From an uncultured Pontibacter sp. (GTDB taxonomy: Bacteria > Bacteroidota > Bacteroidia > Cytophagales > Hymenobacteraceae), in assembly GCF_947499215.1 (NCBI RefSeq), contig NZ_CANMNI010000002.1:744001-808000 (forward strand): a stretch of 64,000 nucleotides of DNA, written 5' to 3'. Shown here one piece after another: positions 1 to 64,000 of this stretch. Position 1 is the stretch's first letter. Each line of letters starts with the position of its first letter. The position numbers and the translations under genes are program-made. The notes beneath the pieces are model-generated. The model saw nothing but the letters and a program-made list of their open reading frames with translations, was not told the origin of the DNA and searched no databases.

Positions 1-1
1 G

Positions 2-208
2 GCTTTCCCACTCCTTCAGAAGGATCTCATTAAGGAAGTGCGCACCATCATCGACCTGCAGCTTGCCGACGATACCAAAGCCCGCGACACCGACAACAAC
101 TATGTAGAGCAAGTAGCCCCAACCCATACCCGCTCACAATACGCCACGTACGAGTACCTGCGCGGCTTGATTCCGGGAGGTATGGAACCGGCAAAGCAAC
201 CGAAATAG
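2..208 (+). CDS. ppk1: Polyphosphate kinase 1, C-terminal fragment (5' end outside window)
   Basis: Frame 2 reads AFPLLQKDLIKEVRTIIDLQLADDTKARDTDNNYVEQ...EPAKQPK*, resembling the PPK1 C-terminus (P-E-L-x-E-x-x-x-I-L-x-I-Q-L-x-D-N-x-K-A-R). Confidence 0.75.
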   Translation, partial: AFPLLQKDLIKEVRTIIDLQLADDTKARDTDNNYVEQVAPTHTRSQYATYEYLRGLIPGGMEPAKQPK

Positions 209-229
209 GCTAACCCTTGCATTACATCA

Positions 230-270
230 AAAAGGCCCGACTCGCTATACCTGCGAGTCGGGCCTTTTTT
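230..270 (+). terminator. Intrinsic terminator after ppk1
   Basis: Perfect 14-bp stem AAGGCCCGACTCGC/GCGAGTCGGGCCTT, loop TATACCT, T-tract. Confidence 0.85.
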
Positions 271-289
271 AATTAGCTATACTTGATCT

Positions 290-1339
290 CTATCTGTTCC
301 GGCTGCGCTCCAGCAGCTTGCGGGGTGGCACGGCATAAAGTTCTATACCTATATAGCCAGCTCCGGCCAAGTTGTTTGTGATGAGCTCGTCGCGTGAGCC
401 TACCACATCGAAGGCGCGGTGGCGGTAGTACTGCCGGAATCCGCCTTCCACGGCAAACCACAGAAAGTCGTAGATCTCCTGCTCAAGCCGCAACAGACCT
501 TTGATGTCGGTGCGGCGCAGTTCGATGTCGTTGAACTGCGAGAGCGGCGGCTCATCGGCAAAGAGGTTGTAGCTGGCGCCTTCTATCCTATACCCGGTGT
601 AGAGCAGCGTTTTCTCAGACACATTGTAGCGCACCCGCAGGTTGGCCGGGAAGATAGACTCCACTCCCCAGCGGTCGTTGAAGGTGCGGTTGTACATAAT
701 GCCCGGATAGATGCGCCGCCGCCCGAAGGTATAACCCAACTGCAAGCCTACCCCCCATGCAAAATCAGGGGTTCTTTTCCAGCCATAGGCAAGGTCCATA
801 GTGGTTTTCAGGTAATCGGATATGTTGATGTTTTTGCGGTTGTAATCGCCGTTCAATTCGCCTTTTACCCGCACCAGCATAAACCGCACATCGTCAAAAG
901 AGTGCAGGAAAGCCAACTGCAGGCCCAGACTCGTCAGGTTTTTGTCCGCTAGGTTGCGGTACAGGCTGTAGGATGCCGGTGTGACGTCCTCGAAGTTAAA
1001 CTCCTCCAGCTTGTGGTCTATACCCAGAATGAGTTTGTTGTTGGGCTTGTTCATTACCGGGGCCAGCGCCCGCACAAAAAACTTATTATGCCGCCGCACA
1101 CGCGCCCGGCCGTTGCCCACCTCCGGATTGTCGGACTCCGACTCCATGTCGAACTGGGGCAGGCGCTCGTAGCCAATCACAATGCCCCGGCTCCTACCCA
1201 TGCCCCGCACGCCCGGACTAGCGTAGTCTATCGTTTGCTTTTGTACATCACTTAGGTCTCTTCCGGTTTCCTGAGCCAATGCTTGCTCTCCGATCAGGAG
1301 TAGAGGAATTAAAAGTAATTTTGGTATGGTCAATTTCAT
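290..1339 (-). CDS. DUF6268-like outer-membrane beta-barrel protein
   Basis: ORF with signal peptide MKLTIPKLLLIPLLLIGEQALAQ and alternating beta-barrel-type strands; ATG at 1339. Confidence 0.65.
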   Translation of the reverse strand: MKLTIPKLLLIPLLLIGEQALAQETGRDLSDVQKQTIDYASPGVRGMGRSRGIVIGYERLPQFDMESESDNPEVGNGRARVRRHNKFFVRALAPVMNKPNNKLILGIDHKLEEFNFEDVTPASYSLYRNLADKNLTSLGLQLAFLHSFDDVRFMLVRVKGELNGDYNRKNINISDYLKTTMDLAYGWKRTPDFAWGVGLQLGYTFGRRRIYPGIMYNRTFNDRWGVESIFPANLRVRYNVSEKTLLYTGYRIEGASYNLFADEPPLSQFNDIELRRTDIKGLLRLEQEIYDFLWFAVEGGFRQYYRHRAFDVVGSRDELITNNLAGAGYIGIELYAVPPRKLLERSRNR

Positions 1340-1371
1340 AGTTTGCAGCAAATTTTAGAGGCGGTAAAAGC

Positions 1372-1400
1372 AAAAAGTGCCACTCCTCGCGGCACTTTTT
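1372..1400. terminator. Bidirectional-type hairpin AAAAGTGCC...GGCACTTTT
   Basis: AAAAAGTGCCactcctcgcGGCACTTTTT. Confidence 0.7.
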
Positions 1401-1421
1401 GCTATACGTTTTTAGATGCTT

Positions 1422-4400
1422 TTAGAATAAAAAGCCGAAACTTAAGTTCCAGAGCCGTTCCACATCGCCTTTGGCATAGGTTAGGACGATCACGTTTTTC
1501 TGCATGATATCGGCCCACACACCGCCACCCACGCCGGTATGCATGTTACGCAGGAAGCCACTGCGATCATCGCCATCGTAGTACACACGGCCCACGTCAT
1601 ATAGGCCCAGCACGCCCAACTTGCCCGGTGTCAGGTATAGGTTGAAGTCGAAGAGCGCCAGACGGGCCTCGGCGTTGGCGAAGATGTAGCTACGGCCGGC
1701 AAAACGGGTACGGCGGTAGCCGCGCATGTTGTCCATGCCACCTAGCGTATTGGCCTGATAGAAGCGGAAATCGCCAAAGTTATGCGCCGCTCCCAGTCGA
1801 CCCGCCCACGTGAGCTGAAACGGGAAGTTAGGGCTGAGGTAGAAAGCGAATTCAGAACTCACATGGGTATAGCTAAGTCCTTCGCCATCGGTTTGTTTGT
1901 TGTAGCTGATGCGGTTGTGCGAGCGCATACCAATGCGTGGGTTTTTCTGATTACCCTCTCCCAGCACATCCAAGTCAGCAAAGGCCCTCACGCCTACATA
2001 GTGCTGTGACTCGAATCGGTTTTCCTCAAAATCGTAGGTACCCGGCTCCATGCGTCCGTTCAGCGCCTCGTTTACCAAAAAGGTCTCGCTGTCGGAGTTC
2101 ACCACCCGGAAGCGGTCGTAGGTAGGCCCTATGCCTATCTTGAAGAAAGGCGCCAAATTGTTGTTGAGCGTTGCGCCCACGTTGACCCGCTTGAAACGCA
2201 CACGGTAGAAGGAGTCATCGAGTCCGTCCTGTTGGCGGGTATCGTTGCCGTATCCGTAGAAATTACGCTGGTACTGCGGGCCCTGTATGGCGGCATTCAC
2301 GCCGATGTTCCAGTTGCCGAACACCTGCCGGATATCGCCGGCATAGCGCACATTAAAGGAGTTGGTGAAGAAGGCGTAATTCCCCTCCAGTATGTGCTCT
2401 GCCGCATAGGGTGAGTTGCGGAACTTGTGTGTGCGGGCAATCACACCGCCTCCCACAAACAGGCCATCATCCACGTTGTATTCAAACGAAAGCCTTGGGC
2501 CCAGATAGGGCAGTTTACGGTTGTCACGGTCGTAAAAGTTCACGTCCGGACTGATGCTGGTGCGGTCTTTTGTTTCAGGCCCGAAGTTGAACACGTTGCC
2601 TTCTTCTGTGTCATACACGACGGTATGCTTCTTGATGCCGGCTACACGCGAATTATCCGTGATGACGTCTTCATCGTTGCCACCGATAATGCGCACCACG
2701 ATACCTTCGTCAACTTCCCCGTTCACTTCGAACATATCTTTGCCACGCTGGCCGTAGAGGCGCAACTCTTTGGTCTCGGAGGTATAGAAGGTGCGTTTGT
2801 AAAGTGTGTCACGTAATTCGCCCTCTTTGTTGATCTTGTATACCGTCAGGTGTGTTTCTTCATCATTGATCCGATTCACGACAAAATGCTCATGTTTATC
2901 GCTGCCGGCCACATCCACCATTGTAGAGATGTGCTCATAATAGGCTTCGGCTGCCTGTGGCAGCTTGTCGCGGCGTGAGCGGAGCTTGGCTTTGATCTCT
3001 TCGCCAGAAATGGCTTGCACTTCTTTTGGCCACTGGTTAATGGCCTCCTCGATGACCTGATCGGTAACACCGGCTTTTATCTCTTCGGCAAGTCGAATCC
3101 ACTCCTGCCGCGTGATGGCTGGCGTGAAAGTGCGGTCGATGGTGAGGGCACTCAGGTTAAGGCCCACAATGTCGCGGAAGTCGTGGTCGAAGTTCTGGAC
3201 GTTGCGTACCCCCCACTTTCGGGTGGCCAGCCAAGGTATAAGGCCGTCCGCTTTGAAGAACACTTGGTCGCGGTCTTCCGGAATTGGTAAGTATACCTTG
3301 CCGCTGTCGGTCTTTTCTTCTTTCCAGCGCCACTGTCCTTCGTGGCGGTCCCAGTCGCCCACCAGCATGTCGAACAGGCGGGCGCGCACAAACTCCTCTT
3401 GGTTTACCTTGTTGTCGTTGTCTTGGCGCAGTTCCTTCAGCACCTTGTCGGTACCTACCAGATTCTCGGCAAAGCCCAGACTCTCTACATCTTCGTGGTT
3501 CTCGTCGGCGTCTTCTTCCAAGAAGGCCAGTGTGTTGCTGAACTCATCCATGTACTGGCGCAAGTAGGGCGTCTGTGGGATGTACACCAGCTTCGGGTTT
3601 GTGTGAAACACTCCAGCACCATCGGCCAGACGCGGTATAGCCAATGCGCCATAAGGGTGCTGGGCTGATATCTGGTCCTGTAACAGGGCCTTGGCGGCGG
3701 TTTGGCGTAAGTACTCTGGCAGAGCCATGGTCGGATCCTTGTCGACAGTGCGCAGGGTATACTCGCGGGCGTCCGGGTTGCGCACTTTCAGAGAGGCTGT
3801 TTGTTTGCCACCGCCTTTTTGGTAGGGCGTGAGGCCACCCATTTCATTGCGCATATCCAACAGGGGCACCTCTACGGGTGTGGACCACTCGCGGCGGTAG
3901 TGCTCCCCCAGCAAGGAGCGACGAAGCCCCTTAGCGGTGTATTCGTCGTTTGCCGCCACCACGATGGTGCTGTCGGCATAGTTGGTATCATCCACCACAG
4001 CCTCTCTTTTGCGGCGCGGTTCTTTGGCGTAAAGCGGCGTCCGGAATGTCATGGTGCCTTCGGAGCCATCTCCTTCCGGCGTCCAGTACTCTACCCAAGC
4101 CTCACCGTTTTCATAGTACATCAACTTGGCAAAGCCTTTTACTTCGTGGGTGTACATGGCCGCTCCGCCCGGCTTTACGTGCTGCGTCTTACAGCCCGAC
4201 CCGCTCACGATGTGGGCTAAGTTGTTGTGCTTGTAGTGTTGCAGGGAGTGCTCGTGCCCGGCGGCATACACGATGTTGTCATACTTATCGAAGACGTTGA
4301 GCAGACCCTCGACGTAAGCGGTGTAACGCGGATGCGGAATGTCTTGCAGGATACCGCCGTATTTGCGGGCGAAGGGGTAGATAGAGCCGATGACCGGCAG

Positions 4401-5231
4401 CGGCAGGTAGATCCAGTCGCGGAGCATGGTAAGCGGGAAAACGTGGTCCTTTAATGTGAAGAAGCCACCATGGTTACCTCTTGTGAACAGGGGGTGGTGT
4501 GCCACCACGATTATGTTGGAGCCTTGGTGCTTTTCGATAATGTCTTCCAGCTTTACCAGTAAGTCGGCTTCGGTAGAGGCCCAACAGTTGCTACCGGCTC
4601 CATAGGGGCGCTCCCAAGGGTGCAACCACCACTCCGAATCAAGGGCGATGAGAACCACATCGTCGCTTATCTTCACCTCGTAAGGTCCGGGGCATGCATC
4701 GCCGGGCACGTAAAAATCACCGCCTACCACAATGCCCTCTTCGGTCAGGTATTCGTTCACGTAGTTCTGCTGGCGTACTACATACTCTACCCCGCCACGG
4801 CCACTGTGGTTCCAGTCATGGTTGCCGGGTATCATGTATTTCTCGCCCTGATAACCCCGCAATACGTCCAACTGGGCATTCAGTCGCTTCTCCGATATCT
4901 CCCGGTCATAGCGGCCCGGCTCGGGCAGACCATTGTGATACACGTTGTCACCCAGAAAGACAGTGGTACTTTGGGCTCCGGCCTCATTCATCTGCTTTTT
5001 CATCAGTTTGAGCGATGGCTCTTGTTGTTCCAGATCGGGGGCGCCTACGTCGCCGATCAGGAACACGGTGTACTGCAGTTTATTGTCAGGCTTGGGCTCG
5101 GTTTGCTCCCAGTTTAGTACATCGCGGCTATAGTAGGGTTTTTGGGTAGCGCAGGCTTGCAGGAGCACCAATAAAAAGCCTACGGCAAAGATCCGCAGGA
5201 TAGAGGGTACTAGGTGAATATGGTTTTTCAT
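1422..5231 (-). CDS. Lipoprotein metallophosphoesterase fused to a kinase-like middle region and a C-terminal BamA/D15-type beta-barrel
   Basis: 1269 aa. Lipobox LLQAC; calcineurin-like motifs GDVGAPD, GDNVYHNG, GNHDWNH, AHHPLF, GHEHS; middle FDMLVGDWDRHEGQWRW...PIPEDRDQVF; C-term surface-antigen strands ending F. Confidence 0.85.
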   Translation of the reverse strand: MKNHIHLVPSILRIFAVGFLLVLLQACATQKPYYSRDVLNWEQTEPKPDNKLQYTVFLIGDVGAPDLEQQEPSLKLMKKQMNEAGAQSTTVFLGDNVYHNGLPEPGRYDREISEKRLNAQLDVLRGYQGEKYMIPGNHDWNHSGRGGVEYVVRQQNYVNEYLTEEGIVVGGDFYVPGDACPGPYEVKISDDVVLIALDSEWWLHPWERPYGAGSNCWASTEADLLVKLEDIIEKHQGSNIIVVAHHPLFTRGNHGGFFTLKDHVFPLTMLRDWIYLPLPVIGSIYPFARKYGGILQDIPHPRYTAYVEGLLNVFDKYDNIVYAAGHEHSLQHYKHNNLAHIVSGSGCKTQHVKPGGAAMYTHEVKGFAKLMYYENGEAWVEYWTPEGDGSEGTMTFRTPLYAKEPRRKREAVVDDTNYADSTIVVAANDEYTAKGLRRSLLGEHYRREWSTPVEVPLLDMRNEMGGLTPYQKGGGKQTASLKVRNPDAREYTLRTVDKDPTMALPEYLRQTAAKALLQDQISAQHPYGALAIPRLADGAGVFHTNPKLVYIPQTPYLRQYMDEFSNTLAFLEEDADENHEDVESLGFAENLVGTDKVLKELRQDNDNKVNQEEFVRARLFDMLVGDWDRHEGQWRWKEEKTDSGKVYLPIPEDRDQVFFKADGLIPWLATRKWGVRNVQNFDHDFRDIVGLNLSALTIDRTFTPAITRQEWIRLAEEIKAGVTDQVIEEAINQWPKEVQAISGEEIKAKLRSRRDKLPQAAEAYYEHISTMVDVAGSDKHEHFVVNRINDEETHLTVYKINKEGELRDTLYKRTFYTSETKELRLYGQRGKDMFEVNGEVDEGIVVRIIGGNDEDVITDNSRVAGIKKHTVVYDTEEGNVFNFGPETKDRTSISPDVNFYDRDNRKLPYLGPRLSFEYNVDDGLFVGGGVIARTHKFRNSPYAAEHILEGNYAFFTNSFNVRYAGDIRQVFGNWNIGVNAAIQGPQYQRNFYGYGNDTRQQDGLDDSFYRVRFKRVNVGATLNNNLAPFFKIGIGPTYDRFRVVNSDSETFLVNEALNGRMEPGTYDFEENRFESQHYVGVRAFADLDVLGEGNQKNPRIGMRSHNRISYNKQTDGEGLSYTHVSSEFAFYLSPNFPFQLTWAGRLGAAHNFGDFRFYQANTLGGMDNMRGYRRTRFAGRSYIFANAEARLALFDFNLYLTPGKLGVLGLYDVGRVYYDGDDRSGFLRNMHTGVGGGVWADIMQKNVIVLTYAKGDVERLWNLSFGFLF

Positions 5232-5549
5232 AAGGTTGTGGGTACTAGTCGTCCGACTCGGAAAGACAACGGTTACAAGGCAGAGTACATATCAGAAGTT
5301 ATGGGCGCCGCCCTCAGGACGGAACTGCATCAAAATACGGTAGTGGTTTAGTTTGCTGCATAGTGGTTGGATATCGCCAAAGTCGCAGGAGCGGCCGGGC
5401 TGAGAATGATAACGTATAGCGTCTATATTAAGTTATTGCTTTACTCTATAGTACGGCAAGCCCTGCAAACCGGCTCCTTTTAACAAAAAGTGTTTTTAAC
5501 CGTAACCGCAGATTGAATACTAGCACCACAAATAACAGCCACCACACAG

Positions 5550-6845
5550 ATGCAACCAAACCGCGAAGCCCTGTCCGGCAGGCTAACCACCGATATGGAA
5601 GATCAAAACATCGTTAAGCAAGCGAGTGAGTACGTATTCAGGCTTTTTAAGGAACAGCTGTCTAAAAAGCTTGTCTACCACAACTATAAGCATACCTTCG
5701 AAACCGCCAACGAAGCCCGGCAACTGGGCGAATTGTACGACCTTAGCCCTGAGGAACTGCAGGACCTCGAACTGGCCGCATGGTTTCACGACACTGGCTA
5801 CGTAACAGCCTACGACGGCCACGAGGAAGAGAGCGTGCGCTTCGCCACCTCATGGCTGCAGGACAAAAACTACCCACCGGAGCGCATCACCCGCATCACC
5901 GATTGCATTATGGCCACTAAGCACGGCACCAAACCGGACACCTTGTTGCAAGAGGTCATCATTGATGCCGACATGGCCAACATCGGCAAGGAGACTTTTT
6001 TTGCCACGGCAGAGCTGCTGCGCGTGGAATGGGAAATTTTTAAAGAGAAGTTTTTCACGGATCAGGAGTGGGCGCAGTTTCAGATGGAGTTTCTGCTTTC
6101 CACGACCTTTTATACAGCCAAGGCTCAGCACAAGTACGCTGAGCAACTCGGACTGAACATACAGGAGCAGCGCACCCAACTGCAGAAAGAGTCAAAGAAG
6201 CTGAAGAAGGAGGAAAAGGAACACCGCGAGACATTGGCACAGCCGAAGCGCGGTATCGAAACCATGTTCCGTAACACCTACCGCACCCACCTCAACCTAA
6301 GCGCCATCGCCGACAACAAAGCCAACATGATGATCAGCCTTAATGCCATCATCATGTCCGTCATCATCACTTACCTGAGCACCAAAACCTCCATTACAGG
6401 GGCTGAATTTGCGCAGCATCGCTCGTTGCTTATACCTGTCGGTATGCTCCTGCTCACCACACTGGGTTCGGTGATTTTTGCCATTATCTCGGCGCAACCC
6501 GAAGTCACAAGTTTCTCTTTCAATAAGAAGAAGATAAACAGCAAAAAGGTGAATCTCCTATTTTTTGGTAACTTCACGAACATCCCTCTGGAGGATTTCC
6601 AAAACGGCATGCACGAGATCATGCGAGACAAGAGGTCGCTCTACACCAACATGATTACCGACATCTATTATTTAGGCGAAGTGCTGGACCGCAAGTATAA
6701 AATCCTGCGCATTTCCTACTCTATTTTCATGGTGGGGCTAGTGCTCACCGTAATCGCCTTTGGCATATCGATAGCGCTTTATGATGCTCCCCTCGTTGAC
6801 CCGGCCCCGACCGAGACTTCAAGCCCAGAGGCTTCAAACTTGTAA
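5550..6845 (+). CDS. HD-domain phosphohydrolase with C-terminal Pycsar-effector-like transmembrane domain (PycTM/DUF5706-type)
   Basis: N-term HNYKHTFE...AAWFHDTGY...DADMANIG (HD family); C-term RTHLNLSAIADNKANMMISLNAIIMSVI with several TM helices and NMITDIYYLGEVLDRKYKILRISY. Confidence 0.75.
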   Translation: MQPNREALSGRLTTDMEDQNIVKQASEYVFRLFKEQLSKKLVYHNYKHTFETANEARQLGELYDLSPEELQDLELAAWFHDTGYVTAYDGHEEESVRFATSWLQDKNYPPERITRITDCIMATKHGTKPDTLLQEVIIDADMANIGKETFFATAELLRVEWEIFKEKFFTDQEWAQFQMEFLLSTTFYTAKAQHKYAEQLGLNIQEQRTQLQKESKKLKKEEKEHRETLAQPKRGIETMFRNTYRTHLNLSAIADNKANMMISLNAIIMSVIITYLSTKTSITGAEFAQHRSLLIPVGMLLLTTLGSVIFAIISAQPEVTSFSFNKKKINSKKVNLLFFGNFTNIPLEDFQNGMHEIMRDKRSLYTNMITDIYYLGEVLDRKYKILRISYSIFMVGLVLTVIAFGISIALYDAPLVDPAPTETSSPEASNL

Positions 6846-6919
6846 ATAGGGGGAATTAAGTTAAATTTGTGAAGCGTGCCAGTCTGGCTGTACCTGTCAG
6901 TGGTTATTCCTGAATACCC

Positions 6920-6991
6920 GGCCCTGTAGTTCAATGGATAGAATAGGAGTTTCCTAAACTCTAGATTCAGGTTCGATTCCTGACAGGGCCA
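6920..6991 (+). tRNA. tRNA-Arg (anticodon CCT)
   Basis: Acceptor GGCCCTG/CAGGGCC, anticodon arm GGAGT-TTCCTAA-ACTCT, T-arm GGTTCGATTCC, discriminator A. Confidence 0.93.
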
Positions 6992-7148
6992 CGATTTAAA
7001 GTATGTAAGTTTATATTGGCTTTTTTAAACACCCCCTTATCTATTGGCTTCCCGTAATAATAAGAAACTGAACCACTTCGTTATAGCACTATATTTTCGA
7101 AATTATATTTTATTACCTATATTGGAGCTGAAGCCACTCCTGTATACC

Positions 7149-7493
7149 ATGAAAACAACCTTGTCAATTAGCTTATTGGCGATCTTTGCCAGCCTTGCAG
7201 CTTGCAATAGTGAGCGGAGCGGCATAGAGGTCGACGGCTCAGAGGCCACCATGGCCAGCGAAACAGGTGCGCCGGCTCCGCTTGGGCCGGATGTGATGTT
7301 CGCTACCAAACCCCTAATCGGTGGCGAAGTTTATAAGACGGCCAGCTTTCAGGCCACCAGCCTTGTGCACTTTGATACTGCCCAACTCATTCAGGTGCTC
7401 GACACTTCGGATGTGATCTTTGTAAAAGCCCGGGTGCAGCGCGACACGGCCTCCTATACCGGCTTCGTGTCCAAAGCCATTTTACCGGAATAA
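7149..7493 (+). CDS. Small SH3-like lipoprotein, hypothetical
   Basis: MKTTLSISLLAIFASLAAC lipobox; the upstream extension in the ORF track is unlikely. Confidence 0.6.
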   Translation: MKTTLSISLLAIFASLAACNSERSGIEVDGSEATMASETGAPAPLGPDVMFATKPLIGGEVYKTASFQATSLVHFDTAQLIQVLDTSDVIFVKARVQRDTASYTGFVSKAILPE

Positions 7494-7510
7494 AGTACCT
7501 CCGTATAAAA

Positions 7511-7549
7511 CACAAAAGGCCGCTCTGTTTGCAGAGCGGCCTTTTGTGT
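7511..7549. terminator. Convergent bidirectional terminator
   Basis: CACAAAAGGCCGCTCTGtttgCAGAGCGGCCTTTTGTG between convergent genes. Confidence 0.85.
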
Positions 7550-7562
7550 AATGCCTATATGA

Positions 7563-7931
7563 TTACTTCACCACAACTCTTCTCACAGAGCTGTAGCCAT
7601 CAGCTTCAATCTTCACGTAATACAATCCCTTGGCGAGCCTTGTTAGGTCAATCGTCTTGCTTGTCTGAATATCAGAGCGGCTCAGTACTTCATGATAGAT
7701 TTCATTACCAATCACATTGATGATGCGCAGCTCTACCTGACTGGCCTCCATGTTGGTAAACGAAATGGTAAAAACCCCGTTGTTGGGGTTAGGGTAAATA
7801 GCAACCTCCTTATCCTGCTGTTCTAAGGCCTTGATATTGCTCCCAGACTGCGCCGCCGCAGGCTCGCGCACTTGGCCTTGTGCCATCAGGGTGGCCATAC
7901 AGATAAAAAAGGTAAGTATAAATTGTTTCAT
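7563..7931 (-). CDS. T9SS type A sorting-domain mini-protein
   Basis: Signal peptide followed almost directly by VAIYPNPNNGVFTISF...ELRIINVIGNEIY...IDLTRLAKGLYYVKIEADGYSSVRRVVVK. Confidence 0.8.
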   Translation of the reverse strand: MKQFILTFFICMATLMAQGQVREPAAAQSGSNIKALEQQDKEVAIYPNPNNGVFTISFTNMEASQVELRIINVIGNEIYHEVLSRSDIQTSKTIDLTRLAKGLYYVKIEADGYSSVRRVVVK

Positions 7932-8092
7932 ATTGAAAATTAGCGTCTTGTTCCTAGTATTATATACAAAAGTTGTTCCATATTGTTAACGTCCTGAACA
8001 ATAATTTGTTCTTGCATTTTACACCCAAAATGGAATGCTTTCACCAAATATCAGAAAGTTTTTTTGTACTTTAAAAATATAGCCTGTCATTT

Positions 8093-9202
8093 ATGGAGAT
8101 AGCCGTTATCGGGGGAGGCCTTGCCGGACTGACCAGTGCCATCGCATTGGCCGGAAAAGGACTGTCTGTAACGCTCATCGAAAAAAAATCATACCCCTTT
8201 CACCGGGTATGCGGGGAGTATGTTTCCAACGAAGTGCTCCCCTATCTGCAGTCCATCGGAGCTGACCCTGCGCCGCTCCAGCCAGCGACCATCTCGCGTT
8301 TTATGCTCACCTCCCCAAAAGGAGTCACGCTCGAATCGCCGCTCGACCTTGGGGGTTTTGGCGTGAGTCGCTATGCCTTGGACCAGCACCTGTACCAGAT
8401 TGCGCTATCGCGGGGTGTGCAGGTGCGGCAACATACTACGGTGCAGGATGTGCAGTTTACAAATAACCGTTTTGTACTAAAACTCTCGAGTGGCGACAGC
8501 ATGGAATCGGAGGTGGCGTTGGGGGCTTTTGGCAAGCGCAGCGCACTCGACCGGCAACTCCAACGTTCCTTCTTTGCGAAGCGTTCGCCTTACATCGGGG
8601 TGAAGTACCACCTGCGTCTCGACATGCCCACCGACCTGATCGCGCTGCATAATTTTGAAGACGGTTACGCCGGCATTTCGGCTATAGAAAACGGCCGCTA
8701 CTGTTTCTGTTACCTGACCACCCGCGAGAACCTACGCCGGCACGGCACCATACCTGCCATGGAGCAAGCCGTGCTGCAGAAGAACTCACACCTGCGACGC
8801 ATTTTCTCAGAAGCGGAATTTCTGTACGAACAGCCGGAGGTCATCAACGAAATCTCATTCGCCACCAAAACCTGCGTGGAGAACCATGTGCTCATGTGCG
8901 GCGATGCGGCCGGTATGATCACGCCCCTTTGTGGCAACGGTATGGCGATGGCCATACATGCGGGCAAGCTGGCCGCCGAGCAAGTGTTCGTATACTTTGA
9001 GAACGGCCGCGACCGACAGGCCCTAGAAGCCGGCTATACCCACGCATGGAGAACTCAGTTTGAGCGGAGACTACAGGTGGGCCGCACGGTGCAGCGTTTG
9101 TTCGGCAGCCCTTTGTTATCGGAAGTGGCGGTGGGCACGCTGCGGCACATGCCGGCTGCCGTGCGGCTGATTATGCGACAGACTCACGGGAAGCCATTCT
9201 GA
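8093..9202 (+). CDS. FAD-dependent oxidoreductase/monooxygenase (geranylgeranyl-reductase-like)
   Basis: MEIAVIGGGLAGLTSAIALA Rossmann motif, CGEYVSNE, MCGDAAGMITPLCGNGMAMA. Confidence 0.85.
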   Translation: MEIAVIGGGLAGLTSAIALAGKGLSVTLIEKKSYPFHRVCGEYVSNEVLPYLQSIGADPAPLQPATISRFMLTSPKGVTLESPLDLGGFGVSRYALDQHLYQIALSRGVQVRQHTTVQDVQFTNNRFVLKLSSGDSMESEVALGAFGKRSALDRQLQRSFFAKRSPYIGVKYHLRLDMPTDLIALHNFEDGYAGISAIENGRYCFCYLTTRENLRRHGTIPAMEQAVLQKNSHLRRIFSEAEFLYEQPEVINEISFATKTCVENHVLMCGDAAGMITPLCGNGMAMAIHAGKLAAEQVFVYFENGRDRQALEAGYTHAWRTQFERRLQVGRTVQRLFGSPLLSEVAVGTLRHMPAAVRLIMRQTHGKPF

Positions 9203-9376
9203 TCGCTTATATCTTAAAACGGCCGCATCCGTACTTATTTCCATACCTGTACCGGTGAATCTTTTTTCGGGGATAGGCTAAACTTACAGCACCCCCGCCT
9301 GTTGTCGCTATACCCGTCGTGGCAAAGCAAGGCAGGCAAAGGATTTACATGAAACAAACGCTACACACTCCAGCTT

Positions 9377-10498
9377 ATGAAAAGCTATATATGCGGCATC
9401 GGCACGGCTAACCCGCCAAACAAAATCCCGCAGATGCAGGTGGCCGACTTTATGGCCGCCGCGCTGCAGATGGATGCACAGGACAGCCGCAAACTCAAGG
9501 CCCTTTACCGCGTGTCAGGTATAGGGCAGCGCTACAGCGTGCTCGAAGACTTCACCCGACAGAACGGCGACTATACCTTCTTCCCCAACACCCTCGACCT
9601 CGAGCCCTTCCCTACAGTGCAACAGCGCATGGACGTATACCGCAAGCATGCCCTCGACTTGTCGGAACAGGCCGTGCGCAACTGTCTGGAAAACCTGAGT
9701 GAAGTAACGCTGCGGGACCTCACGCATCTAATCACGGTGAGCTGTACCGGTATGTATGCGCCGGGCCTCGACATTGAGCTGGTAGAGCGACTCGAGTTGA
9801 ACTCCTGTGTGCAGCGTACGGCTGTCAATTTCATGGGATGCTACGCGGCTTTCAACGCCATCAAACTGGCCGACGCCATCTGCAAAGCCGACCCGAGCGC
9901 AAGGGTGATGCTGGTGTGCACCGAGATCTGCACCATCCACTTCCAGAAGAATCCGGAGCAAGACCACTTGGTGTCGAATGCGCTATTTGGCGACGGCGCG
10001 GCGGCAGTGCTCATGCAGGGCCAGCCTTGTCCGGAGGTGAGCCTCGAACTGCAGTCTTTCCACTGCGATCTGGCTCCGGCTGGTAAGCGCGAAATGGCAT
10101 GGCACATCGGTGACACGGGCTTTGAGATGACGCTTTCCTCCTACGTGCCTGACCTTATCAAAAACGGCATCAAACAACTAACCGAGCGTTTGCTGCAAGG
10201 GCTTCGGACCACGGTTTCGGAGATCAAACTGTTCGCCATACACCCCGGCGGGCGCCGCATACTCGAGGTGATAGAACAGGAGCTGGGTATGACGCGCGAC
10301 GACAATCGTTTCGCCTACAAGGTGCTGCACGAGTTTGGCAACATGTCGTCCGCCACGGTGCTCTTTGTGCTCAAAGACCTGATGGCGAGCCTGACCACAC
10401 AGGAAAAAAACGAGCCAGTGCTGAGCTTCGCTTTCGGCCCGGGCCTGACACTGGAATCGATGCTACTGAAAGTGCACTATGCTGAAGCGAAGGTCTAA
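9377..10498 (+). CDS. Type III polyketide synthase (chalcone/stilbene synthase family)
   Basis: ICGIGTANPPNKIPQ; GCYAAFNAIKLADAI; NALFGDGAAAVLM; FAIHPGGRRILEVIE; FGNMSSATVLFVL; SFAFGPGLTLESMLL. Confidence 0.88.
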   Translation: MKSYICGIGTANPPNKIPQMQVADFMAAALQMDAQDSRKLKALYRVSGIGQRYSVLEDFTRQNGDYTFFPNTLDLEPFPTVQQRMDVYRKHALDLSEQAVRNCLENLSEVTLRDLTHLITVSCTGMYAPGLDIELVERLELNSCVQRTAVNFMGCYAAFNAIKLADAICKADPSARVMLVCTEICTIHFQKNPEQDHLVSNALFGDGAAAVLMQGQPCPEVSLELQSFHCDLAPAGKREMAWHIGDTGFEMTLSSYVPDLIKNGIKQLTERLLQGLRTTVSEIKLFAIHPGGRRILEVIEQELGMTRDDNRFAYKVLHEFGNMSSATVLFVLKDLMASLTTQEKNEPVLSFAFGPGLTLESMLLKVHYAEAKV

Positions 10499-11180
10499 CC
10501 AGCCCGAACTGATGGATGACCTCAGTTTGTCGGGGGATGAGCTGCGGCGCAACCTCGAAGAGCTCGAAGTAATCAACACATGGCTGGGCGGGTATAAGGT
10601 GGTACTCGACGCACTAGAAAAACTCTTGGCTGGGTATACAGGTCCGCCCCTGCACATTGCCGACATTGGCTGCGGAGGCGGCGACACACTGCGGCACATT
10701 GCCAAGTGGGCCCGCCGCAAAAACATTCAACTGCAACTCACAGGTATAGACGCCAACGATTTCATGGTACAGTACGCTAGGCAGCGCTGCGGCGGATTTC
10801 CTGAGATCAAGCTGAAGCAACATGATGTGTTCTCGGAGCGATTTCAGCAAGAGCAATACGACATTGTGGTTTGCAGCCTGTTCTGCCACCACTTCACCGA
10901 CGAACAGCTCGTGAGCATGTTTCGGCAGTTGCACCGGCAGGCAGGTATGGCCGTCATCATCAACGACCTGCACCGCCACTGGCTGGCCTATCATTCTATC
11001 AAACTGCTCACCCGCTTTTTCTCTGATTCCTACCTTGTTAAAAACGATGCGCCGCTTTCCGTCTGGCGGGCTTTCCGAAGAGAGGAATTACAACGGTTGG
11101 TGCAAGAGGCGGGTATAGACAGGTATAGCCTGCGCTGGATGTGGGCTTTTAGGTGGCAGCTCCTTTTGAAAAAAGCCTAA
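10479..11180 (+). CDS. SAM-dependent methyltransferase of the type III PKS cluster
   Basis: IADIGCGGGDTLRHIAKWA motif I; overlaps the T3PKS stop by 20 nt. Confidence 0.82.
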   Translation: MLKRRSNQPELMDDLSLSGDELRRNLEELEVINTWLGGYKVVLDALEKLLAGYTGPPLHIADIGCGGGDTLRHIAKWARRKNIQLQLTGIDANDFMVQYARQRCGGFPEIKLKQHDVFSERFQQEQYDIVVCSLFCHHFTDEQLVSMFRQLHRQAGMAVIINDLHRHWLAYHSIKLLTRFFSDSYLVKNDAPLSVWRAFRREELQRLVQEAGIDRYSLRWMWAFRWQLLLKKA

Positions 11181-11264
11181 CAATTAGTATCTTAACAGGG
11201 TATGATTAGTTATGGCTGGCTTTTGGCAGGTATAGCCAAAAGCCCTGAACATAAACCCGATGAC

Positions 11265-11477
11265 ATGAACAAAAGCACGCTTAATTTCTGGATTCTCTTT
11301 ACGGTTTCCATTATCCTTTCAGCGCTTATCATTTCTATTTTCATTAAAGTGCTAAAAGTGGCCCTTTTCGTGATACTGGTGCTCGTTCTGGCCCCGATCA
11401 TCTATATTGTGCTCAAGCTGCTGCTGCCGGGTGCGAGGGGCAAAAGCGAAGACGATAAGCTGAAGTCCCGACCTTAA
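11265..11477 (+). CDS. Small membrane protein, hypothetical
   Basis: MNKSTLNFWILFTVSIILSALIISIFIKVLKVALFVILVLVLAPIIYIV...; two TM segments. Confidence 0.5.
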   Translation: MNKSTLNFWILFTVSIILSALIISIFIKVLKVALFVILVLVLAPIIYIVLKLLLPGARGKSEDDKLKSRP

Positions 11478-11484
11478 CCACAGG

Positions 11485-12387
11485 CTAAAAGAAGAGTTGC
11501 TGCGCCAGCCTGAAGGTATTGGCGTGCGCCTCCACGATGTGCGCAATCTGTTTGGAGTAGCCTCCGCCCATGCTCACCGTGACAGGTATACGGTTGCGTG
11601 CGCAGGCATCCAGCACCATGCGGTCGCGCTCTTTGCAGCCGGCTATGCTCATCCCCAGTTTCCCCAGCTTGTCAGTTGCCAGCACATCCACCCCCGACTG
11701 AAAGAACACGAACTCTGGCTCCTGTTCGTCCATCAGCCGCGGCAAATGTTCCCCGAGCAGTTTCAAATAAGTCTTATCGTCCGTACCCTCAGCCAATGGC
11801 ACATCCAGATCGGATTTTTCTTTGTGGAATGGGTAATTATGCCCGCCATGCATGCTGAAAGTAAAAACCCGTGGCTCATGCTGGAAAATCTGTGCTGTGC
11901 CATTGCCTTGGTGCACATCCAGATCTACGACCAGCACCTTTTTAATGCCCTTGTACTTGAGCAGGTGATTGGCCGCGATAGCGATGTCATTGAGTAAACA
12001 GAAGCCCTCTCCCCTGTCCGTAAAGGCGTGGTGCGTACCCCCGGCTATGTTCATTCCGATGCCATACTCCAGCGCAAACAGCGAAGCCTGCAGCGTACCG
12101 TTCATGATCACGATCTCCCGCTGCACCAGCTCCTTAGACAGCGGAAAACCTGTTTTTCGGATTTCTGACGGGCTAAGTTCTAGTTGGCGCAGACGGTGCC
12201 AATAGATGGCGTCGTGGGTGTCGAGGATGTATTGCTCTTCGAGTGGCTCGGGGGCGAACAGGTTGTCTTGGGTAATAGTGCCCTCGTAGAGTAATTGCTC
12301 TGGTAACAGATCGTACTTGGCCATCGGGAAGCGGTGGCCTTCGGGCAGGGAGTGGGCAAATATCTCGGACCAAGCAATTTTAAGCAT
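11485..12387 (-). CDS. Histone deacetylase family protein
   Basis: GGTHHAFTDRGEGFCLLNDIAIAANHLL, VLVVDLDVHQGNGTAQIF, FSMHGGHNYPF. Confidence 0.9.
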   Translation of the reverse strand: MLKIAWSEIFAHSLPEGHRFPMAKYDLLPEQLLYEGTITQDNLFAPEPLEEQYILDTHDAIYWHRLRQLELSPSEIRKTGFPLSKELVQREIVIMNGTLQASLFALEYGIGMNIAGGTHHAFTDRGEGFCLLNDIAIAANHLLKYKGIKKVLVVDLDVHQGNGTAQIFQHEPRVFTFSMHGGHNYPFHKEKSDLDVPLAEGTDDKTYLKLLGEHLPRLMDEQEPEFVFFQSGVDVLATDKLGKLGMSIAGCKERDRMVLDACARNRIPVTVSMGGGYSKQIAHIVEAHANTFRLAQQLFF

Positions 12388-12421
12388 AGTGCAAAATTAA
12401 CACTTATACACCTAGTCTGGT

Positions 12422-12679
12422 TTATCCACGGCAAGATTTCACCCTCAAAAAGACTGCCTTACAAACTCCTGTCTTGGTCTACTCCCCTCCACCTGCAGAC
12501 CCTATGTTTACACTATTTATACCTGATTTTCAGTGCAATTATCAAAAGACAACATTATGTAAAACGGTCTTTGCACAATGGTGCATAAATTCATGTAACC
12601 CTATATTCCAGTAAGCTTTCCCCCATTTTGGATGTGGATAAATGTGGATAACTATGTTGATTGGTGTGAATTATCCACC
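12422..12679. other. DnaA-box-like cluster (candidate DnaA-binding region / oriC)
   Basis: TGTGGATAA at 12633-12641 and 12643-12651 (perfect, 10-bp phased), TTATCCACC at 12671-12679 and TTATCCACG at 12422-12430 (8/9) in an AT-rich intergenic region. Confidence 0.5.
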
Positions 12680-13034
12680 ATTTGCTGTTAACTCCCTGTT
12701 AATTTCAGGTAAATTTGTTCACAATTTCATAATGGCACGCTCTAAAATGCAAAAATGAGGCAAATGTTTACCTGCCTCTTTCATAAGAGCAAATCAGGCA
12801 TTTTCATTGTTTTCTTTTACCACAAGATGGCCACCATCACAAAGCGCTACTTAACCAGTCCTGTTTTCAAGTTAACATTTGAGGCACGCTTGCACCAGAA
12901 AAAACTTACAGATGTTACTAAGCTAGGCCTCTGAGAAGTTTATGCAACATTTCTATATGAAAACCGATATATAGAAACTTAATCAGAAGTGGCTAAAAAA
13001 CTAGTTAGCCTTATTAACTCGACAAAATAAAACC

Positions 13035-13667
13035 ATGAAAAAATCGATACTCATTTTATTATCACTCTTTCTTACGTGGAGCGCCTATGCTCAATCAGAC
13101 GCATCTGGTCCGTCTGCGGGTCAGCAGAACCACAACCTGTTTAGCGGCACAGGCTCTAACTCTGGATTTGGCATAAAAGGCGGTGTGAACTTTGCTACCC
13201 TGCGTGGCAGCGACAAAGATATACTAGGCGACTTTAGCGGTCTGACCACCTTTCATGCCGGCGTCTATACCCAGTTCTCACTGGGCAATACCTTTTCCAT
13301 TCAGCCCGAGGCATTGTATTCTCGCAAAGGCATCGAGCGCAACGACTCCACTTTCCGCTTCGATTACCTCGAAGTTCCTATTCTGGCTGTATTTAATATC
13401 ACTGAAAATGTGAGCGTGCACCTCGGTCCGCAGATTGGCATTCTTATGTCGGCCAAGGAAGATGACACGGAGGTGAGCATAGAACCACTGAACACCTTTG
13501 CCTATGGTGTAGCGGCTGGTGCCGAAGCGCGACTAAGTATTTTTAGGCTGGGCGCCCGTTATAACCTAGGCATGGAGGATTTGCGCAAAGAGAATAATCT
13601 GGGGCAGAGCATCAATCAGGACATCAAGCACGGCGTGTTTCAGGTGTACCTTGGGGTCGGGTTTTAA
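13035..13667 (+). CDS. Porin-family outer-membrane beta-barrel protein
   Basis: Signal peptide; GFGIKGGVNFATLRG...FHAGVYTQF...IQPEALYSRKG...LEVPILAVF, typical Bacteroidetes PorT/OMP_b-brl pattern. Confidence 0.85.
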   Translation: MKKSILILLSLFLTWSAYAQSDASGPSAGQQNHNLFSGTGSNSGFGIKGGVNFATLRGSDKDILGDFSGLTTFHAGVYTQFSLGNTFSIQPEALYSRKGIERNDSTFRFDYLEVPILAVFNITENVSVHLGPQIGILMSAKEDDTEVSIEPLNTFAYGVAAGAEARLSIFRLGARYNLGMEDLRKENNLGQSINQDIKHGVFQVYLGVGF

Positions 13668-13696
13668 GGCATTGGCACCAAATACCTTGTAGCATA

Positions 13697-13724
13697 GAAA
13701 GGGCCTCATACAGGCCCTTTTTTT
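13697..13724 (+). terminator. Intrinsic terminator
   Basis: AAAGGGCCTcatacAGGCCCTTTTTTT. Confidence 0.8.
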
Positions 13725-13834
13725 ATGCATTAGCCTTACTGGCATTGGATCTTTTTCAGCCCTTTGCCTGATTGGCCCGTATTTTATAGTGCTGAATACC
13801 ACGCGTGTACCGGACAGGTACATGGCCTATACTT

Positions 13835-14557
13835 ATGAATACGTACAAGAAATATCCGTTTTACTCCCTGCTTTGGGCCTTGCTGGCGCTGACCGGTATG
13901 GCTTGCGATACGACTATAAAAACCGATGAAGCCGAAATAGGGGCCGCCGTACGCGCCTTCAGTCCGGGCATTCCTGACCAGATCTATAAAGTGGATACTG
14001 CCAAAAGCACCGTGACGTGGATCGGCGCTAAAGTTACCGGTCGGCACAACGGCATAATTGAGATAAAGGAAGGCACAATTACCCTGCACAATGGCGTGGC
14101 GCATGGCGGCAAGACGGTGTTCGACATGACCACCGTGCGCTCAGAAGACAAGTCCATTGACGAGGCGGGCAACACGAAACTCACAAAGCACCTGCGCTCC
14201 GAGGATTTTTTTAATGTGGAGCAGCACCCGACAGCCACGTTTCAGATCACTTCTGTCGTTCCTTTCGACAGCACTGAGCGACAGGACGCACCCGAACCGG
14301 CCGTGAATACCAAAAAGCTGCGCATAAAGGACCCAACGCATAAGGTAACAGGCAACCTGACGATAAAAGGCATAACCAAAAGCATCAGTTTCCCTGCCAA
14401 GATCACCCTCGAGGATTCGCTTCTGCGGGCCAAAGCCAATTTCAACATCGACCGCACCCACTGGCGACTTACCTATGGGGCCGACGAATCATTGGGTAAT
14501 AAGACGATTCGCCCGGCTGTGAATATTGGACTAGACATAGTGGCACAGCGCCAATAA
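13835..14557 (+). CDS. YceI-family lipoprotein
   Basis: Lipobox LTGMAC; YKVDTAKSTVTWIGAKVTGRHNGIIEIKEGTI...HLRSEDFFNVEQHPTATFQIT. Confidence 0.88.
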   Translation: MNTYKKYPFYSLLWALLALTGMACDTTIKTDEAEIGAAVRAFSPGIPDQIYKVDTAKSTVTWIGAKVTGRHNGIIEIKEGTITLHNGVAHGGKTVFDMTTVRSEDKSIDEAGNTKLTKHLRSEDFFNVEQHPTATFQITSVVPFDSTERQDAPEPAVNTKKLRIKDPTHKVTGNLTIKGITKSISFPAKITLEDSLLRAKANFNIDRTHWRLTYGADESLGNKTIRPAVNIGLDIVAQRQ

Positions 14558-14685
14558 CCTAAAAGGCAAACACTTATCCCCATGTTTGCGTTACAGCAAT
14601 TGTACTGTTCCTGTATTTATTCATCCCTGTTTATGCTAAACCTCACCCGTAATACGTTCCTACACAAACTATTTGTGAGCATATT

Positions 14686-15231
14686 ATGAGAAAATACCTT
14701 TGCCTGTTACCTCTATTGCTGCTTTGCCTCTCGGCCAGTGCGCAGGGCAGCGGCACGGAAACGTTTAACTTACGACAGGCAGAGACGCTTAAGTTTGGCA
14801 TGCTGGCGCTCGGTGCATGGGCGCTAATCAATATCCTGATCAGTAGCATCAAACTCACCAAGTCGTCGCGAAACAAGCGTTACTTTTTCCAGATGAACAT
14901 CTACTGGAACATTGTAAACATGATCATATCGGGCGGTTCGCTTTACTTCCTTCTTTCGACAGACCCCACAGCCCGCACACTGGCCGAGAGCATCGATTTC
15001 CATTACTGGTACCTCAAACTTTTATACCTGAGCATTGGTCTCGATCTGGCTTTCCTGATGCTGGCGGCCTACCTGAAAGAGTTGTCTTTGAGCTCTCCCA
15101 AAGCCGAACAGTATTTGGGCTGGGGCCAGTCGATTACGCTGCAGGCACTGTTTCTGCTAGTGCTCGACATTACCTTGGTCGTGTTGCTCGAGGGGCCAAG
15201 TGAGGAGCTTCTCAGACTGGTGCAAGGTTAA
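14686..15231 (+). CDS. Hypothetical membrane protein
   Basis: 181 aa with signal peptide and about four TM helices. Confidence 0.6.
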   Translation: MRKYLCLLPLLLLCLSASAQGSGTETFNLRQAETLKFGMLALGAWALINILISSIKLTKSSRNKRYFFQMNIYWNIVNMIISGGSLYFLLSTDPTARTLAESIDFHYWYLKLLYLSIGLDLAFLMLAAYLKELSLSSPKAEQYLGWGQSITLQALFLLVLDITLVVLLEGPSEELLRLVQG

Positions 15232-15241
15232 GGTATAGCCA

Positions 15242-15292
15242 CAAAAAAACCGCCGTGCCATACCTTGTGAGGTACAGCATGGCGGTTTTTAT
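15242..15292. terminator. Convergent bidirectional terminator
   Basis: AAAACCGCCgTGCCATACCTtgtgAGGTACAGCATGGCGGTTTT; imperfect stem including an ATACCT/AGGTA pair. Confidence 0.75.
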
Positions 15293-15303
15293 TTTATGTT
15301 TGA

Positions 15304-15861
15304 TTAGCGCGGCTCGTGGCGGCCTTCGGCAAATTCCTCTATAATTTTTTTGTTGAAGGCAGGTATGTCGTCCGGGTTGCGGCTCGTCACCAAGCCATTG
15401 TCCACCACCACTTCCTGATCCACCCACTCGGCGCCGGCATTTTTCAGGTCGGTCTTCAGGGTGTGGTAGCTGGTTACTTTCTTGCCCTGCAGCTTGCCGG
15501 TTTCTATCAGCGTCCAAGGGCCGTGGCAGATGGCGGCTACCGGTTTGCCACTTTCCATGAACCTGCTCACGAAGCTCACCACCTTCTCGTCGGCGCGCAG
15601 CTTGTCAGGGCTCATTACGCCGCCGGGCAGCAAAAGGCCGTTGTAATCGTCGGCGTTCACGCTGCCGATGGTTTTGTCGACTTTAAACTTGTCGCCCCAG
15701 TCTGTGTGGTTCCAGCCTTTCACCTCCCCTTCTTTCAGGGCGATGATGTGGGTTTCGGCACCAGCCTCTTCCAGTGCTTTTTTCGGCTCAGTGAGCTCTA
15801 CTTGCTCAAATCCATCTGTTACTACTATCGCTATCTTTTTTCCTTCCAGTTTATTCGCCAT
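15304..15861 (-). CDS. DJ-1/PfpI (YhbO-type) class I glutamine amidotransferase-like protein
   Basis: IAIVVTDGFEQVELTEPKKALEEAGAE...AAICHGPWTLIETGKLQGKKVTSYHTLKTDLKNAGAEWVDQEVV. Confidence 0.9.
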   Translation of the reverse strand: MANKLEGKKIAIVVTDGFEQVELTEPKKALEEAGAETHIIALKEGEVKGWNHTDWGDKFKVDKTIGSVNADDYNGLLLPGGVMSPDKLRADEKVVSFVSRFMESGKPVAAICHGPWTLIETGKLQGKKVTSYHTLKTDLKNAGAEWVDQEVVVDNGLVTSRNPDDIPAFNKKIIEEFAEGRHEPR

Positions 15862-15979
15862 TCTAAGTTCGTTTTTATAGTTTAACATTCGTATAGTTGT
15901 TTATTCAAAACGATTTAGAAGTCAAATTGTTAGAAAGGAGCAACCGCAATAGGACTGTTCCCCGTTTCGTTATAAATCT

Positions 15980-16477
15980 ATGACCATATACCTGAGACAA
16001 CTTATCTTACTCTTAGCCCTTGGCTTGCTCACCAGCACGGCGACGCTGGCCCAAGAGGTAAGCACCATCAAATTTGACCAGTTGCAAGAGCTGCGCCAGT
16101 CACCGCACGACACACTGTACGTCGTAAACTTCTGGGCCACGTGGTGCAAGCCCTGCATCAAAGAGATGCCTTATTTCGAGGCCGCTCACGCCCAGTACAA
16201 AGACCAGCCCGTGCGGGTGATTCTCGTGAGCATGGATGCGGTGCAGGACATGGAGAAGCGCGTGATGCCTTTTGTGCAGAAGCGCAACCTGCAGTCGCGG
16301 CTATACCTGCTCGACGAGCCGGACGGCAACACGTGGATAGACCGCATCGAGCCGAAGTGGTCGGGCGCTATACCTGCCACCATGTTCTTTAATAACAAGC
16401 GCGGGCAGTACGAGTTTATAGAGCGCGAAATCTCCGAACAGGAATTACAGGAACTGATCACCAAGTATAAACCATAA
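15980..16477 (+). CDS. TlpA-like thioredoxin-fold protein
   Basis: YVVNFWATWCKPCIKEMPYFEAAHAQY. Confidence 0.9.
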   Translation: MTIYLRQLILLLALGLLTSTATLAQEVSTIKFDQLQELRQSPHDTLYVVNFWATWCKPCIKEMPYFEAAHAQYKDQPVRVILVSMDAVQDMEKRVMPFVQKRNLQSRLYLLDEPDGNTWIDRIEPKWSGAIPATMFFNNKRGQYEFIEREISEQELQELITKYKP

Positions 16478-16486
16478 CCTATTACT

Positions 16487-17122
16487 ATGAAGAATAACCG
16501 AATACCGTTTCTTTACATGGCCTGCCTGCTGTTGGTGGGCGTGCTGATGGCAGCCATGCCTGCCATTGATAACCCCGGCTACCAAGTCGGTGATACGGCC
16601 CGCGACTTTACGCTGAAAAACGTGGATGGCAAGATGATTTCCATGGCTGACTACAAGGACGCCAAAGGTTTTATCGTAACCTTTACCTGCAACACTTGTC
16701 CTTACTCAGTGGCCTACGAAGACCGCCTGATCGAGCTGCACAACAAGTATGCGCCACAGGGCTACCCGATCATTGCCATCAATCCGAACGACGTGAAGGT
16801 GTCGCCAAAGGATTCTTATAAAGACATGCAGGTACGTGCGAAGGAGAAAAATTTCCCTTTCCCTTATGTGTATGACGAGACACAGGAAATAACCAGAGCC
16901 TACGGTGCCACCCGCACGCCGCACCTGTATGTGGTGCAGAAGCAAAAGGACGGCAGCTTTAAGGTAGCCTACATTGGCACGATAGACGACAACTCACGCG
17001 AGCCGGAGAAGGTACAGAAGAAGTACGCCGAAGCTGCCCTCGACGAGTTGGTAGCGGGCAAAGCAGTAAGCCAGCCAAACACGAAGGCGATCGGTTGCAC
17101 TATTAAATGGCGCGAAGCATAA
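16487..17122 (+). CDS. Peroxiredoxin-like thioredoxin family protein (AhpC/TSA-type)
   Basis: VGDTARDFTLKNVDGKMISMADYKDAKGFIVTFTCNTCPYSVAYEDRL. Confidence 0.88.
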   Translation: MKNNRIPFLYMACLLLVGVLMAAMPAIDNPGYQVGDTARDFTLKNVDGKMISMADYKDAKGFIVTFTCNTCPYSVAYEDRLIELHNKYAPQGYPIIAINPNDVKVSPKDSYKDMQVRAKEKNFPFPYVYDETQEITRAYGATRTPHLYVVQKQKDGSFKVAYIGTIDDNSREPEKVQKKYAEAALDELVAGKAVSQPNTKAIGCTIKWREA

Positions 17123-17125
17123 GTT

Positions 17126-17503
17126 CTAACTTTCTTTTCTGACATCAATAGGTAAGGGCAGCTCGGTCGGTTTGATCGAGCTGTCCGCTTTTTGGGCCAC
17201 AGGTATGTGCATCTCCCCTTTCAGGCCGGCAATACGGGCCTCCACCTCATACTTGTTGTTGTAGTAGCCCACCCGCATCGACTCCCGCAGGTATAGCCAC
17301 AGAAAGCGTACATAGCCGTGCTCCTGAAACTGCCGGATGTGACACAGTTCGTGCGCCACCCAGCCTTTGTCGCGTAGAAAAGACTCTCGTCGCACACCGC
17401 TCAGGTGGATCGTCTTGCCCAGTACCATGGCCACATTGCTGCTCTTGAGCACCATGCGGGCAATGCGGGCGAAAGGCGAATTCTCAACAATCTTATACTC
17501 CAT
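17126..17503 (-). CDS. Small DUF4157-like putative metallopeptidase
   Basis: WVAHELCHIRQFQEHG (HExxH-like HELCH) and downstream E-rich helix. Confidence 0.55.
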   Translation of the reverse strand: MEYKIVENSPFARIARMVLKSSNVAMVLGKTIHLSGVRRESFLRDKGWVAHELCHIRQFQEHGYVRFLWLYLRESMRVGYYNNKYEVEARIAGLKGEMHIPVAQKADSSIKPTELPLPIDVRKES

Positions 17504-17795
17504 TTTTTGTAATGCTTATCCCTGAGTAATGAGCTGTAAGGGTTACGTTCCAAAGCTCACAATCGGGTGAATATACCTTGCTTAAAAGTGAACCTACCCC
17601 CGTTCTCCGTGAGCATCAGCAATTTACTATATTGCCAGTTAAGAAAATTGTAGCTATTTTTGTCACTTCGTTCGGCAGTTTTATACTTGCCAAACAGGTT
17701 GCAGGGTATAAAATGCACGACAAAACCCATACCCCTCTACAACCATAAGGTGACAAAGTTTACCACTTCGGTGGTAGTAGAACATGCTAAACCCT

Positions 17796-18416
17796 ATGAC
17801 AAAAACAATCATACTGAGCGTACTGGCCTTTATATCCATCGCTCTTTCTTTCTTCTACGAAGTAGAAACGCCTGAGTCGCAACCGGCCGAAACAGAAACA
17901 GCCGGTCTTTTGCTTTACCCGGTGCAGACAGGCGAAGACATTGCCAAGGCGCTGGAGCTCTCGGTGCCGCTGGACCTCAGCGAACCCATCGATTCCTCGT
18001 TTTACAAGCGCTACTCCCGCAAGTTGGGCCTTAAGCTCGACTACAGCGAAGACAAGGACCTGCTCGAAACCGTAACCAAGTGGCTAGGCACACCATACAG
18101 CTATGGCAGTAGTTCTAAAAGAGGAACTGACTGCTCTGGCTTCGTAACCCGCATTTACAGCGACGTGTATGGTGTTGACCTGAGCCGCAGCTCCCGTTCT
18201 ATGTTTGACGATGTTACCCGCATCCGCAAAGACAGTGTGCGCACTGGCGATCTGGTGTTCTTCCGCCGCGGTCCTAAACAGCCGATCTTCCATGTGGGCA
18301 TCTACCTCAAAGACAACAAGTTTATTCACTCTGCCACAAGCGGCGGCGTAATGGTTAGTTCTTTGAAAGAGCCTTACTACCGCAACTACTACTATGCGGC
18401 CGGCCGCGTGGACTAA
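17796..18416 (+). CDS. NlpC/P60 (C40) peptidase
   Basis: GTPYSYGSSSKRGTDCSGFVTRIY...LVFFRRGPKQPIFHVGIYLKDNKFIHSA. Confidence 0.92.
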   Translation: MTKTIILSVLAFISIALSFFYEVETPESQPAETETAGLLLYPVQTGEDIAKALELSVPLDLSEPIDSSFYKRYSRKLGLKLDYSEDKDLLETVTKWLGTPYSYGSSSKRGTDCSGFVTRIYSDVYGVDLSRSSRSMFDDVTRIRKDSVRTGDLVFFRRGPKQPIFHVGIYLKDNKFIHSATSGGVMVSSLKEPYYRNYYYAAGRVD

Positions 18417-18597
18417 AACCATACCTTCGAAACATATTTGGAGAACGGGTTGCAGCATATGCGCCCGTTTTTTCGTTTACTATATATAACAAAATTACTT
18501 GCGACAAGGTATAGGAAGGTTGTTCGGAGTTGAGCAACTTGCGCCCGGTTTGGCGGGCACTCTCAGCAAGCCGATACCTAAAGCACATACACACCCT

Positions 18598-19290
18598 ATG
18601 ACAGAGCAGAATACTGAAAACCAGCAACAACAGCGTCCGGACGGGAAAACCATTTCCCAAAGCCCGCTCTTTAAAAACATACTCAAGAAGGCCGAGAAAT
18701 ATTTAGAGCACCCTTCGCAGGTGGTGAAACTTCTGAACGATGCGTTTAAGAAAGCCACCGCCAAGAAAAGCCTCGGCACCATAGCCGCCGAAGTATGGGA
18801 GAGCTTCCAAGTACTTTCGCAAATGATCAAGGCGGCCGTAAACGGCGAGTACAAAGGTATACCGAACACGACCCTTGTGGGCGGCATTGCCGTTATCCTA
18901 TACTTCTTAATGCCGATCGACCTGATTCCGGACTTTATACCTGTGATCGGTCTGTTGGATGATGCTGCTCTGTTGGCTTGGTTCATGTCGAGCATCACGT
19001 CTGAGCTCGACCGCTTCAAAGAGTGGGACACCGAACGTCAGGCAAACCAGAAGCCGGTACACATGATGGAGCCGCACCACGCCGACAGTTCCTTCGGTAC
19101 GCCGAAATACAGCGACCAGCCTGCCGGCACCACCGATGTTCACCATGAAGGCACGGCACATGCTTCGCAGGGGCACGGCGCAGAGGAGACAGGTCACCAT
19201 GAGCCTATTGTGCGCTCCTCCACCACCGACAGTAGCCGCGTACCAAAAGACCCGCACGACGACATACCGGAAGGCGGCAACATCCGCTAA
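18598..19290 (+). CDS. YkvA/DUF1232 family protein
   Basis: GIAVILYFLMPIDLIPDFIPVIGLLDDAALLAWFMSSI. Confidence 0.9.
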   Translation: MTEQNTENQQQQRPDGKTISQSPLFKNILKKAEKYLEHPSQVVKLLNDAFKKATAKKSLGTIAAEVWESFQVLSQMIKAAVNGEYKGIPNTTLVGGIAVILYFLMPIDLIPDFIPVIGLLDDAALLAWFMSSITSELDRFKEWDTERQANQKPVHMMEPHHADSSFGTPKYSDQPAGTTDVHHEGTAHASQGHGAEETGHHEPIVRSSTTDSSRVPKDPHDDIPEGGNIR

Positions 19291-19314
19291 ACCTAACAAC
19301 AGCAAAGAATATAA

Positions 19315-19345
19315 GAAAAGCTACCCTCCGGGTAGCTTTTTTGCT
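19315..19345 (+). terminator. Intrinsic terminator
   Basis: AAAGCTACCctccGGGTAGCTTTTTT. Confidence 0.8.
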
Positions 19346-19552
19346 TTTAGGAACCTCCTGCAAATGGTCTTAAAACGGCTTTATAAACTGCATAACATAG
19401 CTTAAAAAAACACATAACATCTGCACAATATAGTACTATTTAAATACAGAAATTTTAAAAAAATCAGACAAAAGCCGCCTCACTATTAGTTTCTTAAGGA
19501 ATTTATTTTCTATATTTGGACAGATGATTTTGTATTTTAACTTTTAGCCAAG

Positions 19553-20293
19553 GTGTCTTCATCATTTCTACGACTAACATCCGTTAATCTTCACATCGAC
19601 GGAATCGGGAAGGTTCTGATCGAACGAAGCGACAAGGCCAAGCGCCTGAGCATCAGTGTGCGCCCGATCAAAGGTATACGTGTAGCGGTGCCGCCGCATA
19701 TCAGCTTCGAAAAGGCAGAACAGCTTATTTATACCAAAAGCGACTGGATAAAGGAGCATCAGGCACGCATGAAGCAACAGGAAGCCCGTGTGACCATGTA
19801 CGATGGCAACACCGACTTCAAAACGCGCAGCCATACCTTGCGCCTGCTCACCCATGCCCAGTACACTATGCGCTGCGTGATCGAGAACGGTTATATCAAC
19901 GTGTTCTATCCGGCCTACAAAGAGGTGCGCGACAGCGACGTGCAGAAGTTCATTCGCAAATCCATTGAAGAGGCCTACCGCAAAGAAGCCAAGACATATC
20001 TTCCGGAGCGCGTGAAGTATTTTGCCGATAAGTTTGGTTTCGACTACCAGAACGTGTTTATCAAAAATGCAAAGTCGCGTTGGGGCAGCTGTTCACACAC
20101 CAACAACATCAACCTGAACCTGCACCTCATGCGCCTGCCCGACTCGCTCTGCGACTACGTGATCCTGCATGAGTTGGCCCACACCATCGAGAAGAACCAC
20201 GGACCGGGATTCTGGTCGCTGCTCGACAAAGTTTGTCCGAACTCCAAAATGCTGGACAAGAAACTGAAAGCTTACCGTATCTCCATTTACTAA
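19553..20293 (+). CDS. M48-like YgjP/SprT-type metallopeptidase (DUF45), GTG start
   Basis: KSRWGSCSHTNNINLNLHLMRLPDSLCDYVILHELAHTIEKNHGPGFWSLLD. Confidence 0.9.
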   Translation: MSSSFLRLTSVNLHIDGIGKVLIERSDKAKRLSISVRPIKGIRVAVPPHISFEKAEQLIYTKSDWIKEHQARMKQQEARVTMYDGNTDFKTRSHTLRLLTHAQYTMRCVIENGYINVFYPAYKEVRDSDVQKFIRKSIEEAYRKEAKTYLPERVKYFADKFGFDYQNVFIKNAKSRWGSCSHTNNINLNLHLMRLPDSLCDYVILHELAHTIEKNHGPGFWSLLDKVCPNSKMLDKKLKAYRISIY

Positions 20294-20396
20294 CAGAAAC
20301 TGCCTATCGACAGAACGCTTACTACCACTGAAAACTTACTGACAATAACATGCGCCACAAGCGCCATCGCTCACACCGCATACGTAAATAAGAAAT

Positions 20397-20435
20397 AAAA
20401 AAGCGGCCGAGGTATAAACCCCGGCCGCTTTCATT
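20397..20435 (+). terminator. Intrinsic terminator
   Basis: AAAGCGGCCGaGGtataaaCCcCGGCCGCTTT. Confidence 0.8.
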
Positions 20436-20457
20436 TTTATGCGTTTTACAAACACTA

Positions 20458-20715
20458 TCAGCTGGCTTCGCGCACCGCATGCGACGCTACAAAGTCCACA
20501 AAATCGCCCACGGTATTGATCGGCACCTCATCCGGAATAGTGATCTGGAAGTTTTTCTCCAACTCCAAGATTATATCCACTACATCCACTGTGTCGAAAC
20601 CGAAATCTTTCTCCAGCCTCGCGTTGGCTTGCAGGCGGGCCGGTCTTATCTCTTTGGTTTTGCTAATGATGCGGATAACCTCGCGCTCAATAGCCTTATC
20701 AGCTGTTGCAATCAT
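20458..20715 (-). CDS. Acyl-carrier-protein-like protein with Thr at the phosphopantetheine Ser position
   Basis: ATADKAIEREVIRIISKTKEIRPARLQANARLEKDFGFDTVDVVDIILELEKNFQITIPDEVPINTVGDFVDFV; ACP fold with D-T-V in place of D-S-L. Confidence 0.82.
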   Translation of the reverse strand: MIATADKAIEREVIRIISKTKEIRPARLQANARLEKDFGFDTVDVVDIILELEKNFQITIPDEVPINTVGDFVDFVASHAVREAS

Positions 20716-20719
20716 ATAT

Positions 20720-23700
20720 TTATAGGGTGTATTCTCTCACTACTTTTCCATTTACAGGCACCTCAGTTTCTTCCTGAGGTATAATTTTCACGCCTCCTGC
20801 GGGCTTTCTCTCTCCTTTTACTTTGGCTCTGATTCTTTCATTGAGCAGGTACATCACCGGCACAATCAAGAGTGTAATGATGGTGGCAAAACCCAGGCCA
20901 AAAATGATGGTCCATGCCAGCGGCCCCCAGAAAGCGGCACTATCACCCCCCATAAAGAAGTTCGCTTTGAACTCCGTGAACAGGGTGTAAAAGTTCAGGT
21001 TTATACCTAACGCCAGCGGTATCAGGCCTAGTATAGTTGCTGTCGCCGTTAGCAATACCGGGTTCAGACGCGTCTTGCCTGCTTCCACGATCGCCTCTTT
21101 CAGGTCGCGGCCTTCTTCTATCAGCATGTCAGTGAATTCCACGATCAGGATACCGTTTTTCACCACAATACCTGCCAGCGCCACAATACCCACACCGGTC
21201 ATTACCACCGACACGTCCATTCCGAAGATGGAGAAGCCCAACAACACGCCGATGATACTGAACAGCACCTCCGACAGAATGATGAACGGCTTCGAGATGG
21301 AGTTAAACTGCGTCACCAGCACCAAGAAGATGATCAGGAAGGCCGCCACCAGTGCGATCATCAGGAAGTTGGCTGTTTCTTCCTGCTCCTCCTGCTCTCC
21401 ACCCATGCTGATCTCAAAGCCTTCCGGCGTTTCGAAATTCTGCAGCGCGCTTCCGATGCTCTGCACCACTTCGTTTGTGTTATACCCATCCAGCACGTTC
21501 GACTCTAGCGTTACCACCCGCTTCAGGTCCTTGCGCTTGATACCACCGTATGAGGTACCGTACTCAATGCTCGCCAGCGACGAGAGCGGGATCTGGCGCA
21601 CCTGTCCGCTATTCATGTCACGATAGGTGATGCGCATACCCATCAAGGCATCAATATTTTCGCGGTAAGGCTCTGCGTAGCGCACCTGTATGGGGTACTC
21701 CTCTTCGTCGAGTTTGAACTTGGAGGCTTCGTCGCCGAAGATGGCCGTGCGCATTTCCATACCTATCTGTCCGGTGCTGATGCCTTCGCGGTTAGCGCGC
21801 TCCCGATCGATGTTGATGATGATCTCCGGCTTGCTGTCTTCCAAGTCGCTGCGGAGTTCTTCTATACCGCCAATCTGCTGCTGCTCTATGTAAGTCTGTA
21901 CTTGCTTCGAAAGCGCCACCAGTTGTTCAAAGTCTTCGCCGGCTATCTCAATGCTGATCGGCTTGCCCACCGGCGGACCATTCTGCTCTTTGTCAACCGT
22001 GATGTTGGCGCCCGGTATACCGCGCACCACATCGCGTATTTCGTTCATGTACTCCTGCGTGCTGCGCTCGCCAGACCGGTATTGATACTCAACAAAGGCT
22101 ACGGTAACCTTCCCTAAGTGAGATTGTGCGGTCACACTGCGGTCGTTTTGGTCGCCGGCACCAATGGCGACATTGGAAATAACCGATTCCACATCAGTGT
22201 TCTCATCGCCGATTACCTGATAGATGCGCTTCTCCACCTCCTTCGTAACCGAGTCAGTCACAAGCTGATCGGTACCGACCGGCATACTGATGTAGGTATA
22301 CACAAAGTTCGGATCGGAACTAGGGAAAAATTCTACTTTAGGCGGAAACAGAACTGTTATCACGACCGAAAAAATCAGTAACAAAATTACTCCTACAAAC
22401 ACGAAAACAGGTCTGAATCCAACCAATGTCCAGCGCAAAAGGCGCTCATAGCCCCGCATAAAACGCGGTAGGGTCGTGTTCTGGAAACCATGAATCATCG
22501 GGCGGAACACAAAACGGTTGAGCAGCACCAGCACCACAGCCAGCATGATCAAGTTCGCTGTGCCGTACCAACCAGCCATGTAACCTACTACTGCTACCAG
22601 CGCAGCACCACCTATCAGCAACCAGAAGTTACGGCGGGCACGCGGCGCGATATCTGCCTCCTGCTCATGCTCTTTCTTCATGAAAGAAACCGCAAATACC
22701 GGGTTTATGATAAAGGCCACCAGCAATGATGCCATTAGCGTTACGATGAGCGTGATCGGTAGGTAGAACATAAACTTGCCCACAATGCCCGGCCAGAAGG
22801 CCAGCGGCAGGAAGGGCGCCACCGTGGTAAGCGTACCGGCCAACACAGGCACAAAAACCTCACCGGCTGCCAGTTTAGCCGATTTGAATACTCCTAAGTT
22901 GGACTGGTGCAGGATACGGTGCGTGTTCTCGATCACCACAATGGCATCGTCCACCACGATACCCAAAGCCAATAGGAACGAGAAGAGTACGATCATATTG
23001 AGTGAGAAACCCAGCACCGGCATCAGCATAAAGGCGATGAACATGGAGATCGGCACCGACAAGCCCACAAAAATGGCGTTAGTCGTACCCATGAAGAACA
23101 TCAGGATCAGGGTCACCAGCACAAAACCGATGATAATCGTGTTGATCAGGTCGTTCAGGGTATGGCGCGTCTGAGTGGACTGGTCGCCTGTGATGGTAAT
23201 TTTGAGGTCGGCTGGTAGCACGGAGGCCTGCATTTCCTCTACCATCTCGTGGATGTTGTCTGAGGCCTGTATCAGGTTCTCTCCACTACGCTTGATCACG
23301 TTGAGCGTGATAACCGGGGAATTGTCCAGACGGGCAAAGCTTTCCTGCTCTTCAAAACCTTCTCTTACCTCAGCAATTTCTTTTAGCTGTATGTTAGCGC
23401 CCGTCAGCGATTTTACCACAATGTCGCCGATCTTGTTTGGGTCAGTATACTGCCCAACCACACGCACCGAGCGTTTTGTTTCGCCTACCGAAATATTGCC
23501 GCCTGACACCGTTACGTTTTCAGATGCAATGGCACGACTAATGTCTGCAAAAGTTACCTGCGCCACCTGCATCTTATACAGGTCCACGTCCACCTGCACT
23601 TCCTTGTCGAGGGCACCCACCATATCCACGCGGGTAATCTCGGGCTGCGATTCAATGCGGTCCTGTATGTCTTCGGCGTAATTTTTAAGGCGGTCGAGGC

Positions 23701-24154
23701 TGTAGTTGCCCGACACGTTGAGGTACATGATCGGGAACTCGGAGAAGTTCACCTCCTGCACGTCCGGGTCTTGGTCGAGGTCAGTTGGCAGATCGGTACG
23801 GGCTTTGTCCACAGCGTCCTTCACCAACTGCTTCGCCTCCACCACATCCACGTCGGTGTTGAACTCCACCGTGATCATGGAGAAGTCCTGAATGGAGTTG
23901 GATGTTACCTCCTTCACCCCAGAAATAGCCTTCAACTGCTTCTCGATGGGGCGTGTAACCAAGTTCTCGATATCGGAGGGCGAGGTGCCCGGGTATACCG
24001 TGCCCACAAACACCGTCGGGATGACGATGTCGGGGAAGTTCTCTTTTTGAAGCGTGATGTACGAGAATATACCCCATACCGTGATGATCAGGGTAATGAT
24101 GTAGATACTCGTCCTATTATCAATGGACCAATTGGTCGGCTTGAAATATTTCAT
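20720..24154 (-). CDS. RND efflux transporter permease (AcrB/HAE1 family)
   Basis: 1144 aa; NRTSIYIITLIITVWGIFSY..., GIVVDDAIVVIENTHRI, GIVVKNGILIVEF, two six-TM blocks. Confidence 0.95.
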   Translation of the reverse strand: MKYFKPTNWSIDNRTSIYIITLIITVWGIFSYITLQKENFPDIVIPTVFVGTVYPGTSPSDIENLVTRPIEKQLKAISGVKEVTSNSIQDFSMITVEFNTDVDVVEAKQLVKDAVDKARTDLPTDLDQDPDVQEVNFSEFPIMYLNVSGNYSLDRLKNYAEDIQDRIESQPEITRVDMVGALDKEVQVDVDLYKMQVAQVTFADISRAIASENVTVSGGNISVGETKRSVRVVGQYTDPNKIGDIVVKSLTGANIQLKEIAEVREGFEEQESFARLDNSPVITLNVIKRSGENLIQASDNIHEMVEEMQASVLPADLKITITGDQSTQTRHTLNDLINTIIIGFVLVTLILMFFMGTTNAIFVGLSVPISMFIAFMLMPVLGFSLNMIVLFSFLLALGIVVDDAIVVIENTHRILHQSNLGVFKSAKLAAGEVFVPVLAGTLTTVAPFLPLAFWPGIVGKFMFYLPITLIVTLMASLLVAFIINPVFAVSFMKKEHEQEADIAPRARRNFWLLIGGAALVAVVGYMAGWYGTANLIMLAVVLVLLNRFVFRPMIHGFQNTTLPRFMRGYERLLRWTLVGFRPVFVFVGVILLLIFSVVITVLFPPKVEFFPSSDPNFVYTYISMPVGTDQLVTDSVTKEVEKRIYQVIGDENTDVESVISNVAIGAGDQNDRSVTAQSHLGKVTVAFVEYQYRSGERSTQEYMNEIRDVVRGIPGANITVDKEQNGPPVGKPISIEIAGEDFEQLVALSKQVQTYIEQQQIGGIEELRSDLEDSKPEIIINIDRERANREGISTGQIGMEMRTAIFGDEASKFKLDEEEYPIQVRYAEPYRENIDALMGMRITYRDMNSGQVRQIPLSSLASIEYGTSYGGIKRKDLKRVVTLESNVLDGYNTNEVVQSIGSALQNFETPEGFEISMGGEQEEQEETANFLMIALVAAFLIIFLVLVTQFNSISKPFIILSEVLFSIIGVLLGFSIFGMDVSVVMTGVGIVALAGIVVKNGILIVEFTDMLIEEGRDLKEAIVEAGKTRLNPVLLTATATILGLIPLALGINLNFYTLFTEFKANFFMGGDSAAFWGPLAWTIIFGLGFATIITLLIVPVMYLLNERIRAKVKGERKPAGGVKIIPQEETEVPVNGKVVREYTL

Positions 24155-24172
24155 ATTCTGCTGCTTAAAAGA

Positions 24173-25321
24173 TTATTGCTGCGCGATACTTTCTTGGTTG
24201 AAAACAACCGGCTGCCCCTCGTTCACACTCTGGTATCCTGCTGTAATGATGTAATCCTGCGCTGTTAGGCCTTTCAGCACCTCTACCTGACCTTGGTAGT
24301 TCACACCAGTCTCCACCTCTTTGCGGGTAGCCACATAGCGCTCGCCCTGTTTTTGGGCCACGTACACATATTGCGAATTTTCGTCGCGCTGCACCAAGTT
24401 GACAGGTATAGTGATGGCGTCTTCTTTGCGATAGTCCTGTATGCGCACCACCGCCACCAAGTTCGGACGGAGCTCAACGTTCACGTTTTTCGGACGGAGC
24501 TCGACCATAAACGTGCGGCTGCTTGGGTTGATAAAGCGGCTCACCACATCCACAGTGGCTGTTATTTCCTCATTCAGGTCAGGGAAGCGCACACGGGCCT
24601 CGTCGCCTTTGCTGATTTTTGCCAAGTAAGCTTCCGAAACCTCCGCCACGATCTTAGTGCCATTGGTGTTCACCACCCGGATGATGCCCACGCCCGGCGC
24701 CACGGCCTCTCCGGCATTCGGGATCACGTTGTCTACCACGCCGCTCACAGGCGCCTTTATATTGTACTGGTCGCGCTGCTGCTGCAGGGTGGCGAGGTTA
24801 CGCTCCAAAGCCTCTTTGTTATTTTTGGCTGTCAGGAACTGCATCTCCGTGCCGATCTTCTGGTCCCAGAGGTTTTTCTGGCGCTCGTAAGCTACATTAG
24901 CCAACTCCATACGGGTGCGTACCTCGGCAATGTTCTGCTCCAGCACCTGCGCGTCTATTGTCGCCATGGTCTGGCCTTTCGTTACTTTGTCGCCGCGCTT
25001 CACGCGCATGCTTGTCAGCACACCCGGTACTTTGGCGCTTACCAGCACGTTTTGGTCGAAGTCCACACGGCCCTGCACTTCTAAGTAGTGACGGAACGTG
25101 TCCTGCTGCACCTGCGCCACGGTTACCGGCACAGTCTTCTTCTCAACCGGACCACCCTTTCCCTCTGCCTTTAGCTCCGCTTCCAGTTGTGCGATTTGCT
25201 CCTGTAGCTCGGTCTGCTGCTTCTTCAGGTCAGCCAGTTGCGCCTCTTTGTCGTTGCCTTGGTTGCAGGCGGCAAGGCTTAGGAACAGGGCCAGCGATGA
25301 AACTCCAAATATCTTCTTCAT
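24173..25321 (-). CDS. RND efflux periplasmic adaptor subunit (lipoprotein)
   Basis: Lipobox LSLAAC; coiled coil; SAKVPGVLTSMRVKRGDKVTKGQTMATID...YNIKAPVSGVVDNV. Confidence 0.93.
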   Translation of the reverse strand: MKKIFGVSSLALFLSLAACNQGNDKEAQLADLKKQQTELQEQIAQLEAELKAEGKGGPVEKKTVPVTVAQVQQDTFRHYLEVQGRVDFDQNVLVSAKVPGVLTSMRVKRGDKVTKGQTMATIDAQVLEQNIAEVRTRMELANVAYERQKNLWDQKIGTEMQFLTAKNNKEALERNLATLQQQRDQYNIKAPVSGVVDNVIPNAGEAVAPGVGIIRVVNTNGTKIVAEVSEAYLAKISKGDEARVRFPDLNEEITATVDVVSRFINPSSRTFMVELRPKNVNVELRPNLVAVVRIQDYRKEDAITIPVNLVQRDENSQYVYVAQKQGERYVATRKEVETGVNYQGQVEVLKGLTAQDYIITAGYQSVNEGQPVVFNQESIAQQ

Positions 25322-25353
25322 AATAAGTCGTGCGTAAATCTTTTTCGGGTGTT

Positions 25354-26724
25354 TTATTTTGTCAATAGGGTGCCGGTGGCTTTGTCGAGGTTCACTTTCG
25401 CGATGAGTGCGTCGTACATGGCGGCGTAGTAGTTGGTCTGTGCTTGGCGCAGGTCCGTTTCGGCGGTCACAACCTCTAAGTTAGAGCCCACACCCTCCTG
25501 AAACTTGATCTTGGCAACGCGGGAAATCTCTTCGGCCAGTTCTAGATTCTCGCGCTGCGATGCCAGCACGTCGAGTGAGTTGGTCAGGTCAGTAGAGGCC
25601 TGCTCCAGTTCCAGATCTATACCCTGCTCCAGATTCTCAAAACCAAGTTTGGTGTTTTCGAGCGTCAGGCGGGACTGCTGTACTTGGTAGTGCTTGCGCA
25701 GGCCGTCGAAGATCGGTACCTGCAGACCTAGCCCCACATAGGCAAAGTCGAGCCAGTTGCGACTACGGGTCATCTCGCTAAAGTCATTGTTGGCGGCCAA
25801 ATAGCCGTAACGACCATTCAAAAATAGTTTCGGCAGGTAACCGGAGCGGATGTTTCGCAGGTTCAGCATGGCAAGGTCGCGCTGCGTTTCAAGCATGGAG
25901 TATTCGATGCGGTTGCTGTAGTTAAAGCCGTTGCGATCCGTCTTGGCCATATCCACCTGCACTTCGCTCAGGCTGTCTGTCAAGATCAACTCTTCTTTCT
26001 GCGGCATACCCATCTGGAACTTGAGCAGGTCTTCGCCCAAAATGAGCAAGCGCTCGGTCTTCTGCTTTTCTACTTTCAGGTTGTTGTAAGTCACCCGCAG
26101 ACGGTCCACATCCAGTTTTTCGGCCACGCCATTGTCGAACATCACTTGCGTTTGCTTCAAGAGTGTGTCGAGGCGGTAGAGGTTCTGGTTGAGGAGCTCC
26201 ATGCGCTCCCGGCTAACTAGCACACTGTAATAGGCTTTTGTCACCTGCTCAACTACTTCTATCTCAGTTTGCACCGTTCCTTTTTTGGACAGTTCGGTAT
26301 AGGTCTTAGCTGCCTTCAGGCCGATCAGGTAGGAGCCGTCGAACAAGAGCTGGCTGGCTGTGATCGCGGCGTTACCGGTATACTGCGGCGTAAACACCAC
26401 GGGCACGAAGGTGCCCGGCTCCGGCGAGTTTGGGTCGTCCGGATCCTGAAAAAACTCAGCCGGCAGGAAGCTCTTCTGCTGAATAACGTTCTTGCCCAAG
26501 TCGGCGGCTGCATTAATCTGGGGTAAGCCCATCGCCCGGATCTCCCCTACTTTGGCTTTGTCAATGTCTTGTTGGTTGCGGGCCATTTTTAGGTTGGCAC
26601 GGTTCTGCAGGGCATACTCTATACTCTGTTGCAGACTAAATGCCTGCGGCGACCCTTGCGACAGCACCTCTAAAGGGCTTAGCAAGACAAACAGTGCCAG
26701 TAACAGGCTGATGTGTTTTTTCAT
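25354..26724 (-). CDS. TolC-family outer-membrane efflux protein
   Basis: SLQQSIEYALQNRANLKMARNQQDIDKAKVGE...; EGVGSNLEVVTAETDLRQAQTNYYAAMYDALIAKVNLDKATGTL. Confidence 0.93.
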   Translation of the reverse strand: MKKHISLLLALFVLLSPLEVLSQGSPQAFSLQQSIEYALQNRANLKMARNQQDIDKAKVGEIRAMGLPQINAAADLGKNVIQQKSFLPAEFFQDPDDPNSPEPGTFVPVVFTPQYTGNAAITASQLLFDGSYLIGLKAAKTYTELSKKGTVQTEIEVVEQVTKAYYSVLVSRERMELLNQNLYRLDTLLKQTQVMFDNGVAEKLDVDRLRVTYNNLKVEKQKTERLLILGEDLLKFQMGMPQKEELILTDSLSEVQVDMAKTDRNGFNYSNRIEYSMLETQRDLAMLNLRNIRSGYLPKLFLNGRYGYLAANNDFSEMTRSRNWLDFAYVGLGLQVPIFDGLRKHYQVQQSRLTLENTKLGFENLEQGIDLELEQASTDLTNSLDVLASQRENLELAEEISRVAKIKFQEGVGSNLEVVTAETDLRQAQTNYYAAMYDALIAKVNLDKATGTLLTK

Positions 26725-26744
26725 AATTGGAGAGGTGTGAACGA

Positions 26745-27383
26745 TTATTCTTCTTCAGTAATTTGCTTGTAGTCGTTGATCATCTTGTGTCCTTTGAGCG
26801 TGGCAATCCCGAGCATAAAGTACTCGAGGCTGGCCGTCTGCACATGCAGCAACTCAAATTGGAAGCGCGGGAAAAGGGTTTCATCAAAAGGCACCTCGAT
26901 TTGGGCAAGGCGAAGGCGGGCGATCACCTCTACGTCTAGGTCTTGACGGAACAGGCCTTCAGAGATGCCACGCTCGAGGTTATCCTTTATCCGGTGAAGG
27001 AAGTCATGGCTCTTGTACTCCTGCCACTTTTGCCAAGCATTGGCATGGTACTTCTGCAGGTCGTAGAAAATGCCGGGGTGAATGCTGGCGAAGACCCGGC
27101 GCGTGGTCTTCATGATCGCGAAAAGCTCTTCGATGGCATTGGGCGCCTCTTGCTTGCATCGCTCACAGTCCGCATCCACTGAGGTCAGGTAAGAGTTGAT
27201 CGCCCAAAACACAATCTCGTCTTTGTTGCTGAACCACTTGTAAATGGTCTTCTTCGACATGGAAAGGTGCTGGGCAATGTCGTCCATAGAGGAACCCTTG
27301 ATGCCACGGCGACAGAAAAGCTTAAATGCCTCTGCTGCGATCCTGTCTTTTACCGATGGTTGTACTGTCGTTTCCATTTTCAT
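26745..27383 (-). CDS. TetR/AcrR-family regulator
   Basis: RIAAEAFKLFCRRGIKGSSMDDIAQHLSMSKKTIYKWFSNKDEIV. Confidence 0.93.
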   Translation of the reverse strand: MKMETTVQPSVKDRIAAEAFKLFCRRGIKGSSMDDIAQHLSMSKKTIYKWFSNKDEIVFWAINSYLTSVDADCERCKQEAPNAIEELFAIMKTTRRVFASIHPGIFYDLQKYHANAWQKWQEYKSHDFLHRIKDNLERGISEGLFRQDLDVEVIARLRLAQIEVPFDETLFPRFQFELLHVQTASLEYFMLGIATLKGHKMINDYKQITEEE

Positions 27384-27646
27384 AATTCCGGGGCAAAACT
27401 ACGGAAACGTTTTTTATCCCGAAAGTTTCCGCAAGTGTTTAACAGAATTATTTAGTAAATGTTCAGACTTTCAGGGCGAGTTAAAATCTGCCTCAAGTGT
27501 GGCAAATTTGACAGGTTTTTGTAAGGGAGAAAAACAAATTAGACGAACAGGGCAAAAGCTGATTCAGACGCTTGCATTTTGACTTCAAACAGCTAAAACC
27601 ATATCCATAATCAGATAAATTCAAATATTTACATAGGGATAAGCGA

Positions 27647-28390
27647 TCAAATGCCCAGCACACCTCGCAAGCGGGTATAGCCGCTCTTGCTCAGAGGAAT
27701 GCGCTCGCCGTTGCGCAGCAGGGCCACATGGCTGTCTTTCTCAAAGGGCTCAATGCGCGTGAGCTGCGACAGGGCCATTATATATGAGCGATGCACCCGC
27801 ACGAACTGCTTTGGATCCAGTGCTTTTTCATAATAGCCCATGGTTTTCTTCTTTAGGAACACGCCGTCTCGGGTATGGATCTTCACATAGTCATCGTAGG
27901 CTTCTAGGTATAGCACATCTCCTACAGGTATAATCCGGATGTTGTTGCCTGCCCTCACCACAATGCGGTGCTGCTCTTCAGGTTGTTTGCCAGTAGCTTC
28001 GTCCAGCGCGGCGCTTGCAGGTATAGCCTTTGCCACTGTCTGGCTCTGCAACCACTTGCGTATGGCCGCATCAAAGCGCTCCTTGCTGAAGGGCTTGAGC
28101 AAATAATCCACGGCATTGGCCTCAAAAGCTTTGATAGCATACTCGTCGAATGCGGTGGTGAAGATAACGCCGGGCGCCTGTTCCACCAGCTCCAGCATCT
28201 CGAAGCCATTGATCTTGGGCATCTGGATGTCGAGGAAGATCAAGTCGGGCTGGTGCTGCATGATGGCCTTTACGCCCTCGAAACCGTCGCCGCACTCCTG
28301 CACCACCTCCAGTTCGGGGTATGCTTGCAGGTACTCGGCCACAATGCTGCGGGCCAGTGGCTCATCATCTATTATCAGGCATTTTTTCAT
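27647..28390 (-). CDS. LytTR-family response regulator
   Basis: MKKCLIIDDEPLARSIVAEYL...LIFLDIQMPKINGFEML; LytTR domain YLEAYDDYVKIHTRDGVFLKKKTMGYYEKAL...FVRVHRSYIM. Confidence 0.95.
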   Translation of the reverse strand: MKKCLIIDDEPLARSIVAEYLQAYPELEVVQECGDGFEGVKAIMQHQPDLIFLDIQMPKINGFEMLELVEQAPGVIFTTAFDEYAIKAFEANAVDYLLKPFSKERFDAAIRKWLQSQTVAKAIPASAALDEATGKQPEEQHRIVVRAGNNIRIIPVGDVLYLEAYDDYVKIHTRDGVFLKKKTMGYYEKALDPKQFVRVHRSYIMALSQLTRIEPFEKDSHVALLRNGERIPLSKSGYTRLRGVLGI

Positions 28391-29423
28391 AGTGCTGGGG
28401 TATCTGGATGGTGGTAGTGAACTGATGGTCTTGTTGTGAGGTGCGCAGCAGATCCTGTCTGGCATAGAGCAGGTATAGCCTGCGCTGAATCGAGTCGAGC
28501 CCGAAGCCGGTGCCTTTGCGGGGCTGGCTCGTGGCGGGGTCGTAAGGGTTTTGAGTGGTGATGGTCAGGTAGCCGTCAGCGGCAGTGGCTTTTACTTTGA
28601 TGGCCGTCTCCCCTACTGTATCGTAGAGCCCAAACTTGATGGCGTTCTCCACGACCGGCTGCAGCAACAAAACAGGCAGCTTCATGTTTTGGCTCTCCTC
28701 TGTGGCCTCTACCTCTACCTGCAGCCTGTGCCCGAAGCGCACCTTCTCAATGTCAAGGTAAAGCTGCAGTTGCTTCAGTTCCTCACCTAGCGGCACCAGT
28801 TGGTTGTTGTCCTTGCGCAGGGTGCCGCGCAGAAAATCCGAAAGCTGTTGTACCATCGTGCGGGCCTGTTCGGGCCTGCTCACCGCCAATGCGCTGATGG
28901 AGTTGAGGCTGTTGAACAAAAAGTGCGGCTGCAGTTGCTGGCGCAGGTTGTAGAGCTCGGCTTCGCGGGCCAGCTTTTCGGTGGCGGCTTTGCGCTTCTC
29001 GGCCTCCTGCAGCTCACGGGTATAGAACCAGAGCCACGTCAGGAGGAGCATCAACAGCAGCATCAGCCAGTTAAAAGCCACCCGAACGGCTAGGGTACTG
29101 TTCACGAAACTCAGGTAAGGCGCATTACTTTCGAACAGGGTATGGGCGCTCCAGTAGAAGATGGTGGCGCTTATACCTGCCAGCCCGAGGCTCCAGCCCA
29201 ACAGGTAGCCTGCCTGCCGTAAGCTAGGTTGGTAGTAGCGCAGACCCGTGCCCATGGCATAGCCACCAATGGCCAGAACCAAATTGGTAAGCAAAGCATC
29301 CGTTACAGTGATGCGCCACCCGAAGCCCGTCGGCCACAGTACCAGTGCCTGTACCAAGGACCAGAGCAAAGCCCAGCCGAGGTATAGCAGCCCCAAGCGT
29401 ACCTGTGACGCCACCCCCTCCAT
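28365..29423 (-). CDS. LytS-like sensor histidine kinase
   Basis: LRQQLQPHFLFNSLNSISALAVSRPEQARTMVQQLSDFLRGTLRKDNNQLVPLGEELKQLQLYLDIEKVRFG. Confidence 0.95.
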   Translation of the reverse strand: MEGVASQVRLGLLYLGWALLWSLVQALVLWPTGFGWRITVTDALLTNLVLAIGGYAMGTGLRYYQPSLRQAGYLLGWSLGLAGISATIFYWSAHTLFESNAPYLSFVNSTLAVRVAFNWLMLLLMLLLTWLWFYTRELQEAEKRKAATEKLAREAELYNLRQQLQPHFLFNSLNSISALAVSRPEQARTMVQQLSDFLRGTLRKDNNQLVPLGEELKQLQLYLDIEKVRFGHRLQVEVEATEESQNMKLPVLLLQPVVENAIKFGLYDTVGETAIKVKATAADGYLTITTQNPYDPATSQPRKGTGFGLDSIQRRLYLLYARQDLLRTSQQDHQFTTTIQIPQHYEKMPDNR

Positions 29424-30271
29424 TAGTAGCTCTTAATGCTTAGGCCGCCAAAAAGGGTAGTACCTTTTAGGATCAGCACCTTGTTCGGGTCGTATCCCTG
29501 TGGCAAACTAGGGCGCTTGTCGTCGATACCGCCCAGAATGGCCACCATTTCATCGGACTTGATCTGCCAGTGCGGCGGCACGATCAGAGTGGTGCCCCCA
29601 AAGATCTGGGTTGCCTCCAGCACAATTGGGTGCTGAATGTCGGCATGCATCAGGTTGAGCTCGGTGCCCCCGAAGACACTCACCACTTCGCCTCCCTTGA
29701 AGTTCTTAGAGACGATGTTTTTTTTTATGCCGCCGAGCACCGCTGTGCTGTCGATGTGGTCTTCAGGTCCACCTGCCGTGTAGCCCTGAGCTCCGTCATA
29801 GCCACTGGAGGTATAGGTTTCATTGCCGGTGTAGTCGGTATAGCCGCCGGGGTAGGCGCCATTCACAGGATCGGTGTAGTAGCCGGGGGTTTCTTCTGGC
29901 CGAGGGTTAGTGCCTGAACCAACTTGGTTTTCCCAAGGGTTGCGCTTTTTAGGTCGCACCATTAGCCATACACCTAAGCTAATAATAAGTGCAGGCCAGA
30001 AAAAACGCTTAAGACTGATATTGTCAATATAATAGTAGTCAAGCATGAAAAAGACGCCTATCACTACTAACACCAGCCAACCCGGCTTCCGGAAAGAGTT
30101 TTTAATACCCAAGAATATACCCAGCGCGATCAGGAGCATTGGCCACGAGAAGAAGCCCGGCGGAAAGAACATAATATTCAGTTTTGCGACCAATAATAGT
30201 AGGCCCACTAGAAGTAGAAAAGTACCGGCCATTTTGCCGGAACCGCCGCTTTTATAATCTTGATTTTTCAT
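29423..30271 (-). CDS. LiaF-like/cell-wall-active antibiotic response membrane protein
   Basis: N-term TM helices, then VLGGIKKNIVSKNFKGGEVVSVFGGTELNLMHADIQHPIVLEATQIFGGTTLIVPPHWQIKSD. Confidence 0.85.
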   Translation of the reverse strand: MKNQDYKSGGSGKMAGTFLLLVGLLLLVAKLNIMFFPPGFFSWPMLLIALGIFLGIKNSFRKPGWLVLVVIGVFFMLDYYYIDNISLKRFFWPALIISLGVWLMVRPKKRNPWENQVGSGTNPRPEETPGYYTDPVNGAYPGGYTDYTGNETYTSSGYDGAQGYTAGGPEDHIDSTAVLGGIKKNIVSKNFKGGEVVSVFGGTELNLMHADIQHPIVLEATQIFGGTTLIVPPHWQIKSDEMVAILGGIDDKRPSLPQGYDPNKVLILKGTTLFGGLSIKSY

Positions 30272-30304
30272 GGCTTTATTTCGCTTTAGTTTTAAGATCT
30301 GTAC

Positions 30305-30312
30305 CAAAGGTA
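30305..30312 (-). promoter_or_regulatory. TAnnTTTG-type -7 element for the LiaF-like/LytS/LytTR operon
   Basis: Plus-strand CAAAGGTA = TACCTTTG on minus strand, 34 nt upstream of the ATG at 30271. Confidence 0.45.
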
Positions 30313-30362
30313 TAGGATGGCTTGGCACAACTCAATGGCTATTAGGCTACCCCCGGACAGAA

Positions 30363-30427
30363 GTCGGTAAACGACCGTTTTGCGTCGGTAAAGCAAATTA
30401 GGATTTTAATTTGAAACATTTACCGAC
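30363..30427. promoter_or_regulatory. Putative LytTR-type operator: GTCGGTAAA direct repeat plus inverted copy
   Basis: GTCGGTAAA at 30363-30371 and 30384-30392 (12-bp gap) and TTTACCGAC at 30419-30427. Confidence 0.5.
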
Positions 30428-30449
30428 TGTGGTTTATCATCCCCCTGCC

Positions 30450-30718
30450 CCTTCAAAGATTAATTCTGTTAAGTTTTACCGGAAACTGTCCCCTAGAGGG
30501 GACTACAGGGGTGTAAAACCGGTAGCAAAAAGCTTATGCTAAATGCCAACACCCCTCTTCGAGCTTCGCTCGCAAGTTTCGAACTCACTTGTCCTCAAGG
30601 AGAGAATTTGCTAGAACAAAACGACCCTGCATTAGGAGGAGCAAGATAGGTGTTGGTTTTTTGATCGATAAATTCGTCACTGGCATTACACCCCTATAAT
30701 ACCCTCAAGGGGATAGTT
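30450..30718. repeat. Nested inverted-repeat intergenic element (MITE/REPIN-like)
   Basis: GGGGTGTAA (30508-30516)/TTACACCCC (30686-30694) outer pair; CCAACACC (30546-30553)/GGTGTTGG (30649-30656) inner pair; local GGGG/CCCC hairpins. Confidence 0.5.
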
Positions 30719-30810
30719 TTTCCTAGATCTTTTTAGCCCTATCTTCAAATGGAGCACAAGACAGACCTTATTTATCAAATCAAAACATCCGCAGACATTT
30801 CGCAAATTAT

Positions 30811-30818
30811 TATCTTTG
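30811..30818 (+). promoter_or_regulatory. TAnnTTTG -7 element of pheS
   Basis: TATCTTTG 6 nt upstream of the pheS ATG. Confidence 0.5.
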
Positions 30819-30824
30819 CATACT

Positions 30825-31853
30825 ATGGTTGAGAATATACAGAGAGTAGCACAAGAGATAGAGGCAGCGCAGCTTGGGAGCGCTGCCGAGTTGGAGCAAT
30901 TCAGAATCGCTTACATTGGCCGCAAAGGTGCCATCGCCGCCCTTTTCGATGACCTCAAATCAGTGGCGCCAGAGCAGCGCCGTCAGGTGGGTCAGGAACT
31001 GAATCAACTCAAGAACCGCGCACAGACCCGCTTTGATGAGGCGCAGGAGCAGTTGGCCAATGCCTCGACTGGTTCTGAAGCCGAAAACGCTTTTGACTTT
31101 ACGCTACCTCCTATACCAAATACACTTGGCACCCGCCATCCGCTTTCATTGGTGCGTGCCGAGATCGTGCGCATCTTCGAGCGCATTGGCTTCAACGTAG
31201 CCGACGGTCCGGAGATCGAGGACGACTGGCACAACTTCACGGCCCTGAACTTCCCGGAGAACCACCCAGCCCGCGAAATGCAGGATACTTTCTTCCTCAG
31301 CGAAGATCGTGACAAGCTCCTCCGTACCCATACTTCCAACGTGCAGGTGCGCTTGATGGAAAACAACCAGCCGCCGCTGCGCAGCATCATGCCCGGACGC
31401 GTGTACCGTAACGAGGCCATTTCGGCCCGTGCGCACATGGTGTTCCAGCAAGTGGAGGGCCTTTACGTAAACAAAGGCGTAAGCTTCAAAGACCTTAAAG
31501 AAACGCTTTATTACTTCGCCAAGGAGATGTTCGGGCAGGAGACCAAGATCCGCTTCCGTCCGTCATTCTTCCCCTTCACAGAGCCAAGCGCCGAGATCGA
31601 CATTTCGTGCCTCATCTGCAAAGGTGAGGGCTGCAACATCTGCAAGCAGTCCGGTTGGGTAGAGATTGGCGGCGCCGGTATGGTAGACCCGAACGTGCTC
31701 AGCAACTGCGGCATCGACCCGGAGGTATACTCCGGATTTGCTTTCGGTATGGGCATCGAGCGCATCACCATGCTCCGCTACCAGATCCGCGACCTGCGCC
31801 TGTTCACTGAAAACGACGTGCGCTTCCTTCGCCAGTTTAAAGGGGTTATTTAA
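30825..31853 (+). CDS. pheS: Phenylalanine--tRNA ligase alpha subunit
   Basis: LGTRHPLSLVRAEIVRIFERIGFNVADGPEIEDDWHNFTALNFPENHPAREMQDTFF...AFGMGIERITMLRYQIRDLRLFTENDVRFLRQF. Confidence 0.97.
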   Translation: MVENIQRVAQEIEAAQLGSAAELEQFRIAYIGRKGAIAALFDDLKSVAPEQRRQVGQELNQLKNRAQTRFDEAQEQLANASTGSEAENAFDFTLPPIPNTLGTRHPLSLVRAEIVRIFERIGFNVADGPEIEDDWHNFTALNFPENHPAREMQDTFFLSEDRDKLLRTHTSNVQVRLMENNQPPLRSIMPGRVYRNEAISARAHMVFQQVEGLYVNKGVSFKDLKETLYYFAKEMFGQETKIRFRPSFFPFTEPSAEIDISCLICKGEGCNICKQSGWVEIGGAGMVDPNVLSNCGIDPEVYSGFAFGMGIERITMLRYQIRDLRLFTENDVRFLRQFKGVI

Positions 31854-31971
31854 TTGATGATTGTTTATGGCTGATTGTTTGGCTTCGCCAGCTTCAGCAT
31901 TCCTCACGATTAGTGAAACAGTTCTGATCTGCGGTTTTTAAACAATCAACTAACTATTAACAATCAAGACT

Positions 31972-32829
31972 ATGAACTTCGAGGATATCAAGACGATCGG
32001 TATAGTAGGTGCAGGCACGATGGGCCAAGGCATTGCGCAGATCTGTGCGCAGGCAGGGTATAAGACCATCCTGTTCGACATCAATGCGCAGGTGCTGCAG
32101 AAAGCCGAAGCCACCACCGTCAAAAACCTCGACAAGGGGATAGAACGCGGCAAACTGACGGAGGCTGACAAACAAGCTGCCTTAGAGAATTTGTCTTATA
32201 CCGGCGATACGCTGCAGCTGAGCTGCGACGTTATCATTGAAGCGGTGGTAGAACGCCTCGAAGTGAAGCAGAGCATCTTTAAAGATTTGGATGCGGTGAA
32301 CACACCGAATACCATCTTTGCTTCCAATACCTCTTCTATACCCATCACCCAGATTGCAGCCGGCATACCAAATCCAGAGCGTGTGGTGGGCATGCACTTC
32401 TTCAACCCGGCCCATATCATGAAGCTGGTGGAAGTGATCTCCGGAGCCGCCACCTCGCCGGAAGTGGCCAAAACGATCAGACAGCTGGCTTTGAAACTGG
32501 ACAAAAAACCGGTAATGGCCAAGGACTCACCGGGCTTTATCGTGAACCGGGTGGCACGTCACTTCTATGTAGAAGGGTTAAAGTTGCTGGAAGAAGGTGT
32601 GGCCGACGCAAAAGGCATTGACCGCCTCATGCAGGCCAGTGGCTTTAAGATGGGTCCCTTCGAACTGATGGACCTGATCGGCGTAGACACCAATTACTCT
32701 GTTACCTCCTCTATGTTTGAGGCTTTCCATTATGACCCGAAATTCAGACCGAGCCGCATACAGCAGCAGAAAGTGGACGCTGGCCACCATGGCCGCAAAT
32801 CCGGCAAAGGCTTTTACGATTACCAGTAA
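31972..32829 (+). CDS. 3-hydroxybutyryl-CoA dehydrogenase
   Basis: IKTIGIVGAGTMGQGIAQICAQAGYKTILFDIN...ERVVGMHFFNPAHIMKLVEVISG...DSPGFIVNRVARHFYVEGLKLLEEG. Confidence 0.95.
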   Translation: MNFEDIKTIGIVGAGTMGQGIAQICAQAGYKTILFDINAQVLQKAEATTVKNLDKGIERGKLTEADKQAALENLSYTGDTLQLSCDVIIEAVVERLEVKQSIFKDLDAVNTPNTIFASNTSSIPITQIAAGIPNPERVVGMHFFNPAHIMKLVEVISGAATSPEVAKTIRQLALKLDKKPVMAKDSPGFIVNRVARHFYVEGLKLLEEGVADAKGIDRLMQASGFKMGPFELMDLIGVDTNYSVTSSMFEAFHYDPKFRPSRIQQQKVDAGHHGRKSGKGFYDYQ

Positions 32830-33241
32830 GCTCCTGTGCCTGTTGGCCCTGTTGCTGCTTGCCTCCTGCAACGACAACAACCAAGGGCCGGGGATACCCA
32901 ATGTGCCGGTGAGCGAACAGATCAACGTGAACAGCCAGCTGTATCCACGCTTGCGGCAAGACGGGGGCTACGCTTATCTGGACGGAGGTTACAAAGGCAT
33001 CATCGTAGTGCGCCAGAATGCCAACCTATACCTTGCTTTTGAGCGGGCCTGTACCTACGACCCGACGGCGGCCTCACCCTGCGGCCGTGTGGAGGTTGAC
33101 CAGTCCAACCTGTTCATCATAGACTCTTGCTGCGGCTCCCAGTTTAACTTTCAGGGTGGTGTGATGACCGGGCCGGCCGTTTATGGACTTAGGCAATACC
33201 GAACCGCACTGGACGGCTCGTTGCTATACATCACAAATTAA
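32789..33241 (+). CDS. Lipoprotein with degenerate Rieske-like domain
   Basis: Lipobox LLLASC; ACTYDPTAASPCGRVEVD...IDSCCGSQFNFQGGVMTGPAVYGLRQYRTALDGSLLYI; start overlaps the upstream dehydrogenase by 41 nt. Confidence 0.65.
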   Translation: MAANPAKAFTITSKLLCLLALLLLASCNDNNQGPGIPNVPVSEQINVNSQLYPRLRQDGGYAYLDGGYKGIIVVRQNANLYLAFERACTYDPTAASPCGRVEVDQSNLFIIDSCCGSQFNFQGGVMTGPAVYGLRQYRTALDGSLLYITN

Positions 33242-33380
33242 TTTTTTTAGATTGATTCCCAGAAATTTACGCTTTTAAAGAAGATTTTTTTTGGACAGGA
33301 CTTGCATAATCTCAAAAAGCACCGTAATATTGCATCATAATTCAACGGCAGCACAACGCCAGCGAACATAACCGAAACAC

Positions 33381-33454
33381 TCTTCCTTAGCTCAGTCGGT
33401 TAGAGCATCTGACTGTTAATCAGAGGGTCCCTGGTTCGAGCCCAGGAGGGAGAG
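33381..33454 (+). tRNA. tRNA-Asn (anticodon GTT)
   Basis: Acceptor TCTTCCT/AGGGAGA, D-arm, anticodon arm TCTGA-CTGTTAA-TCAGA, T-arm CTGGTTCGAGCCCAG. Confidence 0.95.
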
Positions 33455-33463
33455 CTTGAAAAA

Positions 33464-33500
33464 AGCCGCTTACAGGTAAAACTGTTAAGCGGCTTTTTTT
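33464..33500. terminator. Terminator between tRNA-Asn and the convergent permease gene
   Basis: AAAGCCGCTTAcaggtaaaactgtTAAGCGGCTTTTTTT. Confidence 0.8.
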
Positions 33501-34530
33501 ATTTGCGTACCTCTTCCGCCTCTAGCACATCCTCTACATACAACTCCTGCACGATTACCATCAACACGGCCAATATCGGCGCGGCCAGCAATAGTCCTAA
33601 TGCTCCCAACAGCAGGCCAAGCAGCACTTGAAAGAACAGCAGCAAGGCTGGCGGCAGGTCAACTGTCCGTTTGAATATGATCGGGGTGAGCACGTAGCTC
33701 TCTACCATCTGGATGGCGCCATATATCAGGATTACATATAGCGCCATCTGCCCGCCTTCCATCAGGCCGATGAGCACGGCCGGCACTCCCGCCAGCCAAG
33801 GACCAATGTTGGGCACGAATGCGAAAAGAAAGGCGATGAAGGCCAATGCGAATGCCAAGGGAAGTCCTATGAGACTATAGCCAATGGCGGTGCTGACGCC
33901 AATCATGGTCATAGCCAGCAGCATGGCCACTAACCATTTCCGTAGGGTGTCATAGCATTTGTGTAGCACTTCCAGTATACGTGTTCGCTTATGGACCGGG
34001 AATAGCTTTGTCAGACCATGGGTATAAAGGCTTGGACTCGAGGCTAGGAATAGGGCTGTGATGAGCACTATCACAAAATCGGCAATAAAACCAAGCGTGG
34101 TGGAGAAGGCACCGCCAATACTGGAGATGAGGTCCTGCTGCTCTGGGATGGCACTTTTTAAATCTTCAGGCAGTGCCTTCTCAACACGCTCGCCCCAGCC
34201 CCGTTCGCCCAGCCAGTCCCGCAACTGCTCAACGGACTTAGGCAGGGCTTCACGCATCTGGCCTACCTGCTCTGTCATGGTAGGCGCTAACAACCAAAAG
34301 GCCCCCACAAGCAACCCGAAGAAGAAAATCACTGACAGCAACAGTGCTATCCACCGCTTCATTCCTGTCTTTTTTACCACCCACTCCGCCATGCCGCTGA
34401 AGAGCACGGCAAGTAGAATACCCGAAAACACCAGCAGAAAAAAGTACCCTTGGCTTATTAATAGGTAAGCGAGTAGAACGATAAGTACCGCCGCCGCAAA
34501 ACGCTTGATAAAGGTGTAGAAATCTATCAT
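33499..34530 (-). CDS. AI-2E family transporter (PerM/UPF0118)
   Basis: About 8 TM helices; LIGLPLAFALAFIAFLFAFVPNIGPWLAGVPAVLIGLMEGG...AIQMVESYVLTPIIFKRTVDLPPALLLFFQVLLGLLLGALGLLLAAPILAV. Confidence 0.92.
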   Translation of the reverse strand: MIDFYTFIKRFAAAVLIVLLAYLLISQGYFFLLVFSGILLAVLFSGMAEWVVKKTGMKRWIALLLSVIFFFGLLVGAFWLLAPTMTEQVGQMREALPKSVEQLRDWLGERGWGERVEKALPEDLKSAIPEQQDLISSIGGAFSTTLGFIADFVIVLITALFLASSPSLYTHGLTKLFPVHKRTRILEVLHKCYDTLRKWLVAMLLAMTMIGVSTAIGYSLIGLPLAFALAFIAFLFAFVPNIGPWLAGVPAVLIGLMEGGQMALYVILIYGAIQMVESYVLTPIIFKRTVDLPPALLLFFQVLLGLLLGALGLLLAAPILAVLMVIVQELYVEDVLEAEEVRK

Positions 34531-34765
34531 GAAGTAATTGGTTCGTTATAAACATGAAGACATTTTCATGTGTTTACTCATCTGGAGCACCTTAGGTTAA
34601 GGAAGTTGTGTGGATACTCCTCAGCCAACCCACCCCTTACAAGCTAACCTTTTCGCCAAAAAGCAAGTATCTGATATATATGACAATATCGTCATATTAG
34701 CCAGTCGGCTTTACTTCCGGAGGGATTTATAGTTGACTACGCTATAACTGATAAATCTATAAACT

Positions 34766-34936
34766 ATGAAAAATATAAGGCTATACCTGCCAATCCTATT
34801 CGTATTTATGGCGCTGACAATGACCAGTTGCGACGTCATTGCCGACATCTTTAAAGCCGGTATGTGGACCGCGCTCATCATCATCGTCCTGATTGTGGCC
34901 CTTGTAGGCTGGCTGTTCAGCAGATTCAGACGGTAA
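34766..34936 (+). CDS. 56-aa lipoprotein with one TM helix (below the ORF-track cutoff)
   Basis: MKNIRLYLPILFVFMALTMTSCDVIADIFKAGMWTALIIIVLIVALVGWLFSRFRR*; lipobox MTSC, terminator follows. Confidence 0.7.
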   Translation: MKNIRLYLPILFVFMALTMTSCDVIADIFKAGMWTALIIIVLIVALVGWLFSRFRR

Positions 34937-34956
34937 GCTTAATACCTAACACAAAA

Positions 34957-34986
34957 GAAAAGGGAGCCAAATGGCTCCCTTTTTGA
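34957..34986 (+). terminator. Intrinsic terminator
   Basis: AAAGGGAGCCaaatGGCTCCCTTTTT. Confidence 0.85.
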
Positions 34987-34990
34987 TTTT

Positions 34991-35602
34991 TTACTTGCTG
35001 CTTCGCTTCGGCATGGTCCCCAGTATATAGTCCCAAAGCGGAGATGACACGCCGTAGGCCACGTTGGGGTCTTTGTAGTGGTGAATGCTGTGATGGATCC
35101 AGAGTTGCTTCAGAAAGTTTTTAGGTGGTGCATAGGCGTGTACCGCGTAGTGCACGAACAGGTATAGCGCATAGCCAAACAACATACCAGCCACTACACC
35201 AAATACAAACTGTCCGAAAATCAGCTTGAACACAAAGAAAAGGAACGAAGCGATGAAAAGGCTCACGATGGGTGGCATGGCTAAGCGCTCTTTGTCTTTT
35301 GGATACTCGTGGTGGTTACCGTGGAAAGTATACTGTATGCGTTCCTTCATGGGTGTATCCGTATCCATGTGGAACACGAAACGGTGGGCACTGTACTCCA
35401 TCAGCGAGAAGATAAGCCAGCCCAGTAGAAAAAAGCCGATCGCCTCCAGCACATTGATGAAACTGTACGTGATGCCATAATAGATCAGACCGATGGCAAT
35501 AACGATAAAGATGGAAATAGGCAGTGCGATGTGTGTACGCGTCAGTCTTTCCAGCACAGGGTTCTGGAATATCTGGGCTTGTCCTTTGTGATTAGGTTTC
35601 AT
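34991..35602 (-). CDS. Sterol desaturase/fatty acid hydroxylase family protein
   Basis: EYSAHRFVFHMD, HGNHHEYPKD, FVHYAVHAY, WIHHSIHHYKDPNVAYGVSSPLWD histidine boxes. Confidence 0.93.
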   Translation of the reverse strand: MKPNHKGQAQIFQNPVLERLTRTHIALPISIFIVIAIGLIYYGITYSFINVLEAIGFFLLGWLIFSLMEYSAHRFVFHMDTDTPMKERIQYTFHGNHHEYPKDKERLAMPPIVSLFIASFLFFVFKLIFGQFVFGVVAGMLFGYALYLFVHYAVHAYAPPKNFLKQLWIHHSIHHYKDPNVAYGVSSPLWDYILGTMPKRSSK

Positions 35603-35710
35603 AGTCAGGTTTTGCTAAAAACGGATTTCAACTGCAAAATTAGTTAAAATATTAGGTATAGCGTATGTATTTATCCGCTGCAATACATAAGCGGTAACGA
35701 GGAGTTTTTG

Positions 35711-36232
35711 TTATGGTTTAACTAACGATTCTAATCGTTCAATGTTATACCTTTTTCCCGATACCGTATACCTAGCCTGCTTGTAGAAACCTATGCGTGT
35801 AGCTAATGTTTTGACTATGAAATCTTTTAGCTCCGCTTCATTTTTTTGCGCGAGAAGAGGGCGTAGTGTGAGATCTGTTACAATCAAACGCCGCGTGAGT
35901 TCCTGCGCCGGCACATCCAGAAAAATGCTCGTACCCTGCTGGTTGATAAAAGTCATGTTGTCGAAGAAGCAGGGGGTGCCGCCGCCAGTAGCGACAACAG
36001 CTTTATCAAATTCTCTCACCACTACCTCCAGTGCCTGACGTTCTTTCTGTCGGAAAAACTCCTGCCCACCTTCCTCAAACAACTGCGCAATGCTCCTGCC
36101 TTCCCGCTGCTCAATGTACTCGTCGAGGTCCACAAAGGCATAGCCCAGCCGCTCGGCCAACTGTCTACCTAAGGTAGTCTTGCCGGCTCCCATCATACCG
36201 ATCAGGAAAATGCGCTGTGTGTTCAAAGCCAA
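35711..36232 (-). CDS. aroK: Shikimate kinase (probable TTG start)
   Basis: RIFLIGMMGAGKTTLGRQLAERLGYAFVDLDEYIEQREGRSIAQLFEEGGQEFFRQKE...ATGGGTPCF. Confidence 0.93.
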   Translation of the reverse strand: MALNTQRIFLIGMMGAGKTTLGRQLAERLGYAFVDLDEYIEQREGRSIAQLFEEGGQEFFRQKERQALEVVVREFDKAVVATGGGTPCFFDNMTFINQQGTSIFLDVPAQELTRRLIVTDLTLRPLLAQKNEAELKDFIVKTLATRIGFYKQARYTVSGKRYNIERLESLVKP

Positions 36233-36248
36233 GGTATAGAGAGGATTC

Positions 36249-37340
36249 TTACAGCAAACTCACCAACTCCGACACTTCTGGCGTGTCGTTGTGGTGCCAC
36301 AAGCCTTTTACGGTACCGTCCTGCAGCAGCATGGTGCCGGGGTTGGAGCGCATCATGGTCTTGAGCACAGTGCCGTCACCGAAAAAATAGGGAGCGGCCA
36401 AACCAACTTCGTGGCGGAAGGCCTCAAACTCCTGACGACCCGACGAGGTGATTACCACCGGCGTTATACCTTGCTGCTCGGCCTCCTGCACCAGTTGGTT
36501 TATCTGATCGATGTTACTGCGGTCGGCTTTCTCTACGTTATGCACGATCACCAGCAGTTTGTTGCCGCTCAGGATCTCCGACGTGAAGTCGCCCTCATCG
36601 TTCCACACGTTGAAGTCGGTGATCTTCGGGCCGTCCTCCGGATTGATGGCAACCATCTCTTTGAAGGTATAGTCATCGCCCATCGGGTACTCCTCAAACT
36701 CCTGCTCTTCCCCGTCTTTCACCATCACATACTTATAGCGCAGTGGTGCCGATGGCTTCATTAGCGCAGGTATGTTGTTGCCTATTTTATAAGCGCGGAA
36801 GTCGACATAAGGCAGGTGCTCGTAGGCGTACCAACCGATGCCTACCGAAATTAAAGCAGTGAGTGCTGTTACAGCAGCTCCAACTTTCGGCTGTACCAGC
36901 GGCTGCAGGTAGCGTTTATTAAGAAGCAGCCAAACGATCATCACCAGCAGCACGATGTCTTTGGTGAACGATTCCCAAGGCGTAAGCTTAATGGCATCGC
37001 CGAAGCAGCCACAGTCAGTCACTTTATTGAAGTAGGCTGAGTAAAAGGTCAGGAAGGTGAAGAACACGATCATGGCCAACAGCAGCCACAGCACTTCCTT
37101 GAGCTTCCAACGGATAAGCAGCGCCACGCCCAGCACGATTTCGGCCGCACTCAGGAAGATGGACAGAAACAGCGCCGCCGGCACCAGCGACAGGAACACA
37201 GGCGAAATGTCATGGGCGAATACCTCGAAGTATTCTTCCAGTTTAATGGCCGTCCCCACCGGGTCGTTGATCTTGATCAGGCCCGAGAAGATGAACAGCA
37301 CCCCCACAAAAAGCCAGAAAAATTTGGTGATATATCGCAT
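36249..37340 (-). CDS. BT_3928-type/DoxX-like membrane protein with thioredoxin-like C-terminal part
   Basis: FWLFVGVLFIFSGLIKINDPVGTAIKLEEYFEVF...TDCGCFGDAIKLTPWESF. Confidence 0.85.
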   Translation of the reverse strand: MRYITKFFWLFVGVLFIFSGLIKINDPVGTAIKLEEYFEVFAHDISPVFLSLVPAALFLSIFLSAAEIVLGVALLIRWKLKEVLWLLLAMIVFFTFLTFYSAYFNKVTDCGCFGDAIKLTPWESFTKDIVLLVMIVWLLLNKRYLQPLVQPKVGAAVTALTALISVGIGWYAYEHLPYVDFRAYKIGNNIPALMKPSAPLRYKYVMVKDGEEQEFEEYPMGDDYTFKEMVAINPEDGPKITDFNVWNDEGDFTSEILSGNKLLVIVHNVEKADRSNIDQINQLVQEAEQQGITPVVITSSGRQEFEAFRHEVGLAAPYFFGDGTVLKTMMRSNPGTMLLQDGTVKGLWHHNDTPEVSELVSLL

Positions 37341-37344
37341 AATT

Positions 37345-37586
37345 GACCTCCCCCCTGCCCCCTCCTAAAAACAGGAGGGGGAGAAGAATATGTTAGATGA
37401 TTTATACAGAAATTAAAAACTCAATGCCTTAAACGTGTGCATTGCAATGTCATCCCTAATGCAATAAGAGAGCTGATTGCTTAATCATTCAGATTTCTAG
37501 CTTCTCTCGAAATGACAGAAAATATACCTTTCAGCCAATTTACCTTTACCCCCCTCCTGTTTTTAGGAGGGGGCTGGGGGAGGTTA
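37345..37586. repeat. REPIN/MITE-like element: two inverted ~36-bp hairpin-forming ends
   Basis: Left ACCTCCCCCcTGCCCCCTCCTAAAAACAGGAGGGGG; right CCCCCTCCTGTTTTTAGGAGGGGGCTGGGGGAGGT, ~240 bp overall; internal TGTCAT/ATGACA pair. Confidence 0.75.
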
Positions 37587-38129
37587 CTCCGCAAAGCCTG
37601 ACTTAATCAGCGCGAACACGGCATAGTTGATCATGTCGCGATAGTTGGCTTCTACGCCTTCTGAGATTAGGGTATGGCCTTCGTTGTCTTCGATCTGCTT
37701 GGTGCGGTAGAGCTTCATCAGGATGATATCGGTGATGGAGCTCACGCGCATGTCACGCCACGCCTCGCCGTAGTCATGGTTCTTGGCGTTGAGCAGCTTG
37801 ATGTTCTCCTCAATGTGGGCGGTGTATAGGCGCTCCACCTCCTCTGCCGAAAGCGTCAGCTCGTCACTCTCCTGCAGTTTGAGCTGCATCAGCGCAATCA
37901 CGCAGTAATTGATAATGCCCACAAACTCGTCGCGGATATCATCCTCCACCATTTGCTTACCCTTCTCCTGAATGGAGCGGATACGCTGCGCCTTGATAAA
38001 GATCTGATCGGTGATGGACGGCAGGCGCAGCACGCGCCAGGCGGTGCCGTAATCTTTGGTCTTCTTGACGAAGGTATCTTTGCAGCGGTTTACTACCTGA
38101 TTATATTCCTGGAGTGTTTGACTAATCAA
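37584..38129 (-). CDS. DUF1599 domain-containing protein (duplicated nucleotide-modifying-like domain)
   Basis: Internal duplication: CKDTFVKKTKDYGTAWRVLRLPSITDQIFIKAQRIRSI / HIEENIKLLNAKNHDYGEAWRDMRVSSITDIILMKLYRTKQI. Confidence 0.9.
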   Translation of the reverse strand: MISQTLQEYNQVVNRCKDTFVKKTKDYGTAWRVLRLPSITDQIFIKAQRIRSIQEKGKQMVEDDIRDEFVGIINYCVIALMQLKLQESDELTLSAEEVERLYTAHIEENIKLLNAKNHDYGEAWRDMRVSSITDIILMKLYRTKQIEDNEGHTLISEGVEANYRDMINYAVFALIKSGFAE

Positions 38130-38153
38130 CTTTTTAGCTTTAATTTTAAACGA

Positions 38154-39029
38154 TTGACAGATACGCCAACATTGGAATCGAAAGATAAGTTTTTTCGAAA
38201 GAAAAGTACACTTAACTGCCGCGGAAAAATCCTTTCGCTGGATATGCCGCTAGTCATGGGCATCCTCAATGTTACGCCTGACTCCTTTTATGCGGGCAGC
38301 CGCCTCAGCTCTCTTGACGAAGTAGTACACCGTGCCGAAAGCATGCTGGGCAACGGTGCCGACATCCTCGACTTGGGAGGTTATTCCTCCCGCCCGGGCG
38401 CTGCGGACGTATCGGTAGCTGAAGAATTGGACCGGGTTATACCTGCTATCGAAGCGATTATACAGCATTTTCCGGAGGCCGTTATTTCAGTTGATACCTT
38501 CCGGGCAGATGTGGCCGATGCAAGTATACAGGCAGGCGCCTCTATCATCAACGACATTTCGGGTGGCAACTTAGATGAAGCCATGTTCGAAACCGTGGCG
38601 CGAATGCAAGTGCCTTACATCCTCATGCACATGCGCGGCACACCACAGACCATGAACAGCCTGACGGACTATAATGACCTTGTGCTGGATGTAATCGACG
38701 AGTTGCAGGCGAAGGTGGCGCAGCTAAAAAATTTGGGTGTGAATGACATCATTCTGGACCCGGGCTTCGGTTTCGCTAAGACCGTAGACCAGAACTTTGA
38801 GCTAATGCACCGCCTCGAGGAACTTCGCATACTCGAGCTGCCGTTACTAGTGGGAGTATCCCGCAAGTCCATGACCTACAAGTATCTGGGCATCGACCAA
38901 TCTGAAGCACTGGCCGGCACAATAGCACTCAACACCATCGCGTTAGGAAAAGGCGCCGACATTTTGCGGGTACACGACGTAAAAGAAACTAAACAGACTA
39001 TTCAACTATACACGAAAGTAGCGCATTGA
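38154..39029 (+). CDS. folP: Dihydropteroate synthase (non-ATG start, probably TTG at 38154 or 38172)
   Basis: LVMGILNVTPDSFYAGSRLSSLDEVVHRAESMLGNGADILDLGGYSSRPGA...DPGFGFAKTVDQNFELMHRL...GVSRKSM. Confidence 0.95.
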   Translation: MTDTPTLESKDKFFRKKSTLNCRGKILSLDMPLVMGILNVTPDSFYAGSRLSSLDEVVHRAESMLGNGADILDLGGYSSRPGAADVSVAEELDRVIPAIEAIIQHFPEAVISVDTFRADVADASIQAGASIINDISGGNLDEAMFETVARMQVPYILMHMRGTPQTMNSLTDYNDLVLDVIDELQAKVAQLKNLGVNDIILDPGFGFAKTVDQNFELMHRLEELRILELPLLVGVSRKSMTYKYLGIDQSEALAGTIALNTIALGKGADILRVHDVKETKQTIQLYTKVAH

Positions 39030-39874
39030 TTCCTTTATTTACACTGGGTTTTTTGGAGATTGAGTTGCTGGATGTACTCGACATCCTGCTCGTTACGGTA
39101 TTGCTGTACCAGCTCTACAAGCTCCTGACCGGTAGCGTAGCCCTCAAAATTTTCTTGGGACTTCTCTCCGTATACCTGCTATACCTAGTGGTAAGGGCGG
39201 CAGGCATGGAGTTGCTCAGTATCATCCTCGGCCAGTTTATGGGTGTGGGTGTTCTGGCAGCCATCATCGTGTTCCAGCCTGAGATCCGACGCTTTCTTTT
39301 GCTCATCGGTAAAACCACCGCCTTTAACAACGACCGCCTGTTCCGTGGCTTTCCGTGGCGCCGTGAGCAAGTGGACAAACTCAGCCTCACTCCTTTTATA
39401 GAAGCCGCCAAATCGCTGGCCGCCAAGAACACGGGTGCGCTGATCGTATTTGCCAAAAGCTCTGAATTGAAATATTACGCCGAGTCCGGCGACTTGATCG
39501 ATGCCGTAATCTCGAAGCGTCTGCTGATGTCGATCTTTAACAAAACGAGTCCGTTGCACGATGGCGCCGTGATCATCTCGGGCAATCGCATCAAAGCGGC
39601 ACGCTGTATTTTGCCTGTAACAGAGAACAACGAGATACCAGCCTCCATGGGTCTGCGCCACCGCGCCGCCATCGGCCTCACTGAAGTAACCGACAGTGTG
39701 GTGCTCGTTGTATCGGAAGAGACCGGCCAGATTGCGCTCGTTCGTAATGCCGAGGTATACCGCAATCTTTCCTCCGCCGACCTTCGCGTAAAACTCAACC
39801 AGTTCCTGTTCGACACAGACCAGAAACCAGCCGCCGCTCCGGCTCCTGCCGAGAAGTCGGTGAGTGCAGCCTAA
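39026..39874 (+). CDS. cdaA: Diadenylate cyclase CdaA (TTG start overlapping folP stop)
   Basis: DVLDILLVTVLLYQLYKLL...AIIVFQPEIRRFLLLIGKT...KTSPLHDGAVIISGNRIKAARCILPVTENNEIPASMGLRHRAAIGLTEVTDSVVLVVSEETG. Confidence 0.96.
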   Translation: MIPLFTLGFLEIELLDVLDILLVTVLLYQLYKLLTGSVALKIFLGLLSVYLLYLVVRAAGMELLSIILGQFMGVGVLAAIIVFQPEIRRFLLLIGKTTAFNNDRLFRGFPWRREQVDKLSLTPFIEAAKSLAAKNTGALIVFAKSSELKYYAESGDLIDAVISKRLLMSIFNKTSPLHDGAVIISGNRIKAARCILPVTENNEIPASMGLRHRAAIGLTEVTDSVVLVVSEETGQIALVRNAEVYRNLSSADLRVKLNQFLFDTDQKPAAAPAPAEKSVSAA

Positions 39875-39895
39875 GATATATATCGCACTAACAGC

Positions 39896-39926
39896 AAAGC
39901 CAGCCTTTTGGGGCTGGCTTTTTCAT
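39896..39926 (+). terminator. Intrinsic terminator after cdaA
   Basis: AAAGCCAGCCttttggGGCTGGCTTTTT. Confidence 0.8.
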
Positions 39927-40157
39927 TTACCATCAATACAGGTATAGCCTAAAGCATTTCCTAAAGTTGTTCGGTCTCACCCCAAAGTGTGGAATACATT
40001 CCCCATTTACAGTTCCCTTTCCACAGGTTGCATAAAACGAAACAATATTGCAACCACCTTATAATCAACAATTTAAAACAAATGTCAGGTTTTGGCACGG
40101 TTATGCCAATAGGGCTTTGCGAAATCAAATAGTTAATCTAAACTAAACTGACATAAC

Positions 40158-40502
40158 ATGAAAAAAGCAACTTTTTTAGCAGCCGCCATCGCCCTTCTTG
40201 GATTCACATCAATCGATGCCAACGCACAAGCCGCACAGGCTGCTGAGCAAGCTCAGACTCAAACTCAAAACGATAATAAAGAGAAAGTTACCAAAGACCA
40301 ACTTCCTGAGCCTGTTAAGGCTGTGTTGGATCACGAAGCTTATAAAGAGTGGACTGTAGGTGACATCTACAAAGTGAAGCCAGCTGAAGGTGCAGCCGAT
40401 GCGAAAGTGCTTTATGAGATCGCTCTGACGAACAAGGAAGGTCAGACTGGTACGATCACCCTTGACGAACAAGGCCAAGACGCCTCTAAAGAACAAGAAT
40501 AG
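40158..40502 (+). CDS. Small secreted PepSY-like hypothetical protein
   Basis: Signal peptide MKKATFLAAAIALLGFTSIDANAQA; KVTKDQLPEPVKAVLDHEAYKEWTVGDIYKV. Confidence 0.7.
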   Translation: MKKATFLAAAIALLGFTSIDANAQAAQAAEQAQTQTQNDNKEKVTKDQLPEPVKAVLDHEAYKEWTVGDIYKVKPAEGAADAKVLYEIALTNKEGQTGTITLDEQGQDASKEQE

Positions 40503-40572
40503 CCAAAGCGCATTTAAGATAAATACTTAGAACTATGGAAAGGGCCTCTGCTTAGCGGAGGCTTTTTTGCGT

Positions 40573-40791
40573 CTATACCTTGCTTCTCCTACTCCAAAAC
40601 ACCCAATAGGCCAGCAAGCCAAACACAGGCACTACCCACAGCACAACCATCCAAAGCAGACGCTCCGTCAGGTTATAGTTTGTTTTGAAGATCAGGTGCA
40701 GCAGCGAGAGCACCACCAGTACGTAATAGGCGGCCACCAGTAGGAAGATGGAGCCAAAGATGGGATCGTTTCCGATGAAGCAAAATAGCAT
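40573..40791 (-). CDS. Small PLD-nuclease-N-terminal-like membrane protein
   Basis: IFGSIFLLVAAYYVLVVLSLLHLIFKTNYNLTERLLWMVVLWVVPVFGLLAYWVFWSRR. Confidence 0.65.
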   Translation of the reverse strand: MLFCFIGNDPIFGSIFLLVAAYYVLVVLSLLHLIFKTNYNLTERLLWMVVLWVVPVFGLLAYWVFWSRRSKV

Positions 40792-40822
40792 AGATTTAGC
40801 TTGATGTTGAGGAGAAGTTAGC

Positions 40823-41113
40823 TTACCCAAAAAGAATTTGGCTGACAAACCAAGTCAGATAGGCTAGTGCAGGGGCGCAGAGCAAAAGCACCATGCCCAA
40901 GTTCACGCGCACCCACTGCGGGTTAAGCATCATACTTAGGTAAGCTTCCGCTGAAAGCAGTATGGAGAAGTAAAAGGTGATCTGCAATAGGGTACCGGTT
41001 AGGTTAACTTCACCCCGTATACCTGCCGTGGCATAAGCCAGAAATGATATAACCAGCCATGCGAGCACGGTACTGAGCAGCAACTGACCAGCTTTTACTT
41101 TAATGTTGTTCAT
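40823..41113 (-). CDS. Hypothetical three-TM membrane protein
   Basis: MNNIKVKAGQLLLSTVLAWLVISFLAYATAGIRGEVN... Confidence 0.6.
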   Translation of the reverse strand: MNNIKVKAGQLLLSTVLAWLVISFLAYATAGIRGEVNLTGTLLQITFYFSILLSAEAYLSMMLNPQWVRVNLGMVLLLCAPALAYLTWFVSQILFG

Positions 41114-41156
41114 AGGTATAGCAGGTATAGGTATCAGTGATGATGACAAGATATAA

Positions 41157-41193
41157 AAAAAATAGCCGCTCCCATAACAGAAGCGGCTATTTC
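41157..41193. terminator. Hairpin terminator
   Basis: AAAATAGCCGCTcccataacagAAGCGGCTATTT. Confidence 0.7.
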
Positions 41194-41214
41194 TATACTA
41201 GTATAAAGTTGGGC

Positions 41215-42411
41215 TTATTTGATAACACCCAGCTCTTTGCCCACTTCTTTGAAAGCGGCGATACACTTGTCTAGGTGTACGCGGTCGTGCACGGCAGAGA
41301 GCTGTACACGGATACGAGCCTGTCCTTTTGGAACCACCGGGTAGTAGAAACCGATCACATAGATACCTTTGTCGAGCATGCGGGCTGCGAACTCCTGCGC
41401 CAGCGGTGCATCGTAGAGCATAACCGGTACAATCGGGTGGTCGCCTGGCTTGATGTCGAAACCGGCCGCCGTGATCTGCTCACGGAAATACTTGGTGTTC
41501 CACTCCAACTTGTCGCGCAGCTCAGTGGTAGAGCTCAGCAAATCCAACACTGCGATGGAAGCGCCCACAATAGACGGAGCCAGCGAGTTGGAGAACAGGT
41601 ATGGACGCGAGCGCTGACGCAGCATGTCGATGATCTCTTTTTTGCCTGATGTGAAACCACCCATGGCGCCGCCTAGCGCTTTGCCCAGCGTACCTGTGAT
41701 AATATCGATCTGGCCCATCACGTTATGGTACTCGTGCGTACCGCGACCGGTCTTACCCATAAAGCCCGAACTGTGGCACTCATCCACCATAATCAGGGCC
41801 TTATACTTGTCAGCCAGCGCCACGATCTTGTCAAGTTGCGCCACTGTGCCGTCCATGGAGAAGGCGCCGTCAGTTACGATGATGCGGTGCTTGGTGCCGG
41901 CATTCATGGCTTCCTGCAGCTTGGCCTCCAAGTCTTCCATGTTGTTGTGCTCGTAGCGGAAACGCTGAGCCTTGCACAGACGGATGCCATCGATGATGGA
42001 AGCATGGTTCAGCGCATCCGAAATGATAGCTGACTCAGCGTCGAATAAAGGTTCGAACAGACCGCCGTTCGCGTCGAAAGCCGCTGCATACAGGATGGTG
42101 TCTTCAGTACCGAGGAACTCAGAGATTTTACGCTCCAGTTCTTTGTGAATGTCTTGGGTGCCGCAGATAAAGCGCACCGAGCTCATGCCGTAACCGTGGG
42201 TGTCGATGGCATGCTTGGCCGCCTCTATCACCTTGGGGTGTGCCGACAGGCCTAGGTAGTTATTGGCGCAGAAGTTCAGCACATGGTGCATCTGTGTGGT
42301 ATCGATGTCAGCGCCCTGCGGGGTGGTGATGATACGTTCTTGCTTATACAAACCTGCTTCCTTGATCTCGGCAAGCTGCTGTTCTAAGTCTGGTTTTAAC
42401 GTTTCGTACAT
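41215..42411 (-). CDS. kbl: Glycine C-acetyltransferase (2-amino-3-ketobutyrate CoA ligase)
   Basis: [49 protein letters not shown]...[52 protein letters not shown]. Confidence 0.97.
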
Positions 42412-42478
42412 GGGTTATCTTCGTTAAGCTGTTACTTGTTCTATAATACGGGGCAGGTATAGCTTCTGCCCACTTTGT

Positions 42479-43822
42479 TTACTTTTCTGTTTTGGGCGGC
42501 GGACGGCGCATGATTGGCCGGGGCCGTGGTGGCTTAGGTTTCTCGTTTTGCTCTTCCGGCAAAGTGGATTCGCCAACTGATGGCTTAGCTGTTAAACCTG
42601 CATCTGAAGGAGCTTCCTGATGAGCCTTATTGACCTCCGGTTCCGCTGTCTCTCTCGGCGCTGTTTCCTGCGGAACTGTGAGCGGAGCCGGTCTGCGGAT
42701 AATTGGCCTCGGACGTGGCGGTTTGGCTGGCTGTTCTATACCTGACTCCCCTGCCGGTGCATTCGCTGGCGTTTTTTCTTCCGCGGGCACCTCTCCTGCT
42801 GCTGGTGCTGTCTCAACTCCATCTGATGCAGGTTTTGCCTCTTCCGGTTCAGACGCCGGGGCCGCTGGTTTGGCCAGTGCCGCCGGGCGCTTGATCACAG
42901 GCCTAGGCCGTGGTGGTTTTGATGTGTCTGCCGTTGGCTGCGCCGGGTTTTCCGCGTCAGCAGTAGGCTGTGGCGCATCCGGAGCAGGCGGTTTATCACC
43001 TGCATCAGATGCGCTTGGCTCCTGCGCTGGTTTCTGCAAAGCCGTTGGCCTTTTTATAATCGGTCGAGGGCGCGGAGGCTTTGGCGCTTCTGCAGGAGCC
43101 GCACCGCTCGCTGGTTCTATACCTGTGGTTGGCGCTTCTGCTGGCTTCTCTCCTTCCTGTAGTTTTTCTCCTTCTTGCGACGGCTTTTGCAGCGCTGCGG
43201 GGCGTTTGATGACCGGTCTCGGACGAGCAGGCTTCGGCGCTTCCGCTGATGCTTCATTGGCCGCATCGGACTGCTCAGGTATAGCATTCTCTTCCTGCTG
43301 CCGGGCGGTTGGCTGTTCGTCTGGCTTTGAAAGCGCAGCCGGACGCTTGATCACCGGTCTGGCTCTTGGCGCGGCAGGCTTGCCAGCTTCTTCGGCCGGC
43401 TTCTCTGCAGCAGTCGCTCCCTCTCCTTCCACCGGCGGTTTCAAAGCGGCTGGTCGGCGCACTACCGGTCTTGGTTTAGGTGCTGCAGCAGGCGCAACTG
43501 ACTTTTCCTCAGTTGTTTCCTGTGGAACATCCGTTGCGGTAGGTACAGCAGTCGGTGCCTCTGGTTCAGTTTTAGGTATAGGAGCGGTGGCGCGTCTTGC
43601 GGCTGGTCGCGGGGCGGCCGTGGTAGTCGGCTTTGGCACGTCTTCTTCGCGCAGATGGTATCGCAGTCGCACGTCGTTGAGCATCATTTTCACGGACACA
43701 TAAAAGCTGTTAGGGTGCATTTGGGCATACATGTTTTCCCAAACCCTGTAACGGGCCGGGTCTTCAGCCGCAAAGGCCTCCCTGTTGATTCGCTTTTTTA
43801 CCAGATACTCTTCAAACGTCAT
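42479..43822 (-). CDS. Proline/alanine-rich protein with ~7 tandem PRPxxKRPAAL repeats
   Basis: N-term MTFEEYLVKKRINREAFAAEDPARYRVWENMYAQMHPNSFYVSVKMMLNDVRLRYHL, then repeats KPPRPRPIIKRPTALQKPAQE etc. Confidence 0.8.
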   Translation of the reverse strand: MTFEEYLVKKRINREAFAAEDPARYRVWENMYAQMHPNSFYVSVKMMLNDVRLRYHLREEDVPKPTTTAAPRPAARRATAPIPKTEPEAPTAVPTATDVPQETTEEKSVAPAAAPKPRPVVRRPAALKPPVEGEGATAAEKPAEEAGKPAAPRARPVIKRPAALSKPDEQPTARQQEENAIPEQSDAANEASAEAPKPARPRPVIKRPAALQKPSQEGEKLQEGEKPAEAPTTGIEPASGAAPAEAPKPPRPRPIIKRPTALQKPAQEPSASDAGDKPPAPDAPQPTADAENPAQPTADTSKPPRPRPVIKRPAALAKPAAPASEPEEAKPASDGVETAPAAGEVPAEEKTPANAPAGESGIEQPAKPPRPRPIIRRPAPLTVPQETAPRETAEPEVNKAHQEAPSDAGLTAKPSVGESTLPEEQNEKPKPPRPRPIMRRPPPKTEK

Positions 43823-44023
43823 ATAGCGCTGACCGTGTCCTATACCTGCAAAGGTACGGAAACGAGCCTGAATCATTTTCCATATCAGCCTGATCAACCT
43901 ATGTCGCATACCTGCAACGGCTATCGGCATGACAAATATAAGAAAATCGGACTCCTGAAACAGGTACGCATTATTTCTATTTTACCATTGCATTACTTAA
44001 TCATTAAATCTGCTCACGCCTAT

Positions 44024-44131
44024 TTCAGTACCCGATCGACCGCCATACCTTTGGCCCAAGGTGAAAATATTAGGTTAAGATTAGATTAGTTGAGAGCGAA
44101 GCGCTTGCCATTGGCAGGCGTTTTCTTTTTG
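44024..44131 (+). ncRNA. Candidate ~70-nt sRNA (promoter-like element plus orphan terminator)
   Basis: TTTC-N18-TACCTTTG (44024-44053), then terminator CGCTTGCCattGGCAGGCG-TTTTCTTTTT at 44102-44130; no + strand ORF upstream. Confidence 0.35.
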
Positions 44132-44306
44132 AGACAAATGACCAGTTATTCATGCATTGAATCAGGTGAAGCAGCCATGTGGCTGCGCTGAGGCTAATCC
44201 TCAGTTGCCAGAGTTGACTCATCCATAGAAGCATTGTGAATCTTGTGCTTATATTTTCAGGATTGCCCTGAAATCGGTTACTTTGTGCAAATAATTTACT
44301 CTGACT

Positions 44307-45284
44307 ATGGCAAACACAAGTGACACGGTATTGGTGATTGGCGCCTGCGGACAACTTGGCTCTGAACTCACCCTCGAGCTTCGCAACATGTATGGCGGGT
44401 CTAATGTAGTGGCAGCCGATATTACGGCGCCCAAACAGGCTGACCTCCTCGATTCAGGCCCATTCGAGAAAGTGGATGTGCTGGACACAAATGTACTGGC
44501 CGAACTGGCTTCTAAATATAAATTCAAGCAAATCTACCACTTGGCGGCTGTGCTGTCGGCCACTGGCGAGAAGAACCCGAAATTCGCTTGGAAACTGAAT
44601 ATGGACGGCCTCTTCAATGTGCTGGACCTAGCCTTGGAGCATAAAGTGGAGAAAGTTTACTGGCCAAGCTCCATTGCCGTATTCGGACCGAACACACCGC
44701 GCCAGAACACGCCGCAGCATACCATTATGGACCCGAACACAGTGTATGGCGTAAGCAAGCAGGCCGGTGAGCGCTGGTGTGAGTATTATTTCGAAAAATA
44801 CGGTCTGGACGTGCGCAGCTTGCGCTACCCTGGCCTGATCGGTTACAAAGCTCTACCGGGCGGCGGCACCACCGACTATGCCGTTGATATCTACCACAAA
44901 GCCTTGGAAGGCGAAACCTACGAGTGCTTCCTGAGTGAGAACACTTACCTGCCAATGATGTACATGCCGGATGCCCTGAAGTCTACCTTGGATCTGATGC
45001 ACGCCCCGGCCGAGCAGGTGAAAGTGCGCAGCTCTTACAACCTAAGCGCGATGAGCTTCTCGCCTGAGGAGATCGCCGCCTCCATCCGTAAGTTTATACC
45101 TGACTTCAAGATTACCTACAAACCGGACTACCGTCAGCAAATCGCCGACTCGTGGCCACAGAGCATCGACGATAGCGCCGCCCAGCAGGATTGGGGCTGG
45201 AAGCCTTCCTTCGACCTCGACGCGATGACCGAGGACATGCTCCTCAACCTGAAGAAGATGAAGGAAGAGCAGACGCTGGCGTAA
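44307..45284 (+). CDS. NAD-dependent epimerase/dehydratase, probable SDR-type L-threonine 3-dehydrogenase
   Basis: VLVIGACGQLGSELTLELRNMYG...YHLAAVLSATGEKNPKFAWKLNMDGLFNVLDLA...YGVSKQAGERWCEYYFEKYGLDVRSLRYPGLIGYKALPGGGTTDYAVDIYHKALEG. Confidence 0.9.
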   Translation: MANTSDTVLVIGACGQLGSELTLELRNMYGGSNVVAADITAPKQADLLDSGPFEKVDVLDTNVLAELASKYKFKQIYHLAAVLSATGEKNPKFAWKLNMDGLFNVLDLALEHKVEKVYWPSSIAVFGPNTPRQNTPQHTIMDPNTVYGVSKQAGERWCEYYFEKYGLDVRSLRYPGLIGYKALPGGGTTDYAVDIYHKALEGETYECFLSENTYLPMMYMPDALKSTLDLMHAPAEQVKVRSSYNLSAMSFSPEEIAASIRKFIPDFKITYKPDYRQQIADSWPQSIDDSAAQQDWGWKPSFDLDAMTEDMLLNLKKMKEEQTLA

Positions 45285-45305
45285 AAAAACGTTGCAGAAG
45301 TATTC

Positions 45306-45344
45306 AAAAAAAGGGCTAGCACCAGACAGGTGCTAGCCCTTTCG
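45306..45344 (+). terminator. Intrinsic terminator
   Basis: AAAGGGCTAGCACCagacaGGTGCTAGCCCTTT. Confidence 0.85.
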
Positions 45345-45478
45345 CTTTCTGTAATTTGGCTTCCGGATAGCCTAATGTAACTATATCTCCTAACCTATGT
45401 TTTGCACAAAACGTCTATACCTTACAAGCACCTTGTCGCATACCTGCCAAAGGCTTGCGGATCTCAAAACTATGAAAC

Positions 45479-45817
45479 ATGACTGTAACTGATATAACTG
45501 ACAACCAGCTGCGACAGCTGATATTTGATAAAGAGCGCGTAATCGTAAAATTCACTGATCCGGCCTGCCCTATTTGTAAGGTGCTTTCCCCCTCCTTCCG
45601 GAGGCTCTCCCTAGAACCCCAATACCAAGAGATAAGCTTTGTGCGCATGGACGCGAGTGAGAACCCTGTTTCGAGTCAAGAGGTTAAGCTGACTGGTACA
45701 CCTTTCTTTGCGACTTACCAGAAAGGAACAATTCAGGAGTGCGGTATTGTTGACACCGAAGAAGGCATCCGTGCCATGCTCGTTCGACTTTTGCAACCTG
45801 ATAAACAAGCTACCTGA
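45479..45817 (+). CDS. Thioredoxin-family protein (CPIC active site)
   Basis: VIVKFTDPACPICKVLSPSFRRLS...VKLTGTPFFATYQKG. Confidence 0.85.
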   Translation: MTVTDITDNQLRQLIFDKERVIVKFTDPACPICKVLSPSFRRLSLEPQYQEISFVRMDASENPVSSQEVKLTGTPFFATYQKGTIQECGIVDTEEGIRAMLVRLLQPDKQAT

Positions 45818-45893
45818 GTCCACTGACTAAGCAGGAGGTACAAGCAGACCGCAAAAGCCGTAATTTGCGACAAAATATATAAGGCTATACCTC

Positions 45894-47348
45894 GTGTTTC
45901 GACTCACTACCCTTCAGCTGGTTTTCTTGGTTTTTATTTTAGGAAGTCTGCTCACTTTTCAGGCATGCTCCAGCACAGCCCGGCTCACTACTACCGCTCC
46001 TCCGGTAAGTGTCGCCACTGCGCCTGCCTATCAGCCTAAGCTCTCTTCCATCAGCATACCCATCTCCATCCCGCTATCGACTATTGAGGACAAACTGAAC
46101 CAAGAACTGCAGGGGACGCTCTACAAAGACGACAACTTAGACGATGACAACCTAATGGTAACCGTGCTCAAAAAAGGGCGCATGACCATACAGGCCGATA
46201 AGGACAAGCTATACTTCAGTGTGCCGCTGCAAGTATACGCCAAAGGCCGTTGGCAGTGGGAGCCCTGCAAGGCCTGCCCTTCATTCAGCAAATCCGAAGC
46301 GACTTCGTTTGATATGGTGGTGAAAGCGGAGAGCCGCTTCGGTCTTTCCGAAGACTACAAAATCAACACGATCACGAGTAGTAACTTTGAGTGGGGCAAT
46401 ACCAAACCCTACATTAATCTAGGACCGCTCAAGATCGGACTGGCTCGTTTTATAGAGCCTGCCATGAAGCAGCAGATGAATGTGATCGCCAGACAGCTGG
46501 ACAAGGAGATTCAAAGCCGTCTGAATTTGCGGCAGTATGTAGCCGACACATGGGTGCAGATGCAGCAGCCCGTAAAACTGGACGACAACCTGAACGCTTG
46601 GCTGAGTGTGGCACCACAAGAAGTGCGCATGGCGCCGCTCTACGCACACAATGGCAGCTTCCATACCCGTTTGGGTATTACCTCTTATATGCAAGTCACA
46701 ACCGACGGCAAACCGCAAACGCAACTCAACCGCAACCTGCCCAAACTCATCATCGACAACCACCTGCGCGACGACATTCAGATTGGACTCACCGCCACAG
46801 TGCCTTATACCCATGCTAGCAGCCTAATGCAGCAACAGGTGGCGAACCAGACATATAAGTTTGACGACGGGAAAAGCCAGATCACTGTGAAAGACGCCGC
46901 CATCACACCAAGTGGCAGCCAGCTAGTGCTGATGCTCGATGTGGACGGAAAAACCAAGGCAGGCCTTTTCACTAAAAAACTGGTGGGTAAGGTATACCTG
47001 CGCGGCACGCCTTATTACGATACACAAACCGCCTCCATCAAACTCCGTGACATAGACTACGATCTGGAAACGAAAGACATGCTGGTGAGCACGGCCAGTT
47101 GGCTGGCTAAAAACAAGTTCAAAGACATGATCCAAAGCCAAGTGAGCATACCTGTACAAACCCAACTGACCGATGTGCGCAACATGCTACAGCATACCCT
47201 GAATCAGTCGGGTCGCATGCACGAGGCGGTACTATTGCGCGGGGCTGTCAACGACTTGGAGCTGGAAGATATATACCTGACCCCTACCGGTATAAAAGCC
47301 CTTGTAAACGCCCGCGGTAGCCTAACCGCCACCATTGACAAACTGTAG
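45894..47348 (+). CDS. DUF4403 family lipoprotein (GTG start)
   Basis: Lipobox LTFQAC; SSISIPISIPLSTIEDKLNQELQGTLYKDD...; tandem SMP/BPI-like repeats. Confidence 0.85.
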   Translation: MFRLTTLQLVFLVFILGSLLTFQACSSTARLTTTAPPVSVATAPAYQPKLSSISIPISIPLSTIEDKLNQELQGTLYKDDNLDDDNLMVTVLKKGRMTIQADKDKLYFSVPLQVYAKGRWQWEPCKACPSFSKSEATSFDMVVKAESRFGLSEDYKINTITSSNFEWGNTKPYINLGPLKIGLARFIEPAMKQQMNVIARQLDKEIQSRLNLRQYVADTWVQMQQPVKLDDNLNAWLSVAPQEVRMAPLYAHNGSFHTRLGITSYMQVTTDGKPQTQLNRNLPKLIIDNHLRDDIQIGLTATVPYTHASSLMQQQVANQTYKFDDGKSQITVKDAAITPSGSQLVLMLDVDGKTKAGLFTKKLVGKVYLRGTPYYDTQTASIKLRDIDYDLETKDMLVSTASWLAKNKFKDMIQSQVSIPVQTQLTDVRNMLQHTLNQSGRMHEAVLLRGAVNDLELEDIYLTPTGIKALVNARGSLTATIDKL

Positions 47349-47420
47349 TCAGCTTCACTTTTCTAACCTAACATTTATCGCTGCCGTATCAAAAACCTAT
47401 CTTGATACTGACAACGCGAT

Positions 47421-48410
47421 ATGACGAAATCTATAACCAGTAAAATCCTTCCGCTCACTAAATCGACCTTCAATGGGTTTCTGGAGAGTGGGGCACTATT
47501 GCTCGCTGCGGCGCTGGCCTTTAACGCCATCTTTTCCATTCCGCCCCTGTTAATTATCATTATACAGGCAGCGGGATTTTTTTTAGGGGAAAAGGCTGTT
47601 TCGGGTGAGCTCTCAGCGCAGATATCAGAAGCTATAGGCCCCAATGCAGCAGAAGAAATTGAGACCATTATTCAGAACGCGGCTGTGAGCGAGGGAGGCG
47701 GTATTGCTTTCTGGATCGGTATAGGCACGCTTATTTTTGCCTCCACTACGTTTTTTGCTACGCTGCAGGAGTCGCTTAATCGGGTATGGAACGTGAAGCC
47801 GAAGCCAACAAATGGCATTGTGAAGATGTTGAAGGTACGCATGTTCTCATTTGGCATCGTGTTGAGCATCGCTCTGCTGATGCTTGTTTCACTCTTGCTG
47901 AGTGCCGTCATCTCTATCTTGAGCGATTACCTCCGCGACATCTTCGACAACTACTTGCAGTTTATTTCTCCTGATGTGCTGTACTTCCTCATCAAGGCGA
48001 TGGACTTTATACTGTCAGTCGGTATTATTACCGCCTTGTTCGCCCTTATTTTTAAATACCTGCCAGATGCCTTTATAAAGTGGAAAGACGTATGGGTCGG
48101 AGCCCTGATCACAGCTTTGCTTTTCACGATCGGTAAGTTTCTCATCAGCTGGTTCATCAGTACCAGTGACCCGGGCTCGGCTTACGGTGCGGCGGGCTCT
48201 ATGGTCGTTATAATCGTCTGGATCTACTACTCTTCGCTTATCGTACTGTTCGGTGCAGAGTTTACACAGCAGTACGCCAGTGAGTTTGGAGAGGAAATAC
48301 GTCCGAAAGAGCACGCCGTGCTGTTCAGAGAGCAGGAAATAACCAACAACCCACACGACATTTCGAGCGGAAGGCCAAGGCCTGAGGGCCGGTTTAACAA
48401 AGCCGGCTAA
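47421..48410 (+). CDS. YihY/BrkB family membrane protein
   Basis: ESGALLLAAALAFNAIFSIPPLLIIIIQAAGFFLGEKAV...GSAYGAAGSMVVIIVWIYYSSLIVLFGAEFTQQYA. Confidence 0.93.
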   Translation: MTKSITSKILPLTKSTFNGFLESGALLLAAALAFNAIFSIPPLLIIIIQAAGFFLGEKAVSGELSAQISEAIGPNAAEEIETIIQNAAVSEGGGIAFWIGIGTLIFASTTFFATLQESLNRVWNVKPKPTNGIVKMLKVRMFSFGIVLSIALLMLVSLLLSAVISILSDYLRDIFDNYLQFISPDVLYFLIKAMDFILSVGIITALFALIFKYLPDAFIKWKDVWVGALITALLFTIGKFLISWFISTSDPGSAYGAAGSMVVIIVWIYYSSLIVLFGAEFTQQYASEFGEEIRPKEHAVLFREQEITNNPHDISSGRPRPEGRFNKAG

Positions 48411-48435
48411 ACGACAAAATAAGCTAAAGAAAGAA

Positions 48436-48472
48436 GGGCCTCCGCTATGCTATAGCGGAGGCCCTTTTTTTA
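48436..48472. terminator. Convergent terminator
   Basis: AAGGGCCTCCGCTAtgcTATAGCGGAGGCCCTTTTTTT. Confidence 0.85.
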
Positions 48473-48485
48473 GTAAGCTTCTATA

Positions 48486-49559
48486 TTAAGCTGGTTGTTT
48501 CTCTTTTACGGCTAGCTGTCCGCAGGCGGCGTCAATGTCTTTGCCACGGCTGCGACGCACGTTCACCTGCACACCACGATCAGCGAGGTAGTAGATGAAT
48601 TTCTCCAGACGCTCGTCGGCCGTGTTCACGAAGTCAGCGTTCTCAATCGGGTTGTACTCGATCAAATTTACTTTGCAAGGAATGATCTTTGTGAAGCGCA
48701 ACAGTTCCTCTGCGTCTTGCAGCGAATCGTTGAAGTTATCAAACACGATGTACTCGTACGTCACCTTACGGCCCGTCACTTGGTGGAAGTGCTTCAGTGC
48801 ATCTGTCAAAGCCTCTAGTGAGTTAGTCTCATTGATCGGCATGATCTGGTTGCGCTTCTCATCATTTGCCGCGTGCAGTGACAAGGCGAGGTTCGCCTTC
48901 ACACCGTCATCGGCCATCTTCTTGATCATCTTGGCGATGCCTGCCGTGCTCACCGTAATGCGGCGCGCGGCCATACCCAAGCCATCGTGCGCCGTGATGC
49001 GCTCAATGCTCTTCATGACATTGGCGTAGTTAAGCATTGGCTCGCCCATACCCATGTACACAATGTTGGTGAGTGGCTGGCCATACTGTTGCATGCTCTG
49101 CTCGTTGATGCGCACCACCTGATCGTAGATTTCGGCGGCATCGAGGTTACGCACGCGGTCCATGTAGCCCGTGGCGCAGAACTTACAGGTAAGCGAGCAA
49201 CCTACTTGGCTACTCACGCAGGCGGTCTTGCGCTCGTCGTGCGGTATCAGCACACCCTCTACAATATTGCTGTCATAGAGCTTGAAAGCAGACTTGATAG
49301 TGCCGTCGTTGCTGAGCTGCTTGGTAGCCACCTGCACCGCGTTAATGGCAAAGTGCTGGTCCAGCTTTTCGCGCAAGGCCAAGCTCACGTTGTTCATCTC
49401 CTCAAACGACTGGGCCGAGTGTTTCCAGATCCACTCATAGACCTGCTTGGCACGGAAAGCTTTTTCGCCCTGCTCTACCAACCATGCCTTTAAGTCGTCC
49501 AGCGACAGCTTACGGATATCCTTCTTGTTCAGTATATTAATGTCTGCAATCAGTGTCAT
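48486..49559 (-). CDS. rlmN: 23S rRNA (adenine-2503-C2)/tRNA methyltransferase RlmN
   Basis: ACVSSQVGCSLTCKFCATGYMDRVRNLDAAEI...NIVYMGMGEPMLNYANVMKSI...VRRSRGKDIDAACGQLA. Confidence 0.97.
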   Translation of the reverse strand: MTLIADINILNKKDIRKLSLDDLKAWLVEQGEKAFRAKQVYEWIWKHSAQSFEEMNNVSLALREKLDQHFAINAVQVATKQLSNDGTIKSAFKLYDSNIVEGVLIPHDERKTACVSSQVGCSLTCKFCATGYMDRVRNLDAAEIYDQVVRINEQSMQQYGQPLTNIVYMGMGEPMLNYANVMKSIERITAHDGLGMAARRITVSTAGIAKMIKKMADDGVKANLALSLHAANDEKRNQIMPINETNSLEALTDALKHFHQVTGRKVTYEYIVFDNFNDSLQDAEELLRFTKIIPCKVNLIEYNPIENADFVNTADERLEKFIYYLADRGVQVNVRRSRGKDIDAACGQLAVKEKQPA

Positions 49560-49580
49560 ACTGCAAAATTACAAAAATAC

Positions 49581-50009
49581 TTAGGCTTTAGTTTCAATCC
49601 GGGCCTTTACTTCGTCGGGCAATGCCATTAATTTTCGCTCTTGGTAGTTGAAGCACAACATACCGGTCTTGGCACGGGCCACTTCCTTGCCATCTTGGTT
49701 GAGCACGTGATAGGTAATGTCAAAGCCATACTTGTGTATATCGTCAAAAGCGAGCTTCAGTGTGAGCACGTCGCCATAGAAGCCTTCGCCCTTGTACTCG
49801 ATTGCCACATCGGCCATGATGAGACTGGCTCCGCCTAAGTCCAGCTCGGTATAGCCGAAGTGGCGCAGCAGCTGCAGGCGGGCTTCGTGCAAAATAGAGA
49901 GCAAGGCATCATTACCGAGGTGGGCACCGTAATTAAGATCCGTGATGCGGACAGGTATGGCCGCCTCAAAAGAGACGTGCGCAGGTATAGCTACTTTTAT
50001 TCGGGGCAT
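49581..50009 (-). CDS. Acyl-CoA thioesterase (4HBT hotdog)
   Basis: RITDLNYGAHLGNDALLSILHEARLQLLRHFGYTELDLGGASLIMADVAIEYKGEGFYGDVL. Confidence 0.88.
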   Translation of the reverse strand: MPRIKVAIPAHVSFEAAIPVRITDLNYGAHLGNDALLSILHEARLQLLRHFGYTELDLGGASLIMADVAIEYKGEGFYGDVLTLKLAFDDIHKYGFDITYHVLNQDGKEVARAKTGMLCFNYQERKLMALPDEVKARIETKA

Positions 50010-50079
50010 ACTTAGTTGTTGACTACTAATTGTTGATCGTTGATTGTCGCGAAACCCAGCCTAATCTGAACGGGTATAG

Positions 50080-50210
50080 CTTTGCTTTCAGTTCTAGTGC
50101 TTATCAATTTATCCTTTTAATCAAGAGAGATTATTCATTACTCATCATTCATTAATAATTCATAATTCCTCATTCTTAATTCTTCATTATTGTTGCGGAC
50201 AGGCCAAAGC
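50080..50210. repeat. AT-rich low-complexity tract with repeated TTCAT/AATTCAT words
   Basis: ATTATTCATTACTCATCATTCATTAATAATTCATAATTCCTCATTCTTAATTCTTCATTATTG. Confidence 0.5.
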
Positions 50211-50242
50211 ATTGCTTACATTTGTAAAGTAAATAAATAATC

Positions 50243-50920
50243 ATGCATCTCGAAATCAGGCAGACCAAAGACGGCTCCAACACCCTGTATGTGCCCGAAC
50301 TGAACGAGCACTACCACTCGGTGCATGGCGCTTTGCAGGAGTCGCAGCATGTCTTTATTAAGCACGGCTTGGAGCATGTGCTCAATCTCCGCAAAGACAT
50401 CAAAATACTGGAAGTTGGCTTCGGCACTGGCCTCAACGCCATCCTCACCTACCCTTTTGCCCTCGCTCAGAAAGCATTCATTCAGTACGACACGCTGGAG
50501 AAGTTTCCGCTGGGCATAGACGTGGTGGAACAGCTTCATTTCGACAAAGTAATCCTGAACCCCGAACTGCAGGAGGTGTTTATGGAACTGCACAAAGCCC
50601 CTTGGAATGAGCCGGTGGATGTGATCCCCTACTTCACACTTCAAAAGATACATGAAACGCTCGAAGAGTTCGTGGCACCGCAAGCCTACTACGACCTGAT
50701 CTACTTCGACGCCTTCGCGCCGGAAAAGCAGCCGGAGCTTTGGTCAGATGAGATGTTTGCCAAGCTTTATAAAGCGACCCGACCGGGCGGCGTGCTGGTG
50801 ACTTACTGCGCCAAAGGCTCTTTTAAGCGTAGCTTGCGTGCAGCGGGCTTTGAGGTGGAGGCCCTGCCTGGCCCTCCGGGCAAGCGTGAGATGACGCGCG
50901 GCCTTAAGCCTGTCGAGTAA
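50243..50920 (+). CDS. mnmD: tRNA (5-methylaminomethyl-2-thiouridine)(34)-methyltransferase MnmD
   Basis: DGSNTLYVPELNEHYHSVHGALQESQHVFIKHGLE...ILEVGFGTGLNAILT...YDLIYFDAFAPEKQPELWSDEMFAKLYKATRPGGVLVTYCAKGSFKRSLRAAGFEVEALPGPPGKREMTRG. Confidence 0.94.
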   Translation: MHLEIRQTKDGSNTLYVPELNEHYHSVHGALQESQHVFIKHGLEHVLNLRKDIKILEVGFGTGLNAILTYPFALAQKAFIQYDTLEKFPLGIDVVEQLHFDKVILNPELQEVFMELHKAPWNEPVDVIPYFTLQKIHETLEEFVAPQAYYDLIYFDAFAPEKQPELWSDEMFAKLYKATRPGGVLVTYCAKGSFKRSLRAAGFEVEALPGPPGKREMTRGLKPVE

Positions 50921-50986
50921 AACCTTTTCCACAGATTTCGGTTGAGGTATAAACCGAACCGATTATACCTCAACAAGAAATACATC

Positions 50987-51490
50987 ATGAGCACAAAAAA
51001 CAGGGAAAGCGAATTCTATCATCTATCCGCCACATCACTGCAGGGCAAAGAAGTCAATATGGAAGACTTTAAAGGCAAAGTAGTGTTGGTGGTAAACACG
51101 GCCAGCAATTGCGGTTTCACACCACAATACGAAGGACTGGAAGAGCTGTACCGAAAGTACAAGGACAATGGTTTGGTAGTGCTGGGATTTCCCTGCAACC
51201 AGTTCGGCAACCAAGAGCCGGGCGGCAAAGAAGAAATTGAGCAAGGCTGTATGGTGAACTACGGCGTGAGTTTCCCGATGATGGAGAAAGTGGACGTAAA
51301 CGGCAACAATGCGCACCCTGTGTTCAGATACCTGAAGTCAGAACTCGGTGGACTACTGGGTAGCCGTGTGAAGTGGAACTTCACCAAATTCCTGATCGAT
51401 GCCAATGGAAAGCCCGTGAAACGCTTCGCCCCCATCACCAAACCAGAGAAAATAACACCGGATATAGAACGCCTATTAGAAAAGAAATAA
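50987..51490 (+). CDS. Glutathione peroxidase family protein
   Basis: GKVVLVVNTASNCGFTPQYEGLEELYRKYKDNGLVVLGFPCNQFGNQEPG...VKWNFTKFLID. Confidence 0.96.
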   Translation: MSTKNRESEFYHLSATSLQGKEVNMEDFKGKVVLVVNTASNCGFTPQYEGLEELYRKYKDNGLVVLGFPCNQFGNQEPGGKEEIEQGCMVNYGVSFPMMEKVDVNGNNAHPVFRYLKSELGGLLGSRVKWNFTKFLIDANGKPVKRFAPITKPEKITPDIERLLEKK

Positions 51491-51772
51491 GCGTAAAAGG
51501 TGCTGCAAAATCATCTGCATAACAAATAGTATATCAACGGGTTATGATTTGCTCACCTTTGCTCCAAAAAACTAATCAGGCTACCTTATACGCTGGATGC
51601 CAGCTTTAATTAGTCACAACTTATTTGTACTGAGCGTTTTAAAACAGGACTCTGTATTAATAAAGTATAAACTAGTCGTATATAAGTTATTTTCACTATA
51701 TTTTTTCATGTCGCAGCCAGAATAATTGTTTTATTTCTGGAATTAAGTCTTATTTTGCATTGTCTATTAGCA

Positions 51773-52117
51773 ATGAAAGCAAATCAACAGGACCACATGA
51801 AGAAATTATTACAAAAAGCAGTTAAGCCTTTGGTAACTCCATTTAAGGCGAAGTATGAAGTAGTGTGCACGACGTATCAGGTGATACCTGGCTTGCCGGT
51901 AAACAAACATGAGTCGAAGCACAAGTTTGAAAGAGGCGCAGTACTGGAGGCCCGCGAGTTTTACGCCAAGGTGATCTCTTCTGAAATGACACGCACTATG
52001 GCTCCTGTAGAGGTGCAGCTGCGTAAGATCTACCTCGGTGGCAGAACCATTGAGCAGGCCGAGTTCGGGCCGGTGACTCATTTAAAGAGTCTCTCTAAAG
52101 GAAAGAAAAAGAAGTAA
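51773..52117 (+). CDS. Conserved hypothetical protein with basic C-terminus
   Basis: ORF followed by terminator; ends LKSLSKGKKKK. Confidence 0.55.
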   Translation: MKANQQDHMKKLLQKAVKPLVTPFKAKYEVVCTTYQVIPGLPVNKHESKHKFERGAVLEAREFYAKVISSEMTRTMAPVEVQLRKIYLGGRTIEQAEFGPVTHLKSLSKGKKKK

Positions 52118-52141
52118 TAGCATTTGCAACAATATAAAGCA

Positions 52142-52178
52142 CAGGCCCTCTTGGATGATCCGGGAGGGCCTGTGTTTT
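52142..52178 (+). terminator. Intrinsic terminator
   Basis: CAGGCCCTCttggatgatccggGAGGGCCTGTGTTTTTT. Confidence 0.75.
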
Positions 52179-52316
52179 TTGCACCTTTGCGTACCCTCCA
52201 ATTCAATATAGGAAGGCGCTAATAAACATCCCGCACGCAAATGCGTAATGCTGAGCATACAAGATGCTACTATTTAGAATAAACAGATCCGCTGCCATAC
52301 CTCACTCTTAGCACCC

Positions 52317-53402
52317 ATGAAAGACGCAGCGAAAATAACGCTTCAGGCACTCGGCACCTTTGCCGTGCTGGCCACCGCTCTGCCACTACTAGACGCGCCA
52401 CAATGGTATGTGCGGGTGTTTGACTATCCGCGCATGCAGTTACTTGTGCTTGCCCTGCTCGTATTCGTACTATACCTATGGCTGGGCACCCGTCACCGTA
52501 AGCGAGACAAGTTGTTGCTGGTTTCGCTGGCAGCAGCCATTGTTTACCAAACCTTTCAGATCTACCCCTATACCCGACCGGCGGCTAACCAAGTGAAGCG
52601 CGCGGATGTAGACGCGCCAACTGACTCCAGACTAAGTATACTGGTGGCCAATGTGCTGATGGAAAATGAAAGCTATGGCGAACTGATTCGACTTACACAG
52701 GAAAAAGAGCCGGATATACTCTTGTTGCTTGAGTCAGATTCGGCTTGGCAACTCGGCATGCAGCCAGCCACACAGGAATATCCATACCGGGTGGAAGTGC
52801 CGCTAAGCAACACCTATGGCATGCACCTCTATAGCAAGCTGCCGTTGCGCCAGCAAAAGGTGAGCTACTTGCTGGACGACGACATTCCCTCCATCAAGAC
52901 TTTTGTGCAGTTGCGCAACGGTATGTGGGTGGAGCTGCATAACGTGCATCCCAAGCCCCCTGTACCCACCGAAGACCCGAACTCAAGAAAACGTGACGCC
53001 GAGATTGTGCTGGTTGCCCGTGATATTGAAAGCTCCCAGTACCCGGTAGTAGTGGCAGGTGACTTTAATGACGTGGCTTGGTCACGCACTACCAAGCTGT
53101 TCCAAGAAGTAAGCGGCCTGCTTGATCCCCGGATTGGACGTGGATTTTATAACACGTTCAATGCGAAATACCCAGTACTGCGCTGGCCCTTGGACCATAT
53201 TTTTCACTCAGACCACTTTAAACTGGTACGTATCGAGCGGTTGCGCAATATTGACTCCGATCACTTCCCAATCTACATTGAGTTAAGCTTTGCTCCGGAG
53301 AATGAGTATGAGCAGGAGGAACCAAAGGCCGACGATACGACACAGGAGGAAGCAACCGAGACAATTCAGGAAGGCAAGCAGGAAGCTATCGAAGAGAAAT
53401 GA
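52317..53402 (+). CDS. Membrane-anchored endonuclease/exonuclease/phosphatase family protein
   Basis: N-term TM helices; LSILVANVLMENESYGELIRLTQEKEPDILLLLESD...VVVAGDFNDVAWS...PLDHIFHSDHF...IDSDHFPIYIEL. Confidence 0.93.
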   Translation: MKDAAKITLQALGTFAVLATALPLLDAPQWYVRVFDYPRMQLLVLALLVFVLYLWLGTRHRKRDKLLLVSLAAAIVYQTFQIYPYTRPAANQVKRADVDAPTDSRLSILVANVLMENESYGELIRLTQEKEPDILLLLESDSAWQLGMQPATQEYPYRVEVPLSNTYGMHLYSKLPLRQQKVSYLLDDDIPSIKTFVQLRNGMWVELHNVHPKPPVPTEDPNSRKRDAEIVLVARDIESSQYPVVVAGDFNDVAWSRTTKLFQEVSGLLDPRIGRGFYNTFNAKYPVLRWPLDHIFHSDHFKLVRIERLRNIDSDHFPIYIELSFAPENEYEQEEPKADDTTQEEATETIQEGKQEAIEEK

Positions 53403-53975
53403 TCACGCTGGCCAAACCCCTTCGGGCATGACGGCATAGTCCAGCGGTACGTCATAAATATTGGGGTCAGCTATGCGCTCCACGGGTGGCTCCAGCGATA
53501 GCCCTATCTTGATTACATCGGGGCGGCAGTCAGCCAGAAAGCGATCGTAGAAGCCCTTGCCATACCCTACCCGATGGCCCTGCCTATCAAAAGCCAGCAA
53601 AGGAATCAGTACTACGTCTACCTCGTTAGCATGCACAATCTGGGCATCTTTCGGCTCCGGTATACCCCACGCATTTTCCACCAGCACCGACTCTTCGGTC
53701 AGGTGGTGATGGGTAAGCACGTTTTGTTCAGCATCGGTCACGGGCACGACCACCCGCACCTCAGGATGCTCCAACCGCAGCCGCTCTATGATGGCCCACG
53801 TATTCACTTCGTTGTTTTTGATGATGGGCAAAAACACGTGCACCGTCTGCCCTGCTTTGGGCGGGAAATGCTTGAAAAACAAATCGGCAATGTGCTGGCT
53901 CCGAACGGCCACTTCGTCGATGGACAGGGCCCGACGGCGTTGCAGCATGGTTTTGCGCAGCTCGGCTTTATGCAT
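53403..53975 (-). CDS. 5-formyltetrahydrofolate cyclo-ligase
   Basis: ELRKTMLQRRRALSIDEV...VVLIPLLAFDRQGHRVGYGKGFYDRFLADCRPDVIKIGLSLEPPVERIADPNIYDVPLDYAVMPEGV. Confidence 0.95.
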   Translation of the reverse strand: MHKAELRKTMLQRRRALSIDEVAVRSQHIADLFFKHFPPKAGQTVHVFLPIIKNNEVNTWAIIERLRLEHPEVRVVVPVTDAEQNVLTHHHLTEESVLVENAWGIPEPKDAQIVHANEVDVVLIPLLAFDRQGHRVGYGKGFYDRFLADCRPDVIKIGLSLEPPVERIADPNIYDVPLDYAVMPEGVWPA

Positions 53976-55552
53976 TACTCCTCCTCCAGTATCGTGAACT
54001 TGAACTCCAGCGGATCAAAAGCCTCCACCAGCGCAGGTATAAAGTTCGGGTGATTGGTCTGATACGAGAGTAGGTTATCCTGACGCTCCTGCAGACTGCC
54101 GTTCGGGAAGAGCTTGTCTTTCAGGTTCTCGAGCTGTTTGAAGGTTTGCTCGTGTTTGCTGTCGCGGGCTTTGGAGAGTTTCTTCTCGAGCATTTGCAGC
54201 GAGTTACAAGCTTTTTGCTGTTCGGCCGCCACAGCCCGCATCAGTGTCGGGTCTATACCTTCGGCAAGCTCCTCTACCTGTTTAAATGCCTTGGCCACGG
54301 CATCGCGCTGGGTCTCTAGGTTTATTTCGGCATCGTGCAGCTGCGACGAGAGTTGCTTTTTGAGCTCTTGGTAATCCTGAAACAAGTCAAGCGGCTGCAG
54401 GCCTAGCTTGTGCATGCGGCTGGCGTTAGGCTTGCTGATGTAAAGCGCCGAATTGCGCAGCATGATGATCGGGAACGTAACTTGATAAGCTTCGAATACT
54501 TTGCGCAGCTGGAACCAGTATGCCACCTCGGCACCGCCGCCAATGTAGGCTAGGTTTGGCAACACCATCTCTTCAAAAAGCGGACGCAGAATCACGTTCG
54601 GGCTGAAGCGCTCCGGGTGCTGCTGAAGTTCTTGCAGCATTTCCTGTTCTGTAAAGCTGATGTCCGTGTTGAGCACTTTATAGGTATCATCGGCCTGCAC
54701 AATTCGCCCCCTTATGCCCTCCTGCAAATAAAACAGGTTGATCTCGCGCGAAAACACCTGCGGCTTATACCCCAGTTGCTCCAATTCTGCGTTGGCCTCT
54801 TCCACCAGTTTATTCGACAACTGCTCGGCAAGCTCTTTCTCCACCACAGGTATAAGCGCCTTCTTGAGTTCTTTGTGGTCGCCATCGATGCTCACCAAGC
54901 CATACTCCCCAAACAGCGCATGCGTGATGGCACGCGTCGCGTCGGCCAGTGTTTTGCTGTTACGGTAAGCCTCTTCAAAAATCGGGAAAGCCTCCGGCAG
55001 TTCTTCCAGCACCTTGTCAAGTCCGGCTGTTGAGAAGCGGCCCACGGCCCCAGTTTGCTCCGACTCCCAAGCATAGCGCTTGCCAAATAGATTGAAATGG
55101 TTGATCTCCGCGAAATCGTGATCTTCGGTGGCCATCCAGTACACGGGCACAAAATTGTAATCCGGGTAAGCTGCCTGCAACTGCCGGCAGGTGTTAATGG
55201 CCGTTACAATCTTATACACAAAGTATAGCGGACCTGTGAAGATATTGAGCTGGTGCCCTGTAGTTACGGTATAGGTGTTGGGCTGCCGCAACAGTTCCAG
55301 ACTTTGCTGCACTGCGGGATGCACATCGGCTACGGAGCCATATTGCTCCCGCAAAGCCTGATACAAGGTGTGGCGCTGGGCTTCCGTGAATTGCTTCTCT
55401 TTGATTTGTTCGCCAAAAGCCTCCAGCGTCGGGAAGCGGTGATAGAAAGTCTGCAGCTTTTCGCTTTGGGACAAGTAATCGGCTATTGTTTGGGAGAAAG
55501 CGCCCGTGTCGGCATACGCTACCTTCGTTATTTTCATATCAGTTACTTCCAT
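53975..55552 (-). CDS. bshC: Bacillithiol biosynthesis cysteine-adding enzyme BshC
   Basis: PAVQQSLELLRQPNTYTVTTGHQLNIFTGPLYFVYKIVTAINTCRQLQAAYPDYNFVPVYWMATEDHDFAEINHFNLFGKRYAWE. Confidence 0.96.
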   Translation of the reverse strand: MEVTDMKITKVAYADTGAFSQTIADYLSQSEKLQTFYHRFPTLEAFGEQIKEKQFTEAQRHTLYQALREQYGSVADVHPAVQQSLELLRQPNTYTVTTGHQLNIFTGPLYFVYKIVTAINTCRQLQAAYPDYNFVPVYWMATEDHDFAEINHFNLFGKRYAWESEQTGAVGRFSTAGLDKVLEELPEAFPIFEEAYRNSKTLADATRAITHALFGEYGLVSIDGDHKELKKALIPVVEKELAEQLSNKLVEEANAELEQLGYKPQVFSREINLFYLQEGIRGRIVQADDTYKVLNTDISFTEQEMLQELQQHPERFSPNVILRPLFEEMVLPNLAYIGGGAEVAYWFQLRKVFEAYQVTFPIIMLRNSALYISKPNASRMHKLGLQPLDLFQDYQELKKQLSSQLHDAEINLETQRDAVAKAFKQVEELAEGIDPTLMRAVAAEQQKACNSLQMLEKKLSKARDSKHEQTFKQLENLKDKLFPNGSLQERQDNLLSYQTNHPNFIPALVEAFDPLEFKFTILEEE

Positions 55553-55796
55553 CTGCTATTCTTTGTGGCCTGCGCTGTGCGGCTATACCTGCACGGTATA
55601 ACCACGCACCTGCGCCAATGTTGCGTCACAAAGTACGTGTTTTTTATTTTCGATATATAGCTGATACGATAGAAAGCCGATATAAGGGGACGGAATCAAA
55701 TTTTTAGATCGCATACCCTTGCGCTTTCATAGCCATGCGATGATCTTTGCGTATAAGCACTTGGGCAAATAGCTGCTTATTCGCCGTTATCAATCT

Positions 55797-55857
55797 ACCC
55801 CTCCGAGGAGGGGAACAGGCCACTGCTAGAAAAATCCCCTCTTGGGAGGGGCAGGGG
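55797..55857. repeat. CCCCTC/GAGGGG hairpin-rich intergenic repeat
   Basis: CCCCTCCGAGGAGGGG and CCCCTCTTGGGAGGGGCAGGGGT. Confidence 0.5.
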
Positions 55858-55938
55858 TGAGTATACATGCACAGGATAGCTAGCCTGTAAATGCATTAGC
55901 TCCGAATTCAGAACTTAAAACTTAACCGTAAATATTGT

Positions 55939-56319
55939 ATGGGATTACTAAACGGATTGATGGGTCATGCCTCGGCGGTGCCTGTAGAGAAACTCACCAA
56001 AGAATTTCAACCGATACTGCTCGACGATGAAAACATTGAAAAGGCTTTCCGCCTGATTCGTGACATGCTCGTGTTTACGAACAAGCGGCTGATTGTGGTG
56101 AATAAACAGGGTCTTACCGGCTCTAAAATTGAATATCAGAGCGTGCCTTATAGTAGCATCAAGATGTTTTCGAAAGAGAGTGCGGGTATGCTCGACTTCG
56201 ACGCTGAACTAAAGATCTGGCTGACGGGTGAGGCCACTCCTACCATTAAGCAGGAGTTCCGAAAAGGCGACAACGTGAATGAAGCTTACAAGGTACTGAG
56301 CAAATATGTCTTGAAATAA
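55939..56319 (+). CDS. PH-domain (YokE/bPH-like) protein
   Basis: DMLVFTNKRLIVVNKQGLTGSKIEYQSVPYSSIKMFSKESAGMLDFDAELKIWL. Confidence 0.85.
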   Translation: MGLLNGLMGHASAVPVEKLTKEFQPILLDDENIEKAFRLIRDMLVFTNKRLIVVNKQGLTGSKIEYQSVPYSSIKMFSKESAGMLDFDAELKIWLTGEATPTIKQEFRKGDNVNEAYKVLSKYVLK

Positions 56320-56428
56320 TAAGCTACCAGACTTCTAACGCCTGCTTATACTTATTCATTCTGCAAGAGACTAGAGGCTGCTTCGGCTCACATCATTTTA
56401 CTTTACTAAAGGCTTCACAAAGTAAAAA

Positions 56429-56456
56429 GCCCCACAGGCTATACCTGTAGGGCTTT
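56429..56456. terminator. Convergent terminator with CTATACCTG forming loop and 3' stem
   Basis: AAAGCCCCACAGGctataCCTGTAGGGCTTT. Confidence 0.8.
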
Positions 56457-56478
56457 CAATATTTCTATCTTTTAGCGC

Positions 56479-57792
56479 TTAGAGAACTACTTCTCCGTAC
56501 AGGTCGAAGTCTGAAGCGTCGGTGATTTTCACGTTGGCAAAGTCGCCTAGGCGCACGTACTGACTGTCGGCTGGCACGAGTACCTCGTTGTCTACCTCAG
56601 GGGAGTCGTACTGGGTACGGCCCACGAAGTAGCCGCTCTCTTTGCGGTCGAACAGCACTTTGTTGGTCTTGCCCACTTTCTCTTCGTTCAGTTCTACCGA
56701 TATACCTTGCTGCAACTCCATAATGGCATCGGCACGCTCCTGCTTCACCTCGTCCGGCACATTGTCCTCTAAAGTATGGGAATGCGTGTTTTCTTCGTGC
56801 GAGTAAGTGAAAATACCCAAACGCTCAAAGCGGGTTTCTTCTACCCAATCGTATAGCTCTTGAAAATCCTGATCGGTTTCACCTGGGTGGCCGGCGATAA
56901 GCGTGGTACGCAAAGCGATGTCTGGCACACGCTGACGAATCTGGTCCACCAACTCGATGGTGCGGCGCTTGCTGATGCCACGGCGCATGGTCTTGAGCAT
57001 GTTGTCCGATACGTGTTGCAGTGGCATATCCAAGTACTTGCAAATGTTCTCGCGCTCGTTCATCACGTCAAACACCTCCATTGGGAACTGCGAGGGGTAA
57101 GCGTACTGCATGCGGATCCAGTCTATACCTTCCACATCCGACAGGTTACGAAGCAAATCCGCCAGCTTGCGCTCGCCGTAGTGCTGCAAGCCATAGTAGG
57201 TCAGGTCCTGTGCAATCAGGATCAGTTCTTTCGTACCCATGCTAGCCAGTCGCTTAGCTTCGCGCACCAGATCCTCAATCGGACGGTCCACGTGCTTGCC
57301 GCGCATCAAAGGGATGGCACAGAAAGAGCAAGGCCGGTTGCAACCCTCGGCTATTTTGAAGTAAGCGTAATGCGAAGGCGTCGTGATGAGTCGTTCACCG
57401 ATGAGTTCGTGCTTGTAGTCAGCCTCCAGCTTTTTAAGAAGCTGCGGCATCTCCAGCGTACCAAAATAGGCGTCCACTTGCGGAATCTCTGCTTCCAGAG
57501 AGTCTTTGTAGCGTTGCGACAGACAGCCCGTTACGTATAGCTTGTCGATCTGCCCTGCTTCCTTGGCTTCGGCGTAACGCAGTATAGTGTCGATGGACTC
57601 CTGCTTGGCATTGTCGATAAAGCCGCAGGTGTTCACGATGATAATATTTGAATCGTCTTTTTCAGACTCGTGCGCCACGTCAAACTCGTTGGCACGCAAC
57701 TGCCCCATCAGCACTTCCGAATCCACTAGGTTTTTAGAACAACCCAGTGTGATGACGTTTACCTTGTCTTTCTTTAAACTTCTTACTTTCAC
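56479..57792 (-). CDS. rimO: Ribosomal protein S12 methylthiotransferase RimO (GTG start)
   Basis: KVNVITLGCSKNLVDSEVLMGQLRANEFDVAHE...KIAEGCNRPCSFCAIPLMRGKHVDRPIEDLVREAKRLASMGTKELILIAQDLTYYG. Confidence 0.97.
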   Translation of the reverse strand: MKVRSLKKDKVNVITLGCSKNLVDSEVLMGQLRANEFDVAHESEKDDSNIIIVNTCGFIDNAKQESIDTILRYAEAKEAGQIDKLYVTGCLSQRYKDSLEAEIPQVDAYFGTLEMPQLLKKLEADYKHELIGERLITTPSHYAYFKIAEGCNRPCSFCAIPLMRGKHVDRPIEDLVREAKRLASMGTKELILIAQDLTYYGLQHYGERKLADLLRNLSDVEGIDWIRMQYAYPSQFPMEVFDVMNERENICKYLDMPLQHVSDNMLKTMRRGISKRRTIELVDQIRQRVPDIALRTTLIAGHPGETDQDFQELYDWVEETRFERLGIFTYSHEENTHSHTLEDNVPDEVKQERADAIMELQQGISVELNEEKVGKTNKVLFDRKESGYFVGRTQYDSPEVDNEVLVPADSQYVRLGDFANVKITDASDFDLYGEVVL

Positions 57793-57970
57793 TTATCTAT
57801 GTATTAGCGCGATAATTCCCAATCATTCAAAACCAATGCGGCTGCGCATTAGTTCGTTTGGGCAAATGAACTGCAAAAGTACAACATGTTTAGGTAATAA
57901 AAGAACGGCACGCTGTAGTGTGGTTGGTTTTGTTTGGGATGGAGGTATGCACGACAGCCAGATGCACCGC

Positions 57971-58396
57971 TTAGTGGGGTTGATTAGCCGCCATTGAAGC
58001 GAACCATTTGGCCGCAGCTGCGCTTCCCTTCATCAATTCAACCGCAATAGGCAGATCGTAATTGCTTATAAGAAGTTTGATTACCTGCAACAGGTTATAA
58101 TCCCACAGGTAGTCCGTCGATTCCAGAATGGCGATATTACGCAAGGGGGTATTGGGGATGTGTTGAATGAAACGGGAAATGACTTCTTCGGTGAGCACGC
58201 CACCGGCCGGGGTTCCCGAGTCCACTATGAGGTTGCTCACGTTCTTCTCCACGATCGTGCTAAACAAAGAAACCATGGTCTCTTGAAACTGGCCTGACTC
58301 TACGCTCAGCTCATCCGACCATTTCACACTCATGATACCGGTGTTTTCCTCATACACCATCGTCATCATCTTGTCATCTCTTTCAGCCATAAACAT
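57971..58396 (-). CDS. STAS/SpoIIAA-like hypothetical protein
   Basis: ENTGIMSVKWSDELSVESGQFQETMVSLFSTIVEKNVSNLIVDSGTPAGG... Confidence 0.55.
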   Translation of the reverse strand: MFMAERDDKMMTMVYEENTGIMSVKWSDELSVESGQFQETMVSLFSTIVEKNVSNLIVDSGTPAGGVLTEEVISRFIQHIPNTPLRNIAILESTDYLWDYNLLQVIKLLISNYDLPIAVELMKGSAAAAKWFASMAANQPH

Positions 58397-58555
58397 ACCT
58401 TCATTTAAGAGTAAGCCTTTTTAAGTAAGGTTGTTTATAGCTTTTGCAGATGTAGGTTTACCTCCTGTTCAGTCTTTGTAGACTATACAGATGGTTTTCT
58501 GCAGGATAAGGTTTTTTCAAGTGTATTGCAAAGTGGCCAGTAACCGCAGAACAGA

Positions 58556-59071
58556 TTAGTAAAATGCGTTATAGTTAACCAAAAACTCTACGGTAGTTAC
58601 TTCGTCCTCTTGCACCTCCACCGGAAAGATGTTCATGTCTCCGTCGAAAAGGTTGGCAAACAGTCCGTCTTCCTCTTTTGTGAAGAGGCTATACCTGCCG
58701 GGCTCCAGTCGAACAGCAAAATTGCCGTTAGCGTCTGTCTTTACTTGTGTAATCAGCTTGGTCTGAATCGCGGTATGGAAAACACCGTCTTTGGATGTGG
58801 TTTGTGAACTGTTAGTCAGTTCGTAAATGTATACCGTGCGCTCCACGCCACGACGGCCGCTGCTAGTTGGGGCGTCCGGGGATGGCATTTGGTTGCCAGC
58901 TTCCCAGAGTATTTGCCCCTTTATACCTTGTTTTATCTGCATCTGCTGGCCTGTTTGCGTTTTCAACTCCTGCTGCGTTTCTTGCGCTTCGCCCTCCTGT
59001 CCTGACGTACCTTGAGTACCATTACAAACAGTCAGCAACAGCGACATCCCTATCAACAGCAATTTCCCCAT
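58556..59071 (-). CDS. Secreted/lipoprotein with carboxypeptidase-regulatory-like domain
   Basis: LLLTVCNG lipobox-like; QGIKGQILWEAGNQMPSPD...TDANGNFAVRLEPGRYSLFTKEEDGLFANLFDGDMNIFPVEVQEDEVTTVEFLVNYNAFY. Confidence 0.7.
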   Translation of the reverse strand: MGKLLLIGMSLLLTVCNGTQGTSGQEGEAQETQQELKTQTGQQMQIKQGIKGQILWEAGNQMPSPDAPTSSGRRGVERTVYIYELTNSSQTTSKDGVFHTAIQTKLITQVKTDANGNFAVRLEPGRYSLFTKEEDGLFANLFDGDMNIFPVEVQEDEVTTVEFLVNYNAFY

Positions 59072-59089
59072 ACAGATAACAGCAAATAT

Positions 59090-60049
59090 CTATTTGCGGG
59101 AGAAGAACGACTCCACGAACTGGTTCTTGTCGAACAACTGCAGGTCTTCAATCTTCTCGCCTACCCCGATGTACTTCACCGGAATCTTAAACTCGTCTGA
59201 TATACCGATTACCACACCGCCTTTAGCCGTACCGTCCAGCTTTGTAATAGCTAGTGCTGTCACATCGGTAGCTTTGGTGAACTCACGTGCCTGAAGCAGG
59301 GCGTTCTGGCCTGTACTGCCATCAAGTACCAGCAACACCTCGTGCGGTGTGTCTACCGTGATCTTCTGCATCACACGCTTGATTTTCGAAAGCTCGTTCA
59401 TCAGGCCCACTTTATTGTGCAGTCGACCTGCTGTGTCGATGATCACGACATCCGCACCAATATCCACACCTTTCTTTACGGCATCATAGGCCACAGAGGC
59501 TGGATCGGTGTTCATACCATGCGAAATCACCGGCACGCCTACACGATCGCCCCAGATGATCAGCTGATCCACGGCGGCGGCACGGAACGTATCAGCGGCT
59601 CCCAGCACGACTTTTTTGCCGGCTTTATGAAACTGCGATGCGAGTTTGCCGATAGTCGTGGTTTTACCCACGCCGTTCACACCTACCACCATGATCACGT
59701 AAGGCTTTATACCTGCCGGCAGATCAAAGTTAGCGCCGTCACCGGCACGGTTTTCTCCGAGCAAGGCGGCAATCTCTTCACGCAGAATTTTGTCAAGTTC
59801 GCTTGTGCTCACGTACTTGTCGCGGGCCACACGCTTCTCAATGCGGTCAATGATCTTCACCGTCGTCTCTACGCCCACGTCCGCATGCACCAGAATTTCC
59901 TCCAGTTCGTCGAGCACCTCCACGTCTACCGTGGATTTACCAACGACTGCTTTGCTCAATTGCCCGAAAAAGCTGGTTTTGGTTTTCTCAAGACCTTTAT
60001 CGAGCGATTCTTTCTTCTGCTCTTTGCTGAAAAAGTCAAAAATTCCCAT
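59090..60049 (-). CDS. ftsY: Signal recognition particle receptor FtsY
   Basis: VIMVVGVNGVGKTTTIGKLASQFHKAGKKVVLGAADTFRAAAVDQL...VVIIDTAGRLHNKVGLMNELSKI...ITKLDGTAKGGVVIGI. Confidence 0.97.
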   Translation of the reverse strand: MGIFDFFSKEQKKESLDKGLEKTKTSFFGQLSKAVVGKSTVDVEVLDELEEILVHADVGVETTVKIIDRIEKRVARDKYVSTSELDKILREEIAALLGENRAGDGANFDLPAGIKPYVIMVVGVNGVGKTTTIGKLASQFHKAGKKVVLGAADTFRAAAVDQLIIWGDRVGVPVISHGMNTDPASVAYDAVKKGVDIGADVVIIDTAGRLHNKVGLMNELSKIKRVMQKITVDTPHEVLLVLDGSTGQNALLQAREFTKATDVTALAITKLDGTAKGGVVIGISDEFKIPVKYIGVGEKIEDLQLFDKNQFVESFFSRK

Positions 60050-60100
60050 TTGCGTGTTTTGTAGGGTGAGACTATCTCGGTGTGATACGGTAATATACTA

Positions 60101-60126
60101 AAAAAGTCCCAGCAAAGGGACTTTTT
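60101..60126 (-). terminator. Hairpin between DUF4295 and ftsY genes
   Basis: AAAAAGTCCCagcaaaGGGACTTTTT. Confidence 0.6.
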
Positions 60127-60162
60127 CATGTATTCTATCTATGTATAGTAGAGTAGGCTTAA

Positions 60163-60315
60163 TTACTTCTTAAGGAACTCCTGTACTTTGTCAACAGGCA
60201 CCATCTCTTCTTTAAAGCTGTAAGCACCAGTTTTTGGAGACTTAACGGCTTTGATCACTTTTGCCCAATCTTTACCTGTAGCGGTCTTTAGGGTTGCAAC
60301 TACCTTCTTAGCCAT
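60163..60315 (-). CDS. DUF4295 small protein (below the ORF-track cutoff)
   Basis: MAKKVVATLKTATGKDWAKVIKAVKSPKTGAYSFKEEMVPVDKVQEFLKK*; immediately downstream of rpmG. Confidence 0.9.
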   Translation of the reverse strand: MAKKVVATLKTATGKDWAKVIKAVKSPKTGAYSFKEEMVPVDKVQEFLKK

Positions 60316-60317
60316 GG

Positions 60318-60506
60318 TTATTTAATTTCTTTATGTACAGTTACTTTTTTCAACACAGGGTTATACTTCTTAAGCTCTAAACGCTCAGCAGTATTCTTTC
60401 TGTTTTTGGTAGTGATGTACCTTGAAGTTCCAGGCATGCCAGTCGCTTTATGCTCTGTGCACTCCATAATTACCTGGATTCTATTACCTTTTGCTTTTTT
60501 AGCCAT
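60318..60506 (-). CDS. rpmG: 50S ribosomal protein L33
   Basis: [62 protein letters not shown]. Confidence 0.97.
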
Positions 60507-60640
60507 CTCAACAGTAAATTTTTATTTAGGACTGCAAATATACAAGCTTAAATCTCTAATTACAAACAAAGTATAAATTTTTCTGCAGAAGCTTTTTCAA
60601 GGCTCTCGCAGACAGGCTTTATACCTTGCCTGTAGACCAT

Positions 60641-62257
60641 TTAATCCAGCCTTGGAAGCTTAAAACCATCCAACGCGCTGGGCTGGGCCATTGTTTTCTC
60701 TATTTCCTCTACTGTGCGCGGTGCCTGTTTCGACAGGTTTTCCCATCCCTTTTCGGTAATCAGAATGTCGTCTTCTATACGCACACCAATACCCCACCAC
60801 TTCTTGTCGCAAGGACTGCCCTCGGGTATGTAAATGCCCGGCTCTACCGTGATTACCGTGTTCGCTTGGAAAGGTCCGAAGCTGCCACGATCGTGCACAT
60901 CGAGTCCCAGATAATGGGAAGTGCCGTGCGGGAAATAGCGCTGTGCCTCTGCTCTGTTCTTAATGACTCCTAGCTTCACCAATCCTTCGGCTATGACTTC
61001 CTGCGCGGCTTGGTGCGGTGCCCCAAAAGCGTTCCCCACCTTGCATTGCTGAAAACCAGCTTCCTGCGCCATTAGCACCAGTTCGTAAATGGCCTTTTGT
61101 TCTTTCGTGAACTTGCCGTTGGCAGGTATGGTGCGGGTCACGTCGGCGGTATAGCCCAAATACTCGGCACCCACATCCATCAGCACCAGTTCCTGACCCG
61201 GAATGGCTGGTTTGGCGCTGGAAATATAATGCAGCACACAGCCATTGTTGCCGGCCCCTACTATGCTCGGGTAGCCCACGTGCTGGGCGCCGTACTTCTT
61301 GAAAACAAACTCGTGTATACCCTGCACTTCCATCTCAGACATGCCCGGCTTCATGGCTTTCATCACCTCGATTTGCCCGATAGCCGACATGCTCACGGCT
61401 TTTCTCAGAAGCTTGATCTCCTCCTCGGTTTTTACTTCCCGCAGTTGGTCCAACACTTGGTCTAGCGAGAAAGCGTCAAGCTTTTGCTTAGGTATAGCAG
61501 CCACGGCTTTGGTGCGGGCACGCATGTCTTTGGCCTGCAGATAGCCCTGCAAGGCCTTGTCGCTTTGCAAAGCAGGCTCCCGTTGTGTGGCTTCCTGTAT
61601 ATAGGCAGCCACCCCTTCGGCCTGCGCCAAGCCATGCTCTCGCACAATGCCATACAGCATGCTGCGGGTAGCGCTGAAGTTCGCAGGGTAATTTACCTTC
61701 GTTCTGAACTGCCCAAGCAAACTGTACAGGTCGGCTTCGTCAGCGGCATCATCGCGCACATCGTGCGGCAATTCCCTAATCAGGATGTGCTGCAGGTTGG
61801 CAGTATCGAGTTTGAAGCCAGCGAAGTCAGTATTGGCGAGCGTGGCTATACCCAGCTCTTTTGCAGCGCCATCCACTCCCAGTCGCTTGCCGTTCCAGAG
61901 TTCTTCCATCTCGTCGCCGGGTTGCACGAAGAGCACTTCCTGCACCTGCTTGCCGTTCACGTTCTGCGGGCTCTGAAAAAGCAAAAGCACCGCGTTCGGC
62001 TCTTTATACCCCGTGAGGTAGTACAGGTCCGGATCGGGATGGTAGTAAAAGTCTACGTCGTTGGCGCGGTTGCGCACGGGACTGGCAAAAAGAACGGCAA
62101 CGGAGCGAGGGGGCAGCTGTTGCCGCAACACCTCTCTCCGTTGCCGGTGAAACTCTTTATCTAAAGTATCAGATGGCTTTCCCGAGCCTGCGTGCGGTTG
62201 CGCTGCTGCCGTAAACGACAGCCAGACTAACAGTGCACACAGCCGGAAGGCTGCCAT
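60641..62257 (-). CDS. Secreted Xaa-Pro aminopeptidase (aminopeptidase P family)
   Basis: Signal peptide; VLMDVGAEYLGYTADVTRTIPANGKFT...FPHGTSHYLGLDVHD...TVEPGIYIPE...GVRIEDDILITEKG. Confidence 0.95.
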   Translation of the reverse strand: MAAFRLCALLVWLSFTAAAQPHAGSGKPSDTLDKEFHRQRREVLRQQLPPRSVAVLFASPVRNRANDVDFYYHPDPDLYYLTGYKEPNAVLLLFQSPQNVNGKQVQEVLFVQPGDEMEELWNGKRLGVDGAAKELGIATLANTDFAGFKLDTANLQHILIRELPHDVRDDAADEADLYSLLGQFRTKVNYPANFSATRSMLYGIVREHGLAQAEGVAAYIQEATQREPALQSDKALQGYLQAKDMRARTKAVAAIPKQKLDAFSLDQVLDQLREVKTEEEIKLLRKAVSMSAIGQIEVMKAMKPGMSEMEVQGIHEFVFKKYGAQHVGYPSIVGAGNNGCVLHYISSAKPAIPGQELVLMDVGAEYLGYTADVTRTIPANGKFTKEQKAIYELVLMAQEAGFQQCKVGNAFGAPHQAAQEVIAEGLVKLGVIKNRAEAQRYFPHGTSHYLGLDVHDRGSFGPFQANTVITVEPGIYIPEGSPCDKKWWGIGVRIEDDILITEKGWENLSKQAPRTVEEIEKTMAQPSALDGFKLPRLD

Positions 62258-62496
62258 TAGTACATAATGTAGCCCTGCTCAACAGCCTTCTTCAGTACTG
62301 CAGAGATGCCGTTCTTGTTGATTGTTCTCAATGCTGAAGTTGATACTTTAAGGGTTACCCAAGCATCTTCCTCAGGGATGTAGAAACGTTTCTTCTGAAG
62401 GTTCGGATAGAACTTACGCTTTGTCTTATTGTTAGCGTGAGAAACGTTATTTCCTACTTGTACTCTCTTTCCGGTTAAATCGCAAACTCGTGCCAT
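62257..62496 (-). CDS. rpmB: 50S ribosomal protein L28
   Basis: [64 protein letters not shown]. Confidence 0.97.
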
Positions 62497-62629
62497 CTTG
62501 TATTTTCTTCTAAATTATTTCAATAGGGGTGCAAATATCTACAAAAAGATACAGAATGTCAAAGGCATAGCAGATAATTTTAACAAAACATGCTCTAATA
62601 TAGCTGCTAAGGCCCTTTAAACAGGTTGT

Positions 62630-62803
62630 TTATACTTTACCCGTGTTCTTCGCCTCGTCCTCTTTCTTCTTTTTTGTAAAGCCATAGGGGCAGTTTCGGC
62701 AGGCATTCTTGCAACAATACCCGCGCTTGAGCAAGTACTTTGCCGTTAGCACCATCAGGCCGCGCTCAAAGTAAAAATCCTCTCCTTCCTTCAGATCACT
62801 CAC
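62630..62803 (-). CDS. DUF5522-like Cys-rich small protein, GTG start (below the ORF-track cutoff)
   Basis: (M/V)SDLKEGEDFYFERGLMVLTAKYLLKRGYCCKNACRNCPYGFTKKKKEDEAKNTGKV*. Confidence 0.8.
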   Translation of the reverse strand: MSDLKEGEDFYFERGLMVLTAKYLLKRGYCCKNACRNCPYGFTKKKKEDEAKNTGKV

Positions 62804-62947
62804 TACTATACTCCTTTTCGAATGCCAAATATCGGCAATTTAAAGCCGTTCACCAAAAATTCACCTTCACCCTCCTCCCTTGCGCATGCCATACGTTAAA
62901 CAATTTGATGCCCCTTATTGCGATTTCACAACCTATAATCATAAGCC

Positions 62948-63262
62948 ATGTCCCGTTTCAACAACTTAAGCGAGGCCGTCAACGTGTTGCGTTCCCGCGG
63001 TTTTGTGAATACCTTTAGCATACAGCACCAGCGGGTATACTGCTCCGAACTAAGCAAGTCCATCTCCCCTGCCCAGCTCACTCTGCTCGAGCGCTATGTC
63101 GTGCCCTCCCCTGCCGTACAGAGCGGCGAAGAAGAGGTATACGGTTTTCGGACAGATGACAACCAATTGGGTATCATGACCAACATCTATGCTGAGTACG
63201 ACCCGGAAGGCTTTTTCTCTGTGTTCAGACAATGCCTGAAAGGCGGAGCCGGGCACGACTAG
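62948..63262 (+). CDS. Conserved hypothetical protein
   Basis: 104-aa ORF MSRFNNLSEAVNVLRSRGFVNTFSIQHQRVYC... Confidence 0.6.
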   Translation: MSRFNNLSEAVNVLRSRGFVNTFSIQHQRVYCSELSKSISPAQLTLLERYVVPSPAVQSGEEEVYGFRTDDNQLGIMTNIYAEYDPEGFFSVFRQCLKGGAGHD

Positions 63263-63407
63263 CCTCGATCTCCTACAAAACTATAATTCAGGCTGTTTTT
63301 GCTATATTTACAACCAATCATCAGAATCCCGGTAAATATAGGTCCGGAGCCGCAGCCTGTGGCGCAGCTCTGCCCTTTTCCGGACAACAGCTTTAAATCT
63401 ATAAACT

Positions 63408-64000
63408 ATGAGCACGCTATCCATCACCTCCAGCCAACAGGCTATCGAAACAGAAGACAAGTACGGTGCCCACAACTACCACCCGCTGCCGGTGGTGCTG
63501 AACAAAGGCGAAGGCGTACACCTCTGGGACGTAGAAGGTAAACGCTACTATGACTTCCTGTCGGCCTACAGCGCCGTGAACCAAGGCCACTGCCACCCAC
63601 ACATTATCAACGCCCTGATCGAGCAGGCGCAGCAGCTCACGCTTACTTCCCGCGCCTTCTACAACGACAAGCTAGGTATAGCCGAGAAGTACATTTGCGA
63701 GTTGTTTGGCTACGACAAATCGCTTTACATGAACTCCGGTGCCGAGGCCGTGGAGACCGCCATCAAACTGGCCCGCAAGTGGGGTTATCTGAAAAAAGGA
63801 ATTGCCTCGCACAACGCCGAGATCATTGTGGTGGAACGCAATTTCCATGGCCGCACCACGGGCATCATCTCCTTCTCCACCGACCCGGATTCCACCAAAG
63901 GCTTCGGACCGTATATGCCGGGCTTCAAAGTGATACCTTATGATGATCTCGAGGCGCTGGAAACGGCCCTGAAAGAAAACCCGAACGTGTGCGGTTTCCT
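63408..64000 (+). CDS. rocD: Ornithine--oxo-acid transaminase (3' end outside window)
   Basis: [109 protein letters not shown]. Confidence 0.95.

Follow-up and report, generated by a model that had tools for sequence, protein, structure and literature searches.

A short dispersed DNA word with two dialects in Pontibacter, a putative uptake-sequence-like self tag

The 64,000-nucleotide stretch of a Pontibacter genome analysed here (the window) contains many copies of a short DNA word (Table 1). An exact count found 25 copies of CAGGTATAG, 15 on the plus and 10 on the minus strand, precisely as the original prediction had counted by hand. The shorter AGGTATAG occurs 49 times (29 plus, 20 minus), 24 more than the 9-mer and in agreement with the earlier estimate, while the core GGTATA, put at more than 100 copies, occurs 146 times and GCAGGTATAGCC 8 times. 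Most of the predicted coordinates were exact and a few lay 1 to 10 bases out: 39949 becomes 39939, 43118 becomes 43117, 18510 becomes 18507, 61482 becomes 61490, 2779 becomes 2780, and 39178 becomes 39179. As had been claimed, the copies lie on both strands, in all frames, and in both coding and intergenic DNA.

Table 1. Copies of the word in the 64,000-nucleotide window.
Word	Positions	Strand	Remarks
CAGGTATAG	245..253	-	loop of 17-bp terminator-like hairpin
AGGTATAG	343..350	-	
CAGGTATAG	1632..1640	+	
AGGTATAG	2780..2787	+	
CAGGTATAG	9516..9524	+	
AGGTATAG	9571..9578	-	
CAGGTATAG	10741..10749	+	inside ORF; ...QLTGIDANDF... reading passes through unbroken
CAGGTATAG	11120..11128	+	
CAGGTATAG	11227..11235	+	hairpin loop, 10-bp stem
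AGGTATAG	15231..15238	+	
CAGGTATAG	16301..16309	-	
CAGGTATAG	16368..16376	-	
CAGGTATAG	17288..17296	+	
AGGTATAG	18507..18514	+	
CAGGTATAG	24403..24411	+	
AGGTATAG	27906..27913	+	
CAGGTATAG	28018..28026	+	
CAGGTATAG	28470..28478	+	
AGGTATAG	29380..29387	+	
AGGTATAG	29809..29816	+	
AGGTATAG	30308..30315	+	
AGGTATAG	33026..33033	-	
CAGGTATAG	34781..34789	-	
CAGGTATAG	35159..35167	+	
AGGTATAG	35654..35661	+	
AGGTATAG	36232..36239	+	
AGGTATAG	36665..36672	+	
AGGTATAG	39179..39186	-	
CAGGTATAG	39939..39947	+	
AGGTATAG	40573..40580	-	
tandem AGGTATAG pair	41114..41130	+	starts 41114 and 41123; second also CAGGTATAG from 41122
CAGGTATAG	42454..42462	+	
CAGGTATAG	42736..42744	-	
CAGGTATAG	43117..43125	-	
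CAGGTATAG	43276..43284	+	
AGGTATAG	43574..43581	+	
CAGGTATAG	43840..43848	-	
AGGTATAG	45415..45422	-	
AGGTATAG	45885..45892	-	
CAGGTATAG	49982..49990	+	one point substitution in core in 2 of 3 dialect-I relatives compared
AGGTATAG	52470..52477	-	in orthologue comparison
AGGTATAG	54253..54260	-	dialect-II P. mucosus and P. chinhatensis have AAGTATAG at homologous position
CAGGTATAG	55583..55591	-	in orthologue comparison
CAGGTATAG	56439..56447	-	terminator-like hairpin
AGGTATAG	57123..57130	-	within rimO; most relatives have GGCATTG or similar
CAGGTATAG	58689..58697	-	common to 4 of 4 dialect-I genomes compared; AGGTACAG in three dialect-II genomes
AGGTATAG	61490..61497	+	common to 4 of 4 dialect-I genomes compared
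AGGTATAG	63674..63681	+	in orthologue comparison

The best form of the word is CAGGTATAGC (consensus A/G-GGTATA-V), which is present 559 times in the whole 4.3 Mb genome (275 and 284 by strand), compared with 4 copies of the reversed word as control. In the coding DNA of the window, AGGTATAG was observed 36 times against 1.6 ± 1.8 in synonymous-codon shuffles, and another 400 kb of this genome gave 181 copies against 11.7 ± 2.7. The original prediction had named a similar count in a codon shuffle and absence of enrichment elsewhere in the genome as results that would speak against it, and neither was found: the excess over the shuffle is about 15-fold in this genome, about 15- to 22-fold when two other species are included, and the word is enriched genome-wide. 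In the same 400 kb, AGGTATAG was the top over-represented 8-mer under an order-4 Markov model (238 against 51), a null that already contains most of the motif itself. The word is thus over-represented across the genome beyond codon and composition expectation, as are the known uptake words (DUS/USS). Copies are evenly spaced, close to Poisson (dispersion 0.84 in two species), and the longest word-free gap in the 400 kb equals the random expectation. Chance, codon bias, a protein motif and an insertion repeat are excluded as causes of the word. The earlier view of a DNA-level signal rather than a protein motif or promoter is supported, since the word survives the codon shuffle, is strand-symmetric, occurs in all frames, and has a lower density in divergent (promoter) than in convergent intergenic DNA; strand symmetry, genic and intergenic occurrence and the lack of a fixed frame are also features of DUS/USS.

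A survey of 50 Pontibacter genomes revealed two dialects of the word that share a GTAT core. Dialect I, AGGTATAG, is found in 12 of the 50 genomes, and the 11 of these that were placed in a ComEC tree all fall in a single clade. Dialect II, AAGTATAA, is found in most other genomes, where AAAGTATAA reaches about 3,400 copies, and six genomes have neither dialect word. The contrast in copy number between the dialects is roughly 10- to 45-fold. Such dialects, specific to clades, in line with the phylogeny and built on a common core, are likewise characteristic of DUS/USS. A third dialect, AAAGTATRGC, was looked for in the low-copy genomes and not found, and AAAACAGGCC of Rufibacter was rejected as a related dialect as it belongs to an unrelated palindromic repeat.

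Comparison of orthologues showed that copies arise via point substitution, not insertion, and that the flanks of the word are unconserved. The state of most relatives at the rimO site (57123) indicates that the AGGTATAG copy there was made by point substitution. An insertion-type repeat or REP was rejected on these grounds, with neither conserved flanks nor insertions relative to orthologues. Within dialect I, retention of the motif at orthologous positions was 0.558, where composition-matched 8-mers gave 0.294; the corresponding values within dialect II were 0.581 and 0.224. Between dialects it dropped under the background of about 0.145, to 0.077 and 0/381. Because retention is doubled within dialects and falls below background across them, upkeep of the word follows the dialect and calls for a trans-acting factor that is different in each clade. 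Sites were also retuned between the dialects: among dialect-II orthologues of dialect-I sites, 16.5% carry the dialect-II word, compared with 0.19% elsewhere.

The word is nearly absent from mobile DNA. Relaxase-bearing mobile loci have 0.03 copies per kb in dialect I and 0.16 in dialect II, roughly 20- to 90-fold fewer than the 20 kb around comEC (2.6-2.7 per kb); depletion in recently acquired DNA is another property of DUS/USS. A motif-free contig was rejected as a test of plasmid or foreign DNA, as its spurious ORFs match those of a contig of another genome in the manner of rRNA operons. Inside comEC the density is about 4.4-5 per kb, compared with a gene mean of 1.2-1.7, which fits the uptake reading but is not taken as proof. 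The other genes of top density resemble ordinary variable genes.

Competence genes, which accompany DUS/USS, are present: ComEC, DprA and HHH_3 families (the tandem-HHH gene) were found in 50 of 50 genomes and are intact in nearly all. Since the six genomes without the word also retain intact ComEC, DprA and HHH genes, these genes do not predict the motif. No PilB/PilT/GspE-type ATPase of a type IV pilus or T2SS was found in the 50 genomes, in which PF00437 gave weak P-loop matches only. Without this ATPase the reader of the word cannot be a ComP-like pilin, and the type IV (pseudo)pilus route of recognition known from DUS/USS was not found. DUF5689, a domain of Riemerella surface proteins, was considered as receptor and rejected, as it occurs in 22 of the 50 genomes and tracks neither motif nor dialect. 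In the genome of the window, the DUF5689 gene adjoins a SusD-like gene. Literature searches found no description of competence in Pontibacter and no earlier report of such a word.

Among the options that the original prediction had listed, an uptake-sequence-like signal is the best fit. Judging from the sequence evidence, we propose, with a probability of about 0.55, that the word serves as a 'self' tag, double-stranded and dispersed through the genome, which acts in the manner of a DNA uptake sequence and is read by a component of the competence machinery. A DNA-binding component at the surface or envelope would favour word-bearing DNA, such fragments would be imported and recombined more often, and copies born by point mutation would thereby spread and be kept in the population. 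A change of the recogniser in one lineage would then have retuned the sites one by one, giving the dialects AGGTATAG and AAGTATAA. The trans-acting factor would be a DNA-uptake receptor and Pontibacter species would be naturally competent. The receptor may be an outer-membrane system that works without T4P, as has been proposed for Riemerella.

In Neisseria, a type IV pilin is the known receptor of the DUS. Pasteurellaceae rely on a pseudopilus that resembles T4P. Like the Pontibacter word, the Neisseriaceae DUS is short and non-palindromic, with hundreds to thousands of copies on both strands in coding and intergenic DNA; its dialects follow the core-genome phylogeny and, as in Pontibacter, are clade-congruent and a few substitutions apart around a short shared core, CTG in Neisseriaceae and GTAT in Pontibacter (PMC3630211). 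In contrast, Pontibacter belongs to another phylum and has no type IV pilus ATPase, hence no ComP-type receptor; its word is less strict than a typical DUS, with several one-mismatch forms enriched 2- to 7-fold and one, AAGTATAG in P. mucosus, 22-fold; its uptake role is putative, and inverted pairs are not clearly enriched. The Pasteurellaceae USS is also about 9 bp, genome-wide and of clade-specific types (PMC1626085), but its sequence is unrelated. Riemerella, also of the Bacteroidota, is transformed independently of T4P and needs ComEC, DprA and a helix-hairpin-helix protein (PMC8459023, PMC7965970). R. columbina shows a preference for its own DNA (PMC7965970), and the gene set defined by a screen for R. 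anatipestifer transformation includes uncharacterised envelope proteins (PMC8459023). Unlike Pontibacter, Riemerella has only A/T-rich simple words in its published k-mer counts, with no comparable signal (PMC7965970), and no Pontibacter counterparts of its surface proteins were identified.

Alternatively, the word could be a chromosomal binding site for a nucleoid-associated or organising protein, or a HIP1-like word with an orphan methyltransferase, selected within the cell and with no role in import. We consider this possible but unlikely. Near-Poisson spacing, strand symmetry, dialect-specific upkeep by a trans-acting factor and absence from young mobile DNA are all compatible with it, and the cyanobacterial HIP1 is a precedent: a dispersed word of about 8 bp, dense across a clade and low in some members, linked to methyltransferases (PMC4390886). 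HIP1 (GCGATCGC) is palindromic, whereas the Pontibacter word is asymmetric in both dialects. Some congeners dispense with the word entirely, which speaks against an essential role. To our knowledge, nucleoid proteins have degenerate sites that are not 15- to 45-fold enriched in coding DNA.

Chi acts in one polarity, with a leading-strand bias in known cases. The Pontibacter word resembles Chi in that it is a short and frequent non-palindrome, specific to clades and sparse in mobile DNA, and could regulate the RecBCD/AddAB nuclease in double-strand-break repair. The leading-strand share of the 8-mer was 0.540, 0.571 and 0.589, compared with 0.55-0.56, 0.55-0.57 and 0.55-0.58 from base skew alone. 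The strand-bias check that the original prediction had proposed thus gave no polarity beyond base skew, and the enrichment over the codon null exceeds what we would expect of Chi. Chi, one of the options originally listed, is therefore strongly disfavoured and improbable.

A biased repair or mutation process that turns near-words into the word without selection is quite improbable. It predicts strand-symmetric, frame-independent copies born by substitution, as observed, but one-mismatch precursors show no general depletion, most of them reaching or exceeding expectation. Nor does it account for the doubled retention across lineages, or for mobile DNA of the same cells being nearly word-free, though slow conversion could partly explain the latter.

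A role as target of a modifying enzyme that shields self DNA from a paired nuclease is very improbable. The clade-specific, non-palindromic 6-7 bp core resembles type III or BREX-type targets, but a host genome usually avoids restriction targets or is neutral towards them, and this word is enriched 15- to 45-fold. Least probable is a dispersed signal for transcription, be it a promoter element, a regulator site or a terminator loop: three window copies (245, 11227 and 56439) lie in terminator-like hairpins and the three 400 kb samples all have the word at higher density between genes than in coding DNA, but most copies lie within genes on either strand, divergent (promoter) intergenic DNA is poorer in the word than convergent in all three species, and a stem of at least 7 bp occurs at 0-3% of sites outside the window, so that a terminator loop is rejected as a general feature. 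Terminators made of inverted pairs, as in Neisseria/Haemophilus, were also rejected, as inverted close pairs show no clear excess over direct ones.

Two proteobacterial families are established cases of sequence-specific DNA uptake, with pilus machinery involved. The Neisseriaceae are a pilus-linked case (PMC3630211). We hold it an even chance that the two-dialect, DUS-like system of Pontibacter represents a third, independent origin, in the Bacteroidota and with a receptor other than a type IV pilin. If so, the trait would have evolved again with another receptor and without a pilus ATPase, and the dialect switch would provide a computational handle for finding the receptor and for predicting DNA-exchange partners. 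Even if its role lies elsewhere, most of the genus has an unexplained feature throughout the genome, a word of about 1-8 copies per kb that switches dialect.

The window covers bases 744001-808000 of contig C2, and named relatives assign its genome to Pontibacter (Hymenobacteraceae, Bacteroidota). An exact recount bore out the copy numbers of the original prediction for the window (25 of CAGGTATAG, 49 of AGGTATAG and 146 of GGTATA), while a few of the coordinates it had listed were shifted by 1-10 bases. It had read this excess as a DNA-level signal rather than a protein motif. When synonymous codons were permuted among like residues, which preserves proteins and codon usage, AGGTATAG was found 36 times in the coding DNA of the window against 1.6 expected, and 181 times against 11.7 in the coding DNA of a further 400 kb from this genome. 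The same shuffle gave 291 versus 13.4 for AGGTATAG in P. roseus and 328 versus 22 for AAGTATAA in P. mucosus (coding DNA of 400 kb each). Under an order-4 Markov model the motif ranked first among 8-mers in all three 400 kb samples, and over the whole 4.31 Mb genome CAGGTATAGC occurred 559 times, versus 4 for the reversed word. P. mucosus also carries a second over-represented word, AGGAGGGG/CCCCTCCT (65 versus 17 expected in loci L102-L121).

The dialect-I word has a GGTATA core preceded by A, with G tolerated; the base after the core is G, A or C and very seldom T. Weak outer preferences are C before and C or another non-T base after, and no conservation was found past ~11 bp around the word. 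The P. mucosus (dialect II) form is AAGTATA with A, G or C as the next base, or alternatively AAGTATGG; the two dialects share the GTAT centre. Copies are spread near-randomly (dispersion 0.84 in two species, 1.46 in P. mucosus). Within the 400 kb samples, intergenic DNA is richer in copies than genic DNA, and convergent intergenic regions are richer than divergent ones; the leading-strand share of 0.54-0.59 is the value predicted from base skew. One respiratory-gene locus, L155, had about half the usual density, with 15 copies in 20 kb, which would be predicted if genes under strong constraint gain fewer of them.

Twelve of the 50 Pontibacter genomes carry 559-1,472 copies of CAGGTATAGC, and the remainder 19-134. 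Among those outside dialect I, AAAGTATAA occurs roughly 670-3,430 times in about 23 and 240-434 times in some further genomes; about six lie close to background. A ComEC tree that took in 11 of the 12 dialect-I genomes recovered all 11 as a single clade, so dialect I probably has a single origin. Beyond Pontibacter, in the same family and order, counts of the word stay at background or close to it. Rufibacter-type genomes (group g6; L010, L011, L012, L014, L015) hold up to ~690 copies of AAAACAGGCC, many of which in L010 and L012 lie inside a ~40 bp palindromic repeat containing GGAAAACAGGCC...AAAACG; this REP-like repeat is unrelated to the Pontibacter word.

With loci surrounding relaxase genes as a proxy for mobile elements, we found one copy in a total of 28.8 kb in dialect I and 7 copies in 43.7 kb in dialect II, versus 2.6-2.7 per kb around comEC in either dialect. 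Composition accounts for part of this depletion, since the other dialect's word is also about two- to four-fold rarer there than in comEC loci; the own-dialect word drops roughly 20- to 90-fold.

ComEC, DprA and HHH_3 proteins, among them a protein of roughly 315-330 aa with tandem HHH motifs, occur in all 50 Pontibacter genomes; a search for the type IV pilus/T2SS ATPase family turned up weak P-loop matches only. Transformation of Riemerella requires ComEC, DprA, ComF and an HHH protein, together with functionally uncharacterised envelope proteins (PMC8459023), and R. columbina prefers its own DNA without a known uptake word (PMC7965970). In the complete, single-contig genome G021 the genes for ComEC, DprA and the tandem-HHH protein all carry stops while the DUF5689 and relaxase genes are open frames, which suggests that the putative competence pathway was lost as a whole. 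This genome has an intermediate AAAGTATAA count (930). The dialect-I genome G009 has a motif count among the highest despite its broken ComEC and DprA frames, which reflect either recent loss or assembly error. We put at about 55% the probability that the recogniser of the word belongs to a DNA import system. The main rival, a chromosome-binding or HIP1-like function, is compatible with the same sequence patterns as uptake, and we consider it rather unlikely.

Locations of individual genes and loci
Feature	Genome or stretch	Position	Strand	Observation
ComEC	G021	C1:2771217		in-frame stop
DprA	G021	C1:4158575		in-frame stop
Tandem-HHH protein	G021	C1:2078296		in-frame stop
ComEC	G009	C76:160505		frame interrupted
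DprA	G009	C13:17460		frame interrupted
L155	G000	C5:20001-40000		cytochrome oxidase / alternative complex III operon region
431-aa protein	window	5550-6845	+	HD domain fused to PycTM (Pycsar effector) transmembrane domain; may act in nucleotide signalling or defence
1269-aa protein	window	1422-5231	-	N-terminal calcineurin-like phosphoesterase domain; no Pfam matches in the ~1000 other residues

Aligned orthologues showed that new copies arise by point substitutions. In the comEC region, 56% of dialect-I copies were intact in another dialect-I genome (29% for composition-matched 8-mers) and 58% were retained within dialect II (22%), while retention across dialects was under background (8% and 0% versus 14-15%). 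The dialect-II word was present at 16.5% of the orthologues of dialect-I sites, versus 0.19% background. Taken together, this pattern is the signature expected of a trans-acting recogniser that shifted its preference, with existing sites retuned. A mutational conversion process is disfavoured because one-mismatch words are not generally depleted.

The word is genus-restricted, dialect-forming, actively maintained and strand-symmetric, and it is a mark of the resident chromosome rather than of mobile DNA. It shows every testable sequence-level feature of DUS, but a pilus-type receptor was not found in Pontibacter; we therefore keep it apart from the known DUS/USS systems and propose that it would work like a DUS in Pontibacter.
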